64,000 nt of DNA from Meridianimarinicoccus sp. MJW13 (GTDB lineage: Bacteria; Pseudomonadota; Alphaproteobacteria; Rhodobacterales; Rhodobacteraceae): assembly GCF_014901205.1 (NCBI RefSeq), contig NZ_JACNMU010000008.1, positions 62,001 through 126,000 of the forward strand, written 5' to 3'. Below, one piece after another: positions 1-64,000 of the stretch. Positions within the stretch are counted from its first letter, which is position 1, and the number at the start of each line of letters is the position of its first letter. Under the pieces are notes generated by a model. That model was not told the origin of the DNA, did not search any database, and was given only the letters and a program-made list of their open reading frames with translations. Made by a program: the position numbers and the translations under genes.

Positions 1-268
1 CAGGATTTCAACATGTGGCTTGCGTGGTAATTTCATGGAATTGACACCCGGCAGTCGATCCCGGTGCGATGCAGATTTCAGGGCTGACTGTCCCGAAATG
101 CCCGTCCCGCGAGGTCGCGGACAGCAAGTTCCCCGAAACGCAATCACCCTGCGCGTCAATGTGGCTAACCCTAGGTCATTTGGGCGGATTTCAGCCTAAA
201 TCCTCGCGCTCGGGTTGCGTCAAGGGAAACTACACGCATAGGTTGCAATACAACGACAGCGTGCATTC

Positions 269-287
269 TGCGGAACAGCGTTTCGCA
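269..287. promoter_or_regulatory. imperfect inverted repeat upstream of the RTX gene
   Basis: The arms TGCGGAAC and GTTTCGCA are separated by AGC and match at 7 of 8 positions. The repeat ends about 38 bases before the start codon at 326, so it could be an operator or a leader hairpin. I see no other convincing gene or signal in bases 1-325; the short open frames there lack ribosome binding sites and family similarity. Confidence 0.25.
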
Positions 288-325
288 GGTGCTGGTACAG
301 AAATGATCAAGTGGAAGAGGTAGTA

Positions 326-2524
326 ATGTCAAGTTACGGGCTGCAGAGTTCTTTTTCGACATACATTGATGGTCAACGCTCTTACAGAACAGTCGCGCGA
401 GATGTAGCTGTAGACAGTGCCGGGAACATATATGTGACGGGCGGCACATCCTCTCCGAACGGCGTCGCGATCACATCGGGGCTGGATTACAAGACCAATC
501 AGGGCGCGGCCAGTGCGGGCCGGGCAGACGAAATGGATGTCGTCGTCCAGAAGTACGCCCCGGACGGAACTTTGCTGTGGTCCGGACGCATCGGCGGCAA
601 GGGCTATGACCGCGCCTATGCGCTGGAGGTCTCGGACGACGGCTATGTGTATATTGCCGGACGGGCCGGCGACGGGCTGTTGACGACCGCTGGCGCCTAC
701 CAGGGCAACTTCGGCGGCGACACGGTTCCCAACAACCTGTACGGCGAACAGGATGGCTTTGTGACCAAGCTGGACGCCGACACGGGTGCGATGGAATGGA
801 CAACCTATCTGGGCGGCAGTGACGCCGGGTTCATTCGCGACATCGATGTGGATGATCAGGGTGTGGTTCACGTCGGCTATACCAATGCAGAAAGCACGAT
901 GTCCGACACCCTGCTGACTCCGGACGCGATGACCCGCACGCCAGGCAGCAACATGTACCTGCAACTGTCGTCCGACGGCCAATCGCTGCTCTATGGTACC
1001 CATATCGGCGGCAGGGGGCACGGCGTTCCCTCGGTTCGTGTTGATGACGTGGGCGATATCAACATCTCGTTCAGTGCCAGCAACAACGGCAATCTGACCA
1101 CAACCGCCGGCGCCCTGCAAAGCCACGCCTTGGGTGACGACGATATCTATCTGGCGAAATTCGACGGGCAAACCAACGGCCGCACCCTGAAATCCGCGAC
1201 CTTCTTCGGTGGTTCGGATCGCGAAGGGTCGGAAACGCACCAACTGGCCGTGAACAGCCAGGGGGACTTCTACGCCCTCTCGTTCACCTCCAGCGTCGAT
1301 ATCACGACAAGCGCGACTGCCTACCAATCCAGCCTGAACGGCCCCAGCGACGCCATGATCACGTATATCTCGGCGGATGGGACCACCCTGCTGGGCGCCA
1401 CCTACTTTGGTGGTTCGGGCGGTGAAGGTGCCGAAGGCATCGTCGTGACTGACCAGGCGGTCTATATAACCGGCTCCACCAATTCTGCCGATCTTCCGGT
1501 CACGGACTACACCACCTTCGGTGGCTACGGCGGCGGGCAGGATGGCTTTCTTGCGGTGTTCAGCCTGGATCTTTCGACCCTGCTCTATGCGACCTATATC
1601 GGTGGCTCGCGCGACGATGCGGCCCGTGCCATCGAAGTGGCAGACAACGGCGATGTGATCATCGGCGGTCAGACCATGTCGAACGATTTTGATCTTCTGA
1701 ATGCCAACGACGGCAACAAGGCCGGAAGCCGTGCAGGCTTTGTCACCAAGCTGAACGAAGTCGATACCTCTGTGGGCGGCGGCGGCGGTTCGGGTGGCAA
1801 TGGCGGTGGCGGTGGAACCGGTGGCGGGACCGGCGGCGGAGGAACCGGTGGTGGCACAGGTGGCGGCACCGGCGGCACCGGTACCGGCAACCTGACCGTC
1901 TCCGGCGGCGACAAGAGTGACTTTCTGGACTACTCTGGCAGCACCCAGAATCTCTTCATCCAGGCCGGGAACGGCAACGACACCGTCATCGGTGGTGACT
2001 TTGACGATATTATCTACGGCGAGGGCGGCAGCGACGATCTGAATGGCGGCGCCGGCGATGACAAGATGTACGGCCAGAACGGCCACGACACGATGCTTGG
2101 GGGTGACGGCAACGACATCCTGATCGGCGCCAAGGGCAAGGACACGCTGGTTGGTGGCAACGGCAACGACATTCTGGATGGCGGAACCCTGGAGGATGCG
2201 CTGACCGGCGGCGCTGGCGCGGACACCTTCGTGTTCGCGATTGTCGAGGATCGCTATTGCGACAGCGTCACCGACTTCAACATCGCGCAAGGCGACGCGC
2301 TGAACCTGACCATGATCTTCGCAGGACAGGACATGTCTGCCGGGATCGACAATTTCATCCAGTTGCAGGTGACCGGTGCCGACACGCTTGTACTGGTCGA
2401 TCAGGATGGCCAGGGCGGTGACTTCGTCGATATCGCCGAACTGGAAGGCATCGCGCTGCATCAACTGGCTTCGACCTATGTTGCCACCGGTCTGATTTCG
2501 GTGGATGTCGATCTGAACCTCTGA
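326..2524 (+). CDS. Secreted SBBP beta-propeller protein with RTX calcium-binding repeats
   Basis: About 732 residues. Residues 10-470 are built from propeller-like SBBP repeats, with recurring motifs such as YVTGGT and TYFGGSGGEGAEG. A nearly pure glycine/threonine/serine linker covers about residues 482-521. Nonapeptide RTX repeats follow (GNGNDTVIGG, GGAGDDKMYG, GGDGNDILIG, GGNGNDILDG; about 548-632), then a C-terminal segment with GADTFVF typical of RTX proteins. RTX repeats bind calcium after export, and the lack of an N-terminal signal peptide fits type I secretion through a C-terminal signal. I chose the ATG at 326 because GGAAGAGG lies just upstream; an in-frame ATG at 311 would add five residues. 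No type I transporter genes are adjacent. Function is probably adhesin-like or another extracellular role; substrate unknown. Confidence 0.85.
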   Translation: MSSYGLQSSFSTYIDGQRSYRTVARDVAVDSAGNIYVTGGTSSPNGVAITSGLDYKTNQGAASAGRADEMDVVVQKYAPDGTLLWSGRIGGKGYDRAYALEVSDDGYVYIAGRAGDGLLTTAGAYQGNFGGDTVPNNLYGEQDGFVTKLDADTGAMEWTTYLGGSDAGFIRDIDVDDQGVVHVGYTNAESTMSDTLLTPDAMTRTPGSNMYLQLSSDGQSLLYGTHIGGRGHGVPSVRVDDVGDINISFSASNNGNLTTTAGALQSHALGDDDIYLAKFDGQTNGRTLKSATFFGGSDREGSETHQLAVNSQGDFYALSFTSSVDITTSATAYQSSLNGPSDAMITYISADGTTLLGATYFGGSGGEGAEGIVVTDQAVYITGSTNSADLPVTDYTTFGGYGGGQDGFLAVFSLDLSTLLYATYIGGSRDDAARAIEVADNGDVIIGGQTMSNDFDLLNANDGNKAGSRAGFVTKLNEVDTSVGGGGGSGGNGGGGGTGGGTGGGGTGGGTGGGTGGTGTGNLTVSGGDKSDFLDYSGSTQNLFIQAGNGNDTVIGGDFDDIIYGEGGSDDLNGGAGDDKMYGQNGHDTMLGGDGNDILIGAKGKDTLVGGNGNDILDGGTLEDALTGGAGADTFVFAIVEDRYCDSVTDFNIAQGDALNLTMIFAGQDMSAGIDNFIQLQVTGADTLVLVDQDGQGGDFVDIAELEGIALHQLASTYVATGLISVDVDLNL

Positions 2525-2545
2525 GGTCGCGTAACAGAAGATCGT

Positions 2546-2577
2546 CAGCGGCGCTGCGGGTTTCCGTGGCGCCGCTG
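2546..2577 (+). terminator. probable terminator after the RTX gene
   Basis: A perfect 9-bp stem (CAGCGGCGC / GCGCCGCTG) starts 22 bases after the stop codon. Only a short T stretch follows, so it is a weak rho-independent terminator by sequence. Confidence 0.5.
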
Positions 2578-2796
2578 CTGTTTCACGGCACGGGATCCGG
2601 TGTCAAGGCTGCCACCAAACAGGCTGCAGCGTGCAAGGCCATGCGCCGGATTCACTCTCTTCTGACTGGATCAAGCAGGGCGCTCTCGATTGGGTGTCGC
2701 CAGATGCATCTACCTCCTTGCCGTGTCCGGGAGTCGGCGCACCGGCCTTTCGTCCTCCTGCCCCGCCCACCGTAGCCCACTGGAATCCGCCGCGTG

Positions 2797-2921
2797 CAAT
2801 TCCTCCGCCTGCCTGTCGGGCGCGGCGCCGCCATTGGGGACATTGATCCCGCAGAAGTGGCACACGCACAATTTGCATTGTTCCGCGTGGCCGACGAAAC
2901 CTGCTTCAGCAGGCAGAGGCG
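2797..2921 (-). pseudogene. Remnant of the 3' end of an HpsN/HisD-like dehydrogenase gene
   Basis: The complement of this stretch matches, at most positions, the last ~125 bases of the intact dehydrogenase gene ending at 27736. Shared blocks include GTCGGCCACGCGGAACAATG and GCGGCGCCGCGCCCGACAGG. A two-base length difference near 2900 breaks the reading frame, and the equivalent of the stop codon has been lost. The rest of the gene is absent. This is a decayed copy, not an expressed gene. Confidence 0.75.
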
Positions 2922-2936
2922 TCGTTGCCCATGATA

Positions 2937-3052
2937 CTCAGACCGGACCGGCTGAGGATCTCGATCATGACGGGATGGGGCGTCTTGACGAACATGCCAT
3001 GCATCTTCTGTCCGGCGACAAGCCGGGCCGTGAATTCCGAATTGACGGTCAT
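2937..3052 (-). pseudogene. Remnant of the 5' end of an HpcH/HpaI-type aldolase gene
   Basis: Reading leftward from an ATG at 3052, the frame gives MTVNSEFTARL, then LVAGQKMHGMFVKTPHPVMIEILSR split across the next codons. The G-x-FVKTPxPxxxEIL pattern near the N-terminus is characteristic of the HpcH/HpaI (2-keto-3-deoxy acid) aldolase family. Similarity stops after about 38 residues, where the sequence runs into the HisD-like 3' remnant. No complete aldolase is present. The two fragments are consistent with a deletion joining two formerly neighbouring genes. Confidence 0.5.
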
Positions 3053-3334
3053 CGCCGCCGTCCGAAGCGGGGATCGGCGTGGCAAGGTCACGGCCTGTTC
3101 GGTGGCGCTTCCATGATTGCCTCGACGAAGTTGCGGGCCACGTCTCGGACAGATCGGAACGGGCAACGACGGCGATCTAGAAGCCCGATGTGATGTAGGG
3201 GCACAGGTGTCTCCTGCAAGGTGAAATGCCTGACACGTCGGATGACCGCCGTGGGCCAAGATGAAGCGGGCCGTACCTGTTCCATCCACATGCGCAATTT
3301 TTCGGAAGTCACGAATGAAAAATTGCGGGCTATT
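3053..3334 (-). other. non-coding stretch with a doubtful regulator fragment
   Basis: No intact gene is visible. A leftward frame contains HHIGLLDRRRCPFRSVRDVA, which faintly resembles the C-terminal end of a LysR-type effector domain. It lacks the rest of such a protein, so it is at best another decayed fragment next to the two gene remnants. Confidence 0.2.
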
Positions 3335-4315
3335 TCACCCGCTTTCACGCAGGATCAGCTCACCGCGCACCATGCGCACGCTGCCCTGCGCATCGGGATC
3401 CAGAACCGTTTCCTCGATCAGATCCAGCGTATTGCGCACCATCTGGTTGGTCTTCTGCCGCACGGTGGTCAGCTTGTAGGACGCCCATGCTGCCATCGGA
3501 ACGTCGTCAAAGCCGATGATGGCCACATCCCGACCGGGGACGAGGCCCGCCTCTTTCGCCGAGTCGATGGCGGCAATGGCGGTGATGTCATTGGCGCAGA
3601 ACACCCCGTCGGGGCGCTTGGGGTCGCGAAACAGAAGATCGGCAAAAGTGCGCGACACGCCATAGTCGTATTGCCCTGCGCCTTCATAGGCCACCTTCAT
3701 GCCGCGATCGTTCAGCGCGTCGCGAAACCCGCGCCGGCGCTCTAGATGGGTCGAGGTGTCGCGAATGCCGCCGATGAAGGCGATGGTCTGACATCCCCTG
3801 TTGGCAAGGTGTTCGGCCACCATGCGGCCGCCGTTGTAGTTGTCGGTGCAGACAGCGCTGATCGTCGCGTCGGCCTGAACCCGATTGAACAGCACCACTG
3901 GAATGCCGCGCAGCTTGCATTCGCGCGCCAGTCGTGACGACAGGTTGGCCGAAGTCACCACCACGGCATCGGTGCGCGTGCGGAACACCTGCGGCAAGAC
4001 ACTGTCGACCGTTTGGCCCGGTGGAACGGAATGCACCGCCATGTCGCGGCCCTGCTTCGAGATTTCCGTGGCAAACCGATCCAGGATGGCCGGATAGAAC
4101 GGGTTGGTGATGTCGCCGACGACCAGGGACAGGGCGCGGATCCGGCGCGGGCCGGACCGGCGGAGCTGCGGCGGCGCATAGCCCATCTCGCGGGAGGTTT
4201 CCAGGATCCGACTGCGAACATCGGGCGCGACAGAGGATTCCGGGCGAAAGGCCCGCGACACGGCAGCGGTCGATGTGTTGCAACGCCGGGCGACATCTTT
4301 GGCTGTAATTTTCAT
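3335..4315 (-). CDS. LacI-family transcriptional regulator
   Basis: 326 residues, the usual length for LacI/GalR repressors. Residues 1-46 form the helix-turn-helix (ITAKDVARRCNTSTAAVSRA) and hinge region. Residues 60-326 form a periplasmic-binding-protein-like sensor domain, with GVFCANDITAIAA and IIGFDDVPMAAW typical of the family. It lies beyond the terminator of the inositol operon and is transcribed separately. It could control the neighbouring inositol genes or the lost catabolic locus whose remnants lie just downstream. The effector is unknown. Confidence 0.88.
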   Translation of the reverse strand: MKITAKDVARRCNTSTAAVSRAFRPESSVAPDVRSRILETSREMGYAPPQLRRSGPRRIRALSLVVGDITNPFYPAILDRFATEISKQGRDMAVHSVPPGQTVDSVLPQVFRTRTDAVVVTSANLSSRLARECKLRGIPVVLFNRVQADATISAVCTDNYNGGRMVAEHLANRGCQTIAFIGGIRDTSTHLERRRGFRDALNDRGMKVAYEGAGQYDYGVSRTFADLLFRDPKRPDGVFCANDITAIAAIDSAKEAGLVPGRDVAIIGFDDVPMAAWASYKLTTVRQKTNQMVRNTLDLIEETVLDPDAQGSVRMVRGELILRESG

Positions 4316-4422
4316 GATTTCAGACCAGAAATTACACGATTTGTTCTGGCCTAGCCCACCTGCTGAAACTAATCAACGGGGCTGTCTTGTGGTCCTGCTG
4401 CGCCAGGTCCGGCGTGAAACAA

Positions 4423-4457
4423 ACAAAAAACGCCACCGGAGAGCTCTCCGATGGCGT
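4423..4457 (-). terminator. rho-independent terminator of the leftward iol operon
   Basis: On the minus strand the stem AACGCCATCGGA / TCCGGTGGCGTT has one G-U pair and a GAGCTC loop, and it runs directly into TTTTTTGTTTG. It lies about 60 bases past the iolG stop and has the classic stem plus U-tract form. Confidence 0.9.
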
Positions 4458-4514
4458 TGGTTTCGTATTCCGTCTGGCCCGCACGCCGCCGACACTTGGC
4501 GCGCTGCCGGAAGG

Positions 4515-5513
4515 CTAGGCCGAGCCCGTGTCGAGGCGCACCACCTGACCGCTTTGCCAGGACAGAGTCGCGGCATCGGCAAGGATTTGTGCTTTCAACC
4601 CATCGTGAATCGATGGCTGCGGCGGCTGCCCTGCGCGGACACTGTCCACGAAGACGGCCATTTCGGCGGCATAGGCGGCCCGATACCGCTGCAGGAAGAA
4701 ATCCTCGACCGGGGATTTGCAGAACCCGCTTTCGTCTGCACGCTCCAGCGTGGTCTTGTGAACGTTCCCGGCGCGCAGCATCCCCTTTGAGCCGTGCACC
4801 TCGATCCGCTGGTCGTAACCATAGGTGGCTCGACGGGAGTTCGAAATCTGGCAGATCTTGCCGCTGGCCGTAATCAGGTTGACCGCCGCCGTGTCCACAT
4901 CGCCAAGGGTGGCGACCTCGGGGTCGACCAGGGCCGCGCCGATGGCGTGGATGCTGACCGGCTCCTCTCCCAACAGGAAGCGGGCCATGTCCAGATCGTG
5001 GATCATCATGTCCCGGAACAGGCCGCCCGAACTGCGCACATAGGCGTGCGGCGGCGGCGAGGGATCGCGCGACAGGATGGTGACGATCTCGACATTCCCC
5101 AGACCACCGTCACGAAGCGTCTGCTGCAAGTCCCGGAAATTCGGATCGAACCGCCGATTGAAGCCGGTCATGAAGGGCACGCCTGCGGCCTCGACTGCGC
5201 GGATGCAGTCTCGGATGCGGTCGGCGGACATGTCGATCGGCTTTTCACAGAAGATTGCCTTGCCGTGTGCGGCCAGCCCGTGGATCAGATCATAGTGGGT
5301 GTCGGTCGGCGTGCCGATTACCACCGCGTCGATATCGTCCGAGGCCACCAGCGCATCGATGCTGCGCACCTCGGCCCCGGTGCGGGCGGCCAGCGTCTGT
5401 GCCGGGGCATCGAAGGCATCGGCCACGGCCACCAGCGTCACCTCGCGCAGCAGGGCAATGCTGTCGACGTGCACCCCGCCGATGCGTCCGCATCCAAGAA
5501 GTCCTATCCGCAT
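4515..5513 (-). CDS. iolG: Inositol 2-dehydrogenase (Gfo/Idh/MocA family)
   Basis: 332 residues. IolG oxidises myo-inositol to scyllo-inosose with NAD+, the first step of inositol breakdown. The N-terminus has a Rossmann motif (GLLGCGRIGGVH). EKP near residue 95 carries the conserved lysine, and GGLFRDMMIHDLDMARF near 170 carries the conserved Asp/His pair of the family. It is the last gene of the leftward operon, only 6 bases after the aldolase gene and followed by a strong terminator. Context with iolB, iolC and iolD supports the specific name. Related sugar dehydrogenases have the same fold. Confidence 0.85.
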   Translation of the reverse strand: MRIGLLGCGRIGGVHVDSIALLREVTLVAVADAFDAPAQTLAARTGAEVRSIDALVASDDIDAVVIGTPTDTHYDLIHGLAAHGKAIFCEKPIDMSADRIRDCIRAVEAAGVPFMTGFNRRFDPNFRDLQQTLRDGGLGNVEIVTILSRDPSPPPHAYVRSSGGLFRDMMIHDLDMARFLLGEEPVSIHAIGAALVDPEVATLGDVDTAAVNLITASGKICQISNSRRATYGYDQRIEVHGSKGMLRAGNVHKTTLERADESGFCKSPVEDFFLQRYRAAYAAEMAVFVDSVRAGQPPQPSIHDGLKAQILADAATLSWQSGQVVRLDTGSA

Positions 5514-5519
5514 CTGATG

Positions 5520-6359
5520 TTACCTTGTTTTGGGGCCGCCGAAGCCGCGCAAGACCTCGCGCGCGGCGGCAACCAGGGGCTCGTGGGTTTCTTGCAGGAT
5601 CTGCACACGGTCGAACCGCTCAGGGTCGTGATTGACCGCGTCCCGCAGCGCCTGACCAAACACCATGCGCAGTTCGGTGCCGATGTTGAACTTGCAGATG
5701 GCCGAGGTCGTGGCCAAATTCAGCCGTTGGGCATGGGGCACGCCCGATCCGCCATGAATGACCAGCGGCACCTCGGTCACGGCCTCGATGGCCCGGATGC
5801 GCGCTTCGTCCAGACCGCCGTCACGCTCGGTCTGCAAATGCACATTGCCGACCGAAATCGCCATCGCGTCCACCCCGGTTTCGCGGGCAAAGCGCGCGGC
5901 TTCCTCGGGGTCGGTCCCGGCGGAATTCTCGCCGCCGGAATAGCCGACGAAGCCGATCTCGCCCTCGCAGGAAATGTCTGCGCCATGGGCCAGTTCGGCC
6001 ACTGCGGCGGTTTCGGCGATGTTCTGTTCCAGCGGCTTGCGCGACCCGTCAAACATCAGCGAGGTGAAGCCGCTGTCCAGCGCAAGCCGGCACTCTTCCA
6101 TGGTGTAGCCGTGATCCAGATGGGCCACCACCGGCACCGAGGCTCCCTCGGCCAGATGCCGGAACATCTTGCCCAGAATGGGCAGCGGTGTGTGCGCGCG
6201 GCAGCTGGGGCCAGCCTGAAGGATCACCGGCGTGCCTTCGGCTTCGGCGGCGGCCACAAAGGCGCGCATGTCCTCCCACCCCAGCGTGACCAGACCGGCC
6301 ACAGCATACCCTTGTTTCAAAGCGGGTTGCAGGACCTCTGCAAGAGTTGCCAATGTCAT
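5520..6359 (-). CDS. iolJ: Class II aldolase, probably 6-phospho-5-dehydro-2-deoxygluconate aldolase
   Basis: 279 residues. The protein belongs to the class II (zinc) fructose-bisphosphate aldolase family. HLDHG at residues 80-84 supplies the catalytic Asp82 and zinc His83. SCEGEIG near 131, VGNVH near 177 and VIHGGSG near 208 complete the metal and phosphate site. In inositol catabolism IolJ splits the phosphorylated product of IolC into dihydroxyacetone phosphate and malonate semialdehyde. The start at 6359 overlaps the iolB stop (ATGA), which implies translational coupling; upstream in-frame codons lie inside iolB. The substrate is inferred from the operon, since family members also act on fructose or tagatose bisphosphate. 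Confidence 0.82.
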   Translation of the reverse strand: MTLATLAEVLQPALKQGYAVAGLVTLGWEDMRAFVAAAEAEGTPVILQAGPSCRAHTPLPILGKMFRHLAEGASVPVVAHLDHGYTMEECRLALDSGFTSLMFDGSRKPLEQNIAETAAVAELAHGADISCEGEIGFVGYSGGENSAGTDPEEAARFARETGVDAMAISVGNVHLQTERDGGLDEARIRAIEAVTEVPLVIHGGSGVPHAQRLNLATTSAICKFNIGTELRMVFGQALRDAVNHDPERFDRVQILQETHEPLVAAAREVLRGFGGPKTR

Positions 6360-7198
6360 TTGAACTTCGCCACCATGTCCTTGATCCCGGGGATCGTTTC
6401 CACCTGATTGGCATGGGTGGGCTGGAAGAACTGCACCAGGGACCGCTGGCTCAGCCCGCCGAGGATGGTGAAATAATACATCTCGTATCCCGGCAGGGCG
6501 CAGCACGGGTGATAGCCATTGTCGATCAGGATCGTGGAGCCATCGACGATGTGATAGGCATCGCCGGGTTCATTGTCGACACGTTGCAGCATCTGCAGGC
6601 CCGAGCCGTGATTGGGCCGGAACCGGAAATTGTAGGTTTCGTCGTGGCGTGTTTCATCGGGCAGACGATCGGTGTCGTGCTTGTGCGAGGGGAACCCCGA
6701 CCAGCCTCCCTGCCCCACGGTGTACAGCTCGGACACCAGCAGGCGGCCGACCTTGTCATGTTGCTTCTGGCCGAGGATGTGCTTGATCTTGCGATGGGTC
6801 TTGGTGTCGTCAGAGCCGTATTGCACGAAGTCGATACCATCGGCGCGCACGTCGAAAGGCTCCAGCACCGTGTCGTATCTTGCCCCGGCGACGAAAACCT
6901 CGGCACTGTCGGACTGGCACACCATGCGGGCCTTTGCGCCCGAAGGCACATAGACGCCCTCGGGCTCGCCGTCCCAGACATCGATGCCCCGGCTGCCAAG
7001 GGCAGCGAAGCCTACGCCTTCCACATCCACATCGACGGTGCCGGTGGCGGGCACGATGCAGGTTTCATACCCCGGCACCTGGTATTCGAAGGCCTCGCCG
7101 GATTTCAGTTTGACGATGTTGAAGTAGTTCAGCGGAACCCGCGGATCATCGGCATCGACGATCGGAGCGTTGGCGTTGTCAAAGGGGGGAATATGCAT
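6356..7198 (-). CDS. iolB: 5-deoxy-glucuronate isomerase family protein (IolB-like, first copy)
   Basis: 280 residues, a KduI/IolB-family bicupin. IolB isomerises 5-deoxy-D-glucuronate to 5-dehydro-2-deoxygluconate, the substrate of IolC. Metal-ligand motifs are visible at FPSHKHDTD near residue 170 and NGYHPCCALPGYEMYY near 228-243. The gene lies between iolC (27-base gap) and the aldolase (4-base overlap). A second IolB-family gene lies at 17565-18377 and is quite different in sequence, so one of the two may act on a different deoxyuronate or be a backup. Confidence 0.83.
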   Translation of the reverse strand: MHIPPFDNANAPIVDADDPRVPLNYFNIVKLKSGEAFEYQVPGYETCIVPATGTVDVDVEGVGFAALGSRGIDVWDGEPEGVYVPSGAKARMVCQSDSAEVFVAGARYDTVLEPFDVRADGIDFVQYGSDDTKTHRKIKHILGQKQHDKVGRLLVSELYTVGQGGWSGFPSHKHDTDRLPDETRHDETYNFRFRPNHGSGLQMLQRVDNEPGDAYHIVDGSTILIDNGYHPCCALPGYEMYYFTILGGLSQRSLVQFFQPTHANQVETIPGIKDMVAKFK

Positions 7199-7225
7199 GG
7201 CGGATCTTCCGTATTGGGGGCGCGG

Positions 7226-8209
7226 TCAGACCGAAGTCGGGCCAGGATGGGTGGCAATGAACTGTTCAAGTTCGGCCGTGGTGGGCATCGCCGGGGCGCA
7301 GCCCGGTTGCGAAACGACGATGGCGGCACAGGCAGACCCGCGCAGAACCGCGTCGCGCAGCTCGCGGCCTTCGGCCAGTGCGGCCAGCAGGCCGGCCATG
7401 AAGCTGTCGCCCGCGCCATTGGGTTTGACGGCGGTGACGGGGAAGACACCGGTGCGGATCTCTTGCCCATCGGCAAGGGTCATCGCGCCCTCCTGCCCCA
7501 TCTTGTAGATCACGATGCGGCCCGGTTGCGCGGCCAGTTCGCGGGCCTTGTCCAGCCCCTTGTCAAGGCCGCCGGCCATGAAGCCGAACTCTTCATCGTT
7601 GCCGACGATCATGTCGCTTTCGGCCCCGGCGCGGGACAGAACCTCGGCGGCCACTTCCGGCGATGGCCAGGAATAGGGGCGATAGTCGATGTCGAAGATG
7701 ACGGGCAGACCGGCTGCACGGGCGTTTTCGAAGGCGCGGAAAGTGGCCCCGCGCGACGGCTCGGCCGCGAAAACCGTCCCGGCGGTGATCAGCGCGCCAT
7801 AGGCGCTGTAGTCGACGCGATCCACGTCCTGCGGCGTGACCTGAAAATCCACTGCGTTGTTGCGGTAGATGCAGTTCTGGAAGTCCTCCATCGTGCTTTC
7901 ATACACGGCCAGAGAGATGCGATATTCCCCGTCCAGAACCCGCAGATACTGCGTATCGACCCCATAGTGGTTCAGCCGGTTGGTACAGAACCGCCCGACG
8001 CAATCGTTCGAGACCGAGGTGACCAGGGCCGAATGCGCCCCCAACTTGCACAGCCCGGCGCAGATGTTGGCAGACGATCCGCCAAGATCCGCGCGGAAGG
8101 TCTGGGCATGTTCGGCCTTGGTGCCCGGCGGGTCGGCGAACATGTCCATCCCCGCCCGGCCGAAGACCGCAAAGCGGCTTTTCCGGATGCCGTCGATCAA
8201 CGTGCCCAT
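7226..8209 (-). CDS. iolC: 5-dehydro-2-deoxygluconokinase (PfkB family)
   Basis: 327 residues. IolC phosphorylates 5-dehydro-2-deoxygluconate with ATP. The N-terminal GGSSANICAGL motif and the C-terminal KPNGAGDSFMAG motif (about residue 265) are the two PfkB signatures, and the Asp in GAGD is the catalytic base. The start at 8209 shares its A with the iolD stop codon (TGATG), so I prefer it to an in-frame ATG 13 codons upstream inside iolD. Coupled translation with iolD is likely. Confidence 0.87.
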   Translation of the reverse strand: MGTLIDGIRKSRFAVFGRAGMDMFADPPGTKAEHAQTFRADLGGSSANICAGLCKLGAHSALVTSVSNDCVGRFCTNRLNHYGVDTQYLRVLDGEYRISLAVYESTMEDFQNCIYRNNAVDFQVTPQDVDRVDYSAYGALITAGTVFAAEPSRGATFRAFENARAAGLPVIFDIDYRPYSWPSPEVAAEVLSRAGAESDMIVGNDEEFGFMAGGLDKGLDKARELAAQPGRIVIYKMGQEGAMTLADGQEIRTGVFPVTAVKPNGAGDSFMAGLLAALAEGRELRDAVLRGSACAAIVVSQPGCAPAMPTTAELEQFIATHPGPTSV

Positions 8210-10074
8210 CACACCCCCCGACGCTGAAGGTGGCGGGAGGATTCCCAATCTTCATGGGCTGCGCGCACGCGCGGGCTATCGCTGACCTCTGGCGTCCCGC
8301 ATTCCCACCAAGTGTGGCCCTTGTCGGTCCAGGCCCCGTAGGCGGCGACCTTCATGCAGATCACATGGGTCTTGTCCGACGCCTTGGCGCGTTTGAATGC
8401 CTCGGCCAGTTCTGCCGGGTTATCGACGGTTTCGGCGGTGGCCCCCATCGCGGCGGCATGGGCCTCGAAATCCACGTCGAAGGCTTCGGGGATGGTGGGC
8501 GTATCCTCGTAAAGGCAATTGTAGCTTTCGCTGCCCACGTTGTTCTGCAGCTTGTTGATGACCGCCCAGCCGCCGTTGTCGAGCACCAGCACGATCATCT
8601 TCTTGCGGGTCAGCACCGATGAATAGATATCGGAGTTCATCAGCATGTAGGCGCCGTCGCCCACCAGAACGATGGTGTCCTTGTCGGGCTCGCGCTCGGC
8701 CTGGGCAATCCGGGCGCCCCAGCCACCGGCGATCTCGTACCCCATGCAGGAAAAGCCGAATTCGACATCCACCGTACCGATGTCCAGCGTCCGCCAGTTG
8801 GCGGTGACCTCGGCAGGAAGCCCACCCGAAGCGGTCACGATCCGGTCACGCGGGTCGCACAGCGCGTTCACCACACCGATGGCCTGCGCATAGGAATTGG
8901 GCTTGTTGCCGGGTGCGACGTTGTCGGCCACGTAGGCATCCCATTTGCGCCGTTCGTCCTGCGCCTGTTCCGTCCAGCCGTCTGGCGCGGTATACCCCTG
9001 TGCCGCAGCACCAAGTGCCTCCAGCGCACAGCGGGCGTCGCCCACCACGGGCACCGAGCCGTGCTTGCCCGCATCGTGGCGCGCGGCATTGATCGAAATC
9101 AGCCGGGCATCCTTTGCGAAAGCAGTCCACGATCCGGTGGTAAAATCCTGCAACCGCGTGCCCACGGCAAGGATGACATCCGCCTGTTCGGCAATGGCAT
9201 TGGCGCTGTCCGAGCCGGTCACGCCGATCGGCCCGATGTTCAGCGGATGCGTCGCCAGCATGTTGGCGCGTCCGGCGATGGTTTCGACCACCGGGATCTG
9301 ATGCGCCTCGGCGAAGGCGGTCAGTTCGGCGGCCGCACCGGAATACTGGACCCCGCCCCCGGCAATGATCATCGGGCGTTCGGCGGCTTTCAACAGGGCT
9401 GCCGCATCGGCCACCTCGGCCACATCCGGCATGATCCGGCGAATGCGATGCACCTTCTTCTCGAAGAACACCGCCGGATAGTCATAGGCCCAGCCCTGCA
9501 CATCCTGTGGCAGGCCGATGAAGGCCGGGCCGCAATCGCCGGGATCAAGCATGGTCGCCACTGCCGCCGGCAGCGACTGGATCACCTGTGCCGGATGGGT
9601 GATGCGATCCCAGTAGCGGGTGATCGGGCGGAAGGCGTCGTTGACCCCCAGCGTCGGATCCTGGAAGTTCTCCATCTGCTGCAGCACCGGGTCCGGCAGG
9701 CGGGTCACATAGGTATCGCCACACAGCATCAGCATCGGCAGACGGTTGGCATGGGCCAGCGCCGAGGAGGTGGTCAGGTTGCTGGTGCCCGGCCCCGCCG
9801 AAGCGGTGCAGAACATGAACCGCTGCCGCAGCCAGGTCTTGGCATAGGCCGCCGCCGCGAACCCCATGCTCTGTTCGTTCTGGCCGCGATACAGGGGCAG
9901 CGCGTCGCGATACTGGTACAACGCCTCGCCCAGGCAAGGGACATTGCCATGCCCGAAAATGCCAAAGCCGCCGCCGCACAGGCGATGCTCCTCGCCGTCG
10001 ATCTCGATGTACTGGTTTGCCAGCCATCGCACGATGGCCTGCGCCGTGGTCAGGCGGAATGTCGTCTCGCTCAT
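8209..10074 (-). CDS. iolD: 3D-(3,5/4)-trihydroxycyclohexane-1,2-dione hydrolase (thiamine-dependent)
   Basis: 621 residues, the usual IolD length. It hydrolytically opens the diketone ring made by IolE to give 5-deoxyglucuronate, using thiamine diphosphate. The N-terminal TPP domain contains GFGIFGHGNVPCLGEAL and a conserved acidic segment. The central domain has the acetolactate-synthase fold. The C-terminal cofactor motif GDGAYMLMNSDIY lies near residue 475. The start at 10074 has GGGAGG upstream; frames extending to 10251 run through the promoter and operator and are rejected. It is the first gene of the leftward operon. Confidence 0.9.
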   Translation of the reverse strand: MSETTFRLTTAQAIVRWLANQYIEIDGEEHRLCGGGFGIFGHGNVPCLGEALYQYRDALPLYRGQNEQSMGFAAAAYAKTWLRQRFMFCTASAGPGTSNLTTSSALAHANRLPMLMLCGDTYVTRLPDPVLQQMENFQDPTLGVNDAFRPITRYWDRITHPAQVIQSLPAAVATMLDPGDCGPAFIGLPQDVQGWAYDYPAVFFEKKVHRIRRIMPDVAEVADAAALLKAAERPMIIAGGGVQYSGAAAELTAFAEAHQIPVVETIAGRANMLATHPLNIGPIGVTGSDSANAIAEQADVILAVGTRLQDFTTGSWTAFAKDARLISINAARHDAGKHGSVPVVGDARCALEALGAAAQGYTAPDGWTEQAQDERRKWDAYVADNVAPGNKPNSYAQAIGVVNALCDPRDRIVTASGGLPAEVTANWRTLDIGTVDVEFGFSCMGYEIAGGWGARIAQAEREPDKDTIVLVGDGAYMLMNSDIYSSVLTRKKMIVLVLDNGGWAVINKLQNNVGSESYNCLYEDTPTIPEAFDVDFEAHAAAMGATAETVDNPAELAEAFKRAKASDKTHVICMKVAAYGAWTDKGHTWWECGTPEVSDSPRVRAAHEDWESSRHLQRRGV

Positions 10075-10156
10075 GCCCGTCGGTCCTCCCTTGTCTTGTC
10101 TGCAGCCTGCCGTAGACGATTGCTGCTTGCGTGATGTTGATTCTGAGGATACTAGT

Positions 10157-10174
10157 TTTGCAACCGGTTGCAAA
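10157..10174. promoter_or_regulatory. LacI-type operator between the divergent iol operons
   Basis: TTTGCAACCGGTTGCAAA is a perfect 18-bp palindrome with a central CG pair, the form bound by LacI-family dimers. It lies 24 bases before the gene at 10198 and 83 bases before iolD, so it can control both. The same sequence recurs before the importer operon at 14454-14473. Confidence 0.8.
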
Positions 10175-10197
10175 CTGATTTTGGAGAGCAGCACGAC

Positions 10198-11310
10198 ATG
10201 GCTGAAATCGGCATTGGAATTGTGGGTGGCGGCTATATGGGCAAGGCACATGCCGTTGCCATGTCAGCGGTCGGCGCGCAGTTCGACACCGCCCTGCGCC
10301 CGCGTCTCGAGATGGTTGCCGCACGCACGGAAACTTCTGCCGAGGCGTATCGGCAGGCCTTCGGAGTCCGGCGCGGCACCGATGACTGGCAGCAGCTGGT
10401 GACGGATCCACTTGTCGAGGCCGTGGTCATTGCCACGCCGCAGAAGCTGCATCGCGAGATTGCCGAGGCGGCCCTGGCCCTGGGCAAGCCGGTGCTGTGC
10501 GAAAAGCCCATGGGCGCCTCGCTGGAAGAGGCCGAGTCCATGGTCGCTGCCGCCGAAGCCAGCGGCGTCGCCAACATGGTCGGCTACAACTATATCGGCA
10601 CCCCGGCCAGCCAGTTTGCCCGCAAGCTGATCGCCGAGGGGGCCATCGGCACCGTCACCTGGTTTCGCGGAGAGCATACCGAGGATTTCTATGCCGACCC
10701 CGAAGCCCCGGCGACATGGCGCACCTCTGGCATGGCCAATGGCACCCTGGGTGACCTTGCCCCCCATATGATCAACGCCGCCCTGGCCCTGATCGGCCCG
10801 GTTCGCAGTCTTGTGGCCGAGGTCGAGACGGTGCACGCCCAACGGCCCGGTGGCGCGGTGACCAACGATGATCAGGCCCAGGTCATGTGCCGGTTCGCCA
10901 ATGGCGCCATGGGCCAGATGCATTTCAGCCGGATCGCCACGGGCCGCAAGATGGGCTACGCCTACGAAGTGCACGGCACCCGCGGGTCCATCCGGTTCGA
11001 CCAGGAAGACCAGAACGCGTTGTGGCTGTACCGGGCCGAGGGGCCAGAGGCCGAACGCGGCTTTCGCAAGATCCTGACCGGGCCGGCGCATCCCGACTAT
11101 CTGCCGTTCTGCCAAGGGCCGGGCCACGGCACCGGCTATCAGGATCAGATCATCATCGAGGCGCATCATTTCCTGCGCGCCATCGAAACCGGCACCCCGG
11201 CCTGGCCCACGTTCCGCGACGGATTAGCCGTCATGCGCGTTGTTCAGGCCGCTCTGACCTCGTCCCGGACCCGGACGTGGCAGGACGTTCCCCAAGACCC
11301 GACCATCTGA
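10198..11310 (+). CDS. Gfo/Idh/MocA oxidoreductase, inositol-dehydrogenase-like
   Basis: 370 residues. The N-terminus shows the NAD(P)-binding GIVGGGYMGKAH motif, and CEKPMGASLEEAE near residue 102 carries the family lysine. The C-terminal domain begins around residue 130. The start is the ATG at 10198 after GGAGA; an upstream in-frame ATG at 10168 would overlap the operator. It opens the rightward iol operon, 12 bases before iolE. In inositol loci such paralogues often handle scyllo-inositol or other stereoisomers or interconvert inososes, but nothing here fixes the substrate. Confidence 0.78.
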   Translation: MAEIGIGIVGGGYMGKAHAVAMSAVGAQFDTALRPRLEMVAARTETSAEAYRQAFGVRRGTDDWQQLVTDPLVEAVVIATPQKLHREIAEAALALGKPVLCEKPMGASLEEAESMVAAAEASGVANMVGYNYIGTPASQFARKLIAEGAIGTVTWFRGEHTEDFYADPEAPATWRTSGMANGTLGDLAPHMINAALALIGPVRSLVAEVETVHAQRPGGAVTNDDQAQVMCRFANGAMGQMHFSRIATGRKMGYAYEVHGTRGSIRFDQEDQNALWLYRAEGPEAERGFRKILTGPAHPDYLPFCQGPGHGTGYQDQIIIEAHHFLRAIETGTPAWPTFRDGLAVMRVVQAALTSSRTRTWQDVPQDPTI

Positions 11311-11322
11311 AAGGCTTCCAGA

Positions 11323-12216
11323 ATGACCATTCGCATAGGCAATGCGCCCTGCTCGTGGGGCGTCGAATTCGCCAACGATCCGCGTAATCCCAGTTGGCAG
11401 ACGGTGCTGAAGGAATGCGCCGAAGCGGGCTACAAGGGGATCGAACTGGGTCCGGTCGGCTTCATGCCCGAGGATCCCGTGGAACTGGCCGAGGCGCTGG
11501 ACCAGCACGGTCTGGAACTGATCGGCGGCGTTGTCTTCCGGGCGTATCACGACCCGGCGCAATGGGATGACGTGTTGGACGGCACCCATCGCACCTGCAA
11601 GGCGTTGGTGGCGCATGGCGCGCAGCATCTGGTGCTGATCGATTCCATCTCGCCGCGCCGCGCCCCGACCGCCGGACGGGCGGATGAGGCCGAGCAGATG
11701 GACAAGGCCGAATGGACCGCTTACCGCGACAGGCTGGCCGAATCTGCCCGTATCGGCACCGAGGAATACGGCCTGACCGTCGGTATCCACGCCCATGCCG
11801 CGGGCTTCATGGATTTCGAGCCGGAACTTGAGCGACTGCTTGACGAGGTAGACGAGAAGATCCTGAAGATCTGCTTCGACACCGGGCATCACTCCTATGC
11901 CGGTTTCGATCCGGTGGCCTTCATGAAGCGCCACATGAATCGCATTTCCTACATGCACTTCAAGGACATCGAGCCGAAAGTTAAAGCAGATGTCATTGCC
12001 AGCCGAACCGGATTCTACGATGCCTGCGGCAAAGGGATCTTCTGCAAGCTCGGGCTTGGCGATGTCGACTTCCCGGCCGTTCGGCAAGTGCTTCTGGATC
12101 ACGGTTTCGAAGGCTGGTGCACGGTCGAACAGGACATTGATCCGACGCTGGATGTCACGCCCATGGCGGACAACCGGGACAACCGCGAATACCTCGAATC
12201 CATCGGTTTCAAGTGA
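11323..12216 (+). CDS. iolE: Myo-inosose-2 dehydratase
   Basis: 297 residues. IolE dehydrates scyllo-inosose to the trihydroxycyclohexane dione used by IolD. The N-terminal GNAPCSWGVEF is the hallmark of the family, a xylose-isomerase-like TIM barrel. Metal-binding acids and histidines are visible in ICFDTGHHSYAGFDP near residue 186 and in WCTVEQDIDPTL near 266. It is the middle gene of the rightward iol operon, with short gaps on both sides. Confidence 0.92.
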   Translation: MTIRIGNAPCSWGVEFANDPRNPSWQTVLKECAEAGYKGIELGPVGFMPEDPVELAEALDQHGLELIGGVVFRAYHDPAQWDDVLDGTHRTCKALVAHGAQHLVLIDSISPRRAPTAGRADEAEQMDKAEWTAYRDRLAESARIGTEEYGLTVGIHAHAAGFMDFEPELERLLDEVDEKILKICFDTGHHSYAGFDPVAFMKRHMNRISYMHFKDIEPKVKADVIASRTGFYDACGKGIFCKLGLGDVDFPAVRQVLLDHGFEGWCTVEQDIDPTLDVTPMADNRDNREYLESIGFK

Positions 12217-12229
12217 AAGGGCCGAACAG

Positions 12230-13363
12230 ATGACGAAGCTGAAATGGGGCATGATCGGCGGCGGCGAAGGCAGCCAGATCGGCCCGGCGCACCGTCTTGG
12301 CGCATTGGCCGATGGCCATTTCGAATTTGCCGCCGGGGCCCTGGATCACCGCCCCGACGCGGGGCGCGACTATGCGCAACGGCTTGGTATTGCAGCCGAT
12401 CGTGCCTATGGCGACTGGACCGAGATGCTGGCCGGCGAACGCGACCGGCCCGACCGCGTCGATCTGGTCACCGTCGCCACGCCCAACGCCACGCATTTCG
12501 AAATCACCAAGGCGTTTCTTGAGGCCGGGTTCAACGTGCTGTGCGAAAAACCGATGACCATGACCGTCGAGGAAGGCGAAGAGATTGTCCGCGTTGCTGA
12601 AGCGACCGGCAAGATCTGTGCGGTCAACTACTGCTATTCGGCCTACCCGATGGTGCGGCAGGCGCGGGCCATGGTGCGGGCGGGCGAGATCGGCATGGTT
12701 CGGCTTGTGGTGACGAACTTCAGCCACGGCCACCACGGCGACGCCACCGATGCCGACAATCCGCGCGTGCGCTGGCGCTATGATCCGGCGATGGCGGGTG
12801 TCTCGGGGCAATTCGCCGATTGCGGGATTCATGCGCTGCACATGGCCAGCTTCATCTGTGACGATGAGGTCGAAAAACTGGCGGCCGATTTTGCCTCGAC
12901 CATTCCCAGCCGGGTGCTGGAGGACGATGCGATGCTCAACTTCCGCATGGCCGGGGGCACGGTCGGGCGGTTGTGGACGTCTTCGGTGGCCATCGGGCGG
13001 CAGCATGGGTTCGACATCCAGGTGTTCGGTGAAACCGGCGGGTTGCGGTGGGCATCGGAGCAGCCCAACCAGTTGATCTATACCCCGGTCGGCGGGCGCA
13101 CCCAGATCATCGAGAAGGGTGAAGGCGGGCTGCATGCCGACGCGCAGCGGCTGTCGCGGGTATCCATTGCCCATCCCGAAGGGTTCCCGCTGGCGGTGGC
13201 GAACATCTACTGCGATCTGGCGGATGCGATCCGGGGCGAAGTGCGCGACGGGTTGCCGCGGGCGGCCGATGGTGTGCGGTCGATGGCCGCCGTACACGCA
13301 GCCGTGTCCTCGGCCAGCAAGGACGGCGCCTGGGTCGATGCCCGGCCGCCGATGTTTCGCTGA
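12230..13363 (+). CDS. Gfo/Idh/MocA oxidoreductase
   Basis: 377 residues. GMIGGGEGSQIGPAHR at the N-terminus is the dinucleotide-binding loop, and CEKPMTMTVEEGEE near residue 105 holds the conserved lysine. FADCGIHALHMASF near 197 supplies the Asp/His region. The start at 12230 is 13 bases after the iolE stop with AAAGGGCC upstream; the frame is open upstream only because it overlaps iolE in another phase. It is probably a second inositol- or inosose-handling dehydrogenase, substrate undetermined. It ends 4 bases before the convergent LacI gene. Confidence 0.78.
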   Translation: MTKLKWGMIGGGEGSQIGPAHRLGALADGHFEFAAGALDHRPDAGRDYAQRLGIAADRAYGDWTEMLAGERDRPDRVDLVTVATPNATHFEITKAFLEAGFNVLCEKPMTMTVEEGEEIVRVAEATGKICAVNYCYSAYPMVRQARAMVRAGEIGMVRLVVTNFSHGHHGDATDADNPRVRWRYDPAMAGVSGQFADCGIHALHMASFICDDEVEKLAADFASTIPSRVLEDDAMLNFRMAGGTVGRLWTSSVAIGRQHGFDIQVFGETGGLRWASEQPNQLIYTPVGGRTQIIEKGEGGLHADAQRLSRVSIAHPEGFPLAVANIYCDLADAIRGEVRDGLPRAADGVRSMAAVHAAVSSASKDGAWVDARPPMFR

Positions 13364-13367
13364 AGCC

Positions 13368-14366
13368 TCAGGAAAGCGGGCGCAACGTGCCCCTTTCCAC
13401 CAACGAACAGGGAAAGAGCCGGGCCTCGGGATAGCGGTCCGGCTCGTCCAGCATCGCCACCACAAGTTCGATCGATGACCGGATGATCTGCTGGATGGGC
13501 TGGCGGATGGTGGTGAGGTTGATGTTTTCCCACCCGGCCATTTCCATGTCGTTCAGCCCGATGATCCCGATGTCTTCGGGCACCCTGAGCCCGGCATCGC
13601 GCACGGCACTCAGCGCCCCGATGGACAACACGTCATCGCCGCAGAAATAGGCCTGCGCCGGACCCTCGGCGATCAGGCGCAGCATTTCGGCCCGTCCGGC
13701 CTGAAAGGAATAGGCGGCGGCAAAGCTGTGCCGGGTCCGAATTTGCGGGTGGCGCAGCATTTCCTCGCGAAAGCCCGCGAAACGATCCTGGGTCGAGGTG
13801 GCGCGCTCCGGCCCCCCCAGGAAGGCCACGGTGTCATAGCCCCGGTCCACCAGCGCCCGCGCGGCAAGCCGCCCACATTCGATGTTGTCGATGCCCACCA
13901 CATGCACCTTCGGGGAACTGGAATACCGCCCAAAGCTGTGCACCACCGGGATGCCGGCGCTGCGAAAGGCCTCTGCGAAATCCGGCGGCAGCGTCGAAGA
14001 GGCAACAACCACGCCATCCACCGAATACTGGCGCAGCATCTGAACCGAATTGTCCGGGGCAACCTCATCCGACAGATTGACCAGCAGCGGGCGCAACCCA
14101 CGCTCTTGCAACCCGCGGGTGAACAGGTCGAAGACTTCCAGGAAGATCGGGTTGTGGAAGTTGTTGGAAATCAGCCCGATCAGCTTGGTGCGCCCGGTGG
14201 TCAGGCTGCTGGCCAGCGCGTTGGGGCTGTAGCCCAGTTCGGTTGCGGCTTTCTCGACCTTGCGCCGGGTCTTGGCCGACACCGAAGCGCCCGCCGTGAA
14301 GGTGCGCGAAACCGCGGATCGCGAGACCCCCGCCCGTTCGGCAACATCCTTCAAGGTAACCGGCAT
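13368..14366 (-). CDS. LacI-family regulator, probable inositol repressor
   Basis: 332 residues. The HTH begins at residue 3 (VTLKDVAERAGVSRSAVSRT) and is followed by the LacI hinge (GYSPNALASSLTTGRTKLIG). The sensor domain shows YFCGDDVLSIGAL and IIGLNDMEMAGW. It sits between the iol enzymes and the importer operon and is flanked by two copies of the same CG-centred palindrome, one of them about 90 bases upstream of its own start. It is therefore the best candidate for the protein that binds TTTGCAACCGGTTGCAAA and represses both operons until an inositol derivative appears. Confidence 0.87.
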   Translation of the reverse strand: MPVTLKDVAERAGVSRSAVSRTFTAGASVSAKTRRKVEKAATELGYSPNALASSLTTGRTKLIGLISNNFHNPIFLEVFDLFTRGLQERGLRPLLVNLSDEVAPDNSVQMLRQYSVDGVVVASSTLPPDFAEAFRSAGIPVVHSFGRYSSSPKVHVVGIDNIECGRLAARALVDRGYDTVAFLGGPERATSTQDRFAGFREEMLRHPQIRTRHSFAAAYSFQAGRAEMLRLIAEGPAQAYFCGDDVLSIGALSAVRDAGLRVPEDIGIIGLNDMEMAGWENINLTTIRQPIQQIIRSSIELVVAMLDEPDRYPEARLFPCSLVERGTLRPLS

Positions 14367-14453
14367 CCAACGGTCCTCCGCGGCTCAACATCAATTCCGC
14401 CGGTCTTTCTATACGACCCGGCCACGCTCCGCAGCATCAATCTTCCGAAACAG

Positions 14454-14473
14454 TTTTGCAACCGGTTGCAAAA
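14454..14473. promoter_or_regulatory. LacI-type operator before the inositol importer operon
   Basis: TTTTGCAACCGGTTGCAAAA is a perfect 20-bp palindrome and contains the full 18-bp operator seen at 10157-10174. It lies 80 bases before the binding-protein gene and between it and the divergent LacI gene, so it can also allow autoregulation. Confidence 0.82.
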
Positions 14474-14552
14474 TGCGTCGATTCGTGGTTTTCTCTCGGT
14501 GAGCGGTTCATCGAGCCGCGAAGATACGACCATGGACTTTAGGGAGGATACC

Positions 14553-15503
14553 ATGAAGCGCAACATTCTCGGGCTCATCCTTGGCTCGGCGGTTGCTGCC
14601 TTGCCAATGGCAGGCGCAACAACGGCCGCGGCAGAGGGCGAAAAATACGTGCTTGTCAGCCACGCACCGGATTCCGACAGCTGGTGGAACACGATCAAGA
14701 ACGCCATTGCCCTTGCGGGCGAGCAGATGGATGTCGAGGTCGAGTATCGCAACCCGCCCACCGGTGACATCGCCGACATGGCGCGGATCATCGCACAGGC
14801 CGCCGCCTCTGGCCCGAACGGGATCGTTACCACGCTGGCGGACTACGATGTTCTGAAAGGCCCGATCATGGATGCGGTCGCCTCCGGCGTCGACGTCATC
14901 ATCATGAACACCGGCTCTGCCGATCAGGCGCGTGAGGTTGGCGCGTTGATGTACGTGGGCCAGCCCGAATACGATGCCGGCTATGCCGCCGGTCTGCGCG
15001 CCAAGGGTGACGGCATTGGCTCGTTCCTCTGCGTGAACCATTCGATCCAGCAGCCGACGCTGGCACAGCGCTGCCAGGGCTTCGCAGACGGTCTGGGCAT
15101 CGAACTGGGCAACGCCATGCTCGACAGCGGCACCGACCCGGCCGAAATCAAGAACAAGGTTCTGGCCTATCTGTCGGCCAACCAGGACACCGATGCGATC
15201 CTGACCCTTGGCCCGGTGTCCGCCGATCCGACGATCCAGGCGCTGGATGAAAACGGCATGGCCGGCGACATCTACTTTGGCACCTTCGACCTTGGTCCGG
15301 AAATCGTGAAAGCGATCAAGGGTGGCGTCATCCAATGGGGCATCGACCAGCAGCCGTTCCTGCAGGGCTACCTGCCCATCGTGATCATGACCAACTACCA
15401 TCGCTACGGCGTTCTGCCCGGCAACAACATCAACTCGGGTCCGGGTTTCGTGACCGCTGATGGCCTGGAACTGGTGGAACAGTTCGCCGGCGAATACCGC
15501 TAA
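14553..15503 (+). CDS. Periplasmic sugar/inositol-binding protein of an ABC importer
   Basis: 316 residues. An N-terminal signal peptide (about residues 1-27, ending TTAAA) is followed by a ribose-type periplasmic-binding domain. Examples are VLVSHAPDSDSWWNTI and two-lobe motifs such as VDVIIMNTGSADQ. The start is the ATG after AGGGAGG; an upstream in-frame ATG at 14532 lacks a site. It is the first gene of the importer operon under the iol-type operator, so inositol or a related cyclitol is the likely ligand. A stable hairpin after the stop probably keeps its transcript abundant. Confidence 0.85.
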   Translation: MKRNILGLILGSAVAALPMAGATTAAAEGEKYVLVSHAPDSDSWWNTIKNAIALAGEQMDVEVEYRNPPTGDIADMARIIAQAAASGPNGIVTTLADYDVLKGPIMDAVASGVDVIIMNTGSADQAREVGALMYVGQPEYDAGYAAGLRAKGDGIGSFLCVNHSIQQPTLAQRCQGFADGLGIELGNAMLDSGTDPAEIKNKVLAYLSANQDTDAILTLGPVSADPTIQALDENGMAGDIYFGTFDLGPEIVKAIKGGVIQWGIDQQPFLQGYLPIVIMTNYHRYGVLPGNNINSGPGFVTADGLELVEQFAGEYR

Positions 15504-15511
15504 GGCATCCC

Positions 15512-15540
15512 GGGCGGGCGCCGACAAACGGCGCCCGCCC
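15512..15540 (+). terminator. intra-operon hairpin (attenuator or mRNA stabiliser)
   Basis: A perfect 12-bp stem GGGCGGGCGCCG / CGGCGCCCGCCC with a 5-base loop begins 8 bases after the binding-protein stop. It has no U-tract. Such hairpins commonly protect binding-protein mRNA and reduce read-through into the permease. Confidence 0.55.
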
Positions 15541-15580
15541 CTTCCCCACATTTCTCACAGCACAGAACGGAGCCCGAGCG

Positions 15581-16705
15581 ATGTCACAGACAGCGCAGTC
15601 CAAAACTGTTGCCGATGAACGGGTCAAGGAAATGTCGGCCATGCGCCGCGCCCTCATCCGCCCCGAACTGGGCGGTATCGTCGGAACGATAGCCGTGTTC
15701 ACCTTCTTCCTGCTGTTTGCCCTCGACAGCGGCATGTTCAACAGCCAGGGCATCCTCAACTGGTCGACGGTTTCGGCACAATTCATGATCATCGCCGTGG
15801 GCGCCTGCCTGCTGATGATCGCCGGCGAATTCGACCTGTCGGTCGGCTCGATGATCGGCTTTTCCGGCATGATGATCGCCATTCTTTCGGTCACCTTCGG
15901 CTGGCCGGTCTGGAGCGCGATCATCGTGACCTTTGTCGTCTGCATCGCCATCGGCGCGCTGAACGGCTACATCGTGATCCGTACCGGGCTGCCCAGTTTC
16001 ATCGTCACGCTGGCTTTCCTGTTCATCCTGCGCGGCTTCACCATCTACCTGCCCCAGACCATCGAACGCAAAACCATCATCGGGGGTGTCCGTGACGTGG
16101 CCGAAGGCGACTGGCTGGCGGCCATCTTCGGCGGCAAGATCCTGGGTGGCTTGTTCACCTGGATGGGCAACAACGGGATGATCGCCACATTCTCGCGCGG
16201 CACCCGTGAAGGGCAGCCGGTGGTCGACGGCATTCCGATGCTGATCGTCTGGGCCATCGTGCTGGTGATCTTCGGTCACTTCCTGCTGACCAAGACCCGG
16301 TTCGGAAACTGGATCTTCGCGGCCGGTGGCGATGCCGAAGCCGCCCGCAACTCGGGCGTGCCGGTCAACCGCGTCAAGATCCTGATGTTCATGTTCACCG
16401 CCTTCTGCGCGGTGGTGTTTGCCACCTGCCAGGTCATGGAGTTCGGATCGGCCGGTGCGGATCGCGGCCTTCTGAAGGAATTCGAGGCGATCATCGCGGT
16501 GGTCATCGGCGGCGCCCTGCTGACCGGCGGCTACGGGTCGGTGCTGGGCGCAGCCCTTGGTGCGCTGATCTTCGGCGTCGTCCAGCAGGGTCTGTTCTTT
16601 GCCGGTGTCGAAAGCTCGCTGTTCCGGGTTTTCCTGGGTATCATCCTGCTCTTTGCGGTGGTTCTGAACACCTATATTCGCCGCCTGATCACGGGGGAAC
16701 GCTGA
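15581..16705 (+). CDS. ABC importer permease, ribose/inositol type
   Basis: 374 residues, a polytopic membrane protein of the RbsC/BPD_transp_2 family. Hydrophobic spans are visible from about residue 35 to 365. The family loop SGVPVNRVKILMFMFTAF near residue 262 is present, as is GEFDLSVGSMIGFSGMMIAI near residue 85, where substrate contacts are usually found. It follows the binding-protein gene after a hairpin and ends 1 base before the ATPase gene. Confidence 0.88.
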   Translation: MSQTAQSKTVADERVKEMSAMRRALIRPELGGIVGTIAVFTFFLLFALDSGMFNSQGILNWSTVSAQFMIIAVGACLLMIAGEFDLSVGSMIGFSGMMIAILSVTFGWPVWSAIIVTFVVCIAIGALNGYIVIRTGLPSFIVTLAFLFILRGFTIYLPQTIERKTIIGGVRDVAEGDWLAAIFGGKILGGLFTWMGNNGMIATFSRGTREGQPVVDGIPMLIVWAIVLVIFGHFLLTKTRFGNWIFAAGGDAEAARNSGVPVNRVKILMFMFTAFCAVVFATCQVMEFGSAGADRGLLKEFEAIIAVVIGGALLTGGYGSVLGAALGALIFGVVQQGLFFAGVESSLFRVFLGIILLFAVVLNTYIRRLITGER

Positions 16706-16706
16706 T

Positions 16707-17501
16707 ATGAACACCCGCAGCACACATGCACCCATCATCCGGATGGTCGAGATCCAGAAGCATTTCGGATCGGTGATCGCCCTGGCCGGGGTTTCGGTCG
16801 ATGTCTATCCTGGCGAGTGTCATTGTCTTCTGGGCGACAATGGCGCGGGCAAATCGACCTTCATCAAGACCATGTCGGGGGTTCACAAGCCCACCAGCGG
16901 CGAGATCTTCTTCGAAGACCAGCCGATGCACTTCGAAGATCCGCGCGATGCCATCGCGGCCGGGATTGCCACCGTGCACCAGCATCTGGCGATGATCCCG
17001 CTGATGTCGGTCAGCCGAAACTTCTTCATGGGCAACGAGCCGTTGAAGAAAGTCGGGCCGCTGAAGCTGTTCGACCATGACTATGCGAACCGCGTGACCA
17101 TGGAAGAAATGCGCAAGATGGGCATCAATCTGCGCGGGCCCGATCAGGCGGTCGGTACCCTGTCAGGGGGCGAGCGTCAGACCGTGGCCATCGCCCGCGC
17201 CGTGCATTTCGGGGCCAAGGTGCTGATCCTGGACGAGCCGACTTCGGCGCTTGGGGTGCGCCAGACCGCGAACGTGCTGGCGACCATCGACAAGGTGCGC
17301 AAGCAGGATATCGCCGTGGTCTTCATCACCCACAACGTGCGCCATGCCATGGCCGTGGGCGACCGCTTTACCGTGCTGAACCGGGGCAAGACCCTTGGAA
17401 CGGCGCAGCGCGGCCAGATCACCCCCGAGGAACTTCAGGATCTCATGGCCGGTGGTCAGGAGTTGGTCAAGCTTGAAGGCTCGCTCGGCGGCACCGTCTG
17501 A
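16707..17501 (+). CDS. ABC importer ATPase, ribose/inositol type
   Basis: 264 residues with a single nucleotide-binding domain, rather than the double domain common in RbsA-type ATPases. Walker A is GDNGAGKST near residue 45, the signature is LSGGERQTVAIA near 152 and Walker B is VLILDEPTSALG near 173. The switch histidine is in FITHNVRHAM. It would energise uptake by the adjacent permease as a homodimer. Confidence 0.88.
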   Translation: MNTRSTHAPIIRMVEIQKHFGSVIALAGVSVDVYPGECHCLLGDNGAGKSTFIKTMSGVHKPTSGEIFFEDQPMHFEDPRDAIAAGIATVHQHLAMIPLMSVSRNFFMGNEPLKKVGPLKLFDHDYANRVTMEEMRKMGINLRGPDQAVGTLSGGERQTVAIARAVHFGAKVLILDEPTSALGVRQTANVLATIDKVRKQDIAVVFITHNVRHAMAVGDRFTVLNRGKTLGTAQRGQITPEELQDLMAGGQELVKLEGSLGGTV

Positions 17502-17506
17502 ACCTG

Positions 17507-17530
17507 CTGCCGCCGGGACACCGGCGGCAG
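17507..17530 (+). terminator. intra-operon hairpin after the ATPase gene
   Basis: A perfect 10-bp stem CTGCCGCCGG / CCGGCGGCAG with loop GACA starts 5 bases after the ATPase stop, with no U-tract. It probably modulates expression or mRNA decay before the second iolB gene. Confidence 0.45.
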
Positions 17531-17564
17531 TTCCCGGACATTCGCTGAATAAAGGAGTTTCCCC

Positions 17565-18377
17565 GTGCCCGATCTCAAACGACGCCCCACAGGTTCTGCC
17601 GGGCTTGTTCATGACATCACGCCGGAAAGTGCCGGCTGGACATATGTCGGTTTCGCGCTTCACATCCTTGAACCGGGACAGCGTGTTCAGGCCCAGACCG
17701 GCGACCGGGAAGCGATCCTCGTGCTGGTCGAAGGCCGCGCCGAACTGGCTGCGGTCGGCGAGGATTTCGGGGAGATGGGCGAACGGATGAACGTCTTCGA
17801 CCGCACCCCGCCCCATTGCCTTTATGTGCCTGCAGGCAGCGACTGGCAGGCTCGCGCGACAACATCGTGCAAGCTGGCGGTCTGCACCGCTCCCGGGGGC
17901 ACGGGCCGATCTGCACAGCGCATCGACCCTGACGGCATCCAGACCACCCCGCGCGGCAAGGGCCAGAACACACGCTATATCAATAACATCGCCATGGAAG
18001 ATCGGGACGTAGCCGACAGCCTGCTGGTGACCGAGGTCTTCACCCCCAGTGGCAACTGGTCCAGCTATCCTCCGCATCGCCATGACGAGGATGACTTCCC
18101 GCGCATGACCTATCTGGAAGAGAGCTATTATCACCGCCTGAACCCGGCGCAGGGCTTCGGGGTTCAGCGGGTCTATACCGAAAACGGCGATCTGGACGAA
18201 ACCATGGCCGTGGCCGATGGTGACGTGGTGCTGGTCCCGCGTGGCCATCATCCTTGTGCCGCGCCCTATGGGTACGAGATGTATTACCTGAACGTGATGG
18301 CCGGACCGCTGCGCAAGTGGCGCTTTGCCAATGACCCGGCGCACGACTGGATCTATCAGCGTGACAGCGCGCCCTGA
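17565..18377 (+). CDS. iolB: 5-deoxy-glucuronate isomerase (IolB, second copy)
   Basis: 270 residues, the standard IolB length. It is a bicupin isomerase with metal-binding YPPHRHDEDD near residue 166 and RGHHPCAAPYGYEMYYLN near 225-242. The start at 17565 follows AAAGGAG. It ends the importer operon and is convergent with the SnoaL gene. Its overall sequence reads as a more canonical IolB than the copy at 6356-7198, so this may be the housekeeping isomerase and the other a specialised form. Confidence 0.87.
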   Translation: MPDLKRRPTGSAGLVHDITPESAGWTYVGFALHILEPGQRVQAQTGDREAILVLVEGRAELAAVGEDFGEMGERMNVFDRTPPHCLYVPAGSDWQARATTSCKLAVCTAPGGTGRSAQRIDPDGIQTTPRGKGQNTRYINNIAMEDRDVADSLLVTEVFTPSGNWSSYPPHRHDEDDFPRMTYLEESYYHRLNPAQGFGVQRVYTENGDLDETMAVADGDVVLVPRGHHPCAAPYGYEMYYLNVMAGPLRKWRFANDPAHDWIYQRDSAP

Positions 18378-18446
18378 CAGCGCAATGACGCGAAAGACCC
18401 CGGCCCGAACGCGCGTTCATAACCCGCTGCCGGGTCGAGGGTCGGA

Positions 18447-19601
18447 CTAGATCTCGTCCCTCAAAACGGCGCTGTCCCGATCTGCCATCTGCGCCAGCTT
18501 GATCTGCATCAGCAGCGACATCTCGTCGATGTTGGTCCATTCGTCCAAGACCTTGCCGTCGCGAATGTGGAAATGGCTCATCCCCATGACCTGAAGCCGC
18601 TTGCCGGTTGGGGCGCCCAGTTCTTCGAAGACACCCCAGCCCAGGTGATGCCCCTCGACGATCCAGCGCACCGCAACCTTGGTGCCGCCCTCCTCGCAAG
18701 GGGTCGAGCAGATGTGCTGGGGGATGTAAAACCCGTCCGGGATGGTCGCATACAGACCCACGGTCTGATGGGTGATGGCGCCGTGGCCGTAGAGTTCCTT
18801 CATCAGCGGGCCGTGATATTGCACGGTGGGCGCATAGACCTCGCGGATCTGGCCGAACATGCGGCGGTTGTGGATCTCGTGCAGCCAGCGCAGCACCTCG
18901 GCTTCTTCGGCGGTGTTGGCGATTGAAGTATCGCACTCGGTCTCGGGCGGGTATTGCCCGATCATCCGGCGGTTTTCACCCATATCCACGGCCAGCAGCC
19001 CCTTTTCGAAATAGGGCCGGGCCAGATCCTCGGCAAAGACCTGCGGGTCCAGGCCGATCTGCTTGATCTGCGCCATGCTGTCGACCACCAGCCATTCGCG
19101 ATAGATCTTGTTCTCGTAGACCATGCAGTCGGCAATGGTGCGCGCGACAAAACTGCGGCCCGTCGGTTTGCCATAGATGCCCGGCTGGCTGTGCCGCCCG
19201 GCCCCGGTCACCAGATGCGAGGTGTAGAAGCCGTCATCCTCGTTGCCATTCCAGATGACATGAGTGGCCATGCCGCGCCGCTCGGGCAGCATGAACAGCC
19301 GCTTGATGGTGTCATGCACCACGTCCTCGCGATTGTAGATGGTGCCGGTGGCGCCATAGACCACGCAGTTGTGCGTGTAATGGGTATAGATCAGGCCCAC
19401 GTCGCGCTCGTCCCAGATGCGATGGGTGCAGCGCACGATATAGTCCACGATGTCGGTATAGATCGGATCGAAGCCGCGCATGGGCTGCGCGCGCGGTCGG
19501 TCGGTGGGCACCATGTCAACGAAATCCCGACGCTCGGACTGCAGCACGGCGGGCGGAGCATCGGCCCCCTTTTCGCTGCCGTTTGTGCCTTTGGTCGCCA
19601 T
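18447..19601 (-). CDS. Two-domain SnoaL/NTF2-like protein
   Basis: 384 residues with two SnoaL/NTF2-fold domains, roughly 50-200 and 230-375. Shared motifs are GKPTGRSFVARTIADC in the first domain and GAPTGKRLQVMGMSHFHI in the second. These match three paralogues at 29605-32551. The SnoaL fold covers cyclases, isomerases, lyases and hydratases acting on small hydrophobic or polyol-derived molecules, so the reaction cannot be named. The start at 19601 follows ACGGAGAT; longer frames run through the regulatory region. The gene is divergent from the island's importer, with a shared operator-like motif between them, so it probably belongs to the same pathway. Confidence 0.8.
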   Translation of the reverse strand: MATKGTNGSEKGADAPPAVLQSERRDFVDMVPTDRPRAQPMRGFDPIYTDIVDYIVRCTHRIWDERDVGLIYTHYTHNCVVYGATGTIYNREDVVHDTIKRLFMLPERRGMATHVIWNGNEDDGFYTSHLVTGAGRHSQPGIYGKPTGRSFVARTIADCMVYENKIYREWLVVDSMAQIKQIGLDPQVFAEDLARPYFEKGLLAVDMGENRRMIGQYPPETECDTSIANTAEEAEVLRWLHEIHNRRMFGQIREVYAPTVQYHGPLMKELYGHGAITHQTVGLYATIPDGFYIPQHICSTPCEEGGTKVAVRWIVEGHHLGWGVFEELGAPTGKRLQVMGMSHFHIRDGKVLDEWTNIDEMSLLMQIKLAQMADRDSAVLRDEI

Positions 19602-19649
19602 GTCGATCTCCGTCCCTGACTGTCGATTAGACTCCAGCAACGCATAGTC

Positions 19650-19664
19650 TGCATTCGTTTGCAA
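19650..19664 (-). promoter_or_regulatory. candidate LacI operator before the SnoaL gene
   Basis: On the minus strand this reads TTGCAAACGAATGCA: a central CG with TGCA half sites on both sides. It lies about 50 bases before the start at 19601. Related sites at 19891-19908 and 37722-37739 share TTGCAAWCGWATKC. Confidence 0.6.
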
Positions 19665-19890
19665 GACAGATTGGCCGTCGGTGACATGTATCTGGCGCGC
19701 CGCGACTCGCCACACGGTTTTGGCACCCAATACGAAGGGAGGCGTTGCAATGCGGGCCATCCAGCCACCACAGGCGCATGAAAACTCTGTTTCACACGCG
19801 GCGTCCGCGGGAGAATTCACCCTTCTTCTCTTGCGTTAGCCGCTGCGCCTGTCCTCGCCTTTTGCAATTTTCAATGCGCTTCACAAAATA

Positions 19891-19908
19891 TTTGCAATCG
19901 AATTCATG
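19891..19908 (+). promoter_or_regulatory. candidate LacI operator before the importer operon
   Basis: TTTGCAATCGAATTCATG matches the sites at 19650 and 37722 over TTGCAAWCGWATKC. It lies 95 bases before the binding-protein gene. The 402-base gap 19602-20003 otherwise shows only this site, the one at 19650-19664 and an extra TTTGCAATTTTCAATGCG at 19861. Confidence 0.55.
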
Positions 19909-20003
19909 CCTGACTACGGTTTCGGGGGTGCCATGCTGCGCCGGCATCGAGAACAAGAAACATCCGGCACCTTCTTCAGTCTGTCCAACGGGAGCAACCA
20001 CTC

Positions 20004-21239
20004 ATGAATTTCCATTTCAAATCGGCGACCGCCGCCTCTGCCCTGATCGTTGCGGGCGGCATGGCCTTTGCCGATTGCGGTATCGAAAGCGGTTCGGTCC
20101 GCATTCTGTCCAACGACTTCGAAGCGCTGCACGCCGTCGCCGACTGGGCCGAGAAATGCGCCTCGGACACCGTTGAGGTGACACGCAACCAGACCGAAGA
20201 GCACAAGAACATCCAGGTGCCGGCCCTGTCGATCGACCCGGCCACCTATACCGTCGCGATTGTCGCCACAAACTCGCTGGTACCGCTGCTCAATGACGGG
20301 CTGGTGCGTCCGCTGGACGATCTGGTGGCCAAGCACGGTGGCCAGTTGACCAACAGCCAGAAGATCATTGTCGACGGCAAGATCATGGCGATTGCCTTCA
20401 TGGCAAACTCGCAGCACCTGTTCTACCGCGAGGATGTGCTGGCCGAACACGGCATCGAGGTGCCGACCACCTTTGATGAGGTGTTTGCCGCCGCCGACAC
20501 ACTGCAGGCTGCCGGATACGCAACGCCCCTGTCCTCGAACTTCATGCCGGGCTGGAACATTGCCGCTGAATTCGTGAACACCTACCTCGGGACCGGCGCC
20601 GACTTCTTCAAACCCGGCAGCGCCGAACTGGACATCAACAATGAAAATGGCATCGCCGTGTTGGAAAACATGAAGCGCATGCTCGACTACATGAGCCCGG
20701 ATTGGGCGACCTTCGACTCCAACGCGCAGAAACCCGTCTGGGAAGCCGGCGAGTCCGTGCTGTCGCTGTCCTGGGGCTCGCGGGCCGGCGCCTATATCGC
20801 CGACGACAGCCCGGCACCCGAGGTCGCGGCCAGCACCGCCTTCGCGGCGTCCCCGGCCCTTGGCGACAACAACATTCCGACCGCCGCCCTGTGGTGGGAC
20901 GGGTTCGCGATCGCCAAGAACATCTCGGATGAAGACGCGGAAGCCTCGTTCATTGCCATGATGAATGGCATCTCGCCCGAGATGATGGCGGAAAACGCCA
21001 GTGCCGCCGTCTGGCTTATCGAAGGTTACGAGCCTACCAAGGCAGCCTCGGGCGTGATCGACGGTCTCGGCAAGGGCGCCCGCCCCTATCCGATGCTGCC
21101 CTACATGGGCATGTTGCACACCGCGCTGGGGGACAACCTGTCCGAGTACCTGCAGGGCAAGGAATCCGCCGAACAGGCGCTGGCCGATGTGACCGCAGCC
21201 TATACCACGGCTGCGACCGAGGCCGGTTTCCTCAAGTAA
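20004..21239 (+). CDS. Extracellular solute-binding protein of a MalEFGK-type ABC importer
   Basis: 411 residues. A signal peptide (residues 1-23, cleavage after GGMAFA) precedes a two-lobe family 1 solute-binding domain (UgpB/MalE class). Typical motifs include FMANSQHLFYREDVLAEHGI and SLSWGSRAGAYI. It is the first gene of the long rightward operon and delivers the pathway's substrate to permeases 22926-24848. The ligand is unknown; family members bind oligosaccharides, glycerophosphodiesters or polyols. Confidence 0.87.
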   Translation: MNFHFKSATAASALIVAGGMAFADCGIESGSVRILSNDFEALHAVADWAEKCASDTVEVTRNQTEEHKNIQVPALSIDPATYTVAIVATNSLVPLLNDGLVRPLDDLVAKHGGQLTNSQKIIVDGKIMAIAFMANSQHLFYREDVLAEHGIEVPTTFDEVFAAADTLQAAGYATPLSSNFMPGWNIAAEFVNTYLGTGADFFKPGSAELDINNENGIAVLENMKRMLDYMSPDWATFDSNAQKPVWEAGESVLSLSWGSRAGAYIADDSPAPEVAASTAFAASPALGDNNIPTAALWWDGFAIAKNISDEDAEASFIAMMNGISPEMMAENASAAVWLIEGYEPTKAASGVIDGLGKGARPYPMLPYMGMLHTALGDNLSEYLQGKESAEQALADVTAAYTTAATEAGFLK

Positions 21240-21251
21240 ACCATTGATACC

Positions 21252-21277
21252 GGGGAATGCCTGACCGGGCGTTCCCC
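21252..21277 (+). terminator. intra-operon hairpin after the binding-protein gene
   Basis: GGGGAATGCC pairs with GGGCGTTCCCC through about 10 bp including one G-U pair, beginning 12 bases after the stop. It has no U-tract. Like the hairpin at 15512, it probably favours binding-protein mRNA over downstream genes. Confidence 0.4.
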
Positions 21278-21370
21278 ATCTCACCCCTTCCGGAATTTTC
21301 GGCATCGCCACTCGCCCGCGCGGCGAAACCGGAGAGATTTACCTGCTGCCAGGACGACGGGGAGGTCGCC

Positions 21371-21532
21371 ATGGAATGCCAGACGCTGATCGCCGCGCTC
21401 GCCAAGGTTGGTATTCGCCCTGCACGAGAGGCCGATCTTGACGGCATCACCCGGACGGCTGTCTTCCTGAGGAGTTCGGCAGACCAGGTGAAACACTGGC
21501 TGGCGGAGGTTGACCATGACCAACCCCGTTGA
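21371..21532 (+). CDS. Small AtzG/GatC-like amidase partner protein
   Basis: 53 residues beginning with an ATG right after GGAGG (21361-21365). It is helical in composition and overlaps the amidase start by 17 bases. The position and size match AtzG/DUF4089-type small subunits, which wrap around AtzE-type amidases in the way GatC wraps GatA. The pattern TLIAALAKVGIRP followed by RTAVFLRSSADQVKHWLAEV is compatible. Assignment rests mainly on context. Confidence 0.55.
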   Translation: MECQTLIAALAKVGIRPAREADLDGITRTAVFLRSSADQVKHWLAEVDHDQPR

Positions 21533-22922
21533 CCTGACCCTTCCTGTCGTGGCCGCGCGCCTGCGCGATGGCCGCCTGACCGCCGAGACGCTGGCGCAGG
21601 CGCATCTGGATCGGATCGCCGCCCGTGACGAAGGTATCGGTGCGTTCGTGCATCTTGACGCAGAGGCGGTTCTCGCCGCTGCACGCAGCGCCGATACCGA
21701 GCTTGCCTGCGGTATCGATCGTGGTCCGCTGCACGGGATCTGCGTGGCCATCAAGGATATCTTCGACGTGGCGGGCTGGCCGGTGCGCTATGGCTCGCGT
21801 CTCTATCCCGACCGGATTGCCGCGACCGACTGTACCTTGGTGACGCGCCTGCGGACCGCCGGGGCGGTGCCGCTGGGGCTGGTGGCCACCTACGATCTGG
21901 CCATTGTCGGTCCCGGTGACGACGGGTTGTATCCGCAGCCGCGCAATCCCTGGGACCCGGCCCGTGTAACCGGTGGATCGTCGTCCGGGGTTGCCGCCGC
22001 GATTGCCGCCGGAATGGTGCGCGTGGCGCTTGGCTCGGACACCGGGGGATCGGTGCGCAGCCCCTCGGCCTATTGCGGGATTGTCGGGCTGAAGCCCACC
22101 CATGGCGGCCTGCCCCTGGACGGCGTGCTGCCGCTGGCCCCTTCCTTTGACGTGCCCGGCGCCATGGGCCGAACCGTGGTCGAAACCGCGCTGCTCTTTG
22201 GCGCGTTGCGCGACGACCCGGTGGAACTGCCCGCCCTGTCCCTTGATGGCAAGCGCATCGGCTATGACCGTACCTGGAGCCTGTCGCCGGACGCCGATCC
22301 GCAGATCGTCCATGCGACGGATGCCGCGGCCTCGACGCTCAGCCTGTGTGGGGCCGAAATTCGCAGGGTGACCCTGCCGCCACTGTCCCTGATGACCGCC
22401 GCGGCAGCGGTCCTGATCCACGCCGAGGGGTTGCAGACCCATCGCGCGCATCTGGCGCGCGACGGTGGCCGCATGGGGCGGATGGCCTACCAGTCGATGG
22501 CCGCCGGTGCCGTCCTGACCGAAACCGATATCGCGCAGGCGCGCCGCGCCGCCGATCTGTTGCGCGCCCGTATCGACGCCCTGCTGCAAGAGGTCGACGC
22601 GCTGATCCTGCCAACAACCCTGACCCCGGCCCCGGCCTTCGCCGATTTCGCAGACGGCCTGGCCCGATGGAGCCCCATGTGCACCCTGCCGTTCAGCATG
22701 ACCGGCCATCCGGCCCTGTCGGTACCGATGGGGTTTGCCGACGGGCTGCCGCTGGGGTTGCAGATCGCCGGACGACACGACGCCGAACCCCTGCTGCTGC
22801 AAATCGCAGCCGGCTTCGAGCACACCACCGATCACGGCGCGCTGGATGCCGCGTCCCTTGCCCGCCATCCACTTCCTGCTGCCCGCCAAGCCCCTGTTTT
22901 CATGACTGAGGAGACGACATAG
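21516..22922 (+). CDS. Amidase-signature-family hydrolase
   Basis: 468 residues. The Ser-cisSer-Lys triad is readable: Lys in [11 protein letters not shown] near residue 80, cis-Ser in [13 protein letters not shown] near 154 and the nucleophile in [15 protein letters not shown] near 177. Such enzymes hydrolyse C-N amide bonds of small amides, ureas or carbamates. It lies inside the importer operon, between the binding protein and the first permease, so the imported substrate or an intermediate probably carries an amide. The ATG at 21516 follows GGAGG; a TTG six bases earlier is also possible. Confidence 0.85.
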
Positions 22923-22925
22923 GCC

Positions 22926-23954
22926 ATGCCGCACAAGACGTTTCTCGCTTTCATATGGCCGTCGCTCCTGGCGATGATCCTGTTCATCGCGTTGCCGATC
23001 ATCTCGGTGGCGTATCAATCCCTCTATGTCGAACACGAGCAGATCCTCGTGGTGGGCGAATCCTGCGGACCCTTCGGCTGCACCCAGGAAGTCAGCGTGG
23101 ATGCCGAGGCCATGTCCCAGCTGCGCGCCGATCAGCCTGCCGGGCGTTTCAACGGGTTCGGCACCTATTCCAACGCCAGCCACCTGGCGACGGATGAGAT
23201 CAGCGAGATCTTCGCGACCTCAGAGAACTTCTCCGAGATCCGCACCCGGATCATGAACCTGCCCTTCTACAAGGCGTTGGCCTTCACCCTGGCCTATACG
23301 TTCGTCGTGACGCCGCTGGTCATCATCCTGGGGTTCATCATCGCGGTGGTGGTCAACTCGGTGCCGTCGCTGCTGAAAGGTCCGGTGATCTTCTTCTCGC
23401 TGATCCCGATGCTGGTGACGCCGCTGGTCGGCTCGCTGGTGCTGTTCTGGATGATTGACAGCCGGGGCATCATCGGGGCCGGGTTGCAGGCGCTGTTCGG
23501 GGATCCGACGCTGTCGCTGAAAGCCTCGCCGACGCTGACGTGGATCACGCTGTTCGTCTACGGGGTCTGGCACTCGGCCCCCTTCGCCTTCGTGGTGTTC
23601 TACGCCGGTCTGCAAACCGTGCCGAAGGACACCATGGAAAGCGCCATGGTCGACGGGGCCAGCCGGTGGGAGCGGATCCGCTTCGTCACCATTCCCTACC
23701 TGATGCCGCTGGCCACCTTCATCGCGCTGATGCAGCTGATGGACAATTTCCGGGTGTTCGAACCGATCATCGGCTTCTCGGCGGCGGCCAGCGCCACCTC
23801 GCTCAGCTACCTGATCTACAACGATCTTCGGGCCGCTGAATCGCCGCTCTTCGGATCGGCGGCGGCGACCTCGATGCTGACCATTCTCGGGGTCATCATC
23901 CTGCTGCTGCCTGTCCTGCGCCGCAACTGGCGCGAATTCAATCGCAAGACGTAA
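22926..23954 (+). CDS. ABC importer permease, MalF/UgpA type
   Basis: 342 residues, a membrane protein. The first span (about residues 8-30) is followed by a periplasmic segment of about 85 residues, then further spans to residue 335. The EAA loop that docks on the ATPase reads ESAMVDGASRWERIRFVTIP near residue 238. It begins 3 bases after the amidase stop and pairs with the permease at 23967. Confidence 0.88.
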   Translation: MPHKTFLAFIWPSLLAMILFIALPIISVAYQSLYVEHEQILVVGESCGPFGCTQEVSVDAEAMSQLRADQPAGRFNGFGTYSNASHLATDEISEIFATSENFSEIRTRIMNLPFYKALAFTLAYTFVVTPLVIILGFIIAVVVNSVPSLLKGPVIFFSLIPMLVTPLVGSLVLFWMIDSRGIIGAGLQALFGDPTLSLKASPTLTWITLFVYGVWHSAPFAFVVFYAGLQTVPKDTMESAMVDGASRWERIRFVTIPYLMPLATFIALMQLMDNFRVFEPIIGFSAAASATSLSYLIYNDLRAAESPLFGSAAATSMLTILGVIILLLPVLRRNWREFNRKT

Positions 23955-23966
23955 GGGAGGCGCGTG

Positions 23967-24848
23967 ATGTCAAATCCGGCAGATCAAAGACCGCTACCGC
24001 TCAAGCTGCTGGCCACAACCATCGTGCTGTTGTGGCTGGTCATCGCCGCCTTCCCCTTCCTGTGGACCATGTGGGGCAGCTTCAAGGTCGAGGGCGATTT
24101 CTTCAGCCGCGCCGACTGGATGAATGCCATCACCGGCCCCGTGACCCAACGCCAGTACGGCGGGGCCTTCACGCTGGCAGGCTATGACGGCGCCTGGGTC
24201 CAGCAGGAATTCTGGCGCGCGGTCATCAACACCGCCATCGTCACCGTCTGCGTGGTGGTGATCTCGCTGACGCTGGGCACGCTGGGCGGCTATGCGCTGG
24301 CCCGGTCGGGGTTCAAATACACCTTCTGGCTTCTGATGGCCGCACTGGTGTTCCGGGCCATGCCACATGTCACGCTGGTGTCGGGCTACCTGCTGCCGTT
24401 CTTCCAGCTCAACATCTGGGGCTATCTGCCCACCACCATCATCGTGCTGGTGGCAATCAACCAGCCCTTTACCCTGTGGATGCTGCATTCCTTCTTCCTG
24501 TCCATCCCCAAGGATCTGGACGAGGCGGCAATGGTCGACGGCTGCACCCGGTTCCAGGCCTTCCGCCTGGCGATCATCCCGGTGATGTGGCCGGGGGTTG
24601 TGACCACGGGGCTGTTCAGCTTCCTGCTGGCCTATAACGACTTCACCGTCACCTCGATGCTGCTGAGCCAGGAAAACCAGACGATGATCCCCAAGATCAA
24701 CGCCTTCCTCGGCTCCACCCAGGAAGAGGGCAAGGTGATGTACGCGGTTGCCGCGGTGGTCTCGGCCATCCTGCCGCTCTTCGTGCTCATTCTCTTCTTC
24801 CAGCGCCAGATTGTCAGCGGTCTGACCGCCGGCGCCGTCAAAGGATAA
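23967..24848 (+). CDS. ABC importer permease, MalG/UgpE type
   Basis: 293 residues, six predicted spans. The EAA loop is EAAMVDGCTRFQAFRLAIIP near residue 187. The ATG at 23967 follows AAGGGAGG; a GTG one codon earlier is possible. It forms the heterodimeric channel with the preceding permease and lies 12 bases before the ATPase gene. Confidence 0.88.
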   Translation: MSNPADQRPLPLKLLATTIVLLWLVIAAFPFLWTMWGSFKVEGDFFSRADWMNAITGPVTQRQYGGAFTLAGYDGAWVQQEFWRAVINTAIVTVCVVVISLTLGTLGGYALARSGFKYTFWLLMAALVFRAMPHVTLVSGYLLPFFQLNIWGYLPTTIIVLVAINQPFTLWMLHSFFLSIPKDLDEAAMVDGCTRFQAFRLAIIPVMWPGVVTTGLFSFLLAYNDFTVTSMLLSQENQTMIPKINAFLGSTQEEGKVMYAVAAVVSAILPLFVLILFFQRQIVSGLTAGAVKG

Positions 24849-24859
24849 AGGAGGCCCTC

Positions 24860-25915
24860 ATGGCCAGACTTCAACTCAAGAACGTCAACAAGCGCTGGGG
24901 AAACTTCGTCGGCGTCGACAACTTCGACCTTGATATCGCGGATCAGGAGTTTCTCGTGCTTCTGGGCCCTTCGGGTTGCGGAAAATCCACCACCATGCGG
25001 ATGATCGCCGGGCTGGAGGATGTGACCGAAGGCCAGATCATCATGGGCGAAAAGGTCGTCAATGATCTGGAGCCCAAGGATCGCGACATCTCGATGGTGT
25101 TCCAGTCCTACGGGCTTTATCCGAACCTGTCGGTCTATGAAAACATCCGCTTCCCGCTGCGCGTCCGCAAGGTTCCCAAGGACCAGCACGACGCCAAGGT
25201 GATGGAGGCGATCCGGATGGTGGAACTTGAGGATTTCATGGACCGCCGGCCGGCGGAATTGTCGGGCGGCCAGCGCCAGCGCGTCGCCCTGGGCCGTGCC
25301 ATCGTGCGCAAGCCCACCGTGTTCCTGATGGATGAGCCGCTGTCCAACCTCGATGCCAAGCTGCGGGTCTCGACGCGGGCGCAGATCAAGAACCTGCAAT
25401 CCAAGCTGCGCGTCACCACCGTCTATGTGACCCATGACCAGATCGAGGCGATGACCCTGGCCGACCGCGTCGTGGTGATGAACGCGGGCAAGATCCAGCA
25501 GGTGGGCACCCCGACGGACATCTACGACAACCCGGCCAACACCTTCGTGGCCAGCTTCATCGGCTCGCCCGCGATGAACCTTGTCGAGGGCCGTCTGGAC
25601 AACGGCGTCTTCACCGCCGAGGGCATCCGGGTCGAAGGCCTGCCGCGCACCTCGTCGGGCAATGTGACCCTGGGGTTCCGCGCCGAGGACGCCGAGATCA
25701 CGCAAAGCGAGGGCCAGATTTCCGCGCCGGTCTATTCGATCGAGCTTCTGGGCGAGGCGTCGATGATCACATGGCGCCTGGCCGGATCGCTGGTGTCGAT
25801 CAAGACCCACAAGGAATACCGCGCCGAGATCGGCGATATCGTCAAAGCTAGCATTCCCGCCGGAATCTGCCATCTGTTCGACACCGCTTCGGGAGAAAGG
25901 ATAGCCCACGGATGA
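24860..25915 (+). CDS. ABC importer ATPase, MalK/UgpC type
   Basis: 351 residues, the usual MalK length. Walker A is GPSGCGKST near residue 37, the signature is LSGGQRQRVALGRA near 134 and Walker B is VFLMDEPLSNLD near 154. The switch histidine is in YVTHDQIEAM. A C-terminal OB/TOBE regulatory domain runs from about 235. Its stop overlaps the next gene's start (ATGA), which ties the importer to the catabolic genes. Confidence 0.9.
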   Translation: MARLQLKNVNKRWGNFVGVDNFDLDIADQEFLVLLGPSGCGKSTTMRMIAGLEDVTEGQIIMGEKVVNDLEPKDRDISMVFQSYGLYPNLSVYENIRFPLRVRKVPKDQHDAKVMEAIRMVELEDFMDRRPAELSGGQRQRVALGRAIVRKPTVFLMDEPLSNLDAKLRVSTRAQIKNLQSKLRVTTVYVTHDQIEAMTLADRVVVMNAGKIQQVGTPTDIYDNPANTFVASFIGSPAMNLVEGRLDNGVFTAEGIRVEGLPRTSSGNVTLGFRAEDAEITQSEGQISAPVYSIELLGEASMITWRLAGSLVSIKTHKEYRAEIGDIVKASIPAGICHLFDTASGERIAHG

Positions 25916-26403
25916 CACCGGAAGAACAAGCCGAGGCAACCCGCCAGGTGATCCTGCGCATGGAGGCGGCCCTGGGGGCCAATTCCAACGACATGGGCGC
26001 GCATTTTCACGAGGATTTTCGCTGGATGGGCAACCAGGGCTGCGGCACCAAACACGGCCTTCAGGCCTTCCGCAGCAACTGGCAACTGCCCCTGCGCGCC
26101 GCCTTTACCGAACGGGAGTACAAGACCGAACGCTTCATCTGTGAAGGTGACTGGGCGTCGTGCTTTGGCCATATCGAGGCCACGCATTCGGGCCCCTTCA
26201 TGGGCCATGCCCCCACCGGCAAGCGCGTGAAGATCCCGTACATGGACTTCTGGAAGATCGTGGACGGGCGCATCGCGGACAATTGGGTCTCGGTGGACTT
26301 CGCCCATGTGCTCGCCCAGTTGGGCGAAGACGTTTTCGGTGGCCGTGGCTGGGAAGCCTTTGACGACGGCACCGCCATCCCTCCGACACCGCAAGAGGCC
26401 TGA
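25912..26403 (+). CDS. Single-domain SnoaL/NTF2-like protein
   Basis: 163 residues, one SnoaL fold. It carries [17 protein letters not shown] and [11 protein letters not shown], the same PTG-[KR] and acidic-strand pattern found in the four two-domain paralogues of the island. It starts within the stop of the ATPase gene and ends 1 base before the dehydrogenase gene, so it is translated as part of the same unit. The reaction is unknown; SnoaL proteins include hydratases, isomerases and cyclases. Confidence 0.78.
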
Positions 26404-26404
26404 C

Positions 26405-27736
26405 ATGACCATCCGACATCTGAAGACCGGCAAGCCCGAGGCGGACCGTGCGGCCGATGACGCCAAGACCCGCAACATCGTGGAAGCAGCCCTGAAGGAT
26501 ATCGAGGCCCGCGGCGATGCCGCCGTGCGCGAGATGTCCAACAAATTCGACGGGTTCGACCGCGACAACTACCGGCTGAGTGAGGACGAAATCCAGGCGC
26601 TGATCGCCAAGGTCTCGGACCGCGAGATGGCCGACATCCGCTTTGCCCACGATCAGGTGCGCAACTTCGCGCAGGCGCAGCGGGACTCGATGCACGACAT
26701 CGAGGTCGAGACGTTGCCGGGCGTGATCCTGGGCCACAAGAACATCCCCGTGCAATCGGTGGGCTGCTACGTGCCCGGCGGCAAGTTTCCCATGGTCGCC
26801 TCGGCGCATATGTCGGTGGCCACGGCGGCCGTGGCCGGGGTGCCGCGCATCATCGCCTGCACCCCGCCATTCAAGGGCGAACCCAATCCGGCGGTGATTG
26901 CCGCCATGCACATGGGCGGCGCCCATGAGATCTATGTCATGGGCGGCATCCAGGCCGTGGGCGCCATGGCCATCGGCACCGAAACCATCGACCCGGTGCA
27001 TCTTCTGGTCGGCCCCGGCAATGCCTTCGTCGCCGAGGCCAAGCGCCAGCTGTTCGGCCGGGTCGGCATCGACCTGTTCGCCGGGCCCACCGAAACCATG
27101 GTTATCGCCGACGAAACCGCCGCCGATGCGGAACTGTGCGCGACCGACCTGCTGGGCCAGGCCGAGCATGGCTACAATTCGCCGGCGGTGCTGCTGACCA
27201 ACTCCGACAAGCTGGCCCGCGACACCCTGGCCGAGGTTGATCGCCTTCTCGCCATTCTGCCCACCGCCGAGACCGCCGGCAAAAGCTGGCAGGACTACGG
27301 CGAGGTCATCGTCTGCGACACCTATGAAGAAATGCTGGCCGTGGCCGATGAGATCGCCAGCGAACATGTGCAGGTGATGACCGATCGCGACGACTGGTTC
27401 CTTGAGAACATGACCTGCTATGGCGCGCTGTTCCTGGGGCCACGCACCAATGTGGCCAATGGCGACAAGGTGATCGGCACCAACCACACCCTACCGACGA
27501 AGAAGGCCGGGCGCTATACCGGCGGGCTCTGGGTCGGCAAGTACCTGAAAACCCACAGCTACCAGAAGGTCACCACGGATGAGGCCGCGGCCCTGATCGG
27601 CGCCTATGGCTCGCGCCTGTGCCTGCTGGAAGGCTTTGTCGGCCACGCGGAACAATGCAACGTGCGCGTGCGCCGCTACGGCGGGATCAATGTCCCCTAT
27701 GGCGGCGCCGCGCCCGACAGGCAGGCAAAGGAATAA
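26405..27736 (+). CDS. HisD-superfamily dehydrogenase, sulfopropanediol-dehydrogenase (HpsN)-like
   Basis: 443 residues. HisD-fold enzymes oxidise an alcohol to a carboxylate in two NAD+ steps. Zinc ligands line up with HisD: Gln/His in QAEHG near residue 252, Asp in [10 protein letters not shown] near 353 and His in FVGHAEQ near 413. The catalytic Glu-His pair is in SEHVQVMT near 318. Overall it reads like the Roseobacter-type HpsN proteins that oxidise (R)-2,3-dihydroxypropane-1-sulfonate, not biosynthetic HisD. None of the usual sulfolactate enzymes is here, so a different diol or amino alcohol may be the substrate. A decayed copy of its 3' end lies at 2797-2921. Confidence 0.8.
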
Positions 27737-27821
27737 CCCGCCAAACCCGAAACCGACGCGGCGGACCCCGGCCCGCCCGAGCCCCGAGTGTTCCCGTGTA
27801 CCAGCTGACAAGGATGCCCAG

Positions 27822-28586
27822 ATGACCCTGCCCCAGACCCCTTCCTTCCGCCTTGACGGCAAGTCCGCGCTGGTCGCCGGGGCGTCTTCCGGCATCGGGC
27901 TGGGCTGTGCCGTGGCCCTTGGCCAGGCCGGGGCGGCGGTGACGCTGGCGGCGCGGTCGGCAGACAAGCTGGCCGATGTGGTGGCGCAGATGCAGGCCGC
28001 GGGCATGACCGCACAGGCGCTGACGCTGGATGTGGCCGACGTGGCCGCCACCGAACGCGCCGTGGCCGAAGCCGGACCCTTCGACGTGCTGGTGAACTCG
28101 GCCGGTCTGGCGCGGCACGGCCCGGCGCTGGACACCACCGAGGCGGATTTCGACGCCGTCGCGGGTCTGAACATCAAGGGTGCCTATTTCCTGACCCGCG
28201 CGGTCGCCAAGGGCCTGATCGCGGCAGGCCGCCCCGGCAGTCTTATCAACATCTCCAGCCAGATGGCGCATGTGGGCGGCATCGACCGGGCGGTCTATTG
28301 CGCCAGCAAACATGCGGTCGAGGGCTTCACCAAGGCGATGGCGCTGGAATGGGGCAAGCAGGGCATCCGGGTGAACACCATCTGCCCCACCTTCGTGCGC
28401 ACGGCACTGACGCAGGCAACCTTCGACAATCCCGATCGCCTGGCCTGGGTCATGGAGAAGATCAAGCTGGACCGGGTCGGCGAGGTTACCGACATGATGG
28501 GTGCCGTGGTCTATCTGGCCTCGGATGCCTCGGGCCTGATGACCGGCACGCATCTGTTGCTGGACGGCGGATGGACGGCAGATTGA
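27822..28586 (+). CDS. Short-chain dehydrogenase/reductase
   Basis: 254 residues, a classical SDR. The cofactor motif GASSGIGLG is near residue 20, NSAG near 90, Ser in NISSQ near 144 and the active-site YCASK near 157-161. In sulfopropanediol catabolism SDRs (HpsO/HpsP) epimerise the diol for HpsN, and its position right after the HpsN-like gene allows a similar role here, by inference. The start at 27822 was chosen by the homology boundary. It shares its stop with the next start codon (TGATG). Confidence 0.83.
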   Translation: MTLPQTPSFRLDGKSALVAGASSGIGLGCAVALGQAGAAVTLAARSADKLADVVAQMQAAGMTAQALTLDVADVAATERAVAEAGPFDVLVNSAGLARHGPALDTTEADFDAVAGLNIKGAYFLTRAVAKGLIAAGRPGSLINISSQMAHVGGIDRAVYCASKHAVEGFTKAMALEWGKQGIRVNTICPTFVRTALTQATFDNPDRLAWVMEKIKLDRVGEVTDMMGAVVYLASDASGLMTGTHLLLDGGWTAD

Positions 28587-29608
28587 TGCACAACCCGCGG
28601 ATCACATCCCTGGAAGTCGCCGAAAAGGCCGGTGTCAGCCAGTCCGCGGTCAGCCGCGTCTTCACCCCCGGTGCCAGTGCTTCGAAGGAGATGCGCGACA
28701 AGGTGATGCGCGCCGCCGAGGCGTTGGGCTATCGCCCAAACCGCGTGGCCCGCGCGATGATCACCGGGCGCAGCCGGATCATCGGTCTCGTGGTGGCCTA
28801 TCTGGACAACCAGTTCTACCCCGAAGCGATCCAGAAACTGTCGGTCGCCCTGCAACAGCAGAACTATCACGCGCTTGTCTTCATGGCCGCCCCCACGGTC
28901 GGCGATGTGCAGCATGTGATGAAGGAAATCCTCGATTACCAGGTCGACGGGATCATCCTGGCCTCGGTGTCGATGTCGTCGGACCTGGCGCAGCGTTGCA
29001 CCGATCACGGCATTCCGGTGGTGCTGTTCAACCGCGACCAGGACGACCCGCGTCTGTGTTCCGTGACCGCCGACAACCACCTGGGCGGCAAGGTGCTGGC
29101 GCATCATCTGATCGATTGCGGCTATCGACGGATCGGCTATCTGGCGGGGTTCGAAGGTGCCTCGACCCAGCAGCATCGCGAGAAGGGCTTTCGCGAGGGG
29201 CTGGCCGAGGCCGGGCTGGAGATCTGCGCCCGCGAGGATGGCGGCTTCGTCTACGCCAAGGCGCGGGCCGCCGCGCTGGAGATGTTCGCCGGCAGCGACC
29301 GGCCCGAGGCGGCCTTTGTCGCCAACGATCACATGGCCTTTGCGGTGATGGATGCCCTGCGCCACAAGCTGGACCTGAAAATCCCCGAAGACGTGGGGAT
29401 CGTGGGTTTCGACGATGTGCCGATCGCCGCCTGGCCGGCCTATGACCTCACCAGCTATCGCCAGCCGATCAACAAGATGGTGGCCCGCACCGTCGAGGCC
29501 ATCATGACCCGGATCGAGGACGCCGAGATCGCACCCGAACGGATCACCATCGAAGGTGAACTGGTGGTGCGCGGCAGCACCCGCAAGACGACGGAGACCC
29601 CGGCATGA
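28586..29608 (+). CDS. LacI-family regulator, probable repressor of the catabolic island
   Basis: 340 residues. The HTH is SLEVAEKAGVSQSAVSRV at residues 8-25, followed by the hinge GYRPNRVARAMITGRSRIIG and a sensor domain with AFVANDHMAFAVMDAL and IVGFDDVPIAAW. It is translated between the SDR and the SnoaL genes with overlaps at both ends, so it is part of the operon it probably controls. The candidate operator TTGCAAWCGWATKC lies before the island's three transcription units. Confidence 0.87.
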   Translation: MHNPRITSLEVAEKAGVSQSAVSRVFTPGASASKEMRDKVMRAAEALGYRPNRVARAMITGRSRIIGLVVAYLDNQFYPEAIQKLSVALQQQNYHALVFMAAPTVGDVQHVMKEILDYQVDGIILASVSMSSDLAQRCTDHGIPVVLFNRDQDDPRLCSVTADNHLGGKVLAHHLIDCGYRRIGYLAGFEGASTQQHREKGFREGLAEAGLEICAREDGGFVYAKARAAALEMFAGSDRPEAAFVANDHMAFAVMDALRHKLDLKIPEDVGIVGFDDVPIAAWPAYDLTSYRQPINKMVARTVEAIMTRIEDAEIAPERITIEGELVVRGSTRKTTETPA

Positions 29609-30618
29609 TGCGCGGCTTCAACCCAAAATGGCGCGACGTGCCGCATTTCATCAACGGCATCACCTACGAGATCTGGGAGGCGCGCCAGATCGGCAGCCTG
29701 CTCAGCCGCTACGCGCCGGGGCTGATCGTGCGCTCGCCCGCTTCGGTGCTGATCGACAATACCAATGTCATTGCCGCGACCATGGCCACGCTGGCCGAGT
29801 TTCCCGACCGGGAACTGCTGGGCGAGGATGTGATCTGGTGCGAGGATCCGGAAGGCCGGACCGAGACCTCGGAGGCGTTTCTGTCGTCGCATCGGCTGAT
29901 CTGCACGGCCACGCACAGCCGTCCCGGCGCCTACGGCGCGCCGACAGGCAAGCGGCTGGCCTATCGCATTCTGGCCGATTGCGCGATCCGCGACGATGCG
30001 GTCTATGACGAATGGCTGGTGCGCGACCAGTCGGCCATTGTCCAGCAGATGGGCTTTGACGTGGTGGACTGGACCCGCGATCTGATCGCGCGCGAGGGCG
30101 GGCCGGAAAACTGCGTTCCGCCCATGACACCCGCCAACGACGTGCCCGGCCCCTACGACCGACACGGCAACGACAATCCCTGGGGCCAGAAGCACGCCGA
30201 TCTGCTGACCGCGATCATGGCGGGCCATCTGGATCTGATTCCTGCGGTCTATGACCGGGGCGCCGCCCTGCACTATCCCGGCCATGTCACGACGCAGGGC
30301 CGGGGCGAGGCCGATCAGTTCTGGATGGGCCTGCGCGCGGCCTTTCCGGATGCCGCCTTTTCCATCGACCACGTCATCGGGCGCGACGACCCGCTGATGC
30401 CGCCCCGCTCGGCGGTGCGCTGGTCACTGCACGGAAAGCATTCCGGCTGGGGCCGCTTTGGACGACCGACCGGGGCCGAGGTCTATGTGATGGGCATCAG
30501 CCATGCCGAATGGGGGCCCTTCGGCGACGGCACCCCCAGCCTGCGCCGCGAATGGACCCTGATTGATGAAACCGCGATCTGGAAACAGATCCTGCTCAAG
30601 ACCGGACTTCACCCATGA
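29605..30618 (+). CDS. Two-domain SnoaL/NTF2-like protein, paralogue 1
   Basis: 337 residues, two SnoaL/NTF2 domains (about 20-160 and 195-330). Domain 1 has GAPTGKRLAYRILADC and DEWLVRDQ; domain 2 has GRPTGAEVYVMGISHAEW and ends with DETAIWKQILLKTG. It is adjacent and closely similar to the next two genes, so tandem duplication is the obvious origin. The start overlaps the LacI stop (ATGA); a second ATG follows directly. The duplicated acidic and His-rich motifs suggest an enzyme acting on a polar intermediate, but no family member with a known reaction can be named from the sequence. Confidence 0.8.
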   Translation: MMRGFNPKWRDVPHFINGITYEIWEARQIGSLLSRYAPGLIVRSPASVLIDNTNVIAATMATLAEFPDRELLGEDVIWCEDPEGRTETSEAFLSSHRLICTATHSRPGAYGAPTGKRLAYRILADCAIRDDAVYDEWLVRDQSAIVQQMGFDVVDWTRDLIAREGGPENCVPPMTPANDVPGPYDRHGNDNPWGQKHADLLTAIMAGHLDLIPAVYDRGAALHYPGHVTTQGRGEADQFWMGLRAAFPDAAFSIDHVIGRDDPLMPPRSAVRWSLHGKHSGWGRFGRPTGAEVYVMGISHAEWGPFGDGTPSLRREWTLIDETAIWKQILLKTGLHP

Positions 30619-31598
30619 AAGACTTCTCGAACCAGTTCAAGGATCTGCCCGACTACATCCTGAAGATCACCAGGGAGATCTGGGAAGATCGCGGCCTGTC
30701 AACCTTGCATCACTACTATGGCAAGGACATCCCGATGCGGTTTCCCTCCGGTCTGGTGCGCGGCAACGAAGGAGTGATCGACGGCACGCTGGCCACCTTG
30801 TGTGAATTCCCCGACCGGCAGCTGCTGGGCGAGGATGTGATCTGGTCGCAGGACACGCAGGACACGGGCCGCTACCTGTCCTCGCACCGGCTGGTGACCA
30901 TGGGCACCCATACCGGGCATGGCGCCTTCGGGCCGCCCACCGGCAAGAGCTTCACAATCCGCGTCATTGCCGATTGCGCCGCCAAGGCTGATGTCATCGA
31001 CGACGAGTGGCTTATCCGCGACGTGGGCGGCATTGCCCGGCAACTGGGCTGGGATCCGGCGGAATACGCCCGCTACCAGATCCAGACCGAAGGCGGTCCT
31101 GACAAATGCCAGCGCCCGTTTCACCCCGACCACGATGTGGACGGACCCTATATGGGACGCGGTAACGACAACGAATGGGGCCAGCGGCTGGCCAGCATCC
31201 TGACGCAGATGATGGACAAGGATTTCGCCGTCATCCGGCGCGAATTCGACCGCGCGGCGCGCACCGAACACTGGGGCGCGCGGGGCGGCTGGTCCTATGA
31301 TTTCGCGGAAACCGACTGGATGCGGCTGCGATCTTCCTTCCCGACGGCGAAATTCGCGATCCACCACACCATCGGCCGCGCCGATCCCGGCACCCCCTAC
31401 CGGGCCGCGGTGCGCTGGTCGCTGACCGGCGCCCACAGCGGGCATGGCTTTTTCGGTGCGCCGACAGGGGCGGAAGTCCATGTCATGGGCGCCACCCACG
31501 CGGAATGGGGCGAATGGGGCCTGCGCCGCGAGTTCTCGATCATCGACGAGGTCGCCATCTGGAAACAGATCCACCTGCACACCGGGAACGTGGAATGA
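30615..31598 (+). CDS. Two-domain SnoaL/NTF2-like protein, paralogue 2
   Basis: 327 residues with the same architecture as its neighbours. GPPTGKSFTIRVIADC and DEWLIRDVGGIARQLG mark domain 1, and GAPTGAEVHVMGATHAEW marks domain 2. Both ends overlap adjacent genes by 4 bases (ATGA), so the three proteins are probably made together and could form a hetero-oligomer. It is less similar to paralogue 3 in the linker (about residues 160-215). Confidence 0.8.
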   Translation: MKDFSNQFKDLPDYILKITREIWEDRGLSTLHHYYGKDIPMRFPSGLVRGNEGVIDGTLATLCEFPDRQLLGEDVIWSQDTQDTGRYLSSHRLVTMGTHTGHGAFGPPTGKSFTIRVIADCAAKADVIDDEWLIRDVGGIARQLGWDPAEYARYQIQTEGGPDKCQRPFHPDHDVDGPYMGRGNDNEWGQRLASILTQMMDKDFAVIRREFDRAARTEHWGARGGWSYDFAETDWMRLRSSFPTAKFAIHHTIGRADPGTPYRAAVRWSLTGAHSGHGFFGAPTGAEVHVMGATHAEWGEWGLRREFSIIDEVAIWKQIHLHTGNVE

Positions 31599-32551
31599 GC
31601 CGCTTCGCCACGCTTCCGGATTACATTCAAGGCGTGACCTTCGAGATTTGGGAGGGCCGACAGATCGCCTCTCTGCGCGACAGTTACGGCACCGATATGG
31701 TCATGCGCTCGACCCAGGGGCTGATCCTCGGGACCGACGGCGTCATCAAGGACACGCTGGCCGCGCAAGCGGCCTTTCCCGACCGGGAAATCCTTGGCGA
31801 CGATGTGATCTGGTGCGGGACCGAGGCCGAAGGCTACTTGTCCTCGCACCGCTCGGTCATCACCGGCACCCACAGCGGCCATGGCGTTTTCGGCGCGCCC
31901 ACGGGCCAGCGCGTCACCACCCGCTGCATTGCCGATTGCTTCGTCCAGGATGACGTCATCACCGACGAATGGCTTTGCTATGATGTCTCGTCGATGGTGC
32001 AACAACTGGGCCACAGCCCGCGTGACTGGGCGGCGGCGCAGATCGCCCGCGAAGGTGGGCCGGACACGGCGACGCGGCCCTTCACCCCGGATCAGGATCG
32101 TCCCGGCCCCTATGCGGGCACCGGCAATGGTCACGCGTTGGGAGACCGTCTGGCCGACATCCTGAGCCGCATCATGGACTACGACGTTGCCACGGTCGGG
32201 CGGGATTACGACCGCGCCGTGAACTTTTACCATGCAGGCGGCGTCACCGGCTGGGGCCGTCCGGCGCTGGAAGCCGAATGGATGCAACTGCGCGCGGCCT
32301 TTCCCGACGCCCGTTACACTGTTCATCACAAGATCGGCCGCGATGATTGCGGCGAACCCGACCGCGCCGCCATCCGCTGGAGCCTGGACGGCACGCACAG
32401 CGGCCATGGCCGCTTTGGCGCGCCCACCGGGGTGCAGGTGCACATCATGGGCTTCACCCATGCCGAGTTCGGCCCCTGGGGCCTGCGCCGGGAATGGAGC
32501 CTTTGGGACGAAACCGCGATCTGGAAACAGATCCTGCTGGCCGGAGCCTGA
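31595..32551 (+). CDS. Two-domain SnoaL/NTF2-like protein, paralogue 3
   Basis: 318 residues. GAPTGQRVTTRCIADC and DEWLCYDVSSMVQQLG mark domain 1, and GAPTGVQVHIMGFTHAEF marks domain 2. The ATG at 31595 overlaps the upstream stop; a longer upstream frame lies inside paralogue 2 and is rejected. A gap of 165 bases with no recognisable gene separates it from the bicupin gene. Confidence 0.8.
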   Translation: MSRFATLPDYIQGVTFEIWEGRQIASLRDSYGTDMVMRSTQGLILGTDGVIKDTLAAQAAFPDREILGDDVIWCGTEAEGYLSSHRSVITGTHSGHGVFGAPTGQRVTTRCIADCFVQDDVITDEWLCYDVSSMVQQLGHSPRDWAAAQIAREGGPDTATRPFTPDQDRPGPYAGTGNGHALGDRLADILSRIMDYDVATVGRDYDRAVNFYHAGGVTGWGRPALEAEWMQLRAAFPDARYTVHHKIGRDDCGEPDRAAIRWSLDGTHSGHGRFGAPTGVQVHIMGFTHAEFGPWGLRREWSLWDETAIWKQILLAGA

Positions 32552-32716
32552 CGCCATGCCCCGCCCCGCCCCTGCGCTTTGTGCCCTGCATGTCTATCTG
32601 GCCAGCCGCCGCGCGCGACGACTGAACAACCATCCACCCGGCGTGGCCAACAGGTTCGATCACACTTGTTCCCCCCGCCGGCACGCAACGGGCTCGGCAC
32701 ACCAAGGAAACCCGAC

Positions 32717-33700
32717 ATGACATCCCAAGACATGACCTCGCGCATCGTGCGCTATGGCGAGTTGCAACCCTGCAAGTCCGCCTTCATCGACGCCCATACG
32801 CCGGGCAGCGACCAGAAAGAGAACTTTACCATCATCGGCGGCGGCGTCTCGGAAAGCCCCGACCAGCACGTGCACATCGGCCTGCCGCACGGGTTCAACA
32901 TCGGGGCCGCAGGCCAGCCGCCGCGCTGCCGCAACTCGCTGCACGACCATCACACCGCTGAAGTCTTCTTCGTCCTGAAAGGCCGCTGGCGCTTTTTCTG
33001 GGGCCGCTGGGGCACCGCCGGCGAGGTGGTGCTGGAAGAAGGCGACATCTTCAATATTCCCACCGGCATCTTTCGCGGGTTCGAGAACATCGGCACCGAT
33101 TACGGCATGATCATGGCGATCCTCGGCGGCGACGATGCCGGGGGCGGCGTCATGTGGGCGCCGCAGGTGATCGAGGATGCCGCCGATCACGGCCTCGTTC
33201 TGGGTGAGAACGGTAAGCTCTATGACACCAAGAAAGGCCAGCAGTTGCCCGACGGTGTGAACCCGATGCCGCTGATGAGCGACGCTGAGCTGGCCAAACG
33301 GCCCGAGCCCACCACCGCCGATGTGCTGCCCAACCACGTCGCCCGCTACTGGGATCTGGTGGCGCTGGCCGACAAGACCCCGGCGCTGGTGATCGGAGAG
33401 AACGGGGTGCTGCGCGACAGGCCCGGCTTCGAGGTTGGCTTCATGACCCGCGACAGCGCCAGCGAAGAAATGCACGCCCATGACAAGCCCTCGGTCCTGA
33501 TGCCGATGCGCGGCCACTGGCGCGTGCGCTGGGACGGCAATGGCGACCATGCGGCGGGCGAAGCGGTGCTGGCCCCCGGCGACACCATGTCGGTGCCCGA
33601 GAACCTGCGCCACAACGCGGTGCCCTCGATGACCGGCGAGGCCAGCCTGTACCATGTGGTGGCCACCGATGATCCGGCGGGCCACACTTGGCAAGGCTGA
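32717..33700 (+). CDS. Bicupin protein of unknown function
   Basis: 327 residues with two cupin domains. The first carries the metal motif NSLHDHHTAEVFFVLKGRWRF near residues 75-95, with a glycine-rich turn (EEGDIFNIPTGIFRGFENIG) after it. The second carries EEMHAHDKPSVLMPMRGHWRVR near 250-270. Bicupins include gentisate-type dioxygenases, quercetinases and isomerases. The His/Glu set suits a divalent metal, but I cannot name the reaction. It lies in the island between the SnoaL cluster and the MetE-like gene. Confidence 0.72.
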   Translation: MTSQDMTSRIVRYGELQPCKSAFIDAHTPGSDQKENFTIIGGGVSESPDQHVHIGLPHGFNIGAAGQPPRCRNSLHDHHTAEVFFVLKGRWRFFWGRWGTAGEVVLEEGDIFNIPTGIFRGFENIGTDYGMIMAILGGDDAGGGVMWAPQVIEDAADHGLVLGENGKLYDTKKGQQLPDGVNPMPLMSDAELAKRPEPTTADVLPNHVARYWDLVALADKTPALVIGENGVLRDRPGFEVGFMTRDSASEEMHAHDKPSVLMPMRGHWRVRWDGNGDHAAGEAVLAPGDTMSVPENLRHNAVPSMTGEASLYHVVATDDPAGHTWQG

Positions 33701-33775
33701 GATCCTGACAGACCCCGGGTGCGGCAGGATCGCCGCGCCCGTTTCTTCTTCCAATCCTTTCTAAAGAGGCTCCCG

Positions 33776-34900
33776 ATGGGCAAAATCCTCACCACTCATG
33801 TCGGCTCTCTGCCGCGCACGCAGACCGTCGTGGACTTCATCTTTGCCCGTGAACGCGGCACCGACTATGACCCGGCAGAATTCGATGCGGCCATGACGCA
33901 GGCCGTGGATGACACGGTTGCCAAACAGGTCGCCGCCGGGATCGACATTGTCAGCGACGGCGAAACCTCGAAGATCAGCTATGCCACCTATGTGAAGGAT
34001 CGCTACACCGGCTTTGACGGCGACAGCCCCCGCAATGCGCCCGCCGATCTGAAGAAATTTCCCAGCTTCCTGAAACGTCTGGCCGCCGATGGCGGAACTC
34101 CGCAATACGCCCGTCCCATGTGTGTGGGCGAGGTGCGCTCGAAAGGTCAGGGCGAGCTGGAAAAGGACATCGCCAACCTGAAGGCCGCAATGGAAAAACA
34201 CGGGGTGGAGCGCGGCTTCATGAACGCGGCCTCGCCCGGCGTGATCTCGCTGTTCCTGCAGAACGATTTCTACAAGACGCGCGAGGCCTATCTGGCCGCG
34301 CTCGCCGACGCGATGAAGGCGGAATACGAAACCATCGTCGCCAGCGGGCTGGACCTGCAACTGGATTGCCCCGATCTGGCCCTGTCGCGGCACATGCTGT
34401 TCAACGATCTGACGGATGACGAATTTCTGAAAATCGCGGCCAGCCATGTGGAGGCTCTGAACCACGCGCTGTCGGACATTCCCGCCAACAAGATCCGCAT
34501 CCACATCTGCTGGGGCAACTACGAAGGCCCGCATGTCTGTGATATCCCGATGGCCAAGATGTTCGACACGCTGATGTCTGCCAAGGCGGACTACGTTCTG
34601 TACGAAACCTCGAACCCGCGCCACGGCCATGAATGGACAACCTTCCGGGATCGCAAGGCGGACATTCCCGACAGCAAGATCCTGGTGCCGGGGGTTGTGG
34701 ATACCACCACCAATTTCGTCGAGCACCCCGAGCTGGTGGCCCAGAGGATCGCGCGCTTCACCGATATCGTCGGTGCGGACCGGGTGATCGCCGGATCGGA
34801 CTGCGGGTTTGGCACCTTCGCGGGCTTCGGCGCGGTCGATCCCGAGATTGCCTATGCCAAGCTGGGCGCGCTTGCCGAAGGTGCGGGACTGGTGAAATGA
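33776..34900 (+). CDS. MetE C-terminal-domain-like zinc protein (methionine synthase II family)
   Basis: 374 residues, one TIM-barrel domain like the catalytic half of cobalamin-independent methionine synthase. The zinc/thiol-activating residues are kept: HIC in RIHICWGNYEGPH near 242-244, Glu in LYETSNPRHGHEW near 274 and Cys in GSDCGFGTF near 344. It lacks the N-terminal MetE half, and TTHVGSLPRT at the start is typical of stand-alone members. Those act as alkyl transferases to thiols, for example to coenzyme M or a corrinoid-independent acceptor. In this island it may demethylate or cleave a substrate. It starts after AAAGAGG. Confidence 0.75.
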   Translation: MGKILTTHVGSLPRTQTVVDFIFARERGTDYDPAEFDAAMTQAVDDTVAKQVAAGIDIVSDGETSKISYATYVKDRYTGFDGDSPRNAPADLKKFPSFLKRLAADGGTPQYARPMCVGEVRSKGQGELEKDIANLKAAMEKHGVERGFMNAASPGVISLFLQNDFYKTREAYLAALADAMKAEYETIVASGLDLQLDCPDLALSRHMLFNDLTDDEFLKIAASHVEALNHALSDIPANKIRIHICWGNYEGPHVCDIPMAKMFDTLMSAKADYVLYETSNPRHGHEWTTFRDRKADIPDSKILVPGVVDTTTNFVEHPELVAQRIARFTDIVGADRVIAGSDCGFGTFAGFGAVDPEIAYAKLGALAEGAGLVK

Positions 34901-34937
34901 TCGGCACGTTGACCCCGGACAGCGAAGGGGCAACCCC

Positions 34938-35633
34938 GTGACCCCGCTCGTCCTGCTGCCCGGCATGATGTGCGACGCCCGCCTGTTTGCCCCGCAGATC
35001 GCCGCCTTCGAGGGCGCGCGCCCGGTTCACGTCCTGCCGATCACCGAGGCCGACACGGTTCAGGATCTGGCCCGCCTGGTGCTGGATCGCGCCCCGGACC
35101 GGTTTGCCCTTGGCGGGCTCTCCATGGGCGGCATTGTCGCGATGGAAGTGATCCGGCAAGCGCCCGACCGGATCGCCGGGGCGGCGTTTCTTGACACCAA
35201 CCCCAAGGCCGAGGTGCCCGAGGTTGCCGCAATGCGGGATCCGCAGATGGCCAAGGCACTGGCCGGAGAGTTGCGCGCCGTGATGCGGGACGAGATGAAG
35301 CCGCTCTATCTGGCCGATGGTCCAAACAAGCCGGCGATCCTTGCGCTGTGCATGCAGATGGCCGAGGATCTGGGGCCAGAGGTGTTTGTCCGCCAGTCCC
35401 GCGCGCTGGCCAGCCGCCCCGACCAGCAAGACACCCTGCGCACCGTGTCCGTGCCTACGCTTGCCCTGTGCGGGGCCGAGGACGCGCTGTGCCCCGTGCA
35501 CCGGCATGAGTTGATCCGGGATCTGGTGCCCGGCGCGCGGCTCGAGATCATCCCGAACGCCGGGCATCTGCCCACCCTGGAACAACCCGACGCGACCAAC
35601 GCGGCCCTGCGCCGCTGGCTGGAGGCCGTATGA
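34938..35633 (+). CDS. Alpha/beta hydrolase
   Basis: 231 residues. The nucleophile elbow is GLSMGGIV near residue 58, the acid is Asp in CGAEDALCP near 181 and the histidine is in NAGHLPTLEQP near 209. This forms a complete catalytic triad. It starts with GTG after GAAGGGG, 37 bases after the MetE-like gene, and its stop overlaps the next start. It may be an esterase, lactonase or C-C hydrolase in the pathway. Confidence 0.8.
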   Translation: MTPLVLLPGMMCDARLFAPQIAAFEGARPVHVLPITEADTVQDLARLVLDRAPDRFALGGLSMGGIVAMEVIRQAPDRIAGAAFLDTNPKAEVPEVAAMRDPQMAKALAGELRAVMRDEMKPLYLADGPNKPAILALCMQMAEDLGPEVFVRQSRALASRPDQQDTLRTVSVPTLALCGAEDALCPVHRHELIRDLVPGARLEIIPNAGHLPTLEQPDATNAALRRWLEAV

Positions 35634-36322
35634 CCCCTTCTCTTCTGACCCTGCTGAACTCCGTCGATACGCCCACGGTGTGCAATGCCATCGAAGTGGC
35701 GCAAGGCAAGCGCGGCTTCAACGCTTTTACCCGTGGCACCGTGCTGGCCAGCGACCCGAAGGGGGTCATGGTCGGCCATGCGGTCACCGCGAAAATCCGG
35801 GCCTTGTCGCCCCCCAACGAGGCCCCCGACGTGATCCGGGCCCGACGGATGCAATACTACAAGACCATGGCCGAAGCGCCCAAACCCTCGGTCTGCGTGA
35901 TCGAGGATGAAGACGTGCCCAACGCCATCGGCGCCTTCTGGGGCGAGGTGAACACCACCATCCACAAGGGGTTCGGCATGGCCGGAACGCTGACCAACGG
36001 GGTGATGCGCGATCTGGGCGACATGGCGCCGGACTATCCGGTCGTTGCAGGGTCCATCGGGCCGAGCCATGGCTTCGTGCATGTCACGGCGCTGGATGTA
36101 CCCGTCACGGTTTTCGGGATGGAGGTGCGGCCCGGCGACCTGATCCACGCCGACCGCCACGGCGCGGTGGTGATCCCGCCCGAGGTGGTGGATCACCTGG
36201 AAGCCGCCATTGCCACCATGCAGGCGACCGAGCGGCTGGTGCTGGATCCGGCCCGCGGCGAAAACTTCGATTTCGCGGCGTTCGAAGCGGCCTGGTCAGC
36301 CTTTGAAAAGGCCCGCACCTAG
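35630..36322 (+). CDS. RraA-like / 4-hydroxy-4-methyl-2-oxoglutarate aldolase family protein
   Basis: 230 residues. Metal-binding features of the family are present: NGVMRDLGDM near residue 123 and GDLIHADRHGAVVIPPEVV near 165-183. Enzymes of this family split 4-hydroxy-2-oxo acids or decarboxylate oxaloacetate, while true RraA inhibits RNase E. Its place at the end of a catabolic operon, coupled to the hydrolase by an ATGA overlap, favours the aldolase role. Together with the dehydrogenases it could release a central metabolite. Confidence 0.75.
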   Translation: MTPSLLTLLNSVDTPTVCNAIEVAQGKRGFNAFTRGTVLASDPKGVMVGHAVTAKIRALSPPNEAPDVIRARRMQYYKTMAEAPKPSVCVIEDEDVPNAIGAFWGEVNTTIHKGFGMAGTLTNGVMRDLGDMAPDYPVVAGSIGPSHGFVHVTALDVPVTVFGMEVRPGDLIHADRHGAVVIPPEVVDHLEAAIATMQATERLVLDPARGENFDFAAFEAAWSAFEKART

Positions 36323-36380
36323 CGCACCCGTGACCCGAAAATAGCGCGCTTCTGGACAGGGTCCGGGGGTGCTGCCCCGC

Positions 36381-37670
36381 CTACCCGTCCTGCAACCGAT
36401 CCAGCCGCAGTTGCGCGGCACGACTGTGGCCATCCAGCCCTTCGCTGCGGCTTTGGCGCACGGCGGGCGGAGCCACGGCGCGCACGCCCTCCGGCTCCAT
36501 CCACTGATGGGTGGCCACCTTCAAATAGGCACCGACCCAAAGCCCGCCGGTATACCGCCCGGCCGCCATGGTCGGCAGGGTGTGGTTGGTGCCGCAGCAT
36601 TTGTCGGAATAGACCACGCTGGCCAGCTCCCCGATGAACAGGGACCCATAGTGCCGAAGCTTCTTCGCGGTGGCCTGCGGATCGGCGGTGTGGACTTGCA
36701 GATGCTCTGCCGCGATGTGGTCGGAATAGGCCAGCATCGCCGCCTCATCTTCGGCCACTGCGATCTCGCCATAGTCTTGCCACGCGACGCTGGCGGTCGC
36801 CGCCGTTTCCAACTCGCCCAACTGCCGCGCAACCTCGGCAATAACCCGGTCGGCCAAAGCGGCATCGGTGGTGATCAGGCCGACCCGCGTGCGCACGTCA
36901 TGCTCGGCCTGCGCCAGAAGATCGGTGGCGATGGTTTCCGCGTCACCGGTGCTGTCGGCAAGGGTGTAGATCTCGGAGGGGCCGGCCAGCTGATCGATCC
37001 CGATGGGGCCGAAGACCTGTCGCTTGGCCTCGTTCACGAAGGCATTGCCGGGGCCGACGATCTTGTCGACGCGCGGCACGGTTTCGGTGCCATAGGCCAT
37101 CGCGGCAATCGCCTGCGCCCCACCAATGCGGAAGATCCGGTCGGCACCTGACAGGTGACACCCGGCGACCATGGCCTCATGCGCATTGGGCGGCAGGCAG
37201 GCGATGATTTCTTCCACCCCTGCGACCCGGGCCGGAACGATGGTCATGATCGGCGCGGACAGAAGCGGATAGCGCCCGCCAGGCACATAGCAGCCCACCC
37301 GTTCCAGCGGAATAATCCGGTGGCCCAGATGCACACCCGGCCGGATTTCCACTTCCAGCGGCAACATGGTGGCGCGCTGCGCCTCGGCAAAGGCGCGCAC
37401 ATTGGCGATGGCAAATTCGGTGTCTGCGCGGGTCTGGGGGTCCAGCGCCGCAACGGAGGCCTCGCGCTGTGCCATGCTGACTTCGAAAGTGTCCAGGTCG
37501 GATTGGTCAAATTTCCTGGCATAGGCGCGCACGGCCCCGTCGCCCTGCGCGCGGACCGCAGCCAACACCTCGGCCACCGTCGCCGCAACATCCTGTGCAT
37601 CGGACGCGGCATTGCGCGTGGGAGCTTTGCGATGCTGTATGCCAGCAAATGACAGGTCGGAATCGGCCAC
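36381..37670 (-). CDS. HisD-superfamily dehydrogenase, second copy
   Basis: 429 residues from a GTG at 37670, with AGAAGGA upstream. The upstream ATG at 37772 is unlikely because the operator-like motif and a tandem repeat lie between it and 37670. The zinc site is intact: QAEHD near residue 256, Asp in YSDKCCGTNH near 353 and His in DGHSRAA near 415. The Glu-His pair is in AEHLQVHT near 320. It is clearly paralogous to but diverged from the enzyme at 26405 and looks like neither a fresh duplication nor the biosynthetic gene. The operator-like site puts it in the island's regulon, on the opposite strand and convergent with the RraA gene. Confidence 0.78.
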   Translation of the reverse strand: MADSDLSFAGIQHRKAPTRNAASDAQDVAATVAEVLAAVRAQGDGAVRAYARKFDQSDLDTFEVSMAQREASVAALDPQTRADTEFAIANVRAFAEAQRATMLPLEVEIRPGVHLGHRIIPLERVGCYVPGGRYPLLSAPIMTIVPARVAGVEEIIACLPPNAHEAMVAGCHLSGADRIFRIGGAQAIAAMAYGTETVPRVDKIVGPGNAFVNEAKRQVFGPIGIDQLAGPSEIYTLADSTGDAETIATDLLAQAEHDVRTRVGLITTDAALADRVIAEVARQLGELETAATASVAWQDYGEIAVAEDEAAMLAYSDHIAAEHLQVHTADPQATAKKLRHYGSLFIGELASVVYSDKCCGTNHTLPTMAAGRYTGGLWVGAYLKVATHQWMEPEGVRAVAPPAVRQSRSEGLDGHSRAAQLRLDRLQDG

Positions 37671-37721
37671 GGTCAGGGTCCTTCTTTGGAGTTCGGGAAA
37701 AGCTAGACGCCGTGGGGCTGC

Positions 37722-37739
37722 TTTGCAAACGTATTCGCA
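37722..37739 (-). promoter_or_regulatory. candidate LacI operator before the second HisD-like gene
   Basis: TTTGCAAACGTATTCGCA, shown on the plus strand, shares TTGCAAWCGWATKC with the sites at 19650 and 19891. It lies about 50 bases before the GTG start at 37670, in the 37671-38036 gap that holds the promoters of this gene and of the nuclease pair. Confidence 0.6.
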
Positions 37740-37763
37740 TTGGAACGATGGTGCTTGGTATTG

Positions 37764-37793
37764 ATCTGCCATTATCTGCCATTATCTGCCATT
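37764..37793. repeat. three perfect tandem copies of ATCTGCCATT
   Basis: Three head-to-tail 10-base units fill 30 bases with no mismatch. Ten bases is close to one helical turn, so copies would face the same side of the DNA. It lies between the operator-like site and the nuclease gene at 38037. A cooperative regulator site is possible but not shown. Confidence 0.8.
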
Positions 37794-38036
37794 TTGTTAT
37801 GAAATGGACGATTGCACACGTTGTCAAAACTTGTGCTTCCCGCTGCCGGAAATGCACCTTTCTTCCGCCTGCCTTAGAACACCCCCCCCGAGACCGGGAC
37901 GAACCGAAAGGCAAGATACCGCTCTCAGCCGCGCATCAACCCGCCCCGGTTTCCAAACCGACAGGCTGCGCCAATCTGACATTAGCCGCAGAATGGCCGT
38001 TGCATCGACTCGACGCCTTCCAGATGCTGCCCCTGC

Positions 38037-39287
38037 ATGTTCAGATTTATTCATTCCGCCGACCTTCACATCGACTCCCCGCTCAAGAGCCTCGCCCTGA
38101 AGGACGAGGATCTTGCCGCACGCGTCGGATCGGCCAGCCGTCAGGCGCTGAGCCGCATCACGGACACCTGTATCGCGCGCGACGCCCACGCCTTGCTGAT
38201 CAGCGGCGATCTGTTCGATGGCGACATCAAGAGCATGAAGGCGGCGGCCTTTGTCACCGGCCAGTTCGAGCGCCTGAACGACGCGGGCATTCGGGTTTTC
38301 CTGATCCGGGGCAACCATGATGCCGAAAGCACGCCGTCGCGCGAGATCGAGATGCCGCCAAACGTGACCCTGTTCACCGGCCATGGGGGTGTCGTGCCGC
38401 TGCCAGAGCATGGCGTGGCCATCCACGGGGTCAGCTTCAGCCAGCCTTCTGCCCCGGACAGCCTTCTGCCCCGGTTCAAGGCGCCGGTGGCGGGGCTGTT
38501 CAATATCGGGCTGCTGCACACCAGTCTTGCCGGGGCGGCGGGCCATGACACCTATGCCCCCTGCAGCCTGCGTGAGTTGTCCGAGCATGGCTTCGACTAC
38601 TGGGCCCTGGGCCATATCCATCGCCGCAGGGTCCACGCCGAAGCCCCGTTCATCGTCATGCCCGGCATGCCACAGGGCCGCGACATCGGTGAAGCCGGAC
38701 CGAAAAGCGCAACACTGGTCACGGTCGAGGATGGCGACGCCACGCTTGAGGAAATCCCCACCTCGGTCGTGATCTTTGACGCGGTAACCTGTGATCTGGG
38801 CCAGATCGACGACTGGCGCGACGCCCGGCACGCGGTTCTGGACCAGGTGCGTGCCTGTGCGCGGCACAACGGCGAAGCCTTTCTTGTGGCTCGTGTGACC
38901 CTGACCGGCACCACCGACCTGGCCTGGAGGATCCGCCGCGATCAGGATCTGTTCCGGGATGAACTCTCCCAAGCCCTGACCGGGATCGGCGGCATTGCCA
39001 TCGAGACGCTGGAGGTCGCCCTGTCAGCGCAACCCCGGTCCGGGACAGAGGGCAGCGCCGGGGCCGAGCTTGCCGGCATCATGCAAGATCTGATCGCAAC
39101 CCCGGCCTTCGAGGAACGTGCCGTAGAGCTTGTGCGCGCCTTGGCCGGTGAATTGCCCCCCGACATCCGCGACGCCCTAGGCGCGAGCGAGGATGAACTG
39201 ACCGCACTGGCCAAAACCCTGACCGCCGAGGGGGCCGACGATATCGCAGCCTGCCTTGCGGCCCCGCAGGGCGGGAGCGCGTCGTGA
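38037..39287 (+). CDS. YhaO/SbcD-like DNA repair nuclease subunit
   Basis: 416 residues, a Mre11/SbcD-type calcineurin-like phosphoesterase. All metal motifs are present: HSADLHID near residue 6, ISGDLFDGD near 55, RGNHDAES near 90 and GHIHRRR near 196. These are double-strand-break processing nucleases that work with an SMC-like ATPase, which here is the next gene (TGATG overlap). The N-terminal phosphoesterase domain is followed by a capping domain of about 140 residues. Confidence 0.85.
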   Translation: MFRFIHSADLHIDSPLKSLALKDEDLAARVGSASRQALSRITDTCIARDAHALLISGDLFDGDIKSMKAAAFVTGQFERLNDAGIRVFLIRGNHDAESTPSREIEMPPNVTLFTGHGGVVPLPEHGVAIHGVSFSQPSAPDSLLPRFKAPVAGLFNIGLLHTSLAGAAGHDTYAPCSLRELSEHGFDYWALGHIHRRRVHAEAPFIVMPGMPQGRDIGEAGPKSATLVTVEDGDATLEEIPTSVVIFDAVTCDLGQIDDWRDARHAVLDQVRACARHNGEAFLVARVTLTGTTDLAWRIRRDQDLFRDELSQALTGIGGIAIETLEVALSAQPRSGTEGSAGAELAGIMQDLIATPAFEERAVELVRALAGELPPDIRDALGASEDELTALAKTLTAEGADDIAACLAAPQGGSAS

Positions 39288-42200
39288 TGCGGCTTCGGCG
39301 TCTCGATCTGACCCGCTTTGGCCATTTCACCGATTTCTCCATCGACTTCGGCGCGCACAATCCGGACCGGTCCGATCTGCATGTGATTTATGGCCCCAAC
39401 GAGGCCGGCAAGACGACCGCCTTCGAAGGCTACCTTGATCTGCTGTACGGGATGCCGACGCGCAGCCCCTATAACTTCCTGCACGACTATGACCGGATGC
39501 GTCTGGGCGGCGTGCTGGAGATCGACGGAAACCCGGTAGAACTGAACCGGATCAAGCGGCGGCAAAACAGTCTTCTGGATGCCAACGACCAACCCGTGGG
39601 CGAGACCATCATTGAAGCAGCACTTGCGGGCATCACCCGCGATCAGTACCGCGCCATGTTCTCGCTGGACGATGACACCATCGAGGAAGGCGGCGACAAC
39701 ATCCTGGCCAGCGGCGGCAACCTTGGCCAGCTTCTGTTCTCGGCGGCGGCAGGGCTGTCGGATCTGAGCGGGGTTCTGGAAGGCTTGCGGTCCGAGGCCG
39801 AGGCGTTTCACAAACCAAGGGGCCGCACGACACGTCTGGCCCTTGGCAAGCGCGCCCTTGCGGACCTGCACGCAGAGATCCGGGACATCGATCTGACGGC
39901 GAGCCGCTATCATCGTCTGAAGAGAGAGCATGAGACCGCCCGGCAGCAGGAGGCCGCGGCCCGTGCGGCCCGCGCAACCCTTCAATCCCAGCTGTCGCAG
40001 GCCCGCGCCATTGCGGAATGCCTGCCGCTTTTGGTTCGCGTCCGGCAAGCCGAGGGCGAATTGGCCCCCCTCGCCGCCTATCCCGATCTGCCCGACCCAT
40101 GGGTCGAAGAGGCCGACCGCCTGAAAGACGCCGAGGCCACGGCGCGCACCCGGCAATCCGAGGCGCGACACGCCATCGCCCAGATGACCAAGGATGCGGA
40201 GGCGGCAGAGCCCGATCCGAAGGCGCTGGAGCACCGCGACCGGATCGAGCTGGTCATGGGTGATCCCTGGGCCCGCGCCGCGACCGCCGAACGGGATCTG
40301 CCCAAGCGGCGTGACGAACGCGTGGCGCTTGAGGCTGACATTCGCGCCCTGCATCGCGATCTGGATTGGCCCGCAGAAACCGCCCCGATGGGCGAAATCG
40401 TGCTGGCCGCCAATGAAACCCTCGCCCGCGCGGTCGAGACCGCGCGCCGCACGCTGGAAGATCGCCGCCGGGATCACGCCGAGGCCGCCGAGGCCCTTGC
40501 CAAAGCAGTTGAGGAGACCCCATCAGAGGAAGAGACCGAACTGCCCGACCTTGCGGCTGTCTTGAATGAGCTGACCCCAAGCCTGCTTGCCGAACGTGTC
40601 GAGAGGGCGAAAGACGCGCGCGCCACCATCGCGGCCGATCTTGCCCGCGACTGCGCCGGCCTTCTGCCGTGGGTCGGTGGGCCCGAGGCTCTGCCGAACC
40701 TGCTGGTCACGGACGATCAACTTGCACGACGTCTTGAGACGTGGCGCACCTGCCTGCAAGCGGTCGAAAAAGCGCAAGACAGGCACGCCAATGCCAGGCT
40801 GGATCTGGAAAGATCGAAAACCCGCCTAGAGGAGCTTGAGCGGGACACCGGGGTGATCACCGATGCTCAGGCCGAGGCCGCGCGCCACCAGCGCGACGCG
40901 TTGTGGGACACACACGAAAAGACCCTGTCGCGCGACACCGCCCAGGCCTTTCACCAACAGATGCTTGTGCATGACACGGTGCAGGATGCCCGCCTTGGCA
41001 TGGCCCAGGATCGCGCCCGGATCCGTGATGCAAAGGTGGCCCTGTCCGAGGCCAGGGTGGTCTTGGCCGACGCTGAAACCGCCTGCCGGGAAGCCAACGC
41101 AAAACGCGACGCGCTGTTGGCGGGATTTCGGGCCTTGTTCGCAGACCTCGGCTTGCCGGAGAACTTCGATCCGCTGGACCTGAAAGACTGGCACGCCCAG
41201 TTGTACCGCGCGCACGATACAGTGGCGAAGCGCGGGCAGGCGCAAGACACGCTGGCGGCCTGCGAAGCGGCGGCAAGCGTAGCGACAGGACGCCTGCGCG
41301 GGTTGTTGGGCCTGCCGCAAGACGACCGGACCCCGCTGGCGCGGCTTGCCGCCCTGGCGGCGGAGGAACGGGACCGGCGCGCGAAACGCGCCGCACGGAA
41401 TGCCGAGGCGCGCAAATCGCTGCAGACCGCGCACCGCACCCATGCGCAGCGCGAAATGGCATTGAAGGATGCCCAAGAGGCGTTCGATGCCGCAATCACG
41501 GCGTGGGAGGCTGCCAGCAACGCCATGCCCGCCCTCTTGCGCGCGCCCGCCGGGTTCCTTGACGCTCTGCCCCGATTGCGCAAACTGTTGCAAACCTCCG
41601 ACAAGCGCGCTGAATTACAGCGCCGCATCGCGGCCATGGAGCAGGACCTGGAGAACTTTCGCCAGTCGATCGACCGCCTGGCCGATGATCTGGAAGAGCC
41701 TGCCCATGACAACCCGCTTGCTACTGCGTCTGCCCTGAAACGGCGGCTTGATACGGCCAAGGCTGCTGCATCGGCGCAAGCCACGCGGCTGGAGCAGATC
41801 GCCCGGCATCGCCAGACCGAGGGCACCGCCGCCGACAAGCTGAACGACTTGCGCATTGCCCTTCGGAAGATGGCCAAGGACTTTCCCAATGCCGAGGACA
41901 TCCAGACAGCCGCCGACCTTGTCGATGTGGTCGCAAAGGCGCGGGCCGCTGCGGACCTGCGCGGCAAGATCACCGCGCAGCAAAACGACATCGCCGCGCG
42001 GCTGGGCTGCAAGGATTTCACGACCGCCGTCACATTGCTGGAAACCCACGACCTGCCCGGAATCACCGCCCAATGCGCCACCCTTGAAAGCGATCTGGCG
42101 ACGGCGGACTCGGCTGTCGATCTGGCAATCGGCAACCTGCGCCTCGCGGAGAAAGAGCTTCAGGCGCTTGGCGGCGACGACGCGGTGGCCCGCCTGTCGG

Positions 42201-42730
42201 AAAAGGCAACGACCCTTGCGCTGGACTTGGCCGATCAATCCCGCCGCTATCTTCGGGTGCAGATCGGTCTGGCGGCGGCGGAACTGGCGCTGAGCCGTTA
42301 CCGCGACACCCATCGCAGCGGAATGCTGGCCGCGACCGCCGAGGCCTTCCGCACCCTCACGTCGGGAAGTTACGAGGATCTGAAAACCCAGACCGATGGT
42401 GACAAGGAGATCCTGTTGGCCCTGCGTGCCGGAGACAGGCGGTCGGTCTCGGCCGCCGAGATGTCGAAGGGCACGCGGTTCCAGCTTTATCTCGCGCTGC
42501 GTCTGGCCGGGTACAGGGAATACGCCACCAAGGGGATCGCGCTGCCGTTTCTGGCCGATGACATCATGGAAACCTTCGACAACACCCGCACTTCGGCAGC
42601 GATCAGCCTGTTGCGGGAAATGGGGCGCCACGGTCAGGCGCTGTATTTTACCCACCACGAACATGTGGTGGATCTGGCTCGCGACATCTGCGGCACGGAT
42701 CTGCAGGTGCATGACATTTCCCGCGCCTAG
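39287..42730 (+). CDS. YhaN/SbcC-like SMC-family ATPase
   Basis: 1147 residues. Walker A is GPNEAGKTT near residue 36. Long coiled-coil stretches rich in Ala, Glu, Arg and Leu fill about 170-1000. The C-terminal half of the ATPase has the signature-like MSKGTRFQLYLALRL, Walker B FLADDIMETFDNTR near 1085 and the histidine switch LYFTHHEHVVD. I used the ATG at 39287, which overlaps the nuclease stop; a GTG one codon earlier is also possible. The pair probably processes DNA ends. No zinc-hook motif (C-x-x-C) is visible in the coil, in contrast to canonical SbcC/Rad50. Confidence 0.84.
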   Translation: MRLRRLDLTRFGHFTDFSIDFGAHNPDRSDLHVIYGPNEAGKTTAFEGYLDLLYGMPTRSPYNFLHDYDRMRLGGVLEIDGNPVELNRIKRRQNSLLDANDQPVGETIIEAALAGITRDQYRAMFSLDDDTIEEGGDNILASGGNLGQLLFSAAAGLSDLSGVLEGLRSEAEAFHKPRGRTTRLALGKRALADLHAEIRDIDLTASRYHRLKREHETARQQEAAARAARATLQSQLSQARAIAECLPLLVRVRQAEGELAPLAAYPDLPDPWVEEADRLKDAEATARTRQSEARHAIAQMTKDAEAAEPDPKALEHRDRIELVMGDPWARAATAERDLPKRRDERVALEADIRALHRDLDWPAETAPMGEIVLAANETLARAVETARRTLEDRRRDHAEAAEALAKAVEETPSEEETELPDLAAVLNELTPSLLAERVERAKDARATIAADLARDCAGLLPWVGGPEALPNLLVTDDQLARRLETWRTCLQAVEKAQDRHANARLDLERSKTRLEELERDTGVITDAQAEAARHQRDALWDTHEKTLSRDTAQAFHQQMLVHDTVQDARLGMAQDRARIRDAKVALSEARVVLADAETACREANAKRDALLAGFRALFADLGLPENFDPLDLKDWHAQLYRAHDTVAKRGQAQDTLAACEAAASVATGRLRGLLGLPQDDRTPLARLAALAAEERDRRAKRAARNAEARKSLQTAHRTHAQREMALKDAQEAFDAAITAWEAASNAMPALLRAPAGFLDALPRLRKLLQTSDKRAELQRRIAAMEQDLENFRQSIDRLADDLEEPAHDNPLATASALKRRLDTAKAAASAQATRLEQIARHRQTEGTAADKLNDLRIALRKMAKDFPNAEDIQTAADLVDVVAKARAAADLRGKITAQQNDIAARLGCKDFTTAVTLLETHDLPGITAQCATLESDLATADSAVDLAIGNLRLAEKELQALGGDDAVARLSEKATTLALDLADQSRRYLRVQIGLAAAELALSRYRDTHRSGMLAATAEAFRTLTSGSYEDLKTQTDGDKEILLALRAGDRRSVSAAEMSKGTRFQLYLALRLAGYREYATKGIALPFLADDIMETFDNTRTSAAISLLREMGRHGQALYFTHHEHVVDLARDICGTDLQVHDISRA

Positions 42731-42971
42731 CGCTGTGCCCGACGCTGTGCGGCAAACGGAATGAACCGCCGGTTCCGCCGGCTGCAACCGAGCTTGCCCA
42801 GACCGGCCACGCGCGAAAAGACCGACATGGCCTTTCAACATGGGGTCAGTTTCATCGGGCAAGAATGGCCCCCAAAGCCCAACCGATGTTGTATCCCTGC
42901 GAAAGACCTGCTTTTCATTTCGTCGTTGCGCCATACCCTCTGCATGAACTGCCCCTGGAGACCTTCTGACA

Positions 42972-43778
42972 ATGCCCGCTGATGACATCGACCCCGTCCG
43001 GTACGGTTCCTTTCGTTCAGGACGGGCGGCTATTGCCCTGGCTTTTCTGCTTGCCGCGGTTGGCCTTGCAAGTGCCGCATGGGCGCAGATCGACCCGTCG
43101 GGGATGCTGACGGACAACCTGAACGTGACGGGCAAGGGTTGGGCGCAATTGACCGAATGGCGCGAAATGGGCCAGTTCCTGCTGGGGCTGCTGGAGGTCA
43201 CCGCAATGACCGCCGCGATCGCCTATCATCCAGCCAACCGCACCGGTGGCCGCAAGGGCGGCGAGTACAATCTGCCCGGAACGTTGTTCGTCTATGCGTT
43301 GATCGGCATGGTTGTCGGGTTCCTGGTCATGAACCACGGGGCAATCATCGGCTTCGTGATCTTCGGCATCGGGGGGCTGTTGCGGTTCCGCACCGATATG
43401 GACAGCATGACGGACACCATGCGTCTGATCCTTGTGACGCTGATCGGGCTGTGCGTCGGGCTTGATCTGCCTGTCATGGCGGTGATCACCACGGCCAGCG
43501 CCTGGACAATCATGTATTTCTTCGGGGGTGTTCCGCGCCATGTGATCGAGATCAAGTTCGCCGACAAACACAGCATCCCGACGGCACGATCCGATCTGGA
43601 AGCCCAGTTGCAACACTCCGGCTACCGGATCACGGGGGTGCGCAAGTCCAAGGCCAAGCACACTTTTGCCTTCAGCGTTGTGGGCAGCAAGGGTTCGACC
43701 CAGGACGGGCTTGTTCATGCGATGATGGATCTGGAGGCTTCACAACCGGGGCATATTTCCGATTGGCATCTCGCATGA
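42972..43778 (+). CDS. DUF4956-like inner-membrane protein
   Basis: 268 residues. A signal-anchor-like hydrophobic stretch at residues 19-38 is followed by spans near 62-80, 100-118, 123-140 and 155-185, and then a soluble C-terminal domain (about 190-268). IGGLLRFRTDMDSMTD near 135 recalls DUF4956 and MgtC-type proteins, which can sit with polyphosphate- or CotH-type kinase genes. It opens the rightward operon of exported proteins, preceded by GGAG. The 241 bases before it (42731-42971) hold no recognisable gene. Confidence 0.62.
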   Translation: MPADDIDPVRYGSFRSGRAAIALAFLLAAVGLASAAWAQIDPSGMLTDNLNVTGKGWAQLTEWREMGQFLLGLLEVTAMTAAIAYHPANRTGGRKGGEYNLPGTLFVYALIGMVVGFLVMNHGAIIGFVIFGIGGLLRFRTDMDSMTDTMRLILVTLIGLCVGLDLPVMAVITTASAWTIMYFFGGVPRHVIEIKFADKHSIPTARSDLEAQLQHSGYRITGVRKSKAKHTFAFSVVGSKGSTQDGLVHAMMDLEASQPGHISDWHLA

Positions 43779-43788
43779 GCCGCCCTGC

Positions 43789-44682
43789 ATGATATGCCGC
43801 GCCCCACAGAGCGTGCGGATCGCCTTGCTCCTGGTCGGGCTCGGAAGCCATGCCCAGGCCGATTGCGGCGCGCCGGCGGTGCGATATCTGGACAGCGACA
43901 AGATCGCCAAATCGTCAAAGGGCTATTCAGAACCCTCGGGCCTGTCACTGTCCGAAGATGGGCGCGCGCTTCTCAGCGTCAGCGATGATACGGCAGCGAT
44001 CTTCAGCCTGGGGCCGAAAGGCGGCTTGAAGGGCCGCGATGATATTGCGCTCAAGCAACCCGATCTGGAAGGGATTGCCTGGGACGAAGCCCGCAACCGC
44101 ATCCTGACGGTGAACGAAGGTGCTGCTGAAATCCTCGCGACCGACCCGCAAACCTGGGACAGTACGGCGTTTCCGCTGTCGAAGATGACGGGGTATTCGG
44201 CCGTCGAGCGCGCCTTCGCCACCTCGGACAGCAACGACCTTCTGGAAGGCATTGCTGTCGATCCCGGCAGCGACCGGATTTTCGTGCTGAAGGAAAAGCG
44301 ACCCCGCCTGCTGCTGGAGATTTCCGCCGACCTGACAGAAATCCTGCGCGCCACCGAACTGACCCCGGCGCTTGGCTTTGTCGATGACGACCAGGGCGAC
44401 GGTCCGCTGGATGTCTCGGGGGTCAGCGTGGACCGGCCGACCGGCTGCCTGTGGATCGTCAGCGACCGGGGCCAGCGGCTGTTTCTTTTCGACCCCTCCG
44501 GCGACAGCCCGGCCCACAGTTTTGCACTGGGTTGGCTGAAGGACAAGAAACCGCGTCCGCTGCCCCATGCCGAAGGCATTGCCCACGACCCGGAGACCGA
44601 TCGCCTGTTGATCGTGAACGACGACGGCAAGTCCTCGCGTCTGTTTGTCTTCGAGGTTCTCAGGGACGGTGCCCCCGGCTAG
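43789..44682 (+). CDS. Exported SdiA-regulated-type beta-propeller protein
   Basis: 297 residues. A signal peptide (residues 1-25, ending HAQA) is followed by repeats typical of the SdiA-regulated/phytase-like propeller: SEPSGLSLSEDGRALLSVSD, QPDLEGIAWDE, DLLEGIAVDPGSDRIFVL and HAEGIAHDPETDRLLIVND. Acidic loops could bind calcium. The ribosome binding site is weak. It starts 11 bases after the membrane-protein gene and probably folds in the periplasm. Phytase activity is only a structural possibility. Confidence 0.65.
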   Translation: MICRAPQSVRIALLLVGLGSHAQADCGAPAVRYLDSDKIAKSSKGYSEPSGLSLSEDGRALLSVSDDTAAIFSLGPKGGLKGRDDIALKQPDLEGIAWDEARNRILTVNEGAAEILATDPQTWDSTAFPLSKMTGYSAVERAFATSDSNDLLEGIAVDPGSDRIFVLKEKRPRLLLEISADLTEILRATELTPALGFVDDDQGDGPLDVSGVSVDRPTGCLWIVSDRGQRLFLFDPSGDSPAHSFALGWLKDKKPRPLPHAEGIAHDPETDRLLIVNDDGKSSRLFVFEVLRDGAPG

Positions 44683-44789
44683 GAAAGGGCAAGGCCAGCG
44701 CAGAAAACCGGTGGACGGTTGCGCCCTGCGGGTTAGTCTGGCCCGTAGCGAAAACAGCGTTCTGCCGTCCAAGGCGCGAGAGGATCGAG

Positions 44790-45458
44790 ATGAATTCACA
44801 CTGCCCCCGCAAACCCCTGTTCGGCATCGCGCTGATCGCAAGCCTGTTGCTTGGTGCAGCCGCCATGGCCTCGGACTATACAGCGCGCAACGGCGGGCCG
44901 AGCAGCAAGCAGATGCTGGAACGCTCCAGCGGTCCGGCCGACGGGCTGGCCTTCTTCCGCCCGGTCATGTCCGGCGTGCTCTACCGGGCCGGGTTCCACG
45001 GCGGCGACAAGGCCCGCACCGGGCTGAATTCCGCGCAACGCGAAGAGTTGTGCGAAGCCGGGTTTTCCGGCGCGCGTTACATCGATTTCGGCAAGAACAC
45101 CACCTATGGCACCACCCAGTGTGGCGGCCAGAGCATGGTCTACGAAGGGGGCCGGTCGACCCGGACCGCTGACCTCATGAAGCAGATCCACGCCTCGATC
45201 AAGAACCCCGCGTCCGGCCCGGTTCTGGTGCATTGCATGTGGGGGGTGCATTCTTCGGGTGCGGTGTCGGCTATGGCGCTGGTGCAATTCTGCGGCTGGA
45301 GCGAGGAGCGTGCCAAGAAATACTGGGACGACGCCCGAAACGGCGCCGGCTGCTCGGGCGGGTGTTCACAATGGATCGACGCGCATTTCGCAAAGTTCAA
45401 GGTGGATCCGTCGCTGAAGATCTCCAGCGCCGAACAGGCCGCCATTTGCCCCAAATAG
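44790..45458 (+). CDS. Exported dual-specificity-phosphatase-like protein with altered P-loop
   Basis: 222 residues with a signal peptide (residues 1-26). The P-loop reads HCMWGVHSSG near residue 152, so the nucleophilic Cys is kept but the C-x5-R arginine is replaced by Ser. LVHC and the following helix place it in the tyrosine/dual-specificity phosphatase fold. Without that arginine normal phosphatase turnover is doubtful; it may bind phosphorylated ligands or use another chemistry. Several Cys pairs (CSGGC near 190) suggest disulfides. It is followed by the kinase-like gene after 11 bases. Confidence 0.62.
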   Translation: MNSHCPRKPLFGIALIASLLLGAAAMASDYTARNGGPSSKQMLERSSGPADGLAFFRPVMSGVLYRAGFHGGDKARTGLNSAQREELCEAGFSGARYIDFGKNTTYGTTQCGGQSMVYEGGRSTRTADLMKQIHASIKNPASGPVLVHCMWGVHSSGAVSAMALVQFCGWSEERAKKYWDDARNGAGCSGGCSQWIDAHFAKFKVDPSLKISSAEQAAICPK

Positions 45459-45469
45459 GACGTCACCTG

Positions 45470-46909
45470 ATGCATAGAAACCTGATCCCCGGCCTTGCCG
45501 GCCTGGTTCTGATGGCCGGGGCGGCGCAGGCCTCGGACGCGGTGGTGGGCGAAGCTACGGCCTTTACCAGCCCCAACGGTGTGAGCGAACATTGCGTGCG
45601 GATCGCGCCGATCCCCGGCGGCACTTACAGCAAGCATGATGCCAAGGAAGAAGCCGACTATTGCGCCATCGACTTCTATGCCGCCGACGTCGCCCTTTGC
45701 CCCAAGACCTGGAGCACCAGCCCCGGCATGATGGTCTATGACGTCAGCGAAGGCGCCTATGCCGGAAATCGTGCGGAATTCGAGCGCAATGCCTGCAAGG
45801 AAGGAAAATCGGCCAAGGATCTGGCCGCCGACGATCTGGCCAAGTTCAAATCCACGATGAATGCCAAGGGCACCAGTGGCACCTTCGCGCCGTCCTCGCT
45901 GCTGTATTACCATTTCTCGCGCTACTTCGACGCGACGGTGATCGTGCCGGTGGCGGTCTGGCGCAGCATGGACGCGAAGATGCATCAGACCGAGGTCGCC
46001 GAGCCCGGTCTGGCGCTGTCGGGCAGCCGGTCCAGTGGACGGATGAACCACGCTGGCTGGCAGGCCTTCGCTGCCGCCGATCGCAACCCGTCCAGCTATA
46101 GCCCCACGGACGAGCTGTTCACCGCCGACCGCAGCCAGATCTACGGCGTGCTTCTGTCCAGCCCCGGCCATCGCTATGGATCCGAGGTCAACGGCACCCG
46201 CAAGTCCGGCTGGGGCAAAGGCCAGAACGAGGATTTCCAGCAGACCCCGGCTTTCCTTGCCCTGCGTTCGGATCTGCCCCTGGATGAGGCCATCGCGCAC
46301 GGTCTGCACGAGGGGCGCAAGGATCGCCAGATCGCCCGTGATCTGGGCGATGACGGGACGCCACAGCAGATGGTCTACTGGATGACCGAGTTGAGCGAGA
46401 TCGTTCTTCTGGACTACATCTTCAGCCAGCAGGATCGCGTCGGCAACATCGACTTCACGCCATATTACTATTGGACCGAGGCGGGCGAAGTGCAGACGAA
46501 GAAGGCCAAGCATCACGAAGCCGGCGACGGCGATGTGCCCGCCACGGCGCAGTTGCTGCGCCGCACCAACCTGAACGACAATGACGCGGGCGGTCGGGTG
46601 CAATACGCCAATTTCGCCAAGTCCACGCAGATGCTGGAAAAGCTGCGGCACTTCAGGCCGGACACCTATCGCAAGCTGATGGCGCTGGATGCCGATCTTC
46701 AGGCGCAGGGTCCGCTGTATCAATGGGTGGCCACCTCGGTCGGGCTGGACGACGGGCAGGTGCGACAGATCGTGAAGAACACCGCTCTGGCGGCGGGCAT
46801 CCTGCGCCAAAGCTGCGCCGACGGAAAGCTGACCTTCGATCTGGATCCGGACGCCTATTTCCTGACCGGCACGGCCAAGGCGATCGAGGTGAGCTGCAAT
46901 GGCGCGTAA
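45470..46909 (+). CDS. Exported kinase-like protein (Fam20/HipA-like motifs), function unknown
   Basis: 479 residues, signal peptide at 1-22. LLDYIFSQQDRVGNIDF near residue 313 has the D-x-x-x-N catalytic-loop pattern of Fam20- and HipA-like kinases, and TNLNDNDAGGRV near 362 could be the metal-binding loop. YYHFSRYFDATVIVPVAVWR near 145 resembles the N-lobe strand order of those proteins. No family name can be assigned with confidence. It lies between the phosphatase-like and metallophosphoesterase genes and overlaps the latter by 11 bases, so a coupled periplasmic phosphotransfer module is conceivable. Confidence 0.5.
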   Translation: MHRNLIPGLAGLVLMAGAAQASDAVVGEATAFTSPNGVSEHCVRIAPIPGGTYSKHDAKEEADYCAIDFYAADVALCPKTWSTSPGMMVYDVSEGAYAGNRAEFERNACKEGKSAKDLAADDLAKFKSTMNAKGTSGTFAPSSLLYYHFSRYFDATVIVPVAVWRSMDAKMHQTEVAEPGLALSGSRSSGRMNHAGWQAFAAADRNPSSYSPTDELFTADRSQIYGVLLSSPGHRYGSEVNGTRKSGWGKGQNEDFQQTPAFLALRSDLPLDEAIAHGLHEGRKDRQIARDLGDDGTPQQMVYWMTELSEIVLLDYIFSQQDRVGNIDFTPYYYWTEAGEVQTKKAKHHEAGDGDVPATAQLLRRTNLNDNDAGGRVQYANFAKSTQMLEKLRHFRPDTYRKLMALDADLQAQGPLYQWVATSVGLDDGQVRQIVKNTALAAGILRQSCADGKLTFDLDPDAYFLTGTAKAIEVSCNGA

Positions 46910-47834
46910 TCTTCTTGGCACCGCCCTGCTGTTTCTGACGCTGCTGGCCAGTCCTGCGGCGGCGCTGCGGGTCGTGGTGATTTCTGATCTCAATGGCTCC
47001 TACGGCTCGACCACCTATTCCAGCCGGGTGCCCGTTGCGGTCCAGCAGATCATTGCCCTGAACCCCGATCTGGTCATTGCCACCGGCGATATGGTGGCCG
47101 GTCAACGCTCGCCGGCCCTGAGCGCCAAGCAGGTGCGCGCCATGTGGGCGGGGTTTCACCGCGTGGTCAGTGATCCGCTGGCAAAGGCGGGCATCCCGCT
47201 GGCGGTGACGCCGGGCAATCATGACGCTTCGGCCTATGGCGGGTTTGAAGGGGAACGGCGGATCTATGGCGAGGAATGGCGCGCCCGCAAACCCAAGCTG
47301 CGCTATCTCGACGATGCGAACTACCCGTATTTCTATGCCTTCGAGATGGAGGGTGTGCGCTTCGTCTCGCTCGACGCCACCACCCTTGGCCCCTTGCGCG
47401 GCGATCAGATGGCGCGGTTGTCGGCGGTTGTCGACGGCGACGGGCCGGCCGTCACCTTCAGCCACCTGCCGCTGTGGCCCTTCGCCCAGAAGCGCGAGCG
47501 CGAGATCATCGGCGACCCGAAGCTTGAGGCGCTTTATCACAAGCTGGGCGTCGACATTCACCTGTCAGGCCACCATCACGCCTATTATCCGGGTTGGAAG
47601 GATGGTGTGGCCTACATCTCGCAGGCCTGCCTGGGCGGTGGCCCGCGGGTGCTGATCGGCGACGCGGGGCGCAGCGCCCACAGCTTTACGGTGCTGGAGT
47701 TCGACCGAAACAAACTGCGCGCGGTCACCGCCTATACGGGTGCGGGGTTTCAGACACCGCTGAACCCGGCCAGCCTGCCCAAGCAGATCGTGTCGCCACA
47801 AGCCACGCTGAAGCGTCTTGACCTTGTGAAGTGA
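46899..47834 (+). CDS. Exported metallophosphoesterase
   Basis: 311 residues, signal peptide at 1-22. Metal motifs GD in IATGDMVAG near residue 66, GNHDASA near 107 and GHHHAYYPG near 226 are present. The first motif is SDLNGS rather than D-x-H, so one usual metal ligand is changed to Asn. It has the calcineurin-like fold of purple-acid-type phosphatases. The start overlaps the kinase-like gene by 11 bases. Confidence 0.75.
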   Translation: MARNLLGTALLFLTLLASPAAALRVVVISDLNGSYGSTTYSSRVPVAVQQIIALNPDLVIATGDMVAGQRSPALSAKQVRAMWAGFHRVVSDPLAKAGIPLAVTPGNHDASAYGGFEGERRIYGEEWRARKPKLRYLDDANYPYFYAFEMEGVRFVSLDATTLGPLRGDQMARLSAVVDGDGPAVTFSHLPLWPFAQKREREIIGDPKLEALYHKLGVDIHLSGHHHAYYPGWKDGVAYISQACLGGGPRVLIGDAGRSAHSFTVLEFDRNKLRAVTAYTGAGFQTPLNPASLPKQIVSPQATLKRLDLVK

Positions 47835-47920
47835 CAGGGAAATGGCCCGGTCCAAACAGCCCGGGGTCTTGAACGGACGCGCCCGACCTTGCCGGACCCA
47901 GACGGCTTGGCAGGCGGCCC

Positions 47921-48691
47921 CTACTCCGGCTCTCGCAAGACCCGAATGCCGATCACGTCGTTGCGCAGCACGATCCTGTCGCCGAAATACTCCGCCGGTC
48001 GAAAGTACTTGCGCACCGGCGTATCCCAGCCACCGCCCCGGAAGATGGCGTTCGAGCAATCGCCGCGCAGGCAGGAATTCGTCCAGTTCCAGACATTGCC
48101 AACCGCATCGTGCAAACCCCAGCCATTGGCGGGAAAAGCGGTCACGGGGGCGGTGTTGACATAGCCATCATCGCAGGTCTGAAGCGGGCGCTCATCTTCG
48201 GGAAAACCGGTCTTGAAGGCCGCATCTGCCGTATTCGCGAACCCGCAGATCGCGTCGTAATCGTCGCCCCACCAGAATTCGGTCGTGGCCCCCCCTGCGG
48301 CGGCCCGCGCCGATTCCTCCAAGGTGGGCAGGCGGTACAGATGGCCGGTACGCTCGGTCAGCCAATCGGTATAGGCCACGGCATCATTCCAGCTGACACA
48401 GACCACCGGATGATCGTCCTGTTGAGGATAGCCGGGGTTGGTCCAGTCGGATGTCTCGCTCCAGCCGCGCCGGGTGCCACGCCGCAGCGAACACCCGTTT
48501 CCCGAATGGCCGGTTTGAGCGGCGAAGACCGCATATTGGCCACGGGTGACGGGATATTTCCCGATCAGCGTGCCGTCGGGCAGTTCCACCAGTTCTGGGC
48601 ATTCGGTGCAATCCCTGATGCCCTGTGCGGACAGTGCCACCGGTGCCAGCGTCACCGCCAGCAATGCCAGCTTGATCCAAGCATGCCTCAT
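47921..48691 (-). CDS. Exported SUMF/FGE-fold protein, paralogue 1
   Basis: 256 residues. A signal peptide (1-21) leads into a sulfatase-modifying-factor fold: PVTRGQYAVFAAQTG, HPVVCVSWNDAVAYTDWL, YRLPTLEESARAA and GNVWNWTNSC. The catalytic cysteine pair of true formylglycine-generating enzymes, expected after RGG near the end, is absent, so formylglycine formation is unlikely. A C-x4-C pair (CLRGDC) before RGG is shared with the neighbour. The start at 48691 follows GGGAGAG and is 1 base from the paralogue's stop. Likely roles are ligand binding or PvdO-type modification. Confidence 0.75.
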   Translation of the reverse strand: MRHAWIKLALLAVTLAPVALSAQGIRDCTECPELVELPDGTLIGKYPVTRGQYAVFAAQTGHSGNGCSLRRGTRRGWSETSDWTNPGYPQQDDHPVVCVSWNDAVAYTDWLTERTGHLYRLPTLEESARAAAGGATTEFWWGDDYDAICGFANTADAAFKTGFPEDERPLQTCDDGYVNTAPVTAFPANGWGLHDAVGNVWNWTNSCLRGDCSNAIFRGGGWDTPVRKYFRPAEYFGDRIVLRNDVIGIRVLREPE

Positions 48692-48692
48692 G

Positions 48693-49409
48693 TCACAACT
48701 CTCCCTCTCGAATGACGCGCATCCCGTAGTGGTTGTAGGGCGCATCCACCCGGTTCCAGATTTCGGCATCCATGCGCAGCGCGGCCGGGGAACTGGACCA
48801 GCCGCCGCCGATCAGGTAGCGCTCTGCACAATCGGGGGTGGCGCAGTCGTTGGTCCAGATCCAGACATTCCCCACCGCGTCGGCGACGTTGTAGCGGTTC
48901 TTGTCATAGGTGCCGACGGGCACCGTCCCGGTCCCGGCATCCGCCCCGCCGCAGCCGTCGCAATTGGCGCGGCCAACCCCCACCGACTGCCCCCACCAGT
49001 AGTTCCCGTGACTGCCGCCAAGCGCCGCGTAGCGTACCTCGGCGCGCGTGGGCAGGCGATAGCTGTGTCCCGTCAGATCACTCAGCCAGTCCGCATAGCC
49101 CGCCGCGTCCTGGTAAGAGACGCAGACCACCGGATGCGCATCGGTCTGCGCGATATGCGCAAAGGACCAGTCGCATCCCCAGCCTTCCCGCTTCCAGCCC
49201 GTGGCCTCGGCATAGGCGCGGAAGTCACCGCGAGTGACCGGCGTCTGGCTGATCATCAGCCCGTCAGGCAACACCACCATAACCGGGCAATGGTCGCAGT
49301 CCTGCACCAGCCGTTCCCTTGGTCCGGGCAGAAGAAGCCCCTGCGCATGGGTCGACACCGCGGCCGCAACCCCCAGCAGGAGCCAGGCGATGAACCGGGC
49401 CCGTCTCAT
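48693..49409 (-). CDS. Exported SUMF/FGE-fold protein, paralogue 2
   Basis: 238 residues with a signal peptide (1-22). It has the same fold as its neighbour: DCDHCPVMVVLPDG near residue 37, PVTRGDFRAYAEATG, HPVVCVSYQDAAGYADWL and GNVWIWTNDC. The matched CATPDC pair lies before GGGWSSS, and the catalytic Cys pair is again missing. The start overlaps the caspase-like gene's stop (ATGA). The two are probably tandem duplicates retained as partners of the protease. Confidence 0.75.
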   Translation of the reverse strand: MRRARFIAWLLLGVAAAVSTHAQGLLLPGPRERLVQDCDHCPVMVVLPDGLMISQTPVTRGDFRAYAEATGWKREGWGCDWSFAHIAQTDAHPVVCVSYQDAAGYADWLSDLTGHSYRLPTRAEVRYAALGGSHGNYWWGQSVGVGRANCDGCGGADAGTGTVPVGTYDKNRYNVADAVGNVWIWTNDCATPDCAERYLIGGGWSSSPAALRMDAEIWNRVDAPYNHYGMRVIREGEL

Positions 49410-51259
49410 AACGTTTCAAGCAGCTCACCGGCACCGGGGATGTCCTGGTCCACGGCCTGCTGCAGCAGGGTCCGGGCCCGGTCGGAATCCGCGTCGCCCC
49501 CCCGACCGTCCCGATAAAGGATCGCCAGATTGGCCTGCGCATAGCCGTTGCCCTTGCGCGCCGCGCGTTCCAGCCATTTGCGCGCCATCGCCTCGTTCTT
49601 TGGCAGGCCCATGCCTTCGGCCATCATGATGCCGGTGGCGGTTTCGGCATGATCATCCCCGATCTGCGCGGCCTTCAGCACGACATCCACGCGCTGCCAC
49701 GGGGTCAGCACACCGGTCTGTTCGGCCCCGACGGACGCCTGATAGGCCCGCGCGGCACGGCGGGTTTGCGAGGTCATCACCCCGGCAGGATCATCGATGG
49801 GATAGCCAAGCGCGATCAACCCGTATTGAACGAATTCAAGCGGCAATTCGCGTGCCTTGTTCAGCGCGTCCTGCCGCAGACGCGCATGGGTGGACATCGG
49901 CTGCCCGGCCAGCAGGAATTCCTGAACCTCTCCGGCACGCTCCAGCGCGCTCATCCGCGCCCTTGCCAGATCGCGGTAGGCACCGCCCGGGAACAGATCG
50001 AGGTAGAGCTGGAATTCGACCGGAAGCACGCTGGCCCGGATCGATTCCCAGAACAGCGTGTCGGTGTCGGCATCATCGTGCGGGCGCCCGCCCAAAGCCC
50101 CGAGGTTCCGGTGCGCGTTGCGGGCCAGATCGGAATAGTCGCTGTCGGGAAAGGTGGCCAGATAACGCTCCAGCCCGGCGGCGTTCGAGGTCAGGACCGC
50201 TTCGACAAACAGACTCTGCTCGGATATGGGATCGTCGCCCATGTGATAGGGCCGGATCGCGCGTCCGTCCGATGACTTGGGAATGCCGTATTCCATGCCC
50301 ACGAACTGACCGCCCTGCTTTGCCAGCGTTTCCTGCTTGCGGTTGGTGGACACGAAGAAGAATTCACCTTCATTGGCGCCCAGATCCCAGACCTGCGGCG
50401 TGATCGGGCGGCGCCAACCGGCCGCATCGGCCAGTTGCTTCACCCGTTTCTTCACGTAGTCCTCGATCTCGTTGACCGTGACCAACCCGTCCCTTTCAAA
50501 ACCGCCGCTTTCGGTATCGGCGATGCCGCGCAGGGCTTCCAGCACCGCATAAGTAAAGATGCTGCCCGAAATCCGCTCGGTGGCAATGGTTTCCTGTTCG
50601 TAGGTTCCGGCGGTGATGATGTGGCGGCTGGGCCGGGCCATCTGCGACAGGGTGATGTCGCGGGTGCTGCTTTTGCTGACGGTGCCGGCAAAGCCGCTGA
50701 AACAACTGTCCAGCAGGTACAGCACCTGATTGGCCTTGATGTGGGAATCCCATTCCGTCAGGCGTTCCATGCTGACCATCTGGCTCAACTGGCCAGCCTG
50801 CGCCGAGGCAACCGGAAGATAACCCGACGGCTCCCCCCGCCTGTTCAATTCGGTGTGGCCATGACCGGACCAGTAGAACAGCATCCTGTCCTCGGCCCCG
50901 ACACGTTGGCGAAAATCATCCAGCATCAACTGGCGCACGCGTTGTGGGGTGACATCCTTTTCGGTCAACAGATGCACATAGTCGAAGCCCGCCTCATCCA
51001 GCAGGAAATCCTTCATGCGGATAGGATCGGATGCAGTCGGAAGCGTCGTGAAATGCTCGAACTGGCTGATCCCGATCACCAGGGCATAGCTGCGGCGATA
51101 GCCCAATTCACTGCCCTGCACGAAATACTGAAGTTGCCGCCCCCAATCCTCCAGCCCGCCGGGCTTTTCGTAGGACTGGTCGAGCGCCAAGGCCCCGGAC
51201 CCGGCCCAAAGCGCGGCCCCGGTCAGGATTGCCCGCATCTGCGCCCGGTGACAGGTCAT
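49406..51259 (-). CDS. Exported caspase-like (peptidase C14) protein with C-terminal repeats
   Basis: 617 residues. An N-terminal hydrophobic segment (about 8-25) precedes the p20-like caspase domain (about 45-280). YALVIGISQFEHF starts it, the catalytic His is in FYWSGHGHT near 130 and the catalytic Cys is in YLLDSCFSG near 188. A linker region with short helical repeats (FLATFPDSDYSDLARNA) follows, then Sel1-like repeats near the C-terminus (about 545-615). Members of the C14 family cut after Arg/Lys or Asp. Coupled genes encode a small membrane protein and two SUMF-fold proteins. The start at 51259 overlaps the upstream stop (ATGA). Confidence 0.82.
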   Translation of the reverse strand: MTCHRAQMRAILTGAALWAGSGALALDQSYEKPGGLEDWGRQLQYFVQGSELGYRRSYALVIGISQFEHFTTLPTASDPIRMKDFLLDEAGFDYVHLLTEKDVTPQRVRQLMLDDFRQRVGAEDRMLFYWSGHGHTELNRRGEPSGYLPVASAQAGQLSQMVSMERLTEWDSHIKANQVLYLLDSCFSGFAGTVSKSSTRDITLSQMARPSRHIITAGTYEQETIATERISGSIFTYAVLEALRGIADTESGGFERDGLVTVNEIEDYVKKRVKQLADAAGWRRPITPQVWDLGANEGEFFFVSTNRKQETLAKQGGQFVGMEYGIPKSSDGRAIRPYHMGDDPISEQSLFVEAVLTSNAAGLERYLATFPDSDYSDLARNAHRNLGALGGRPHDDADTDTLFWESIRASVLPVEFQLYLDLFPGGAYRDLARARMSALERAGEVQEFLLAGQPMSTHARLRQDALNKARELPLEFVQYGLIALGYPIDDPAGVMTSQTRRAARAYQASVGAEQTGVLTPWQRVDVVLKAAQIGDDHAETATGIMMAEGMGLPKNEAMARKWLERAARKGNGYAQANLAILYRDGRGGDADSDRARTLLQQAVDQDIPGAGELLETL

Positions 51260-51468
51260 GACTTGCGCGCGTCCAGCACCTTTCCGATCAGTCCCACGAC
51301 AGAGGTCAGCAATCCGACGACCGAAGTCGCCAGTCCGACCAGCGCCAGAGTTTCGCCCGAGCCGCTTTGCGGCGTCACACCGGCGGGGACACGGTAGGCG
51401 AAATAAAGATAGGCGCCGACCAGCGTCACAAGGATTGCGAGGATGATGACCGTCGTTCGCTTCAGCAT
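51256..51468 (-). CDS. Small membrane protein upstream of the caspase-like gene
   Basis: 70 residues with two hydrophobic stretches (about 6-25 and 41-61) and a charged C-terminus (VLDARKS). The start at 51468 follows CGAGG; an in-frame ATG at 51510 lies inside the promoter. It is the first gene of the leftward operon. Function unknown; it may anchor the caspase complex. Confidence 0.6.
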   Translation of the reverse strand: MLKRTTVIILAILVTLVGAYLYFAYRVPAGVTPQSGSGETLALVGLATSVVGLLTSVVGLIGKVLDARKS

Positions 51469-51499
51469 TGCATAGCCTCGAGGTCCAAAAAGTATTAAC

Positions 51500-51529
51500 A
51501 CTATAGCCATAAATCGGCATTTTCGTCAA
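51500..51529 (-). promoter_or_regulatory. predicted sigma-70-type promoter of the caspase operon
   Basis: On the minus strand TTGACG and TATAGT are 18 bases apart, and the -10 box ends 32 bases before the ATG at 51468. The segment is unusually AT-rich for this window. I have not tested it against other sites. Confidence 0.55.
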
Positions 51530-51607
51530 TTTTTCCGCAATCTGGGCGCAAGGCTCGGACGGGCAGTCATGCCGGTCGACAAGGCACAAAACGGGGGTGG
51601 GTCAGCG

Positions 51608-52672
51608 ATGGGTCCGGGCGATACGGCATTGGTCACGGGCGCACACGGACTGGTGGGCAGCGCCGTGGTGCGCCGACTGGCGCGGACCGGGCTGCAGGTG
51701 ATCGGCATCGACAATGACGCGCGGGCGCAGTTTTTCGGGGCCGCGGCCAGCACGCGGGCAGAGGGCGCGGCGCTCTGCCGGGATATCCCCACCTACCGGA
51801 CCCTCGACATTGATCTGCGCGACACGCGAGCCCTGTCCCGACTGTTTCAAGAGCGCGGCCAGGGCTTTGCCATAATCGTACATGCCGCCGCACAACCCTC
51901 GCACGACTGGTCCGCCCTCGATCCGGTGCAGGATTTTGCCATCAACGCGGTGGCAACGCTGGATCTGTTGGAGCAGGTCCGCAATCACGCCCCATCGGCC
52001 CATTTCGTGCTGCTAAGTTCCAACAAGGTCTATGGCGACCGCCCCAACGAGCTGCCGCTGGACCGGCAAGGACAGCGGCTGGTGCTGCCGACAGACCACC
52101 CCTATGCCGCGTCGGGCATTGACGAGGGCATGTCGATCGACCAGTGCCGCCATTCGGTGTTCGGCGTGTCCAAGACGGCGGCCGACCTGTTAACCCAGGA
52201 ATACGCGTTGCGCTTCGGGCTGGATGCGACGGTGTTCCGGGCCGGGTGCCTGACCGGGGTTGCGCATCGCGGGACCGCCTTGCACGGGTTTCTCAACCAT
52301 CTGGTGCGAACGGTGCTGGCCGGGGACACCTATAGGGTTTGCGGGTATGGCGGCTATCAGGTGCGCGACAACCTGCTGGCCGAGGATGTGGCCGAAGCCG
52401 TTTGGCTGGCCGCAGGGCGGCCGGGACTGGGTGTCTATAACCTCGGCGGTGGGCCAGCGGCCTCGGTGTCCGTGCTGGAGGCGCTTGACATGGCCGGCGA
52501 ATTGTCCGGGCGCGCGGCCCGGCTGGAGATCGACCCCAAGGCCCGCTATGGCGATCACAAGTGGTGGATATCGGACACCGGGCGCTTTCGTGCAGCCTTT
52601 CCTCAGTGGACCCCGTCGCGAAACGCGCGCGAGTTGATTGCGGAACTTGTGGACGGTCTATGCACCCCCTGA
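51608..52672 (+). CDS. NAD-dependent epimerase/dehydratase, CDP-paratose-epimerase-like
   Basis: 354 residues from the ATG at 51608, which has GGGGGTGGG upstream; an in-frame ATG at 51569 would add 13 residues ahead of the Rossmann motif. The cofactor motif TGAHGLVGSAV is near residue 10. The active-site motif is FGVSK near 182 where Y-x-x-x-K is expected, so the catalytic Tyr is replaced by Phe. GGYQVRDNLLAEDVAEAVW resembles CDP-tyvelose-type epimerases. It probably makes or binds a nucleotide sugar for the adjacent glycosyltransferase. The two genes converge and overlap by 15 bases at their ends. Confidence 0.75.
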   Translation: MGPGDTALVTGAHGLVGSAVVRRLARTGLQVIGIDNDARAQFFGAAASTRAEGAALCRDIPTYRTLDIDLRDTRALSRLFQERGQGFAIIVHAAAQPSHDWSALDPVQDFAINAVATLDLLEQVRNHAPSAHFVLLSSNKVYGDRPNELPLDRQGQRLVLPTDHPYAASGIDEGMSIDQCRHSVFGVSKTAADLLTQEYALRFGLDATVFRAGCLTGVAHRGTALHGFLNHLVRTVLAGDTYRVCGYGGYQVRDNLLAEDVAEAVWLAAGRPGLGVYNLGGGPAASVSVLEALDMAGELSGRAARLEIDPKARYGDHKWWISDTGRFRAAFPQWTPSRNARELIAELVDGLCTP

Positions 52673-55600
52673 TCCCGATGGATTGACGGGCTGTAGCCCA
52701 TGGTGCGCCATGACCTTGCAAGGATCGCTGGCCAGCATGGCCTCCATCCGTTGGCGCGCGGCAGCGAAGATCTCGTAGTCCAGCGCGGCCTGCCTCCGAA
52801 ACCGGCGCACCGCCTCGGGCGAGGGCTGAAGGTCGCGCGGCGTTCGGTTGAGCCATGGCAGATCCTTGGGTGCGGGCCGGCCAAAAGCCTGCGCGAGCCA
52901 TGACAGGCACGGCCCCATGTTCTCCAGCGTACCGACGAACCAATAGCGGTCCAGCGCCCGCCGCCAGTCGGTGTCGATCGAGGACAGGTGATACATCAGG
53001 GGATGCAGCGGCGCGCGGCTCAGGTGGTCGTCGATGGGCATCGGTTCGAATCCGGGATCGTGATCCGCCCGGTGCCGGCATTCGAAGAAATAGGACGACA
53101 GCGCCGCATCCAGCGGGTTGCGGACGAAGGTGAGGATCCGGAAATTCGGGTCGGACAGCAGCGCGGGATAGCGCGTCCGCAAGTGCTGGCTGGCCGGGTT
53201 GAAATGGCTCCACAGCAGTTGCGTCGGGTCCAATTGCGCAGGGTCAACGGGCGGCCCCGGCGCCTCTTCCGCCCAGGGATCACGCTCGTCGATGACCACG
53301 TCAAACCAGTCCGCGAAGACCTTGCGGCAGGTCGTGCCGCCGGCCTTGGCCATGTGGTGAAACACGTACCGGGGGCGCTGTTCGGGGCGCGGCACGCCGG
53401 GCAGACCGGCAATGGTCGCGGCAAGCGCGGCACCATAGGTGGCGCGATCCATGCTTCGGGGCGGGTGGATGGCAGCACGGGCTGCGGCGCGGGCTTCCTG
53501 TGACCCGGCAAGGCTTGCCGCGAGGGTGCAATAGGTATCCGGCGTCTGGGCAACAAGGTGGCCCAGCCCCCATGCCCGAAGCCAGGCAGCACCTTGCCGT
53601 CCCGCCTGGGTCTGTTTCCGGTCAAGGCTGATGACCGGGGTGCCGGCTTGCAGCGCCTCGACCACCGTGGTTGCGCCGGAATAGGGAAAACTGTCCAGAA
53701 ACACATCGGCGCCCGCCAGCAGGTCGGGGATTGTACCGGCGGGAACCGGCGCTTCGATCCGCACACGCGTCACCGGGATGGACTGCTCCGCACAGGCCGC
53801 CTGAACGCGGGCGACGAACCCCGACCGCGATCTTCCAAGACGCCAGTTCGCGGCGTAGGGATACAGGACCAGAACCGCATCGGGCACGGCGGCCAGAACC
53901 TTCAGCCAAGCCGTCAGAAGTGCCTGCGAAATCTTGTCGGTGTGCGCCGTGCTGACAAGGATCACGGCCTGCCCGGACAGTCCTAACCGCGCCCGAAGCA
54001 GCGGACTGGCCTGGGTCCGGTCGGGTCGGTGTTCCGATGGTGCGAACCGCTGCACGGGGTGGTCGGCCAGAACCAGCGTCTCGGTATACTGCCCGGAAAG
54101 ATCGGGATCGGCGGTTTCCCTGTCGCCGAGCATTACGTCGAAACTGCCCAATCCGGTGGTGGCCGGCGAGACGGCGGTCGTGGCAATCTGCAATGGCGCG
54201 ATGCGATGGGCACAGATCGCGGCAAGATTGTCAGGGCCGCTGAAATGCGAGGCCAGCCAGAAGATATGCGGCTGCAAGGACCGCATGGTTGCCATGGCGG
54301 CATCGGTTTCCAGCCAGTCCAGCGGGACGATCCGAAATTGGGGGGGCAGCGGATGCGGCTCCTCCTCGCGCTCCAGCGTATAGACGGTGATCTCGTAATC
54401 CGCTGATGGCAGAGCGCCCAGCATCCCTGCCAGAATGCGGGTTTCCGGCACATCGGCCTGCTGCCGCAGAAGCGCAGCAATGCGGATGCGCGGCCCTGCA
54501 ACGGGCGCTCCGGTCAGGGTGATCCGCCGATCGCGGCTCAGGTGATAGGCGTCCAGCGCCCGCCCCATGGCTTGGGAAACAGGCCGCATGTTGTGACCCG
54601 CAAACAGCAGCGGCAGGGGACGCAACCGGTGCAGCAGGCTTTCGGCCATCCGGTAGCGGGGGCTGCCGGGCGGCCGGGCGGAAAAGCAGGTGGCCACCCA
54701 GCCCGCCAGTGCCAGAACATGCCGTTCATAGGCCCGCAGGTCCGCGTCCGATTCCACCCGGTGCCAATCTGCGGTGAGGTAGCGGGCGATCTGTTCAGGG
54801 CGGGACAGCAGCGGATTGCCGAGGGTGTCGAGGAACGACCCCGCCTGCAGCGCCTGCCAGGGCGGAGTTTGCAGGATGGCCCGCGCCAGTTGGCGCGGCA
54901 TCTCCTCCCCGGCTCCCTGAACGGGGATCGGGATTGTCCCGGCGCCATCCGTCGCCGCCCGTGCCGCGCCAATGGTCAACAGATCCTCAAGCATCTGCGG
55001 GCGTGACAGCACGGCGCTGCAGCCCGTGCAGGTTTGCAGGGCCGTGTCGATCCGCGCCACGGTTTCGCCGTCGCTGACAGGGTCCGGAGATCGCCGCAGG
55101 GCAGCCGCCGCATCGGCAATCAGGGTGAACGGGGTGTCATGCCGGGTCACTGTCTGTACCCGTGGCAGCGCGGGCATCTTGGCGTTGAGCGTCAGCGACA
55201 GGATCCGCAACCGGATACGCTCCGGTTTCTCCACCGGGCCGCCCGCCACATGAACGCCAACATCAAGGCGACGCCATCCTTGAGACACAACCCCATCCAA
55301 GGGAATGCGCAGCACGCCGGTTTCAGCGATTGTCACGCCCGCCACCACCTCTGCGCCGACGGTCACCGCAAGGCGGGGCTGGTGGTCGTCTGTGGCCTGC
55401 GGCAGCAGCACCACCATCTCCAACTCGGGCGACGGGCCAATATCCGGCGGCAGGGAAAAGGTGATCATCCCGGAAAAATCGGCAAGCTCCACCGCGCGCG
55501 TGGTGTCCCAGCCGCCTGTGAAGATGCCCCCTTCTTCGGCGAGATCAGCCGCATCATGGATCACGCCCGGGGCAAGCATGCGCGGCCAGGGCGGCGTCCT

Positions 55601-57448
55601 GTAAGGGCAACGGATCGAAGTCAGATGCAGTTCCGCCGGATCCCCCGGCTCCTCCGGGGTCAACCGCAGGGCAAGGGCTGCCGGACACTGCCGATCGGCC
55701 CTTGCTGGTGGCACCTCCAACACCACGCGTGCCGAGGCGGTGACATGTGCCCTTGTGACCATGCCGTCATCTGCGGTGGCCGTCAGCACCCCTGATGACT
55801 GATCTGGCCCGAAGCAGAGCTCCAGGGCGGTCCGGCGCATGGGATCCGGGCGTGCCAACCGCAGGGTCAGCGTGCCATCCGCCGCCTTCGTCATTCCCTG
55901 CAAGGACGCGTCAAGGTCCAGGGTCTCACCGCTGCACAGCAGCGGCAGGCAAACATCCGGGATCAGCGGCGCGCAGGTCACGGCCTCGACGGACAGCAGG
56001 GCGGCGGGTCTGATGGGCGCGGCCAGTCGGGACCTCCAACTGGTTGCTGCCAACCGGGCGGACACCCTCAGCCGGGCGACACCGTCGGTGCCGAATTGCG
56101 CGGGCCCCAGGACCGCCTTCAGCCTGCCGCTTTCGTCGATCCGCCCGACAACGAGGCGCTTTTCACCGGCCCGGATCTCGACCTCTACCGGCGCACTGCC
56201 AAGTGCGCGCATGTCAAAGGCGATGCTCAGGCCGTCGTCGGGCGGGTCGGCGGGAAGCACCGAGATCTCTCCGGCCCGACGGTGCAACACCATGCCATCG
56301 TCGCTGCGGGTCCAATCGAAGTGGTTATAGCCGCTTCGCGCCGCCAGATGATCCGCAGGGCGGGTTTGCGATGCCGACGGTACAAGCCAGCGGCTGGGGT
56401 ACAGGGCTTTGCGCGCGGCACGCAATCGGGCACCCTGGCTCGATTCTGTCAGAGCGCGTGCAAGGGCCGATCGACCCGATCGATCCGCCAGACCGACCGT
56501 CAAACCGCCAGTCGTGCGGAGTGTGGCGCGAAACAGGGTCATGACCATCGCAAGCCGCAACGATCCCCCGCTCAGGCGCCGCGCGATCCCGCCAATCCGC
56601 GCAAGTGTCATCCGTGGATCGCCCCCCCTTCGGGCGTCCAGCGCTAGGCCAAGCGCGGCGCGGCGCAACTCGAACACCGCCGCCGGGGCCGCGCCGCCCT
56701 TGTCTCCTGCGGCCGCCAGAACATCGGCGGTCGCGAGGCAGGAATCGACGGCATCATGCGCTGCCCGGTCCAGAACCGCCTGCTGCGGCTCGGCAGAGCG
56801 ATAGTACCCGTTGCCCCCGTGAACCCGGTAGCACGCAAGTGGAATGTCCAACTGACGGATCGGCCCCAGCATTGCGGCAAGCCGCAACAGAACCGCATCC
56901 GCGCTGATCCGCCAACGGGCCTCGGGAAGCGGGAAGAACGGCCTGAGACGCGCGCCGTTGAAGGCATTTCCCGACGTGGGAACGAAGGGAAACTGGCCGC
57001 GAGACAGCAATTCCGGCCGCATGTCACCGGACGGCGGCCAAAGCGGATAGGCCCCGATCCGCGCGCCGGTCTCATCGATCAGGGACATGCGATAGCCAAG
57101 CGCCGCCAATGCGGGGTTCCAGCTTGCCCGGATCAGCGCACTGGCGTCCGGTTCCAACACGTCATCGGCATCCAGAAACACGACGATCTCGCCGGTGGTA
57201 CGGGCAAGTCCGGCATTGAACGCAGAGGCTTGCCCCCCGTTCGGCTTGCGGATTGCGATCAGGCGGTCGTCATAGCGGTCAAGGATTTCGCGGCTGGCGT
57301 CATCGGAGCCATCGTCAACGACGATCAGTTCATCGACCGGCAGGCTTTGTGCCCGGACAGAGTCGATCGCCGCGCCCAGGTACGGTCCATAGTTGAAATT
57401 GGTGATGACAACGCTCAGGCTGGGGGCGGCCATCTGTCGGCAGGTCAT
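52658..57448 (-). CDS. Giant fusion: GT2 glycosyltransferase, OGT/SPINDLY-like domain, sulfotransferase
   Basis: About 1,596 residues; an in-frame ATG at 57433 is an alternative start and neither has a clear ribosome site. Residues 10-230 are a GT-A family 2 domain with SVVITNFNYGPYLGAAIDS and VVFLDADDVLEPDA. A middle region (about 250-980) is beta-rich and unassigned. Residues 985-1330 match the C-terminal catalytic half of OGT/SPINDLY proteins, including ADVFLDSFPYSGATTVVEAL and AGTPVISL. Residues 1345-1570 are a sulfotransferase, with the PAPS 5'-loop HHMAKAGGTTCRKVF near 1363 and the 3'-phosphate motif FVRNPLDAALSSY near 1440. Likely role: assembly and sulfation of a surface glycan or glycoprotein. 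Confidence 0.82.
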   Translation of the reverse strand: MTCRQMAAPSLSVVITNFNYGPYLGAAIDSVRAQSLPVDELIVVDDGSDDASREILDRYDDRLIAIRKPNGGQASAFNAGLARTTGEIVVFLDADDVLEPDASALIRASWNPALAALGYRMSLIDETGARIGAYPLWPPSGDMRPELLSRGQFPFVPTSGNAFNGARLRPFFPLPEARWRISADAVLLRLAAMLGPIRQLDIPLACYRVHGGNGYYRSAEPQQAVLDRAAHDAVDSCLATADVLAAAGDKGGAAPAAVFELRRAALGLALDARRGGDPRMTLARIGGIARRLSGGSLRLAMVMTLFRATLRTTGGLTVGLADRSGRSALARALTESSQGARLRAARKALYPSRWLVPSASQTRPADHLAARSGYNHFDWTRSDDGMVLHRRAGEISVLPADPPDDGLSIAFDMRALGSAPVEVEIRAGEKRLVVGRIDESGRLKAVLGPAQFGTDGVARLRVSARLAATSWRSRLAAPIRPAALLSVEAVTCAPLIPDVCLPLLCSGETLDLDASLQGMTKAADGTLTLRLARPDPMRRTALELCFGPDQSSGVLTATADDGMVTRAHVTASARVVLEVPPARADRQCPAALALRLTPEEPGDPAELHLTSIRCPYRTPPWPRMLAPGVIHDAADLAEEGGIFTGGWDTTRAVELADFSGMITFSLPPDIGPSPELEMVVLLPQATDDHQPRLAVTVGAEVVAGVTIAETGVLRIPLDGVVSQGWRRLDVGVHVAGGPVEKPERIRLRILSLTLNAKMPALPRVQTVTRHDTPFTLIADAAAALRRSPDPVSDGETVARIDTALQTCTGCSAVLSRPQMLEDLLTIGAARAATDGAGTIPIPVQGAGEEMPRQLARAILQTPPWQALQAGSFLDTLGNPLLSRPEQIARYLTADWHRVESDADLRAYERHVLALAGWVATCFSARPPGSPRYRMAESLLHRLRPLPLLFAGHNMRPVSQAMGRALDAYHLSRDRRITLTGAPVAGPRIRIAALLRQQADVPETRILAGMLGALPSADYEITVYTLEREEEPHPLPPQFRIVPLDWLETDAAMATMRSLQPHIFWLASHFSGPDNLAAICAHRIAPLQIATTAVSPATTGLGSFDVMLGDRETADPDLSGQYTETLVLADHPVQRFAPSEHRPDRTQASPLLRARLGLSGQAVILVSTAHTDKISQALLTAWLKVLAAVPDAVLVLYPYAANWRLGRSRSGFVARVQAACAEQSIPVTRVRIEAPVPAGTIPDLLAGADVFLDSFPYSGATTVVEALQAGTPVISLDRKQTQAGRQGAAWLRAWGLGHLVAQTPDTYCTLAASLAGSQEARAAARAAIHPPRSMDRATYGAALAATIAGLPGVPRPEQRPRYVFHHMAKAGGTTCRKVFADWFDVVIDERDPWAEEAPGPPVDPAQLDPTQLLWSHFNPASQHLRTRYPALLSDPNFRILTFVRNPLDAALSSYFFECRHRADHDPGFEPMPIDDHLSRAPLHPLMYHLSSIDTDWRRALDRYWFVGTLENMGPCLSWLAQAFGRPAPKDLPWLNRTPRDLQPSPEAVRRFRRQAALDYEIFAAARQRMEAMLASDPCKVMAHHGLQPVNPSGSGGA

Positions 57449-57457
57449 GCGCCGGGT

Positions 57458-57844
57458 CTACGACCCGTTGCGCCCGTTGGAGCCGCCATTGGAGTCGGCA
57501 ACCTTCGTCAAGCCGAACAGGTTCTGCACCGAGTAGTCGAGTTGCCGTTGCACGCCGCGCGAGAGCCCGAGAACACTGCTGCGCGGTACGTTGGCAAGCG
57601 TTGACGCGGGCATTGCGTTCAGCAGGTTGGCGGATTGCGAACTGCTGCTGTAGGCTTCGATGAAGCCGGTCACATCGGCGGCGGACTTGGACTGAAGGGC
57701 CTTTTGATAGGCCGCATCCTGCGCAGTGGATGATGCACTCCCGGCCGGTGTCGGGACCATGTCACATCCGACAGGGATGATGACCACGCTGGCGCCAAGA
57801 AGTGCCGCAGCCCCGATTTTCCGAATGTTGTGATTGTCCGCCAT
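57458..57844 (-). CDS. Small exported protein, possible lipoprotein
   Basis: 128 residues. A hydrophobic segment (about 11-25) ends with PVGC, a weak lipobox. AAYQKALQSKSAADVTGFIEA recalls the short helical repeats of caspase-associated proteins. The C-terminus is rich in Gly, Ser and Asn. It ends 9 bases before the fusion gene and is in the same direction, so it is probably co-transcribed. No family recognised. Confidence 0.55.
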   Translation of the reverse strand: MADNHNIRKIGAAALLGASVVIIPVGCDMVPTPAGSASSTAQDAAYQKALQSKSAADVTGFIEAYSSSSQSANLLNAMPASTLANVPRSSVLGLSRGVQRQLDYSVQNLFGLTKVADSNGGSNGRNGS

Positions 57845-58071
57845 GTTACCGGCCTCCTGCTTGATCCTACGTCAACTTGGGCCGCAGGTCAAATTTTGGC
57901 TGGCGCAGAGGCCGCGATCCGGACCGATGCAAAGCTGTGGTCACGCCGCATTTCCGGGATGATCGGTGCCGCGCCAGGGGCCTCGGGGTGCAGGTGTTGG
58001 TCTGGCAGTTTGCCTGGGCCAGCAAGGCGCACACCGCGCGTGGGCACAGCGTGCCCAAGTTTCGAACAGGC

Positions 58072-58749
58072 TCACATCAGGCGGGCTTGCAGGGCTTCGG
58101 GATTGCGCACGGCGATCACTCCATAGTCCATGTGGATTTCGCCATTTCGTTTCAGCTTGCGCAAGATGGTGCCCGTCGCCGTACGCGAAAGATTGGCTGC
58201 AACCGCCAGTTCTTGCTGTGTAATCCGGATTGACTCCAGTGGCGGGGATGCCGGGTGGTTCAGCCGATGGCCCGTCAGCCTGAGCAAGAGCGCAACGACC
58301 CGCGCCTCGGCCGAGGCGAGCATCAGGTCGTCCGCTGCGCCCATTGCCAGCATTCCGTGCTGCACCGCCAGAACCGCAATCCAGCGCCAGATCTCGGGCT
58401 CTGCCCCGGCCATTTCCAGAAACGCGGTTCTGGTGACACGCAGCAGAAGCAGATCCTCGTTGGCATCGATCTCCATGATGCGCTGCAGGCCGGTCACGAG
58501 TTCGAAGTCTCCGAACCAGAATCCGGGTCCGCAGATATGGGCGACCCGCTGTTCGTGTTCGTTCATCGCGATGTGCATCCCGATGGAGCCCGAGGCAATT
58601 CCAAACAGGTCACCTGCCTCGTCTCCAATTCGAAAGACGATCTCTCCTGCCGGGACGCGCACCCATGAGCCTAGCGACAGAATGCTGTCCGCCAGCGGTG
58701 CAGGAACATCGCCCAACCATCCGGATTTCAGGTGTGTGTGGTCCGCCAT
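58072..58749 (-). CDS. Crp/Fnr-family transcriptional regulator
   Basis: 225 residues. An N-terminal cyclic-nucleotide-binding-like domain (about 15-135) is followed by a winged helix with ITQQELAVAANLSRTATGTILRKL near 172-195. It lacks the N-terminal cysteine cluster of FNR, so it is not an oxygen sensor of that kind. The start at 58749 has GGCGGAT upstream. An 18-bp palindrome lies 20 bases upstream and is a likely autoregulatory site. The gene diverges from the DUF3604 operon, which it may control. Confidence 0.85.
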   Translation of the reverse strand: MADHTHLKSGWLGDVPAPLADSILSLGSWVRVPAGEIVFRIGDEAGDLFGIASGSIGMHIAMNEHEQRVAHICGPGFWFGDFELVTGLQRIMEIDANEDLLLLRVTRTAFLEMAGAEPEIWRWIAVLAVQHGMLAMGAADDLMLASAEARVVALLLRLTGHRLNHPASPPLESIRITQQELAVAANLSRTATGTILRKLKRNGEIHMDYGVIAVRNPEALQARLM

Positions 58750-58768
58750 CTTGCATCCGCCATTTTCA

Positions 58769-58786
58769 CAGGATTGGTCAATCCTG
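58769..58786. promoter_or_regulatory. 18-bp palindrome between the Crp/Fnr gene and the DUF3604 operon
   Basis: CAGGATTGGTCAATCCTG is perfectly palindromic (8-2-8). It lies 20 bases before the regulator's start and 97 bases before the small secreted gene, which suits a Crp/Fnr-type operator controlling one or both directions. The sequence does not match the CRP or FNR consensus, so specificity would be its own. Confidence 0.55.
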
Positions 58787-58882
58787 CACAATGTTTTCGA
58801 GATGCCAATGGTATTCTGCGTCGATGCAGTGGCATAGGATAGAAGGCCACCGCGCCTGTCAAAGTCTTGGGCTGCCCGGAAA

Positions 58883-59056
58883 ATGGACCGATCAAACGCA
58901 ATGCAATGGAAGCTGTCCGGCCTGATTGTCGCACTGTCCGCCATGTCTGCGGGGGCACAAGACAATGGACTGCCGGCTGACCATAGTTTTCACGACGACG
59001 GCATCACCCTCGAGAACACCTTCGGCCTGACGGCCAAACTTCTGCTGCCGAGATAG
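58883..59056 (+). CDS. Small secreted peptide upstream of DUF3604 genes
   Basis: 57 residues. Residues 1-25 form a signal peptide (LSGLIVALSAMSAGAQ), leaving a mature chain of about 32 residues rich in Asp, His and Leu with no cysteines. Its stop codon overlaps the ribosome binding site of the DUF3604 gene, which starts 12 bases later, so the two are probably co-transcribed. No clear ribosome site precedes it. No family recognised. Confidence 0.5.
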   Translation: MDRSNAMQWKLSGLIVALSAMSAGAQDNGLPADHSFHDDGITLENTFGLTAKLLLPR

Positions 59057-59067
59057 GAGATATTTCC

Positions 59068-61011
59068 ATGCGACCATCCGTTCTTGCCCTTGGCGTCACC
59101 CTTTCCGCTGCAGCGTTCACGCTGGCCTTGCCGTCCGGTACTGTGGCGCAGGACATCCCGCCAGACGCGGCTTCGGATGTTCTGAAGGGCCGGCCCTATT
59201 CGCCCTATGCCGACCGGGCTTTTCCCACGAGTGTGTTTTTCGGCGATACCCATGTGCACACGGCCCTGTCGGCGGATGCCGGTGGCGGCGGAACACGGCT
59301 GTTGCCGCGCGACAGCTATCGTCTGGCCCGGGGGGAACAGATCGTCTCGAACACCGGGCAGCCGGTGCAACTGTCCCGGCCCCTGGATTACTACATGATC
59401 ACCGATCACTCGGACGGGATGGGTGCCATCACCGATATCCTGTCCGGGGCGCCCAACATCCTTGCCGACGAACAGGGGCGGAAATTCCACGAGGCCTTCG
59501 CGCAGGGCGGGCAGACGGCGCGCGAGGCGGCGCAGGAACTGACCAAGCAGTTTGCGCAGGGCACCCTGTCGCCGGTTCTGAACTACCAACCCGGCAACCC
59601 GGCCTACAAGCGCGTGTGGGACGACATCATCGCCGCCGCGGAAGAGTTCAACAACCCCGGCGTGTTCACCACCTTCATCGCCTACGAATGGACGTCGCTG
59701 GTGGCGGGCAACAACCTGCACCGCAATGTCATCTTCCGCGACGGGCCGGAACGGGCTGGACAGGTCGTGCCCTATTCGACCACGCCGCCGCTGGGATCCA
59801 GCAATCCCCGCGATCTGTGGGCCTGGCTGGAAAACTACGAAGCGGTGACTGGCGGCGATGTCACCGCGATCCCCCACAACGGCAACCTGTCGAACGGGAT
59901 GATGTTTCCGCTGGTGGACGACTTTGCCGATGGTGTGCCGCTGGATGCCACGTACGCGGCGGCCCGGCAGAAATGGGAACGCTTGTACGAGTGGACGCAG
60001 CTGAAGGGCGATGGCGAAGCCCATCCCCTGCTGTCGACCGAGGATGAGTTCGCCGATTTCGAAACCTGGGACTACGGCAACCTTGATGCGACCGAACGCA
60101 AGACCCCAGAAATGTTGCCCGGCGAATACGCACGGTCCGGGCTTCTGCGCGGGCTGGAGCTTGAAGCCACGCTGGGCACCAATCCCTACAAGTTCGGCGC
60201 CGATGGTGCGACCGATACCCATATCGGCATGACAACGGTTCAGGAGGACAACTTCTTCAGCAAGTTCGCCGCCTATGAACCCAGCCCCGAACGGGCCAAG
60301 CACGTTGGCCGGAACTTCCCGGATGGCGAGGTTGCCTATGAATCCTGGATCTATTCGGCAGCAGGGCTGACCGCCGTCTGGGCCACGGACAACACCCGTG
60401 GCGCGATCTTCGATGCCATGGAACGGCGTGAAACCTATGCCACCACCGGCCCCCGCATGACGGTGCGCTTCTTCGGCGGCGACTTTGCCGAAAGCGCGAT
60501 CGACCGCCGCGACCTGGCTCGCATCGGCTATACCGGAGGGGTTCCCATGGGCGGCGATCTGGCGCCACCCGCCGAAGGCGATGCGCCGGATTTCCTGGTC
60601 TACGCGCTGCGTGATCCCATCGGCGCCAACCTCGATCGCATCCAGATCATCAAGGGCTGGATCGATGCCGAGACCGGCGCGGCGATGGAGAAGGTCCATG
60701 ATGTGGCCTGGGCAGGCGACCGCACCCCCGGCGCGGATGGAAAGCTTCCCCCGGTGGGCAACACGGTCGATCTGTCGATCCCGTCCTGGACCAACGACAT
60801 CGGCGCAGCCGAACTGGGGGCGGTCTGGACGGATCCCGACTTCGACCCGGACGAACGCGCCTTCTACTATGCCCGCGTGATCGAGATCCCCACCCCCCGC
60901 TGGACCGCCTATGACGCGGTGAAATTCGGCGTTGAAATGGGCCCGGACGTGACCATGGTCACGCAGGATCGCGCCTATACCTCGCCGATCTGGCACACAC
61001 CCCAAGGATAG
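59068..61011 (+). CDS. DUF3604 exported protein, first copy
   Basis: 647 residues, signal peptide 1-28. Motifs of the PHP-like metal fold are visible: FFGDTHVHTALSADA near residue 59, ITDHSDGM near 111, IPHNGNLSNG near 270 and TDTHIGM near 385. These residues could bind two metals, as in phosphoesterases or amidohydrolases. The substrate is unknown. The start follows AGGAGA. The next gene is a full-length paralogue, 4 bases downstream. Confidence 0.8.
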   Translation: MRPSVLALGVTLSAAAFTLALPSGTVAQDIPPDAASDVLKGRPYSPYADRAFPTSVFFGDTHVHTALSADAGGGGTRLLPRDSYRLARGEQIVSNTGQPVQLSRPLDYYMITDHSDGMGAITDILSGAPNILADEQGRKFHEAFAQGGQTAREAAQELTKQFAQGTLSPVLNYQPGNPAYKRVWDDIIAAAEEFNNPGVFTTFIAYEWTSLVAGNNLHRNVIFRDGPERAGQVVPYSTTPPLGSSNPRDLWAWLENYEAVTGGDVTAIPHNGNLSNGMMFPLVDDFADGVPLDATYAAARQKWERLYEWTQLKGDGEAHPLLSTEDEFADFETWDYGNLDATERKTPEMLPGEYARSGLLRGLELEATLGTNPYKFGADGATDTHIGMTTVQEDNFFSKFAAYEPSPERAKHVGRNFPDGEVAYESWIYSAAGLTAVWATDNTRGAIFDAMERRETYATTGPRMTVRFFGGDFAESAIDRRDLARIGYTGGVPMGGDLAPPAEGDAPDFLVYALRDPIGANLDRIQIIKGWIDAETGAAMEKVHDVAWAGDRTPGADGKLPPVGNTVDLSIPSWTNDIGAAELGAVWTDPDFDPDERAFYYARVIEIPTPRWTAYDAVKFGVEMGPDVTMVTQDRAYTSPIWHTPQG

Positions 61012-61015
61012 ATTG

Positions 61016-62803
61016 ATGCAAGCCCTAGCCCCCAGCCTTGCCCTCGTGCTTCTTGCGACAACCGCGCTGGCCGAACCCAACCCGGCGAGAAACGCCTATT
61101 TCGGCGAAACCCACATGCACACGGCCCTGTCGCTGGATGCCTATATTGGCGGCACCCGTCTGATGCCGTCGGACAGCTACCGCTTCGCCAAGGGCGCGCC
61201 GGTGCTGGTCAATGGTCGGCACAAGCAGTTGGACCGGCCACTGGATTTCGCCGCCGTCAGCGATCACGCGGAATACCTGGGCGAAATGGTCTCGACCATC
61301 TTTCCCGACGCGCCGGGGCACCTGGACGAGACCATCGTGAACCTGCGCAACCTTCAGACCCTGGAGGAACGACAGCAGTGGTTTTACAAATACGTCGTCT
61401 CGAACACGCGCGGCGACAACCCCAGCCATCCGCCGTTCTGGCAGGGCGAGGATACCACGCGCACCGGCTGGCAGATCACCATCGACGCCGCCGAGGAACA
61501 TAATGATCCGGGCAATTTCACGGCGTTCATCGCCTTTGAATGGTCGGCAGCCCCCGCCGGCGGCAACATGCATCGCAACGTCATCTTCCGCGACAGTGTG
61601 GTGCCGGGTCTGCCGCTGGACAGCTGGACCACCAACAAGGCCGAAGAGCTTTGGCAGTGGCTGGACGCGACCGAGCAGGCGGGCTCTACCCTGCTGGCGA
61701 TCCCGCACAACTCGAACGCCTCGAAGGGGTTGATGTTCCCACAGGTCGACAGTTTCGGCGATCCGGTCGATGCCGAATGGGCCGCCAGCCGCAACAAGTG
61801 GGAACCGCTGGTCGAGATGATGCAGATCAAGGGCAATTCCGAAGTGCACAGGTCGTTCTGGGCCGCCGACGAGTTTGCCAATTTCGAGAATGCCGACACG
61901 ATCCAGAAGAACTCGAACCGCTGGTTCTCGAAACAGGATTTCGTGCGTGAAGGGCTGAAGATTGGGCTGGCGCAGGGACAGGCGCTTGGCACCAATCCCA
62001 ACCAGATGGGCTTCATCGGTGGCACGGACAACCACAACGGGTTGACCAGCGACGTTTCCGAGGATGATTTCATCGGCGGGCACGGGCCCGAGGATGGCAG
62101 CGTAGAGCGTCGGCGAACTGCCGGTGTTGGCGGCTGGATCGACGGGATCGACCTGTCCATCGGCTCGCTCGCCGGGGTCTGGGCCGAGGAAAACACCCGC
62201 GCGTCGATCTGGGATGCCATGAAACGGCGCGAAACCTTCGCCACCTCTGGCCCGCGCATCAAGGCGCGGATGTTCGGAGGGGCCGGGCTGGTTCCGGTAT
62301 CCGATCCGGTGGATTTGGTCGCACAGGGCTACGCGGGCGGTGTGCCGATGGGCGGTGTTCTGGAGGCGGGCCAGACGGCGCCGACCTTTACCGTCTACGC
62401 CGAGAAGGACCCCGATGGCGCCAATCTGGATCGCTTCCAGATCATCAAGGGCTGGGTCGATGCCGAGGGCGAGACACATGAACGGATCATCGATGCCGTC
62501 TGGGCCGGGGATCGCACCCCCGACAGCGACGGCCAGTTGCCGCCGGTCGGCAATACGGTGGATCTGGAAACCGCGCTTTATACCAACGACATCGGGGCGC
62601 CGATGCTTGTGGGAAGTTGGACGGATGACGATTTCGACCCGACGCAGGGCGCCTTCTACTATGGCCGCGTGATCGAGATCCCGACGCCGCGCTGGACAAC
62701 GTATGATGCCGTCCGCAACGGCCTGCCCCTGTTGAAAGAAGTGCCCGCGACGATCCAGGAACGCGCCTGGACGTCGCCGATCTGGCACACGCCGGCAAAG
62801 TGA
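61016..62803 (+). CDS. DUF3604 exported protein, second copy
   Basis: 595 residues, signal peptide 1-19. It mirrors the first copy: FGETHMHTALSLDA near residue 28, VSDHAEYLG near 81, IPHNSNASKG near 228 and GGTDNHNGL near 338. The ATG at 61016 is used; a TTG one codon earlier could also serve. The pair differs enough in length and mid-region to act on different substrates. An outer-membrane protein gene follows. Confidence 0.8.
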   Translation: MQALAPSLALVLLATTALAEPNPARNAYFGETHMHTALSLDAYIGGTRLMPSDSYRFAKGAPVLVNGRHKQLDRPLDFAAVSDHAEYLGEMVSTIFPDAPGHLDETIVNLRNLQTLEERQQWFYKYVVSNTRGDNPSHPPFWQGEDTTRTGWQITIDAAEEHNDPGNFTAFIAFEWSAAPAGGNMHRNVIFRDSVVPGLPLDSWTTNKAEELWQWLDATEQAGSTLLAIPHNSNASKGLMFPQVDSFGDPVDAEWAASRNKWEPLVEMMQIKGNSEVHRSFWAADEFANFENADTIQKNSNRWFSKQDFVREGLKIGLAQGQALGTNPNQMGFIGGTDNHNGLTSDVSEDDFIGGHGPEDGSVERRRTAGVGGWIDGIDLSIGSLAGVWAEENTRASIWDAMKRRETFATSGPRIKARMFGGAGLVPVSDPVDLVAQGYAGGVPMGGVLEAGQTAPTFTVYAEKDPDGANLDRFQIIKGWVDAEGETHERIIDAVWAGDRTPDSDGQLPPVGNTVDLETALYTNDIGAPMLVGSWTDDDFDPTQGAFYYGRVIEIPTPRWTTYDAVRNGLPLLKEVPATIQERAWTSPIWHTPAK

Positions 62804-62814
62804 GGGGGACGACA

Positions 62815-63798
62815 ATGCACAGGGTCCGCCCCGCCATCGCCAGCCTTGCGCTGCTGCTGGCCGCCGCGTCCGGCGCCCATGCGGTCGAGGGCGGCATGGG
62901 CGCCTATCTTCTGGGATCGCGGACCACATTTTCCGGGATCGTGCCGGGACCGGGCACATATGTCGGGTTTGACGTGGTGACCTCCGAGGGGTCGGTTCAA
63001 GGTCTCTCGCTCGCCGGGTTGCCCATTCGCGCGGACACGAAGATCGACCTGACGTTTGCCAAGCTCAGCGTCACGCAAGTCTTCGACACAACCCTGTGGG
63101 GCGGCACCCCTGCCCTCAACATCAACATCCCCTATGTCTTCGACGCGAAACTGTCGTTCATCGGGCAAACACCGCCCATCGACGGCATTCCGATCACCGA
63201 CACAACCTCGGGGGTGGGCGATGTCACGGTGACCGGTGTGGTTGGCTGGCATCGCGAGAATCTGCATTACAGTGCCGCCTTGTCGGTTTTTGCGCCGACG
63301 GGCAGCTACAGTACAGCTACGATAGATGTGGCCAACCGCACCATCGACGCGCTGAACACCGGCAAGAACATCTGGTCGATCCAGCCGGTCTTCGCGATCA
63401 CCCATCTGGATCCTGCGACGGGGGTGGAGCTTTCGGGTTCGGCCAGTGTGCTTTTCAGCACGCGCAATCAGGCCACCGACTACCAGAACGCACCGGCGGT
63501 CAACCTTGAGGCGGCGGTTCTTCAGCACCTGAAGTCCGGCTGGGCCTTCGGCGCGACCGGCTATGCCTACAAGCAGATCGGAGACGACAGCGGCTCTGGC
63601 GCCGAGAACACCAAGGCCTTTCTGGGCGCCGACAGCCTGAGCGCCCAGGTGTTCGGTCTTGGACCCATCGTGACCTACGCCGGGGCCAACCTTTTCGGAA
63701 ACGACGTGAGCTTCCAGTTGAAATACTACAGCGAATTCGGCGCCAAGCGCCGGTTCGAGAGCAACACGCTCTGGCTGAATGCGTCTCTCGCATTCTGA
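62815..63798 (+). CDS. Outer-membrane MetA/SphA-type protein
   Basis: 327 residues, signal peptide 1-23. The mature part is rich in aromatic-flanked beta strands and ends in a Phe, as outer-membrane barrels usually do (LNASLAF). It resembles the phenol MetA-pathway / SphA-like family, which are porin-like proteins often linked to uptake of aromatic or lipidic compounds. It follows the DUF3604 genes after GAGGGGG and probably gives them access to their substrate. Confidence 0.72.
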   Translation: MHRVRPAIASLALLLAAASGAHAVEGGMGAYLLGSRTTFSGIVPGPGTYVGFDVVTSEGSVQGLSLAGLPIRADTKIDLTFAKLSVTQVFDTTLWGGTPALNINIPYVFDAKLSFIGQTPPIDGIPITDTTSGVGDVTVTGVVGWHRENLHYSAALSVFAPTGSYSTATIDVANRTIDALNTGKNIWSIQPVFAITHLDPATGVELSGSASVLFSTRNQATDYQNAPAVNLEAAVLQHLKSGWAFGATGYAYKQIGDDSGSGAENTKAFLGADSLSAQVFGLGPIVTYAGANLFGNDVSFQLKYYSEFGAKRRFESNTLWLNASLAF

Positions 63799-63804
63799 GC
63801 GGAC

Positions 63805-63830
63805 CGGTCCCGCGTGGCCCCTGGGGACCG
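63805..63830. terminator. possible bidirectional terminator hairpin
   Basis: CGGTCCC pairs with GGGACCG across a 12-base loop between two convergent genes. There is no U-tract, so it is only a weak candidate. Confidence 0.35.
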
Positions 63831-63843
63831 CCCGATCCGGTCG

Positions 63844-63999
63844 CTAGACCGCGGCGGGATCCGAAGACACATCAACCCTCACCACGACATCCATCGCGAT
63901 CAAATCGTCGGTTGCACCGGTAAAACTGCCGGTCACCGGCGTCACCTGCGCGATGTTTCGGGCGACGGCGACCGGGATCAGGTTCTGGGATCCGACGCT
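63844..63999 (-). CDS. Partial gene, C-terminal 51 residues
   Basis: An open frame entering from the right edge ends with TAG at 63844. The visible sequence starts SVGSQNLIPVAVARNIAQVT and includes GATDDLIAMDVVVRVDV. It is truncated by the window edge. The regular codon use in this frame, and its convergent position after the outer-membrane gene, support it as a real gene end. No family recognised. Confidence 0.5.
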   Translation of the reverse strand, partial: SVGSQNLIPVAVARNIAQVTPVTGSFTGATDDLIAMDVVVRVDVSSDPAAV

Positions 64000-64000
64000 T

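Follow-up and report, generated by a model that had tools for sequence, protein, structure and literature searches.

The genes between positions 18447 and 37670 of the window (the whole analysed stretch of 64,000 nucleotides) apparently form a conserved, jointly controlled set, best read as an inducible pathway for the oxidative breakdown of a solute resembling a polyol or sugar, with optional methylation or amidation. The fuller proposal is a LacI-controlled catabolic unit that imports such a solute and converts it by oxidation into a keto acid open to cleavage; we consider its chances evenly balanced. Observed are the gene set and its linkage, the conserved residues, the fold and, in relatives, the operator motif, whereas we infer the substrate, the order of the steps and every activity. 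A pathway or substrate assignment of this gene set was not found in the open-licence PMC literature, preprints excluded.

Gene content and proposed pathway

The window ORFs were scanned with hmmscan, which confirmed the importer permeases, MalK, an amidase, two histidinol dehydrogenase-like (Histidinol_dh) proteins, an SDR, a LacI regulator, SnoaL in five genes, a cupin, a Meth_synt_2 protein, an alpha/beta hydrolase and an RraA-like protein (Table 1). MalE had no Pfam match at E <= 0.001 and was placed through PDB matches to sugar-binding proteins. The gene inventory of an earlier sequence-only reading was thus borne out, and its island edges agreed with ours apart from the uncertain start of HisD2, at 37652 or, for the longest ORF, 37772. 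For Sno0, the longest ORF begins at 19820. Of the many overlaps of 1-4 bases noted in that reading, those of exactly 4 bases were recovered in six of 15 adjacent gene pairs with the chosen start codons, while overlaps of 1-3 bases were absent. The amidase matched the NCBIfam amidase and AtzE models below their cut-offs.

Table 1 Features of the island, with positions in the window
Feature	Position (strand)	Basis or remark
Sno0, two-domain SnoaL, divergent from importer	18447..19568 (-)	Pfam SnoaL, both domains by PF07366
Weak LacI-type operator, between Sno0 and MalE	19649..19664	2 mismatches to TTGCANACGTNTGCAA
MalE-like solute-binding protein	20004..21239 (+)	PDB match trehalose/maltose-binding protein, 9e-9
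Putative small amidase partner, 91 aa	21257..21532 (+)	ORF only
Amidase	21516..22922 (+)	Pfam Amidase, 1.3e-87
MalF-like permease	22926..23954 (+)	Pfam BPD_transp_1
MalG-like permease	23964..24848 (+)	Pfam BPD_transp_1
MalK-like ATPase	24860..25915 (+)	Pfam ABC_tran and OB_MalK
Sno1, single-domain SnoaL	25912..26403 (+)	Pfam; SnoaL 1sjw, 6e-9
HisD1, HpsN-like zinc NAD dehydrogenase	26405..27736 (+)	Histidinol_dh; GKFPM replacing GRY[AS]H
Short-chain dehydrogenase (SDR)	27822..28586 (+)	Pfam; nearest NCBIfam models KduD and gluconate 5-dehydrogenase, below cut-off
LacI-family regulator	28583..29608 (+)	Pfam
SnoA, two-domain SnoaL	29605..30618 (+)	Pfam
SnoB, two-domain SnoaL	30615..31598 (+)	Pfam and structure model
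SnoC, two-domain SnoaL	31595..32551 (+)	Pfam
Bicupin	32717..33700 (+)	Pfam; model resembles OxdC/MncA/quercetinase bicupins
MetE-core-like zinc protein	33776..34900 (+)	Pfam Meth_synt_2, aligned residues
Alpha/beta hydrolase	34938..35633 (+)	Pfam; nearest NCBIfam model PcaD-type, below cut-off
RraA-like aldolase/decarboxylase	35630..36322 (+)	Pfam, NCBIfam
HisD2, second HisD-like dehydrogenase, separate clade	36381..37652 (-)	Histidinol_dh
Weak LacI-type operator, upstream of HisD2	37723..37738	3 mismatches
Weak LacI-type operator, upstream of HisD2	37812..37827	2 mismatches

In the proposed pathway, the solute, small and resembling a polyol or sugar, would enter through the MalEFGK importer. 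HisD1 would oxidise a CH2OH group beside a CHOH group to the carboxylate with two NAD+, and the SDR a secondary alcohol. Proton-transfer steps, e.g., a dehydration or isomerisation, may be catalysed by the SnoaL proteins and the bicupin; the alpha/beta hydrolase would open a lactone and the RraA-like aldolase would free a keto acid, pyruvate or one akin to it. Methyl transfer to homocysteine, with the substrate or an intermediate as donor, is the most likely role of the MetE-like protein, which would be required only for a methylated substrate. Amidase and HisD2 may be an add-on for an amide-bearing form. Neither a glycosidase nor a sugar kinase was detected among the 30 window ORFs scanned, so the term sugar-like derives only from the importer, LacI and the type of SDR.

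Conservation of the gene order

In 70 of 80 fetched relative loci the order LacI-SnoAB-cupin-MetE was kept, with HisD upstream in 65; the loci were chosen by MetE, whose presence in all 80 is by construction. This recurrence, found by the search for the gene order in other genomes that had been suggested, indicates an island beyond chance. The earlier view of a single catabolic unit for a polyol-like substrate was supported. The amide part of that view appeared accessory: the amidase was present in just five of the 80 loci, four of which also had a second HisD-like gene. Among 295 genomes of the same family, 104 encoded both SnoAB and the MetE-like protein, 13 only SnoAB, 12 only the MetE-like protein and 166 neither; SnoAB-positive were 117 genomes at a cut of E 6e-89, which left out 18 weaker matches of 135. 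The two genes were located on one contig at a distance of at most 8 kb in 91 of the 104 genomes. A Fisher test of this co-occurrence makes no correction for common ancestry. Culturable carriers of the operon include Octadecabacter arcticus 238 and a Ruegeria strain.

Outside the family, the island or a rearranged form was present in 12 of 36 hand-picked MetE-centred loci. Rearranged forms occurred in other alphaproteobacterial families, and two assemblies of only 1.4 and 1.6 Mb (completeness 94 and 96 %) retained a rearranged set (L170 and L169). Of five haloarchaeal MetE contexts examined, a SnoaL row was seen in Halobellus only. The cluster on a Halobellus limi plasmid comprises an ABC importer, an ALDH, five ester cyclases and a MetE-like gene, which ends the SnoaL row as in the island; it differs in being archaeal and in having no HisD, cupin or RraA detectable by profiles in the 25-kb stretch. 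Three actinobacterial MetE contexts had no SnoaL row, and a Pantoea context had one NTF2-family gene nearby and lacked the other island genes. Some ORFs looked GMC-like when read by eye.

Putative operator

Strong copies of a paired LacI-type operator were found at the importer promoters (MalE/MalK) of relatives. At no more than one mismatch, 30 sites were present in 19 of the 80 loci, compared with 0, 0, 0, 1 and 0 in five shuffles; the motif was derived from upstream regions of L006, L017 and L025, hence these three loci are not independent in the count. The window carries weaker copies at both divergent promoters. Individually these sites are weak, because they have 2-3 mismatches and the genome contains, at up to three mismatches, 77 forward places for the operator versus 53 for a control pattern. 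Similar sites were located upstream of HisD2 in L012 and L080. The LacI protein of the island presumably binds these putative operators.

The MetE-like protein

Residues were aligned with MetE through a PDB profile match. Twelve of 12 aligned sequences had the zinc ligands H243, C245, E277 and C343 as well as S11, E63 and D197. Core methionine synthases are recognised by the zinc ligands H, C, E and C (PMC7857596), and the MetE-like protein has these invariantly, together with the homocysteine-binding Ser, Glu and Asp. The core methionine synthases MesA-MesD (MesD structure 3rpd) resemble the MetE-like protein, of 374 aa, in these residues and in lacking a folate half. They differ in context: the MetE-like gene is situated in catabolic operons, and the genome also holds a B12-dependent methionine synthase domain. 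MesX had no match in the genome, where a control query likewise matched nowhere.

An obligatory role of MetE was dropped, since five operons (L201-L204, L211) lack it, which makes the gene optional. Three of them (L201, L202, L204) were otherwise complete in the stretch covered, save for MalK in L204; Sno1 and SDR were not labelled in L203, and L211 is a 7.9-kb contig with only the right part of the operon. The five genomes gave no MetE-like match at E <= 1e-60, the one with L211 (G119) being just 78 % complete. In L217, MetE is set apart, its neighbours being a Dpp-type importer and an HpcH aldolase. Absence from five operons and the separate position in L217 indicate a looser link to the pathway than that of the other genes. 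These observations agree with an alternative in which the MetE-like protein acts with an aldolase as a zinc lyase on an amino-acid-like intermediate and not as a homocysteine methyltransferase: MetE is dispensable, is paired with HpcH behind the importer in L217 and is grouped as SDR-MetE-ABH in L220. However, the seven residues by which methionine synthase binds zinc and homocysteine are all invariant, and we regard the lyase as unlikely, though the strongest of the alternatives.

Aldolase, cupin and hydrolase

An HpcH/HpaI aldolase was present in L166 and L176, both loci in which RraA was not found, an indication that the pathway may end in a retro-aldol cleavage yielding pyruvate. LigK-type aldolases of the RraA fold and HpcH/HpaI aldolases would thus perform the same step, one or the other in each variant; the RraA-like protein of the island scored far below the LigK cut-off. 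In L166, an ORF of 800 aa adjoins MetE, and a 276-aa protein of L176 had no Pfam match. Cupin dioxygenases bind their metal by a 3-His-1-Glu site, three histidines and one glutamate within one cupin domain. The bicupin has no such site: its first domain contains H76, H78 and E82, with Arg120 in place of the fourth ligand, and its second domain is without an invariant histidine.

The missing fourth metal histidine also speaks against a second alternative, the degradation of a methoxylated aromatic or cyclitol, in which the MetE-like protein and folate steps would demethylate the substrate, the cupin would open or isomerise the ring and RraA would act like LigK. Sphingomonad relatives of the MetE-like protein (52-53 %) adjoin MTHFR, PurU, FolD and an aminomethyltransferase-family gene, which we take to be LigM/DesA; LigA and an extradiol dioxygenase occur in two sphingomonad contexts and LigK in one of these. 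The same folate set is carried by L174 and L178, and PcaD and LigK models matched the hydrolase and RraA below cut-off. Against this, the families that recur across the 80 Rhodobacteraceae-type loci included no such folate or ring-cleavage gene, as far as they were identified (families 16-24 in part), and neither MalEFGK nor LacI is typical of aromatic catabolism. A methoxylated ring compound appears improbable as substrate, somewhat more so than the zinc lyase.

The HisD-like dehydrogenases

The best PF00815 match of the genome (560 bits), on C18, is its own HisD; HisD1 and HisD2, with 36.0 and 40.9 % identity to it, were thus rejected as the canonical biosynthetic enzyme. The nearest PDB entry of HisD1 was HpsN, with 389 bits versus 251 for the best HisD. 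HpsN (8v35, 8wwe; PMC11382572, PMC11131964) shares the fold family and the zinc and catalytic residues; its clade neighbours HisD1 in a tree of 31 rows. Gln248, His251, Glu318, His319, Asp352, Lys353, His359 and His411 of CpHpsN were kept in 68 of 69 HisD1 rows from the 80 loci, the 69th being truncated. A variant of the sulfopropanediol (DHPS) pathway or another C3-sulfonate pathway, with HisD1 as HpsN, could be proposed from this similarity and from the retained lysine next to the zinc aspartate. However, HpsN membership is tied in PMC11382572 to the sulfonate-contacting motif GRY[AS]H with His126, and this motif read GKFPM in 69 of 69 HisD1 rows, His126 being replaced by Met. Another 12 HisD1-type rows, of plasmid origin or from other families, read GKFPM (10), GKFPI or GKYPL (one each), none with the histidine, and HisD2 of the window reads GRYPL. 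Identities of HisD1 to partial sequences of two DHPS dehydrogenases were 47.9 and 49.0 %, outside the published HpsN network of >62.9 % (PMC11382572, section 2.8). The gene neighbours differ as well, and no sulfolyase was found among the window ORFs scanned. The earlier remark that the DHPS/sulfolactate pathway is incomplete here was supported. Motif, identity and the gene content of the window led us to reject the DHPS pathway as such; HisD1 is, judged by the replaced motif, unlikely to be a sulfopropanediol enzyme, and a C3-sulfonate variant seems very improbable.

The SnoaL proteins

The five SnoaL genes, all above the Pfam cut-off, encode nine domains. PF07366 recovered eight; the ninth, the N-terminal half of 29605-30618, was assigned by 48 % full-length identity to the neighbouring protein and by the two-domain model of the latter. 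This model, of SnoB, had a pLDDT of 96 and two SnoaL folds; the fold check covers SnoB alone. Of the motifs said to be common to all copies, PTG occurred in nine of nine domains, the following ADC in just four, the first halves of the two-domain proteins. The second halves read MG-x-[ST]-H, the single-domain protein MDF at the place of ADC. L166 encodes a Sno0 homologue of 60 % identity alongside homologues of HisD2 and HisD1.

The suggestion that the SnoaL set acts as one enzyme complex was rejected in its general form: most relatives have only one two-domain SnoAB gene (66 of the 80 loci, against eight with two, one with three and five in which none was detected), so the three tandem copies of the window represent an expansion at this locus. 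The SnoaL families, three in number (Sno1, Sno2x and SnoAB), recurred at distinct places of the operon, which would fit separate steps better. A biosynthetic, polyketide-like cluster based on SnoaL is hardly credible: the fold and the best PDB matches, polyketide cyclases and the tandem epoxide hydrolase Lsd19, point that way, but importer, LacI and aldolase indicate catabolism and the 30 ORFs scanned included no polyketide synthase or CoA ligase. Lsd19 (3rga) has the two SnoaL domains per chain of the SnoB model, yet only 11 % identity, a poor whole-length superposition (TM 0.34) and no catabolic setting like that of the island.

Implications

It is conceivable, though improbable, that the operon degrades an osmolyte or lipid headgroup of polyol or betaine type that is methylated and abundant in the sea. 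The MetE-like protein would then represent a new, fifth folate-independent family of core methionine synthases that takes the substrate methyl directly, and the SnoaL proteins would dehydrate or isomerise sugar acids, a function for which we know of no case among SnoaL proteins. The set occurs widely among marine bacteria and most likely serves to import and oxidise a small sugar- or alcohol-like molecule. Roughly one in three of the genera sampled in the family had the pair of SnoAB and the MetE-like protein. Genes kept in genomes of such small size tend to act on a common substrate, so the rearranged set in the two small assemblies would suggest one here. If the substrate is common, a sizeable marine carbon flow would pass through this pathway, and the operon would provide a direct marker and a test set.

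Gene content and surroundings of the island

Scans with Pfam and NCBIfam bore out, almost item by item, the gene list of the sequence-only reading. The host genome of 4.02 Mb lies on 20 contigs, and within the island 6 of 15 neighbouring gene pairs overlap by 4 bases. By protein, the nearest relatives were Rhodobacterales nearly throughout, with one Roseibium (L053).

On the left, near the island, are a ribose-type importer and a KduI/IolB gene, which probably form an inositol- or uronate-like cluster of their own; around them the perfect palindrome TTGCAACCGGTTGCAA occurs twice, by its look a LacI-type operator. Immediately to the right follow a calcineurin-like phosphoesterase and a 1148-aa AAA_27/SMC-like protein, which look like an SbcCD-type repair pair marking the island edge.

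Features of the window (island genes in map order), of other contigs of the genome and of related loci
Feature	Source	Position	Strand
Palindrome TTGCAACCGGTTGCAA	window	10158-10173	
Ribose-type importer	window	13728-17501	
Palindrome TTGCAACCGGTTGCAA	window	14456-14471	
KduI/IolB gene	window	17565-18377	
Island	window	18447-37670	
Sno0	window		-
Candidate operator, Sno0/MalE interval	window	19649	
MalE	window		+
Amidase	window		+
MalF	window		+
MalG	window		+
MalK	window		+
Sno1	window		+
HisD1	window	26405-27736	+
SDR	window		+
LacI	window		+
SnoA	window		+
SnoB	window		+
SnoC	window		+
Bicupin	window		+
MetE-like	window	33776-34900	+
Alpha/beta hydrolase	window		+
RraA-like	window		+
HisD2	window	36381-37652	-
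Candidate operators upstream of HisD2	window	37723; 37812	
Phosphoesterase and AAA_27/SMC-like pair	window	38037-42730	
Two-domain SnoaL gene (L187)	contig C15	2818-3687	
Two-domain SnoaL gene (L188)	contig C16	261213-262115	
Ester cyclase row	L145	6747-13140	
RpiR block	L144	8814-16354	
RpiR block	L149	8824-16338	
Dehydrogenase and dioxygenase neighbours	L170	1061-3399	

Linkage of the genes among relatives

The island proves to be a genuine catabolic operon that is widespread in mostly marine alphaproteobacteria, and relatives share an operator; a search of the open-licence literature found no published assignment for it. A search of genome contigs by the MetE-like protein gave at least 591 stretches, at least 567 of them relatives; from these the 80 best went into the analysis, each with flanks of up to 10 kb per side, some contigs being short. 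ORF families built without annotation gave counts that run low where a gene passes a contig end or is covered by a competing ORF (tblastn finds more): MetE 80 (by construction), cupin 77, SnoAB (the recurrent two-domain SnoaL family) 75, LacI 73, HisD 69, Sno2x (a second two-domain family) 61, SDR 58, RraA 54, Sno1 46, MalF 45, hydrolase 41, MalG 40, MalE 38, MalK 33 and amidase 5. A SAM methyltransferase family, named from the annotation of one locus (L147), was counted in 11 loci, and a family that by eye looks like a GMC-type oxidoreductase also in 11. The sequence-only reading had proposed to look for the order SnoaL-HisD-MetE-like in other genomes; the series LacI-SnoAB-cupin-MetE recurs on a single strand in 70 of the 80 MetE-chosen loci, any methyltransferase being skipped, and HisD lies upstream in 65.

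Since these loci had been selected by MetE, co-occurrence was also counted independently in 295 genomes of the family, one per genus. A strong SnoAB match was present in 117 genomes (eighteen weaker matches excluded) and a MetE-like match in 116; both occurred in 104, SnoAB alone in 13, MetE alone in 12 and neither in 166 (Fisher p = 3e-50, a value that ignores shared descent). Of the 104, 91 have both genes at most 8 kb apart on the same contig.

Operator

The palindrome TTTGCATACGTTTGCAAA was derived from upstream regions of three relatives. Allowing one mismatch, TTGCANACGTNTGCAA gave 30 sites, spread over 19 of the 80 loci, whereas five dinucleotide shuffles yielded 0, 0, 0, 1 and 0; allowing two, it gave 46 sites against 4 to 11, 33 of the 46 being located at MalE or MalK starts. 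Sixteen loci carry paired sites 119 to 157 bp apart. Most site-less loci stop short of the importer promoter or were unchecked for reach. The candidate operators of the window have 2 to 3 mismatches, and two relatives (L012, L080) likewise carry sites upstream of HisD2. At up to three mismatches the window holds 6 matches against a shuffle mean of 2.0, two of the six being another palindrome. Among the whole-genome matches listed were seven two-mismatch places and none better: one each at the Sno0/MalE and HisD2 promoters, and two belonging to the neighbouring palindrome. At three mismatches enrichment in the genome is only mild (77 vs 53). From these counts in relatives, window and genome, a shared operator is therefore well supported at the importer promoter of the relatives and only suggestive at the HisD2 promoter of the window. 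We infer that the LacI of the operon binds these sites.

SnoaL proteins and bicupin

All SnoaL copies had been said to share PTG and ADC-type motifs; PTG held in all nine domains, ADC in just four. The tandem copies SnoA, SnoB and SnoC, mutually 48-55 % identical, are a local expansion; SnoAB genes number one in 66 of the 80 loci, two in 8 and three in 1, with none found in 5. Off the island, the genome carries two further two-domain SnoaL genes. A SnoB model built on 49 aligned sequences (mean pLDDT 96) has two SnoaL folds; its top PDB matches by E-value are Lsd19, which is a tandem epoxide hydrolase, and polyketide cyclases of a single domain. Superposition on Lsd19 over the whole length was poor (TM 0.34, rmsd 16.7), therefore the domain fold alone is in common. 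The bicupin model (pLDDT 83) matched oxalate decarboxylase, MncA and quercetinase generically; H76, H78 and E82 are kept and Arg120 occupies the fourth site.

HisD1 and HisD2

The closest PDB match of HisD1 is sulfopropanediol dehydrogenase (HpsN), and in a 31-row tree HisD1 rows adjoin the pair of HpsN rows (fork 95/95). A separate clade (100/99) unites the HisD2 rows, the canonical HisD of the genome (contig C18) stands apart, and neither protein is the housekeeping HisD. The HisD1 clade including L166, a locus outside the family, reaches 89/68 only, and the joins between all these groups are insecure because long branches meet there, as the tree program warned. According to the CpHpsN structure paper, GRY[AS]H marks HpsN and its His126 contacts the sulfonate (PMC11382572). 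HisD1, in contrast, reads GKFPM, without the His, in every one of the 69 rows taken from the 80 loci; its zinc and catalytic residues are conserved in 68 of them, the remaining row being a partial sequence. Twelve more rows of HisD1 type, which come from plasmids and from other families, read GKFPM (10), GKFPI (L182) or GKYPL (L166), none with the motif His; HisD2 of the window has GRYPL. Sulfopropanediol catabolism is thus an unlikely role of the operon.

MetE-like protein

The protein has 374 residues and lacks the folate half. Across all 12 of the diverse sequences compared, some of them archaeal, the zinc ligands H243, C245, E277 and C343 are invariant, as are the residues aligned to the homocysteine-binding Ser433, Glu484 and Asp599 of MetE (residue criteria from PMC7857596). 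Because of this invariance it looks, from its sequence, like a homocysteine methyltransferase. It is probably not the sole methionine synthase, since the genome also encodes a B12-dependent methionine synthase domain (PF02965). Five operons (L201, L202, L203, L204 and L211, the last a partial view) have no MetE, the cupin being followed directly by the hydrolase, and in L217 MetE and an HpcH homologue stand, in that order, after a Dpp-type importer; both arrangements count against a central role. On three sphingomonad plasmids a MetE-like relative lies amid folate one-carbon genes, adjoined by a small SnoaL_4/NTF2-type protein (Pfam-checked in one). These findings are consistent with, though not proof of, a methyl-removing side activity.

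On a plasmid of the archaeon Halobellus limi (L145), an ABC importer is followed by five ester cyclases in a row and a MetE-like gene. Plasmids of Rhodococcus (L144) and Dietzia (L149) have one block in common: RpiR regulator, beta-propeller, MetE-like, 2OG oxygenase, YaaH transporter, PhyH-type oxygenase and HD protein, the last two resembling a PhnY/PhnZ pair.

Forms outside the family and the proposed end of the pathway

Among 36 MetE-centred regions chosen across identities (34 from other families, 2 from other lineages of the phylum), several of them on short contigs, 12 have the island or a rearranged or partial version of it (L156-L159, L165, L166, L169, L170, L176, L182-L184); the other 24 have neither. 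Two carriers are small assemblies of 1.4 and 1.6 Mb (G550, G453). In the 1.4-Mb assembly (L170) the neighbours of the set are an aldehyde dehydrogenase and also a TauD/TfdA dioxygenase, which may hint at the substrate.

Neither MalEFGK nor RraA was found in L166, which has an MFS permease, an HpcH/HpaI aldolase inside the cluster, and genes homologous to HisD2 (70 %) and Sno0 (60 %). L176 lies outside the class; it carries an HpcH homologue (47 % identity) together with an amidohydrolase and a sodium:solute symporter. As one pyruvate-aldolase fold is present where another is missing, this swap suggests a retro-aldol reaction as the last step of the pathway. Most likely, the operon oxidises a polyol- or sugar-like solute, and an aldolase then cleaves the resulting keto acid.
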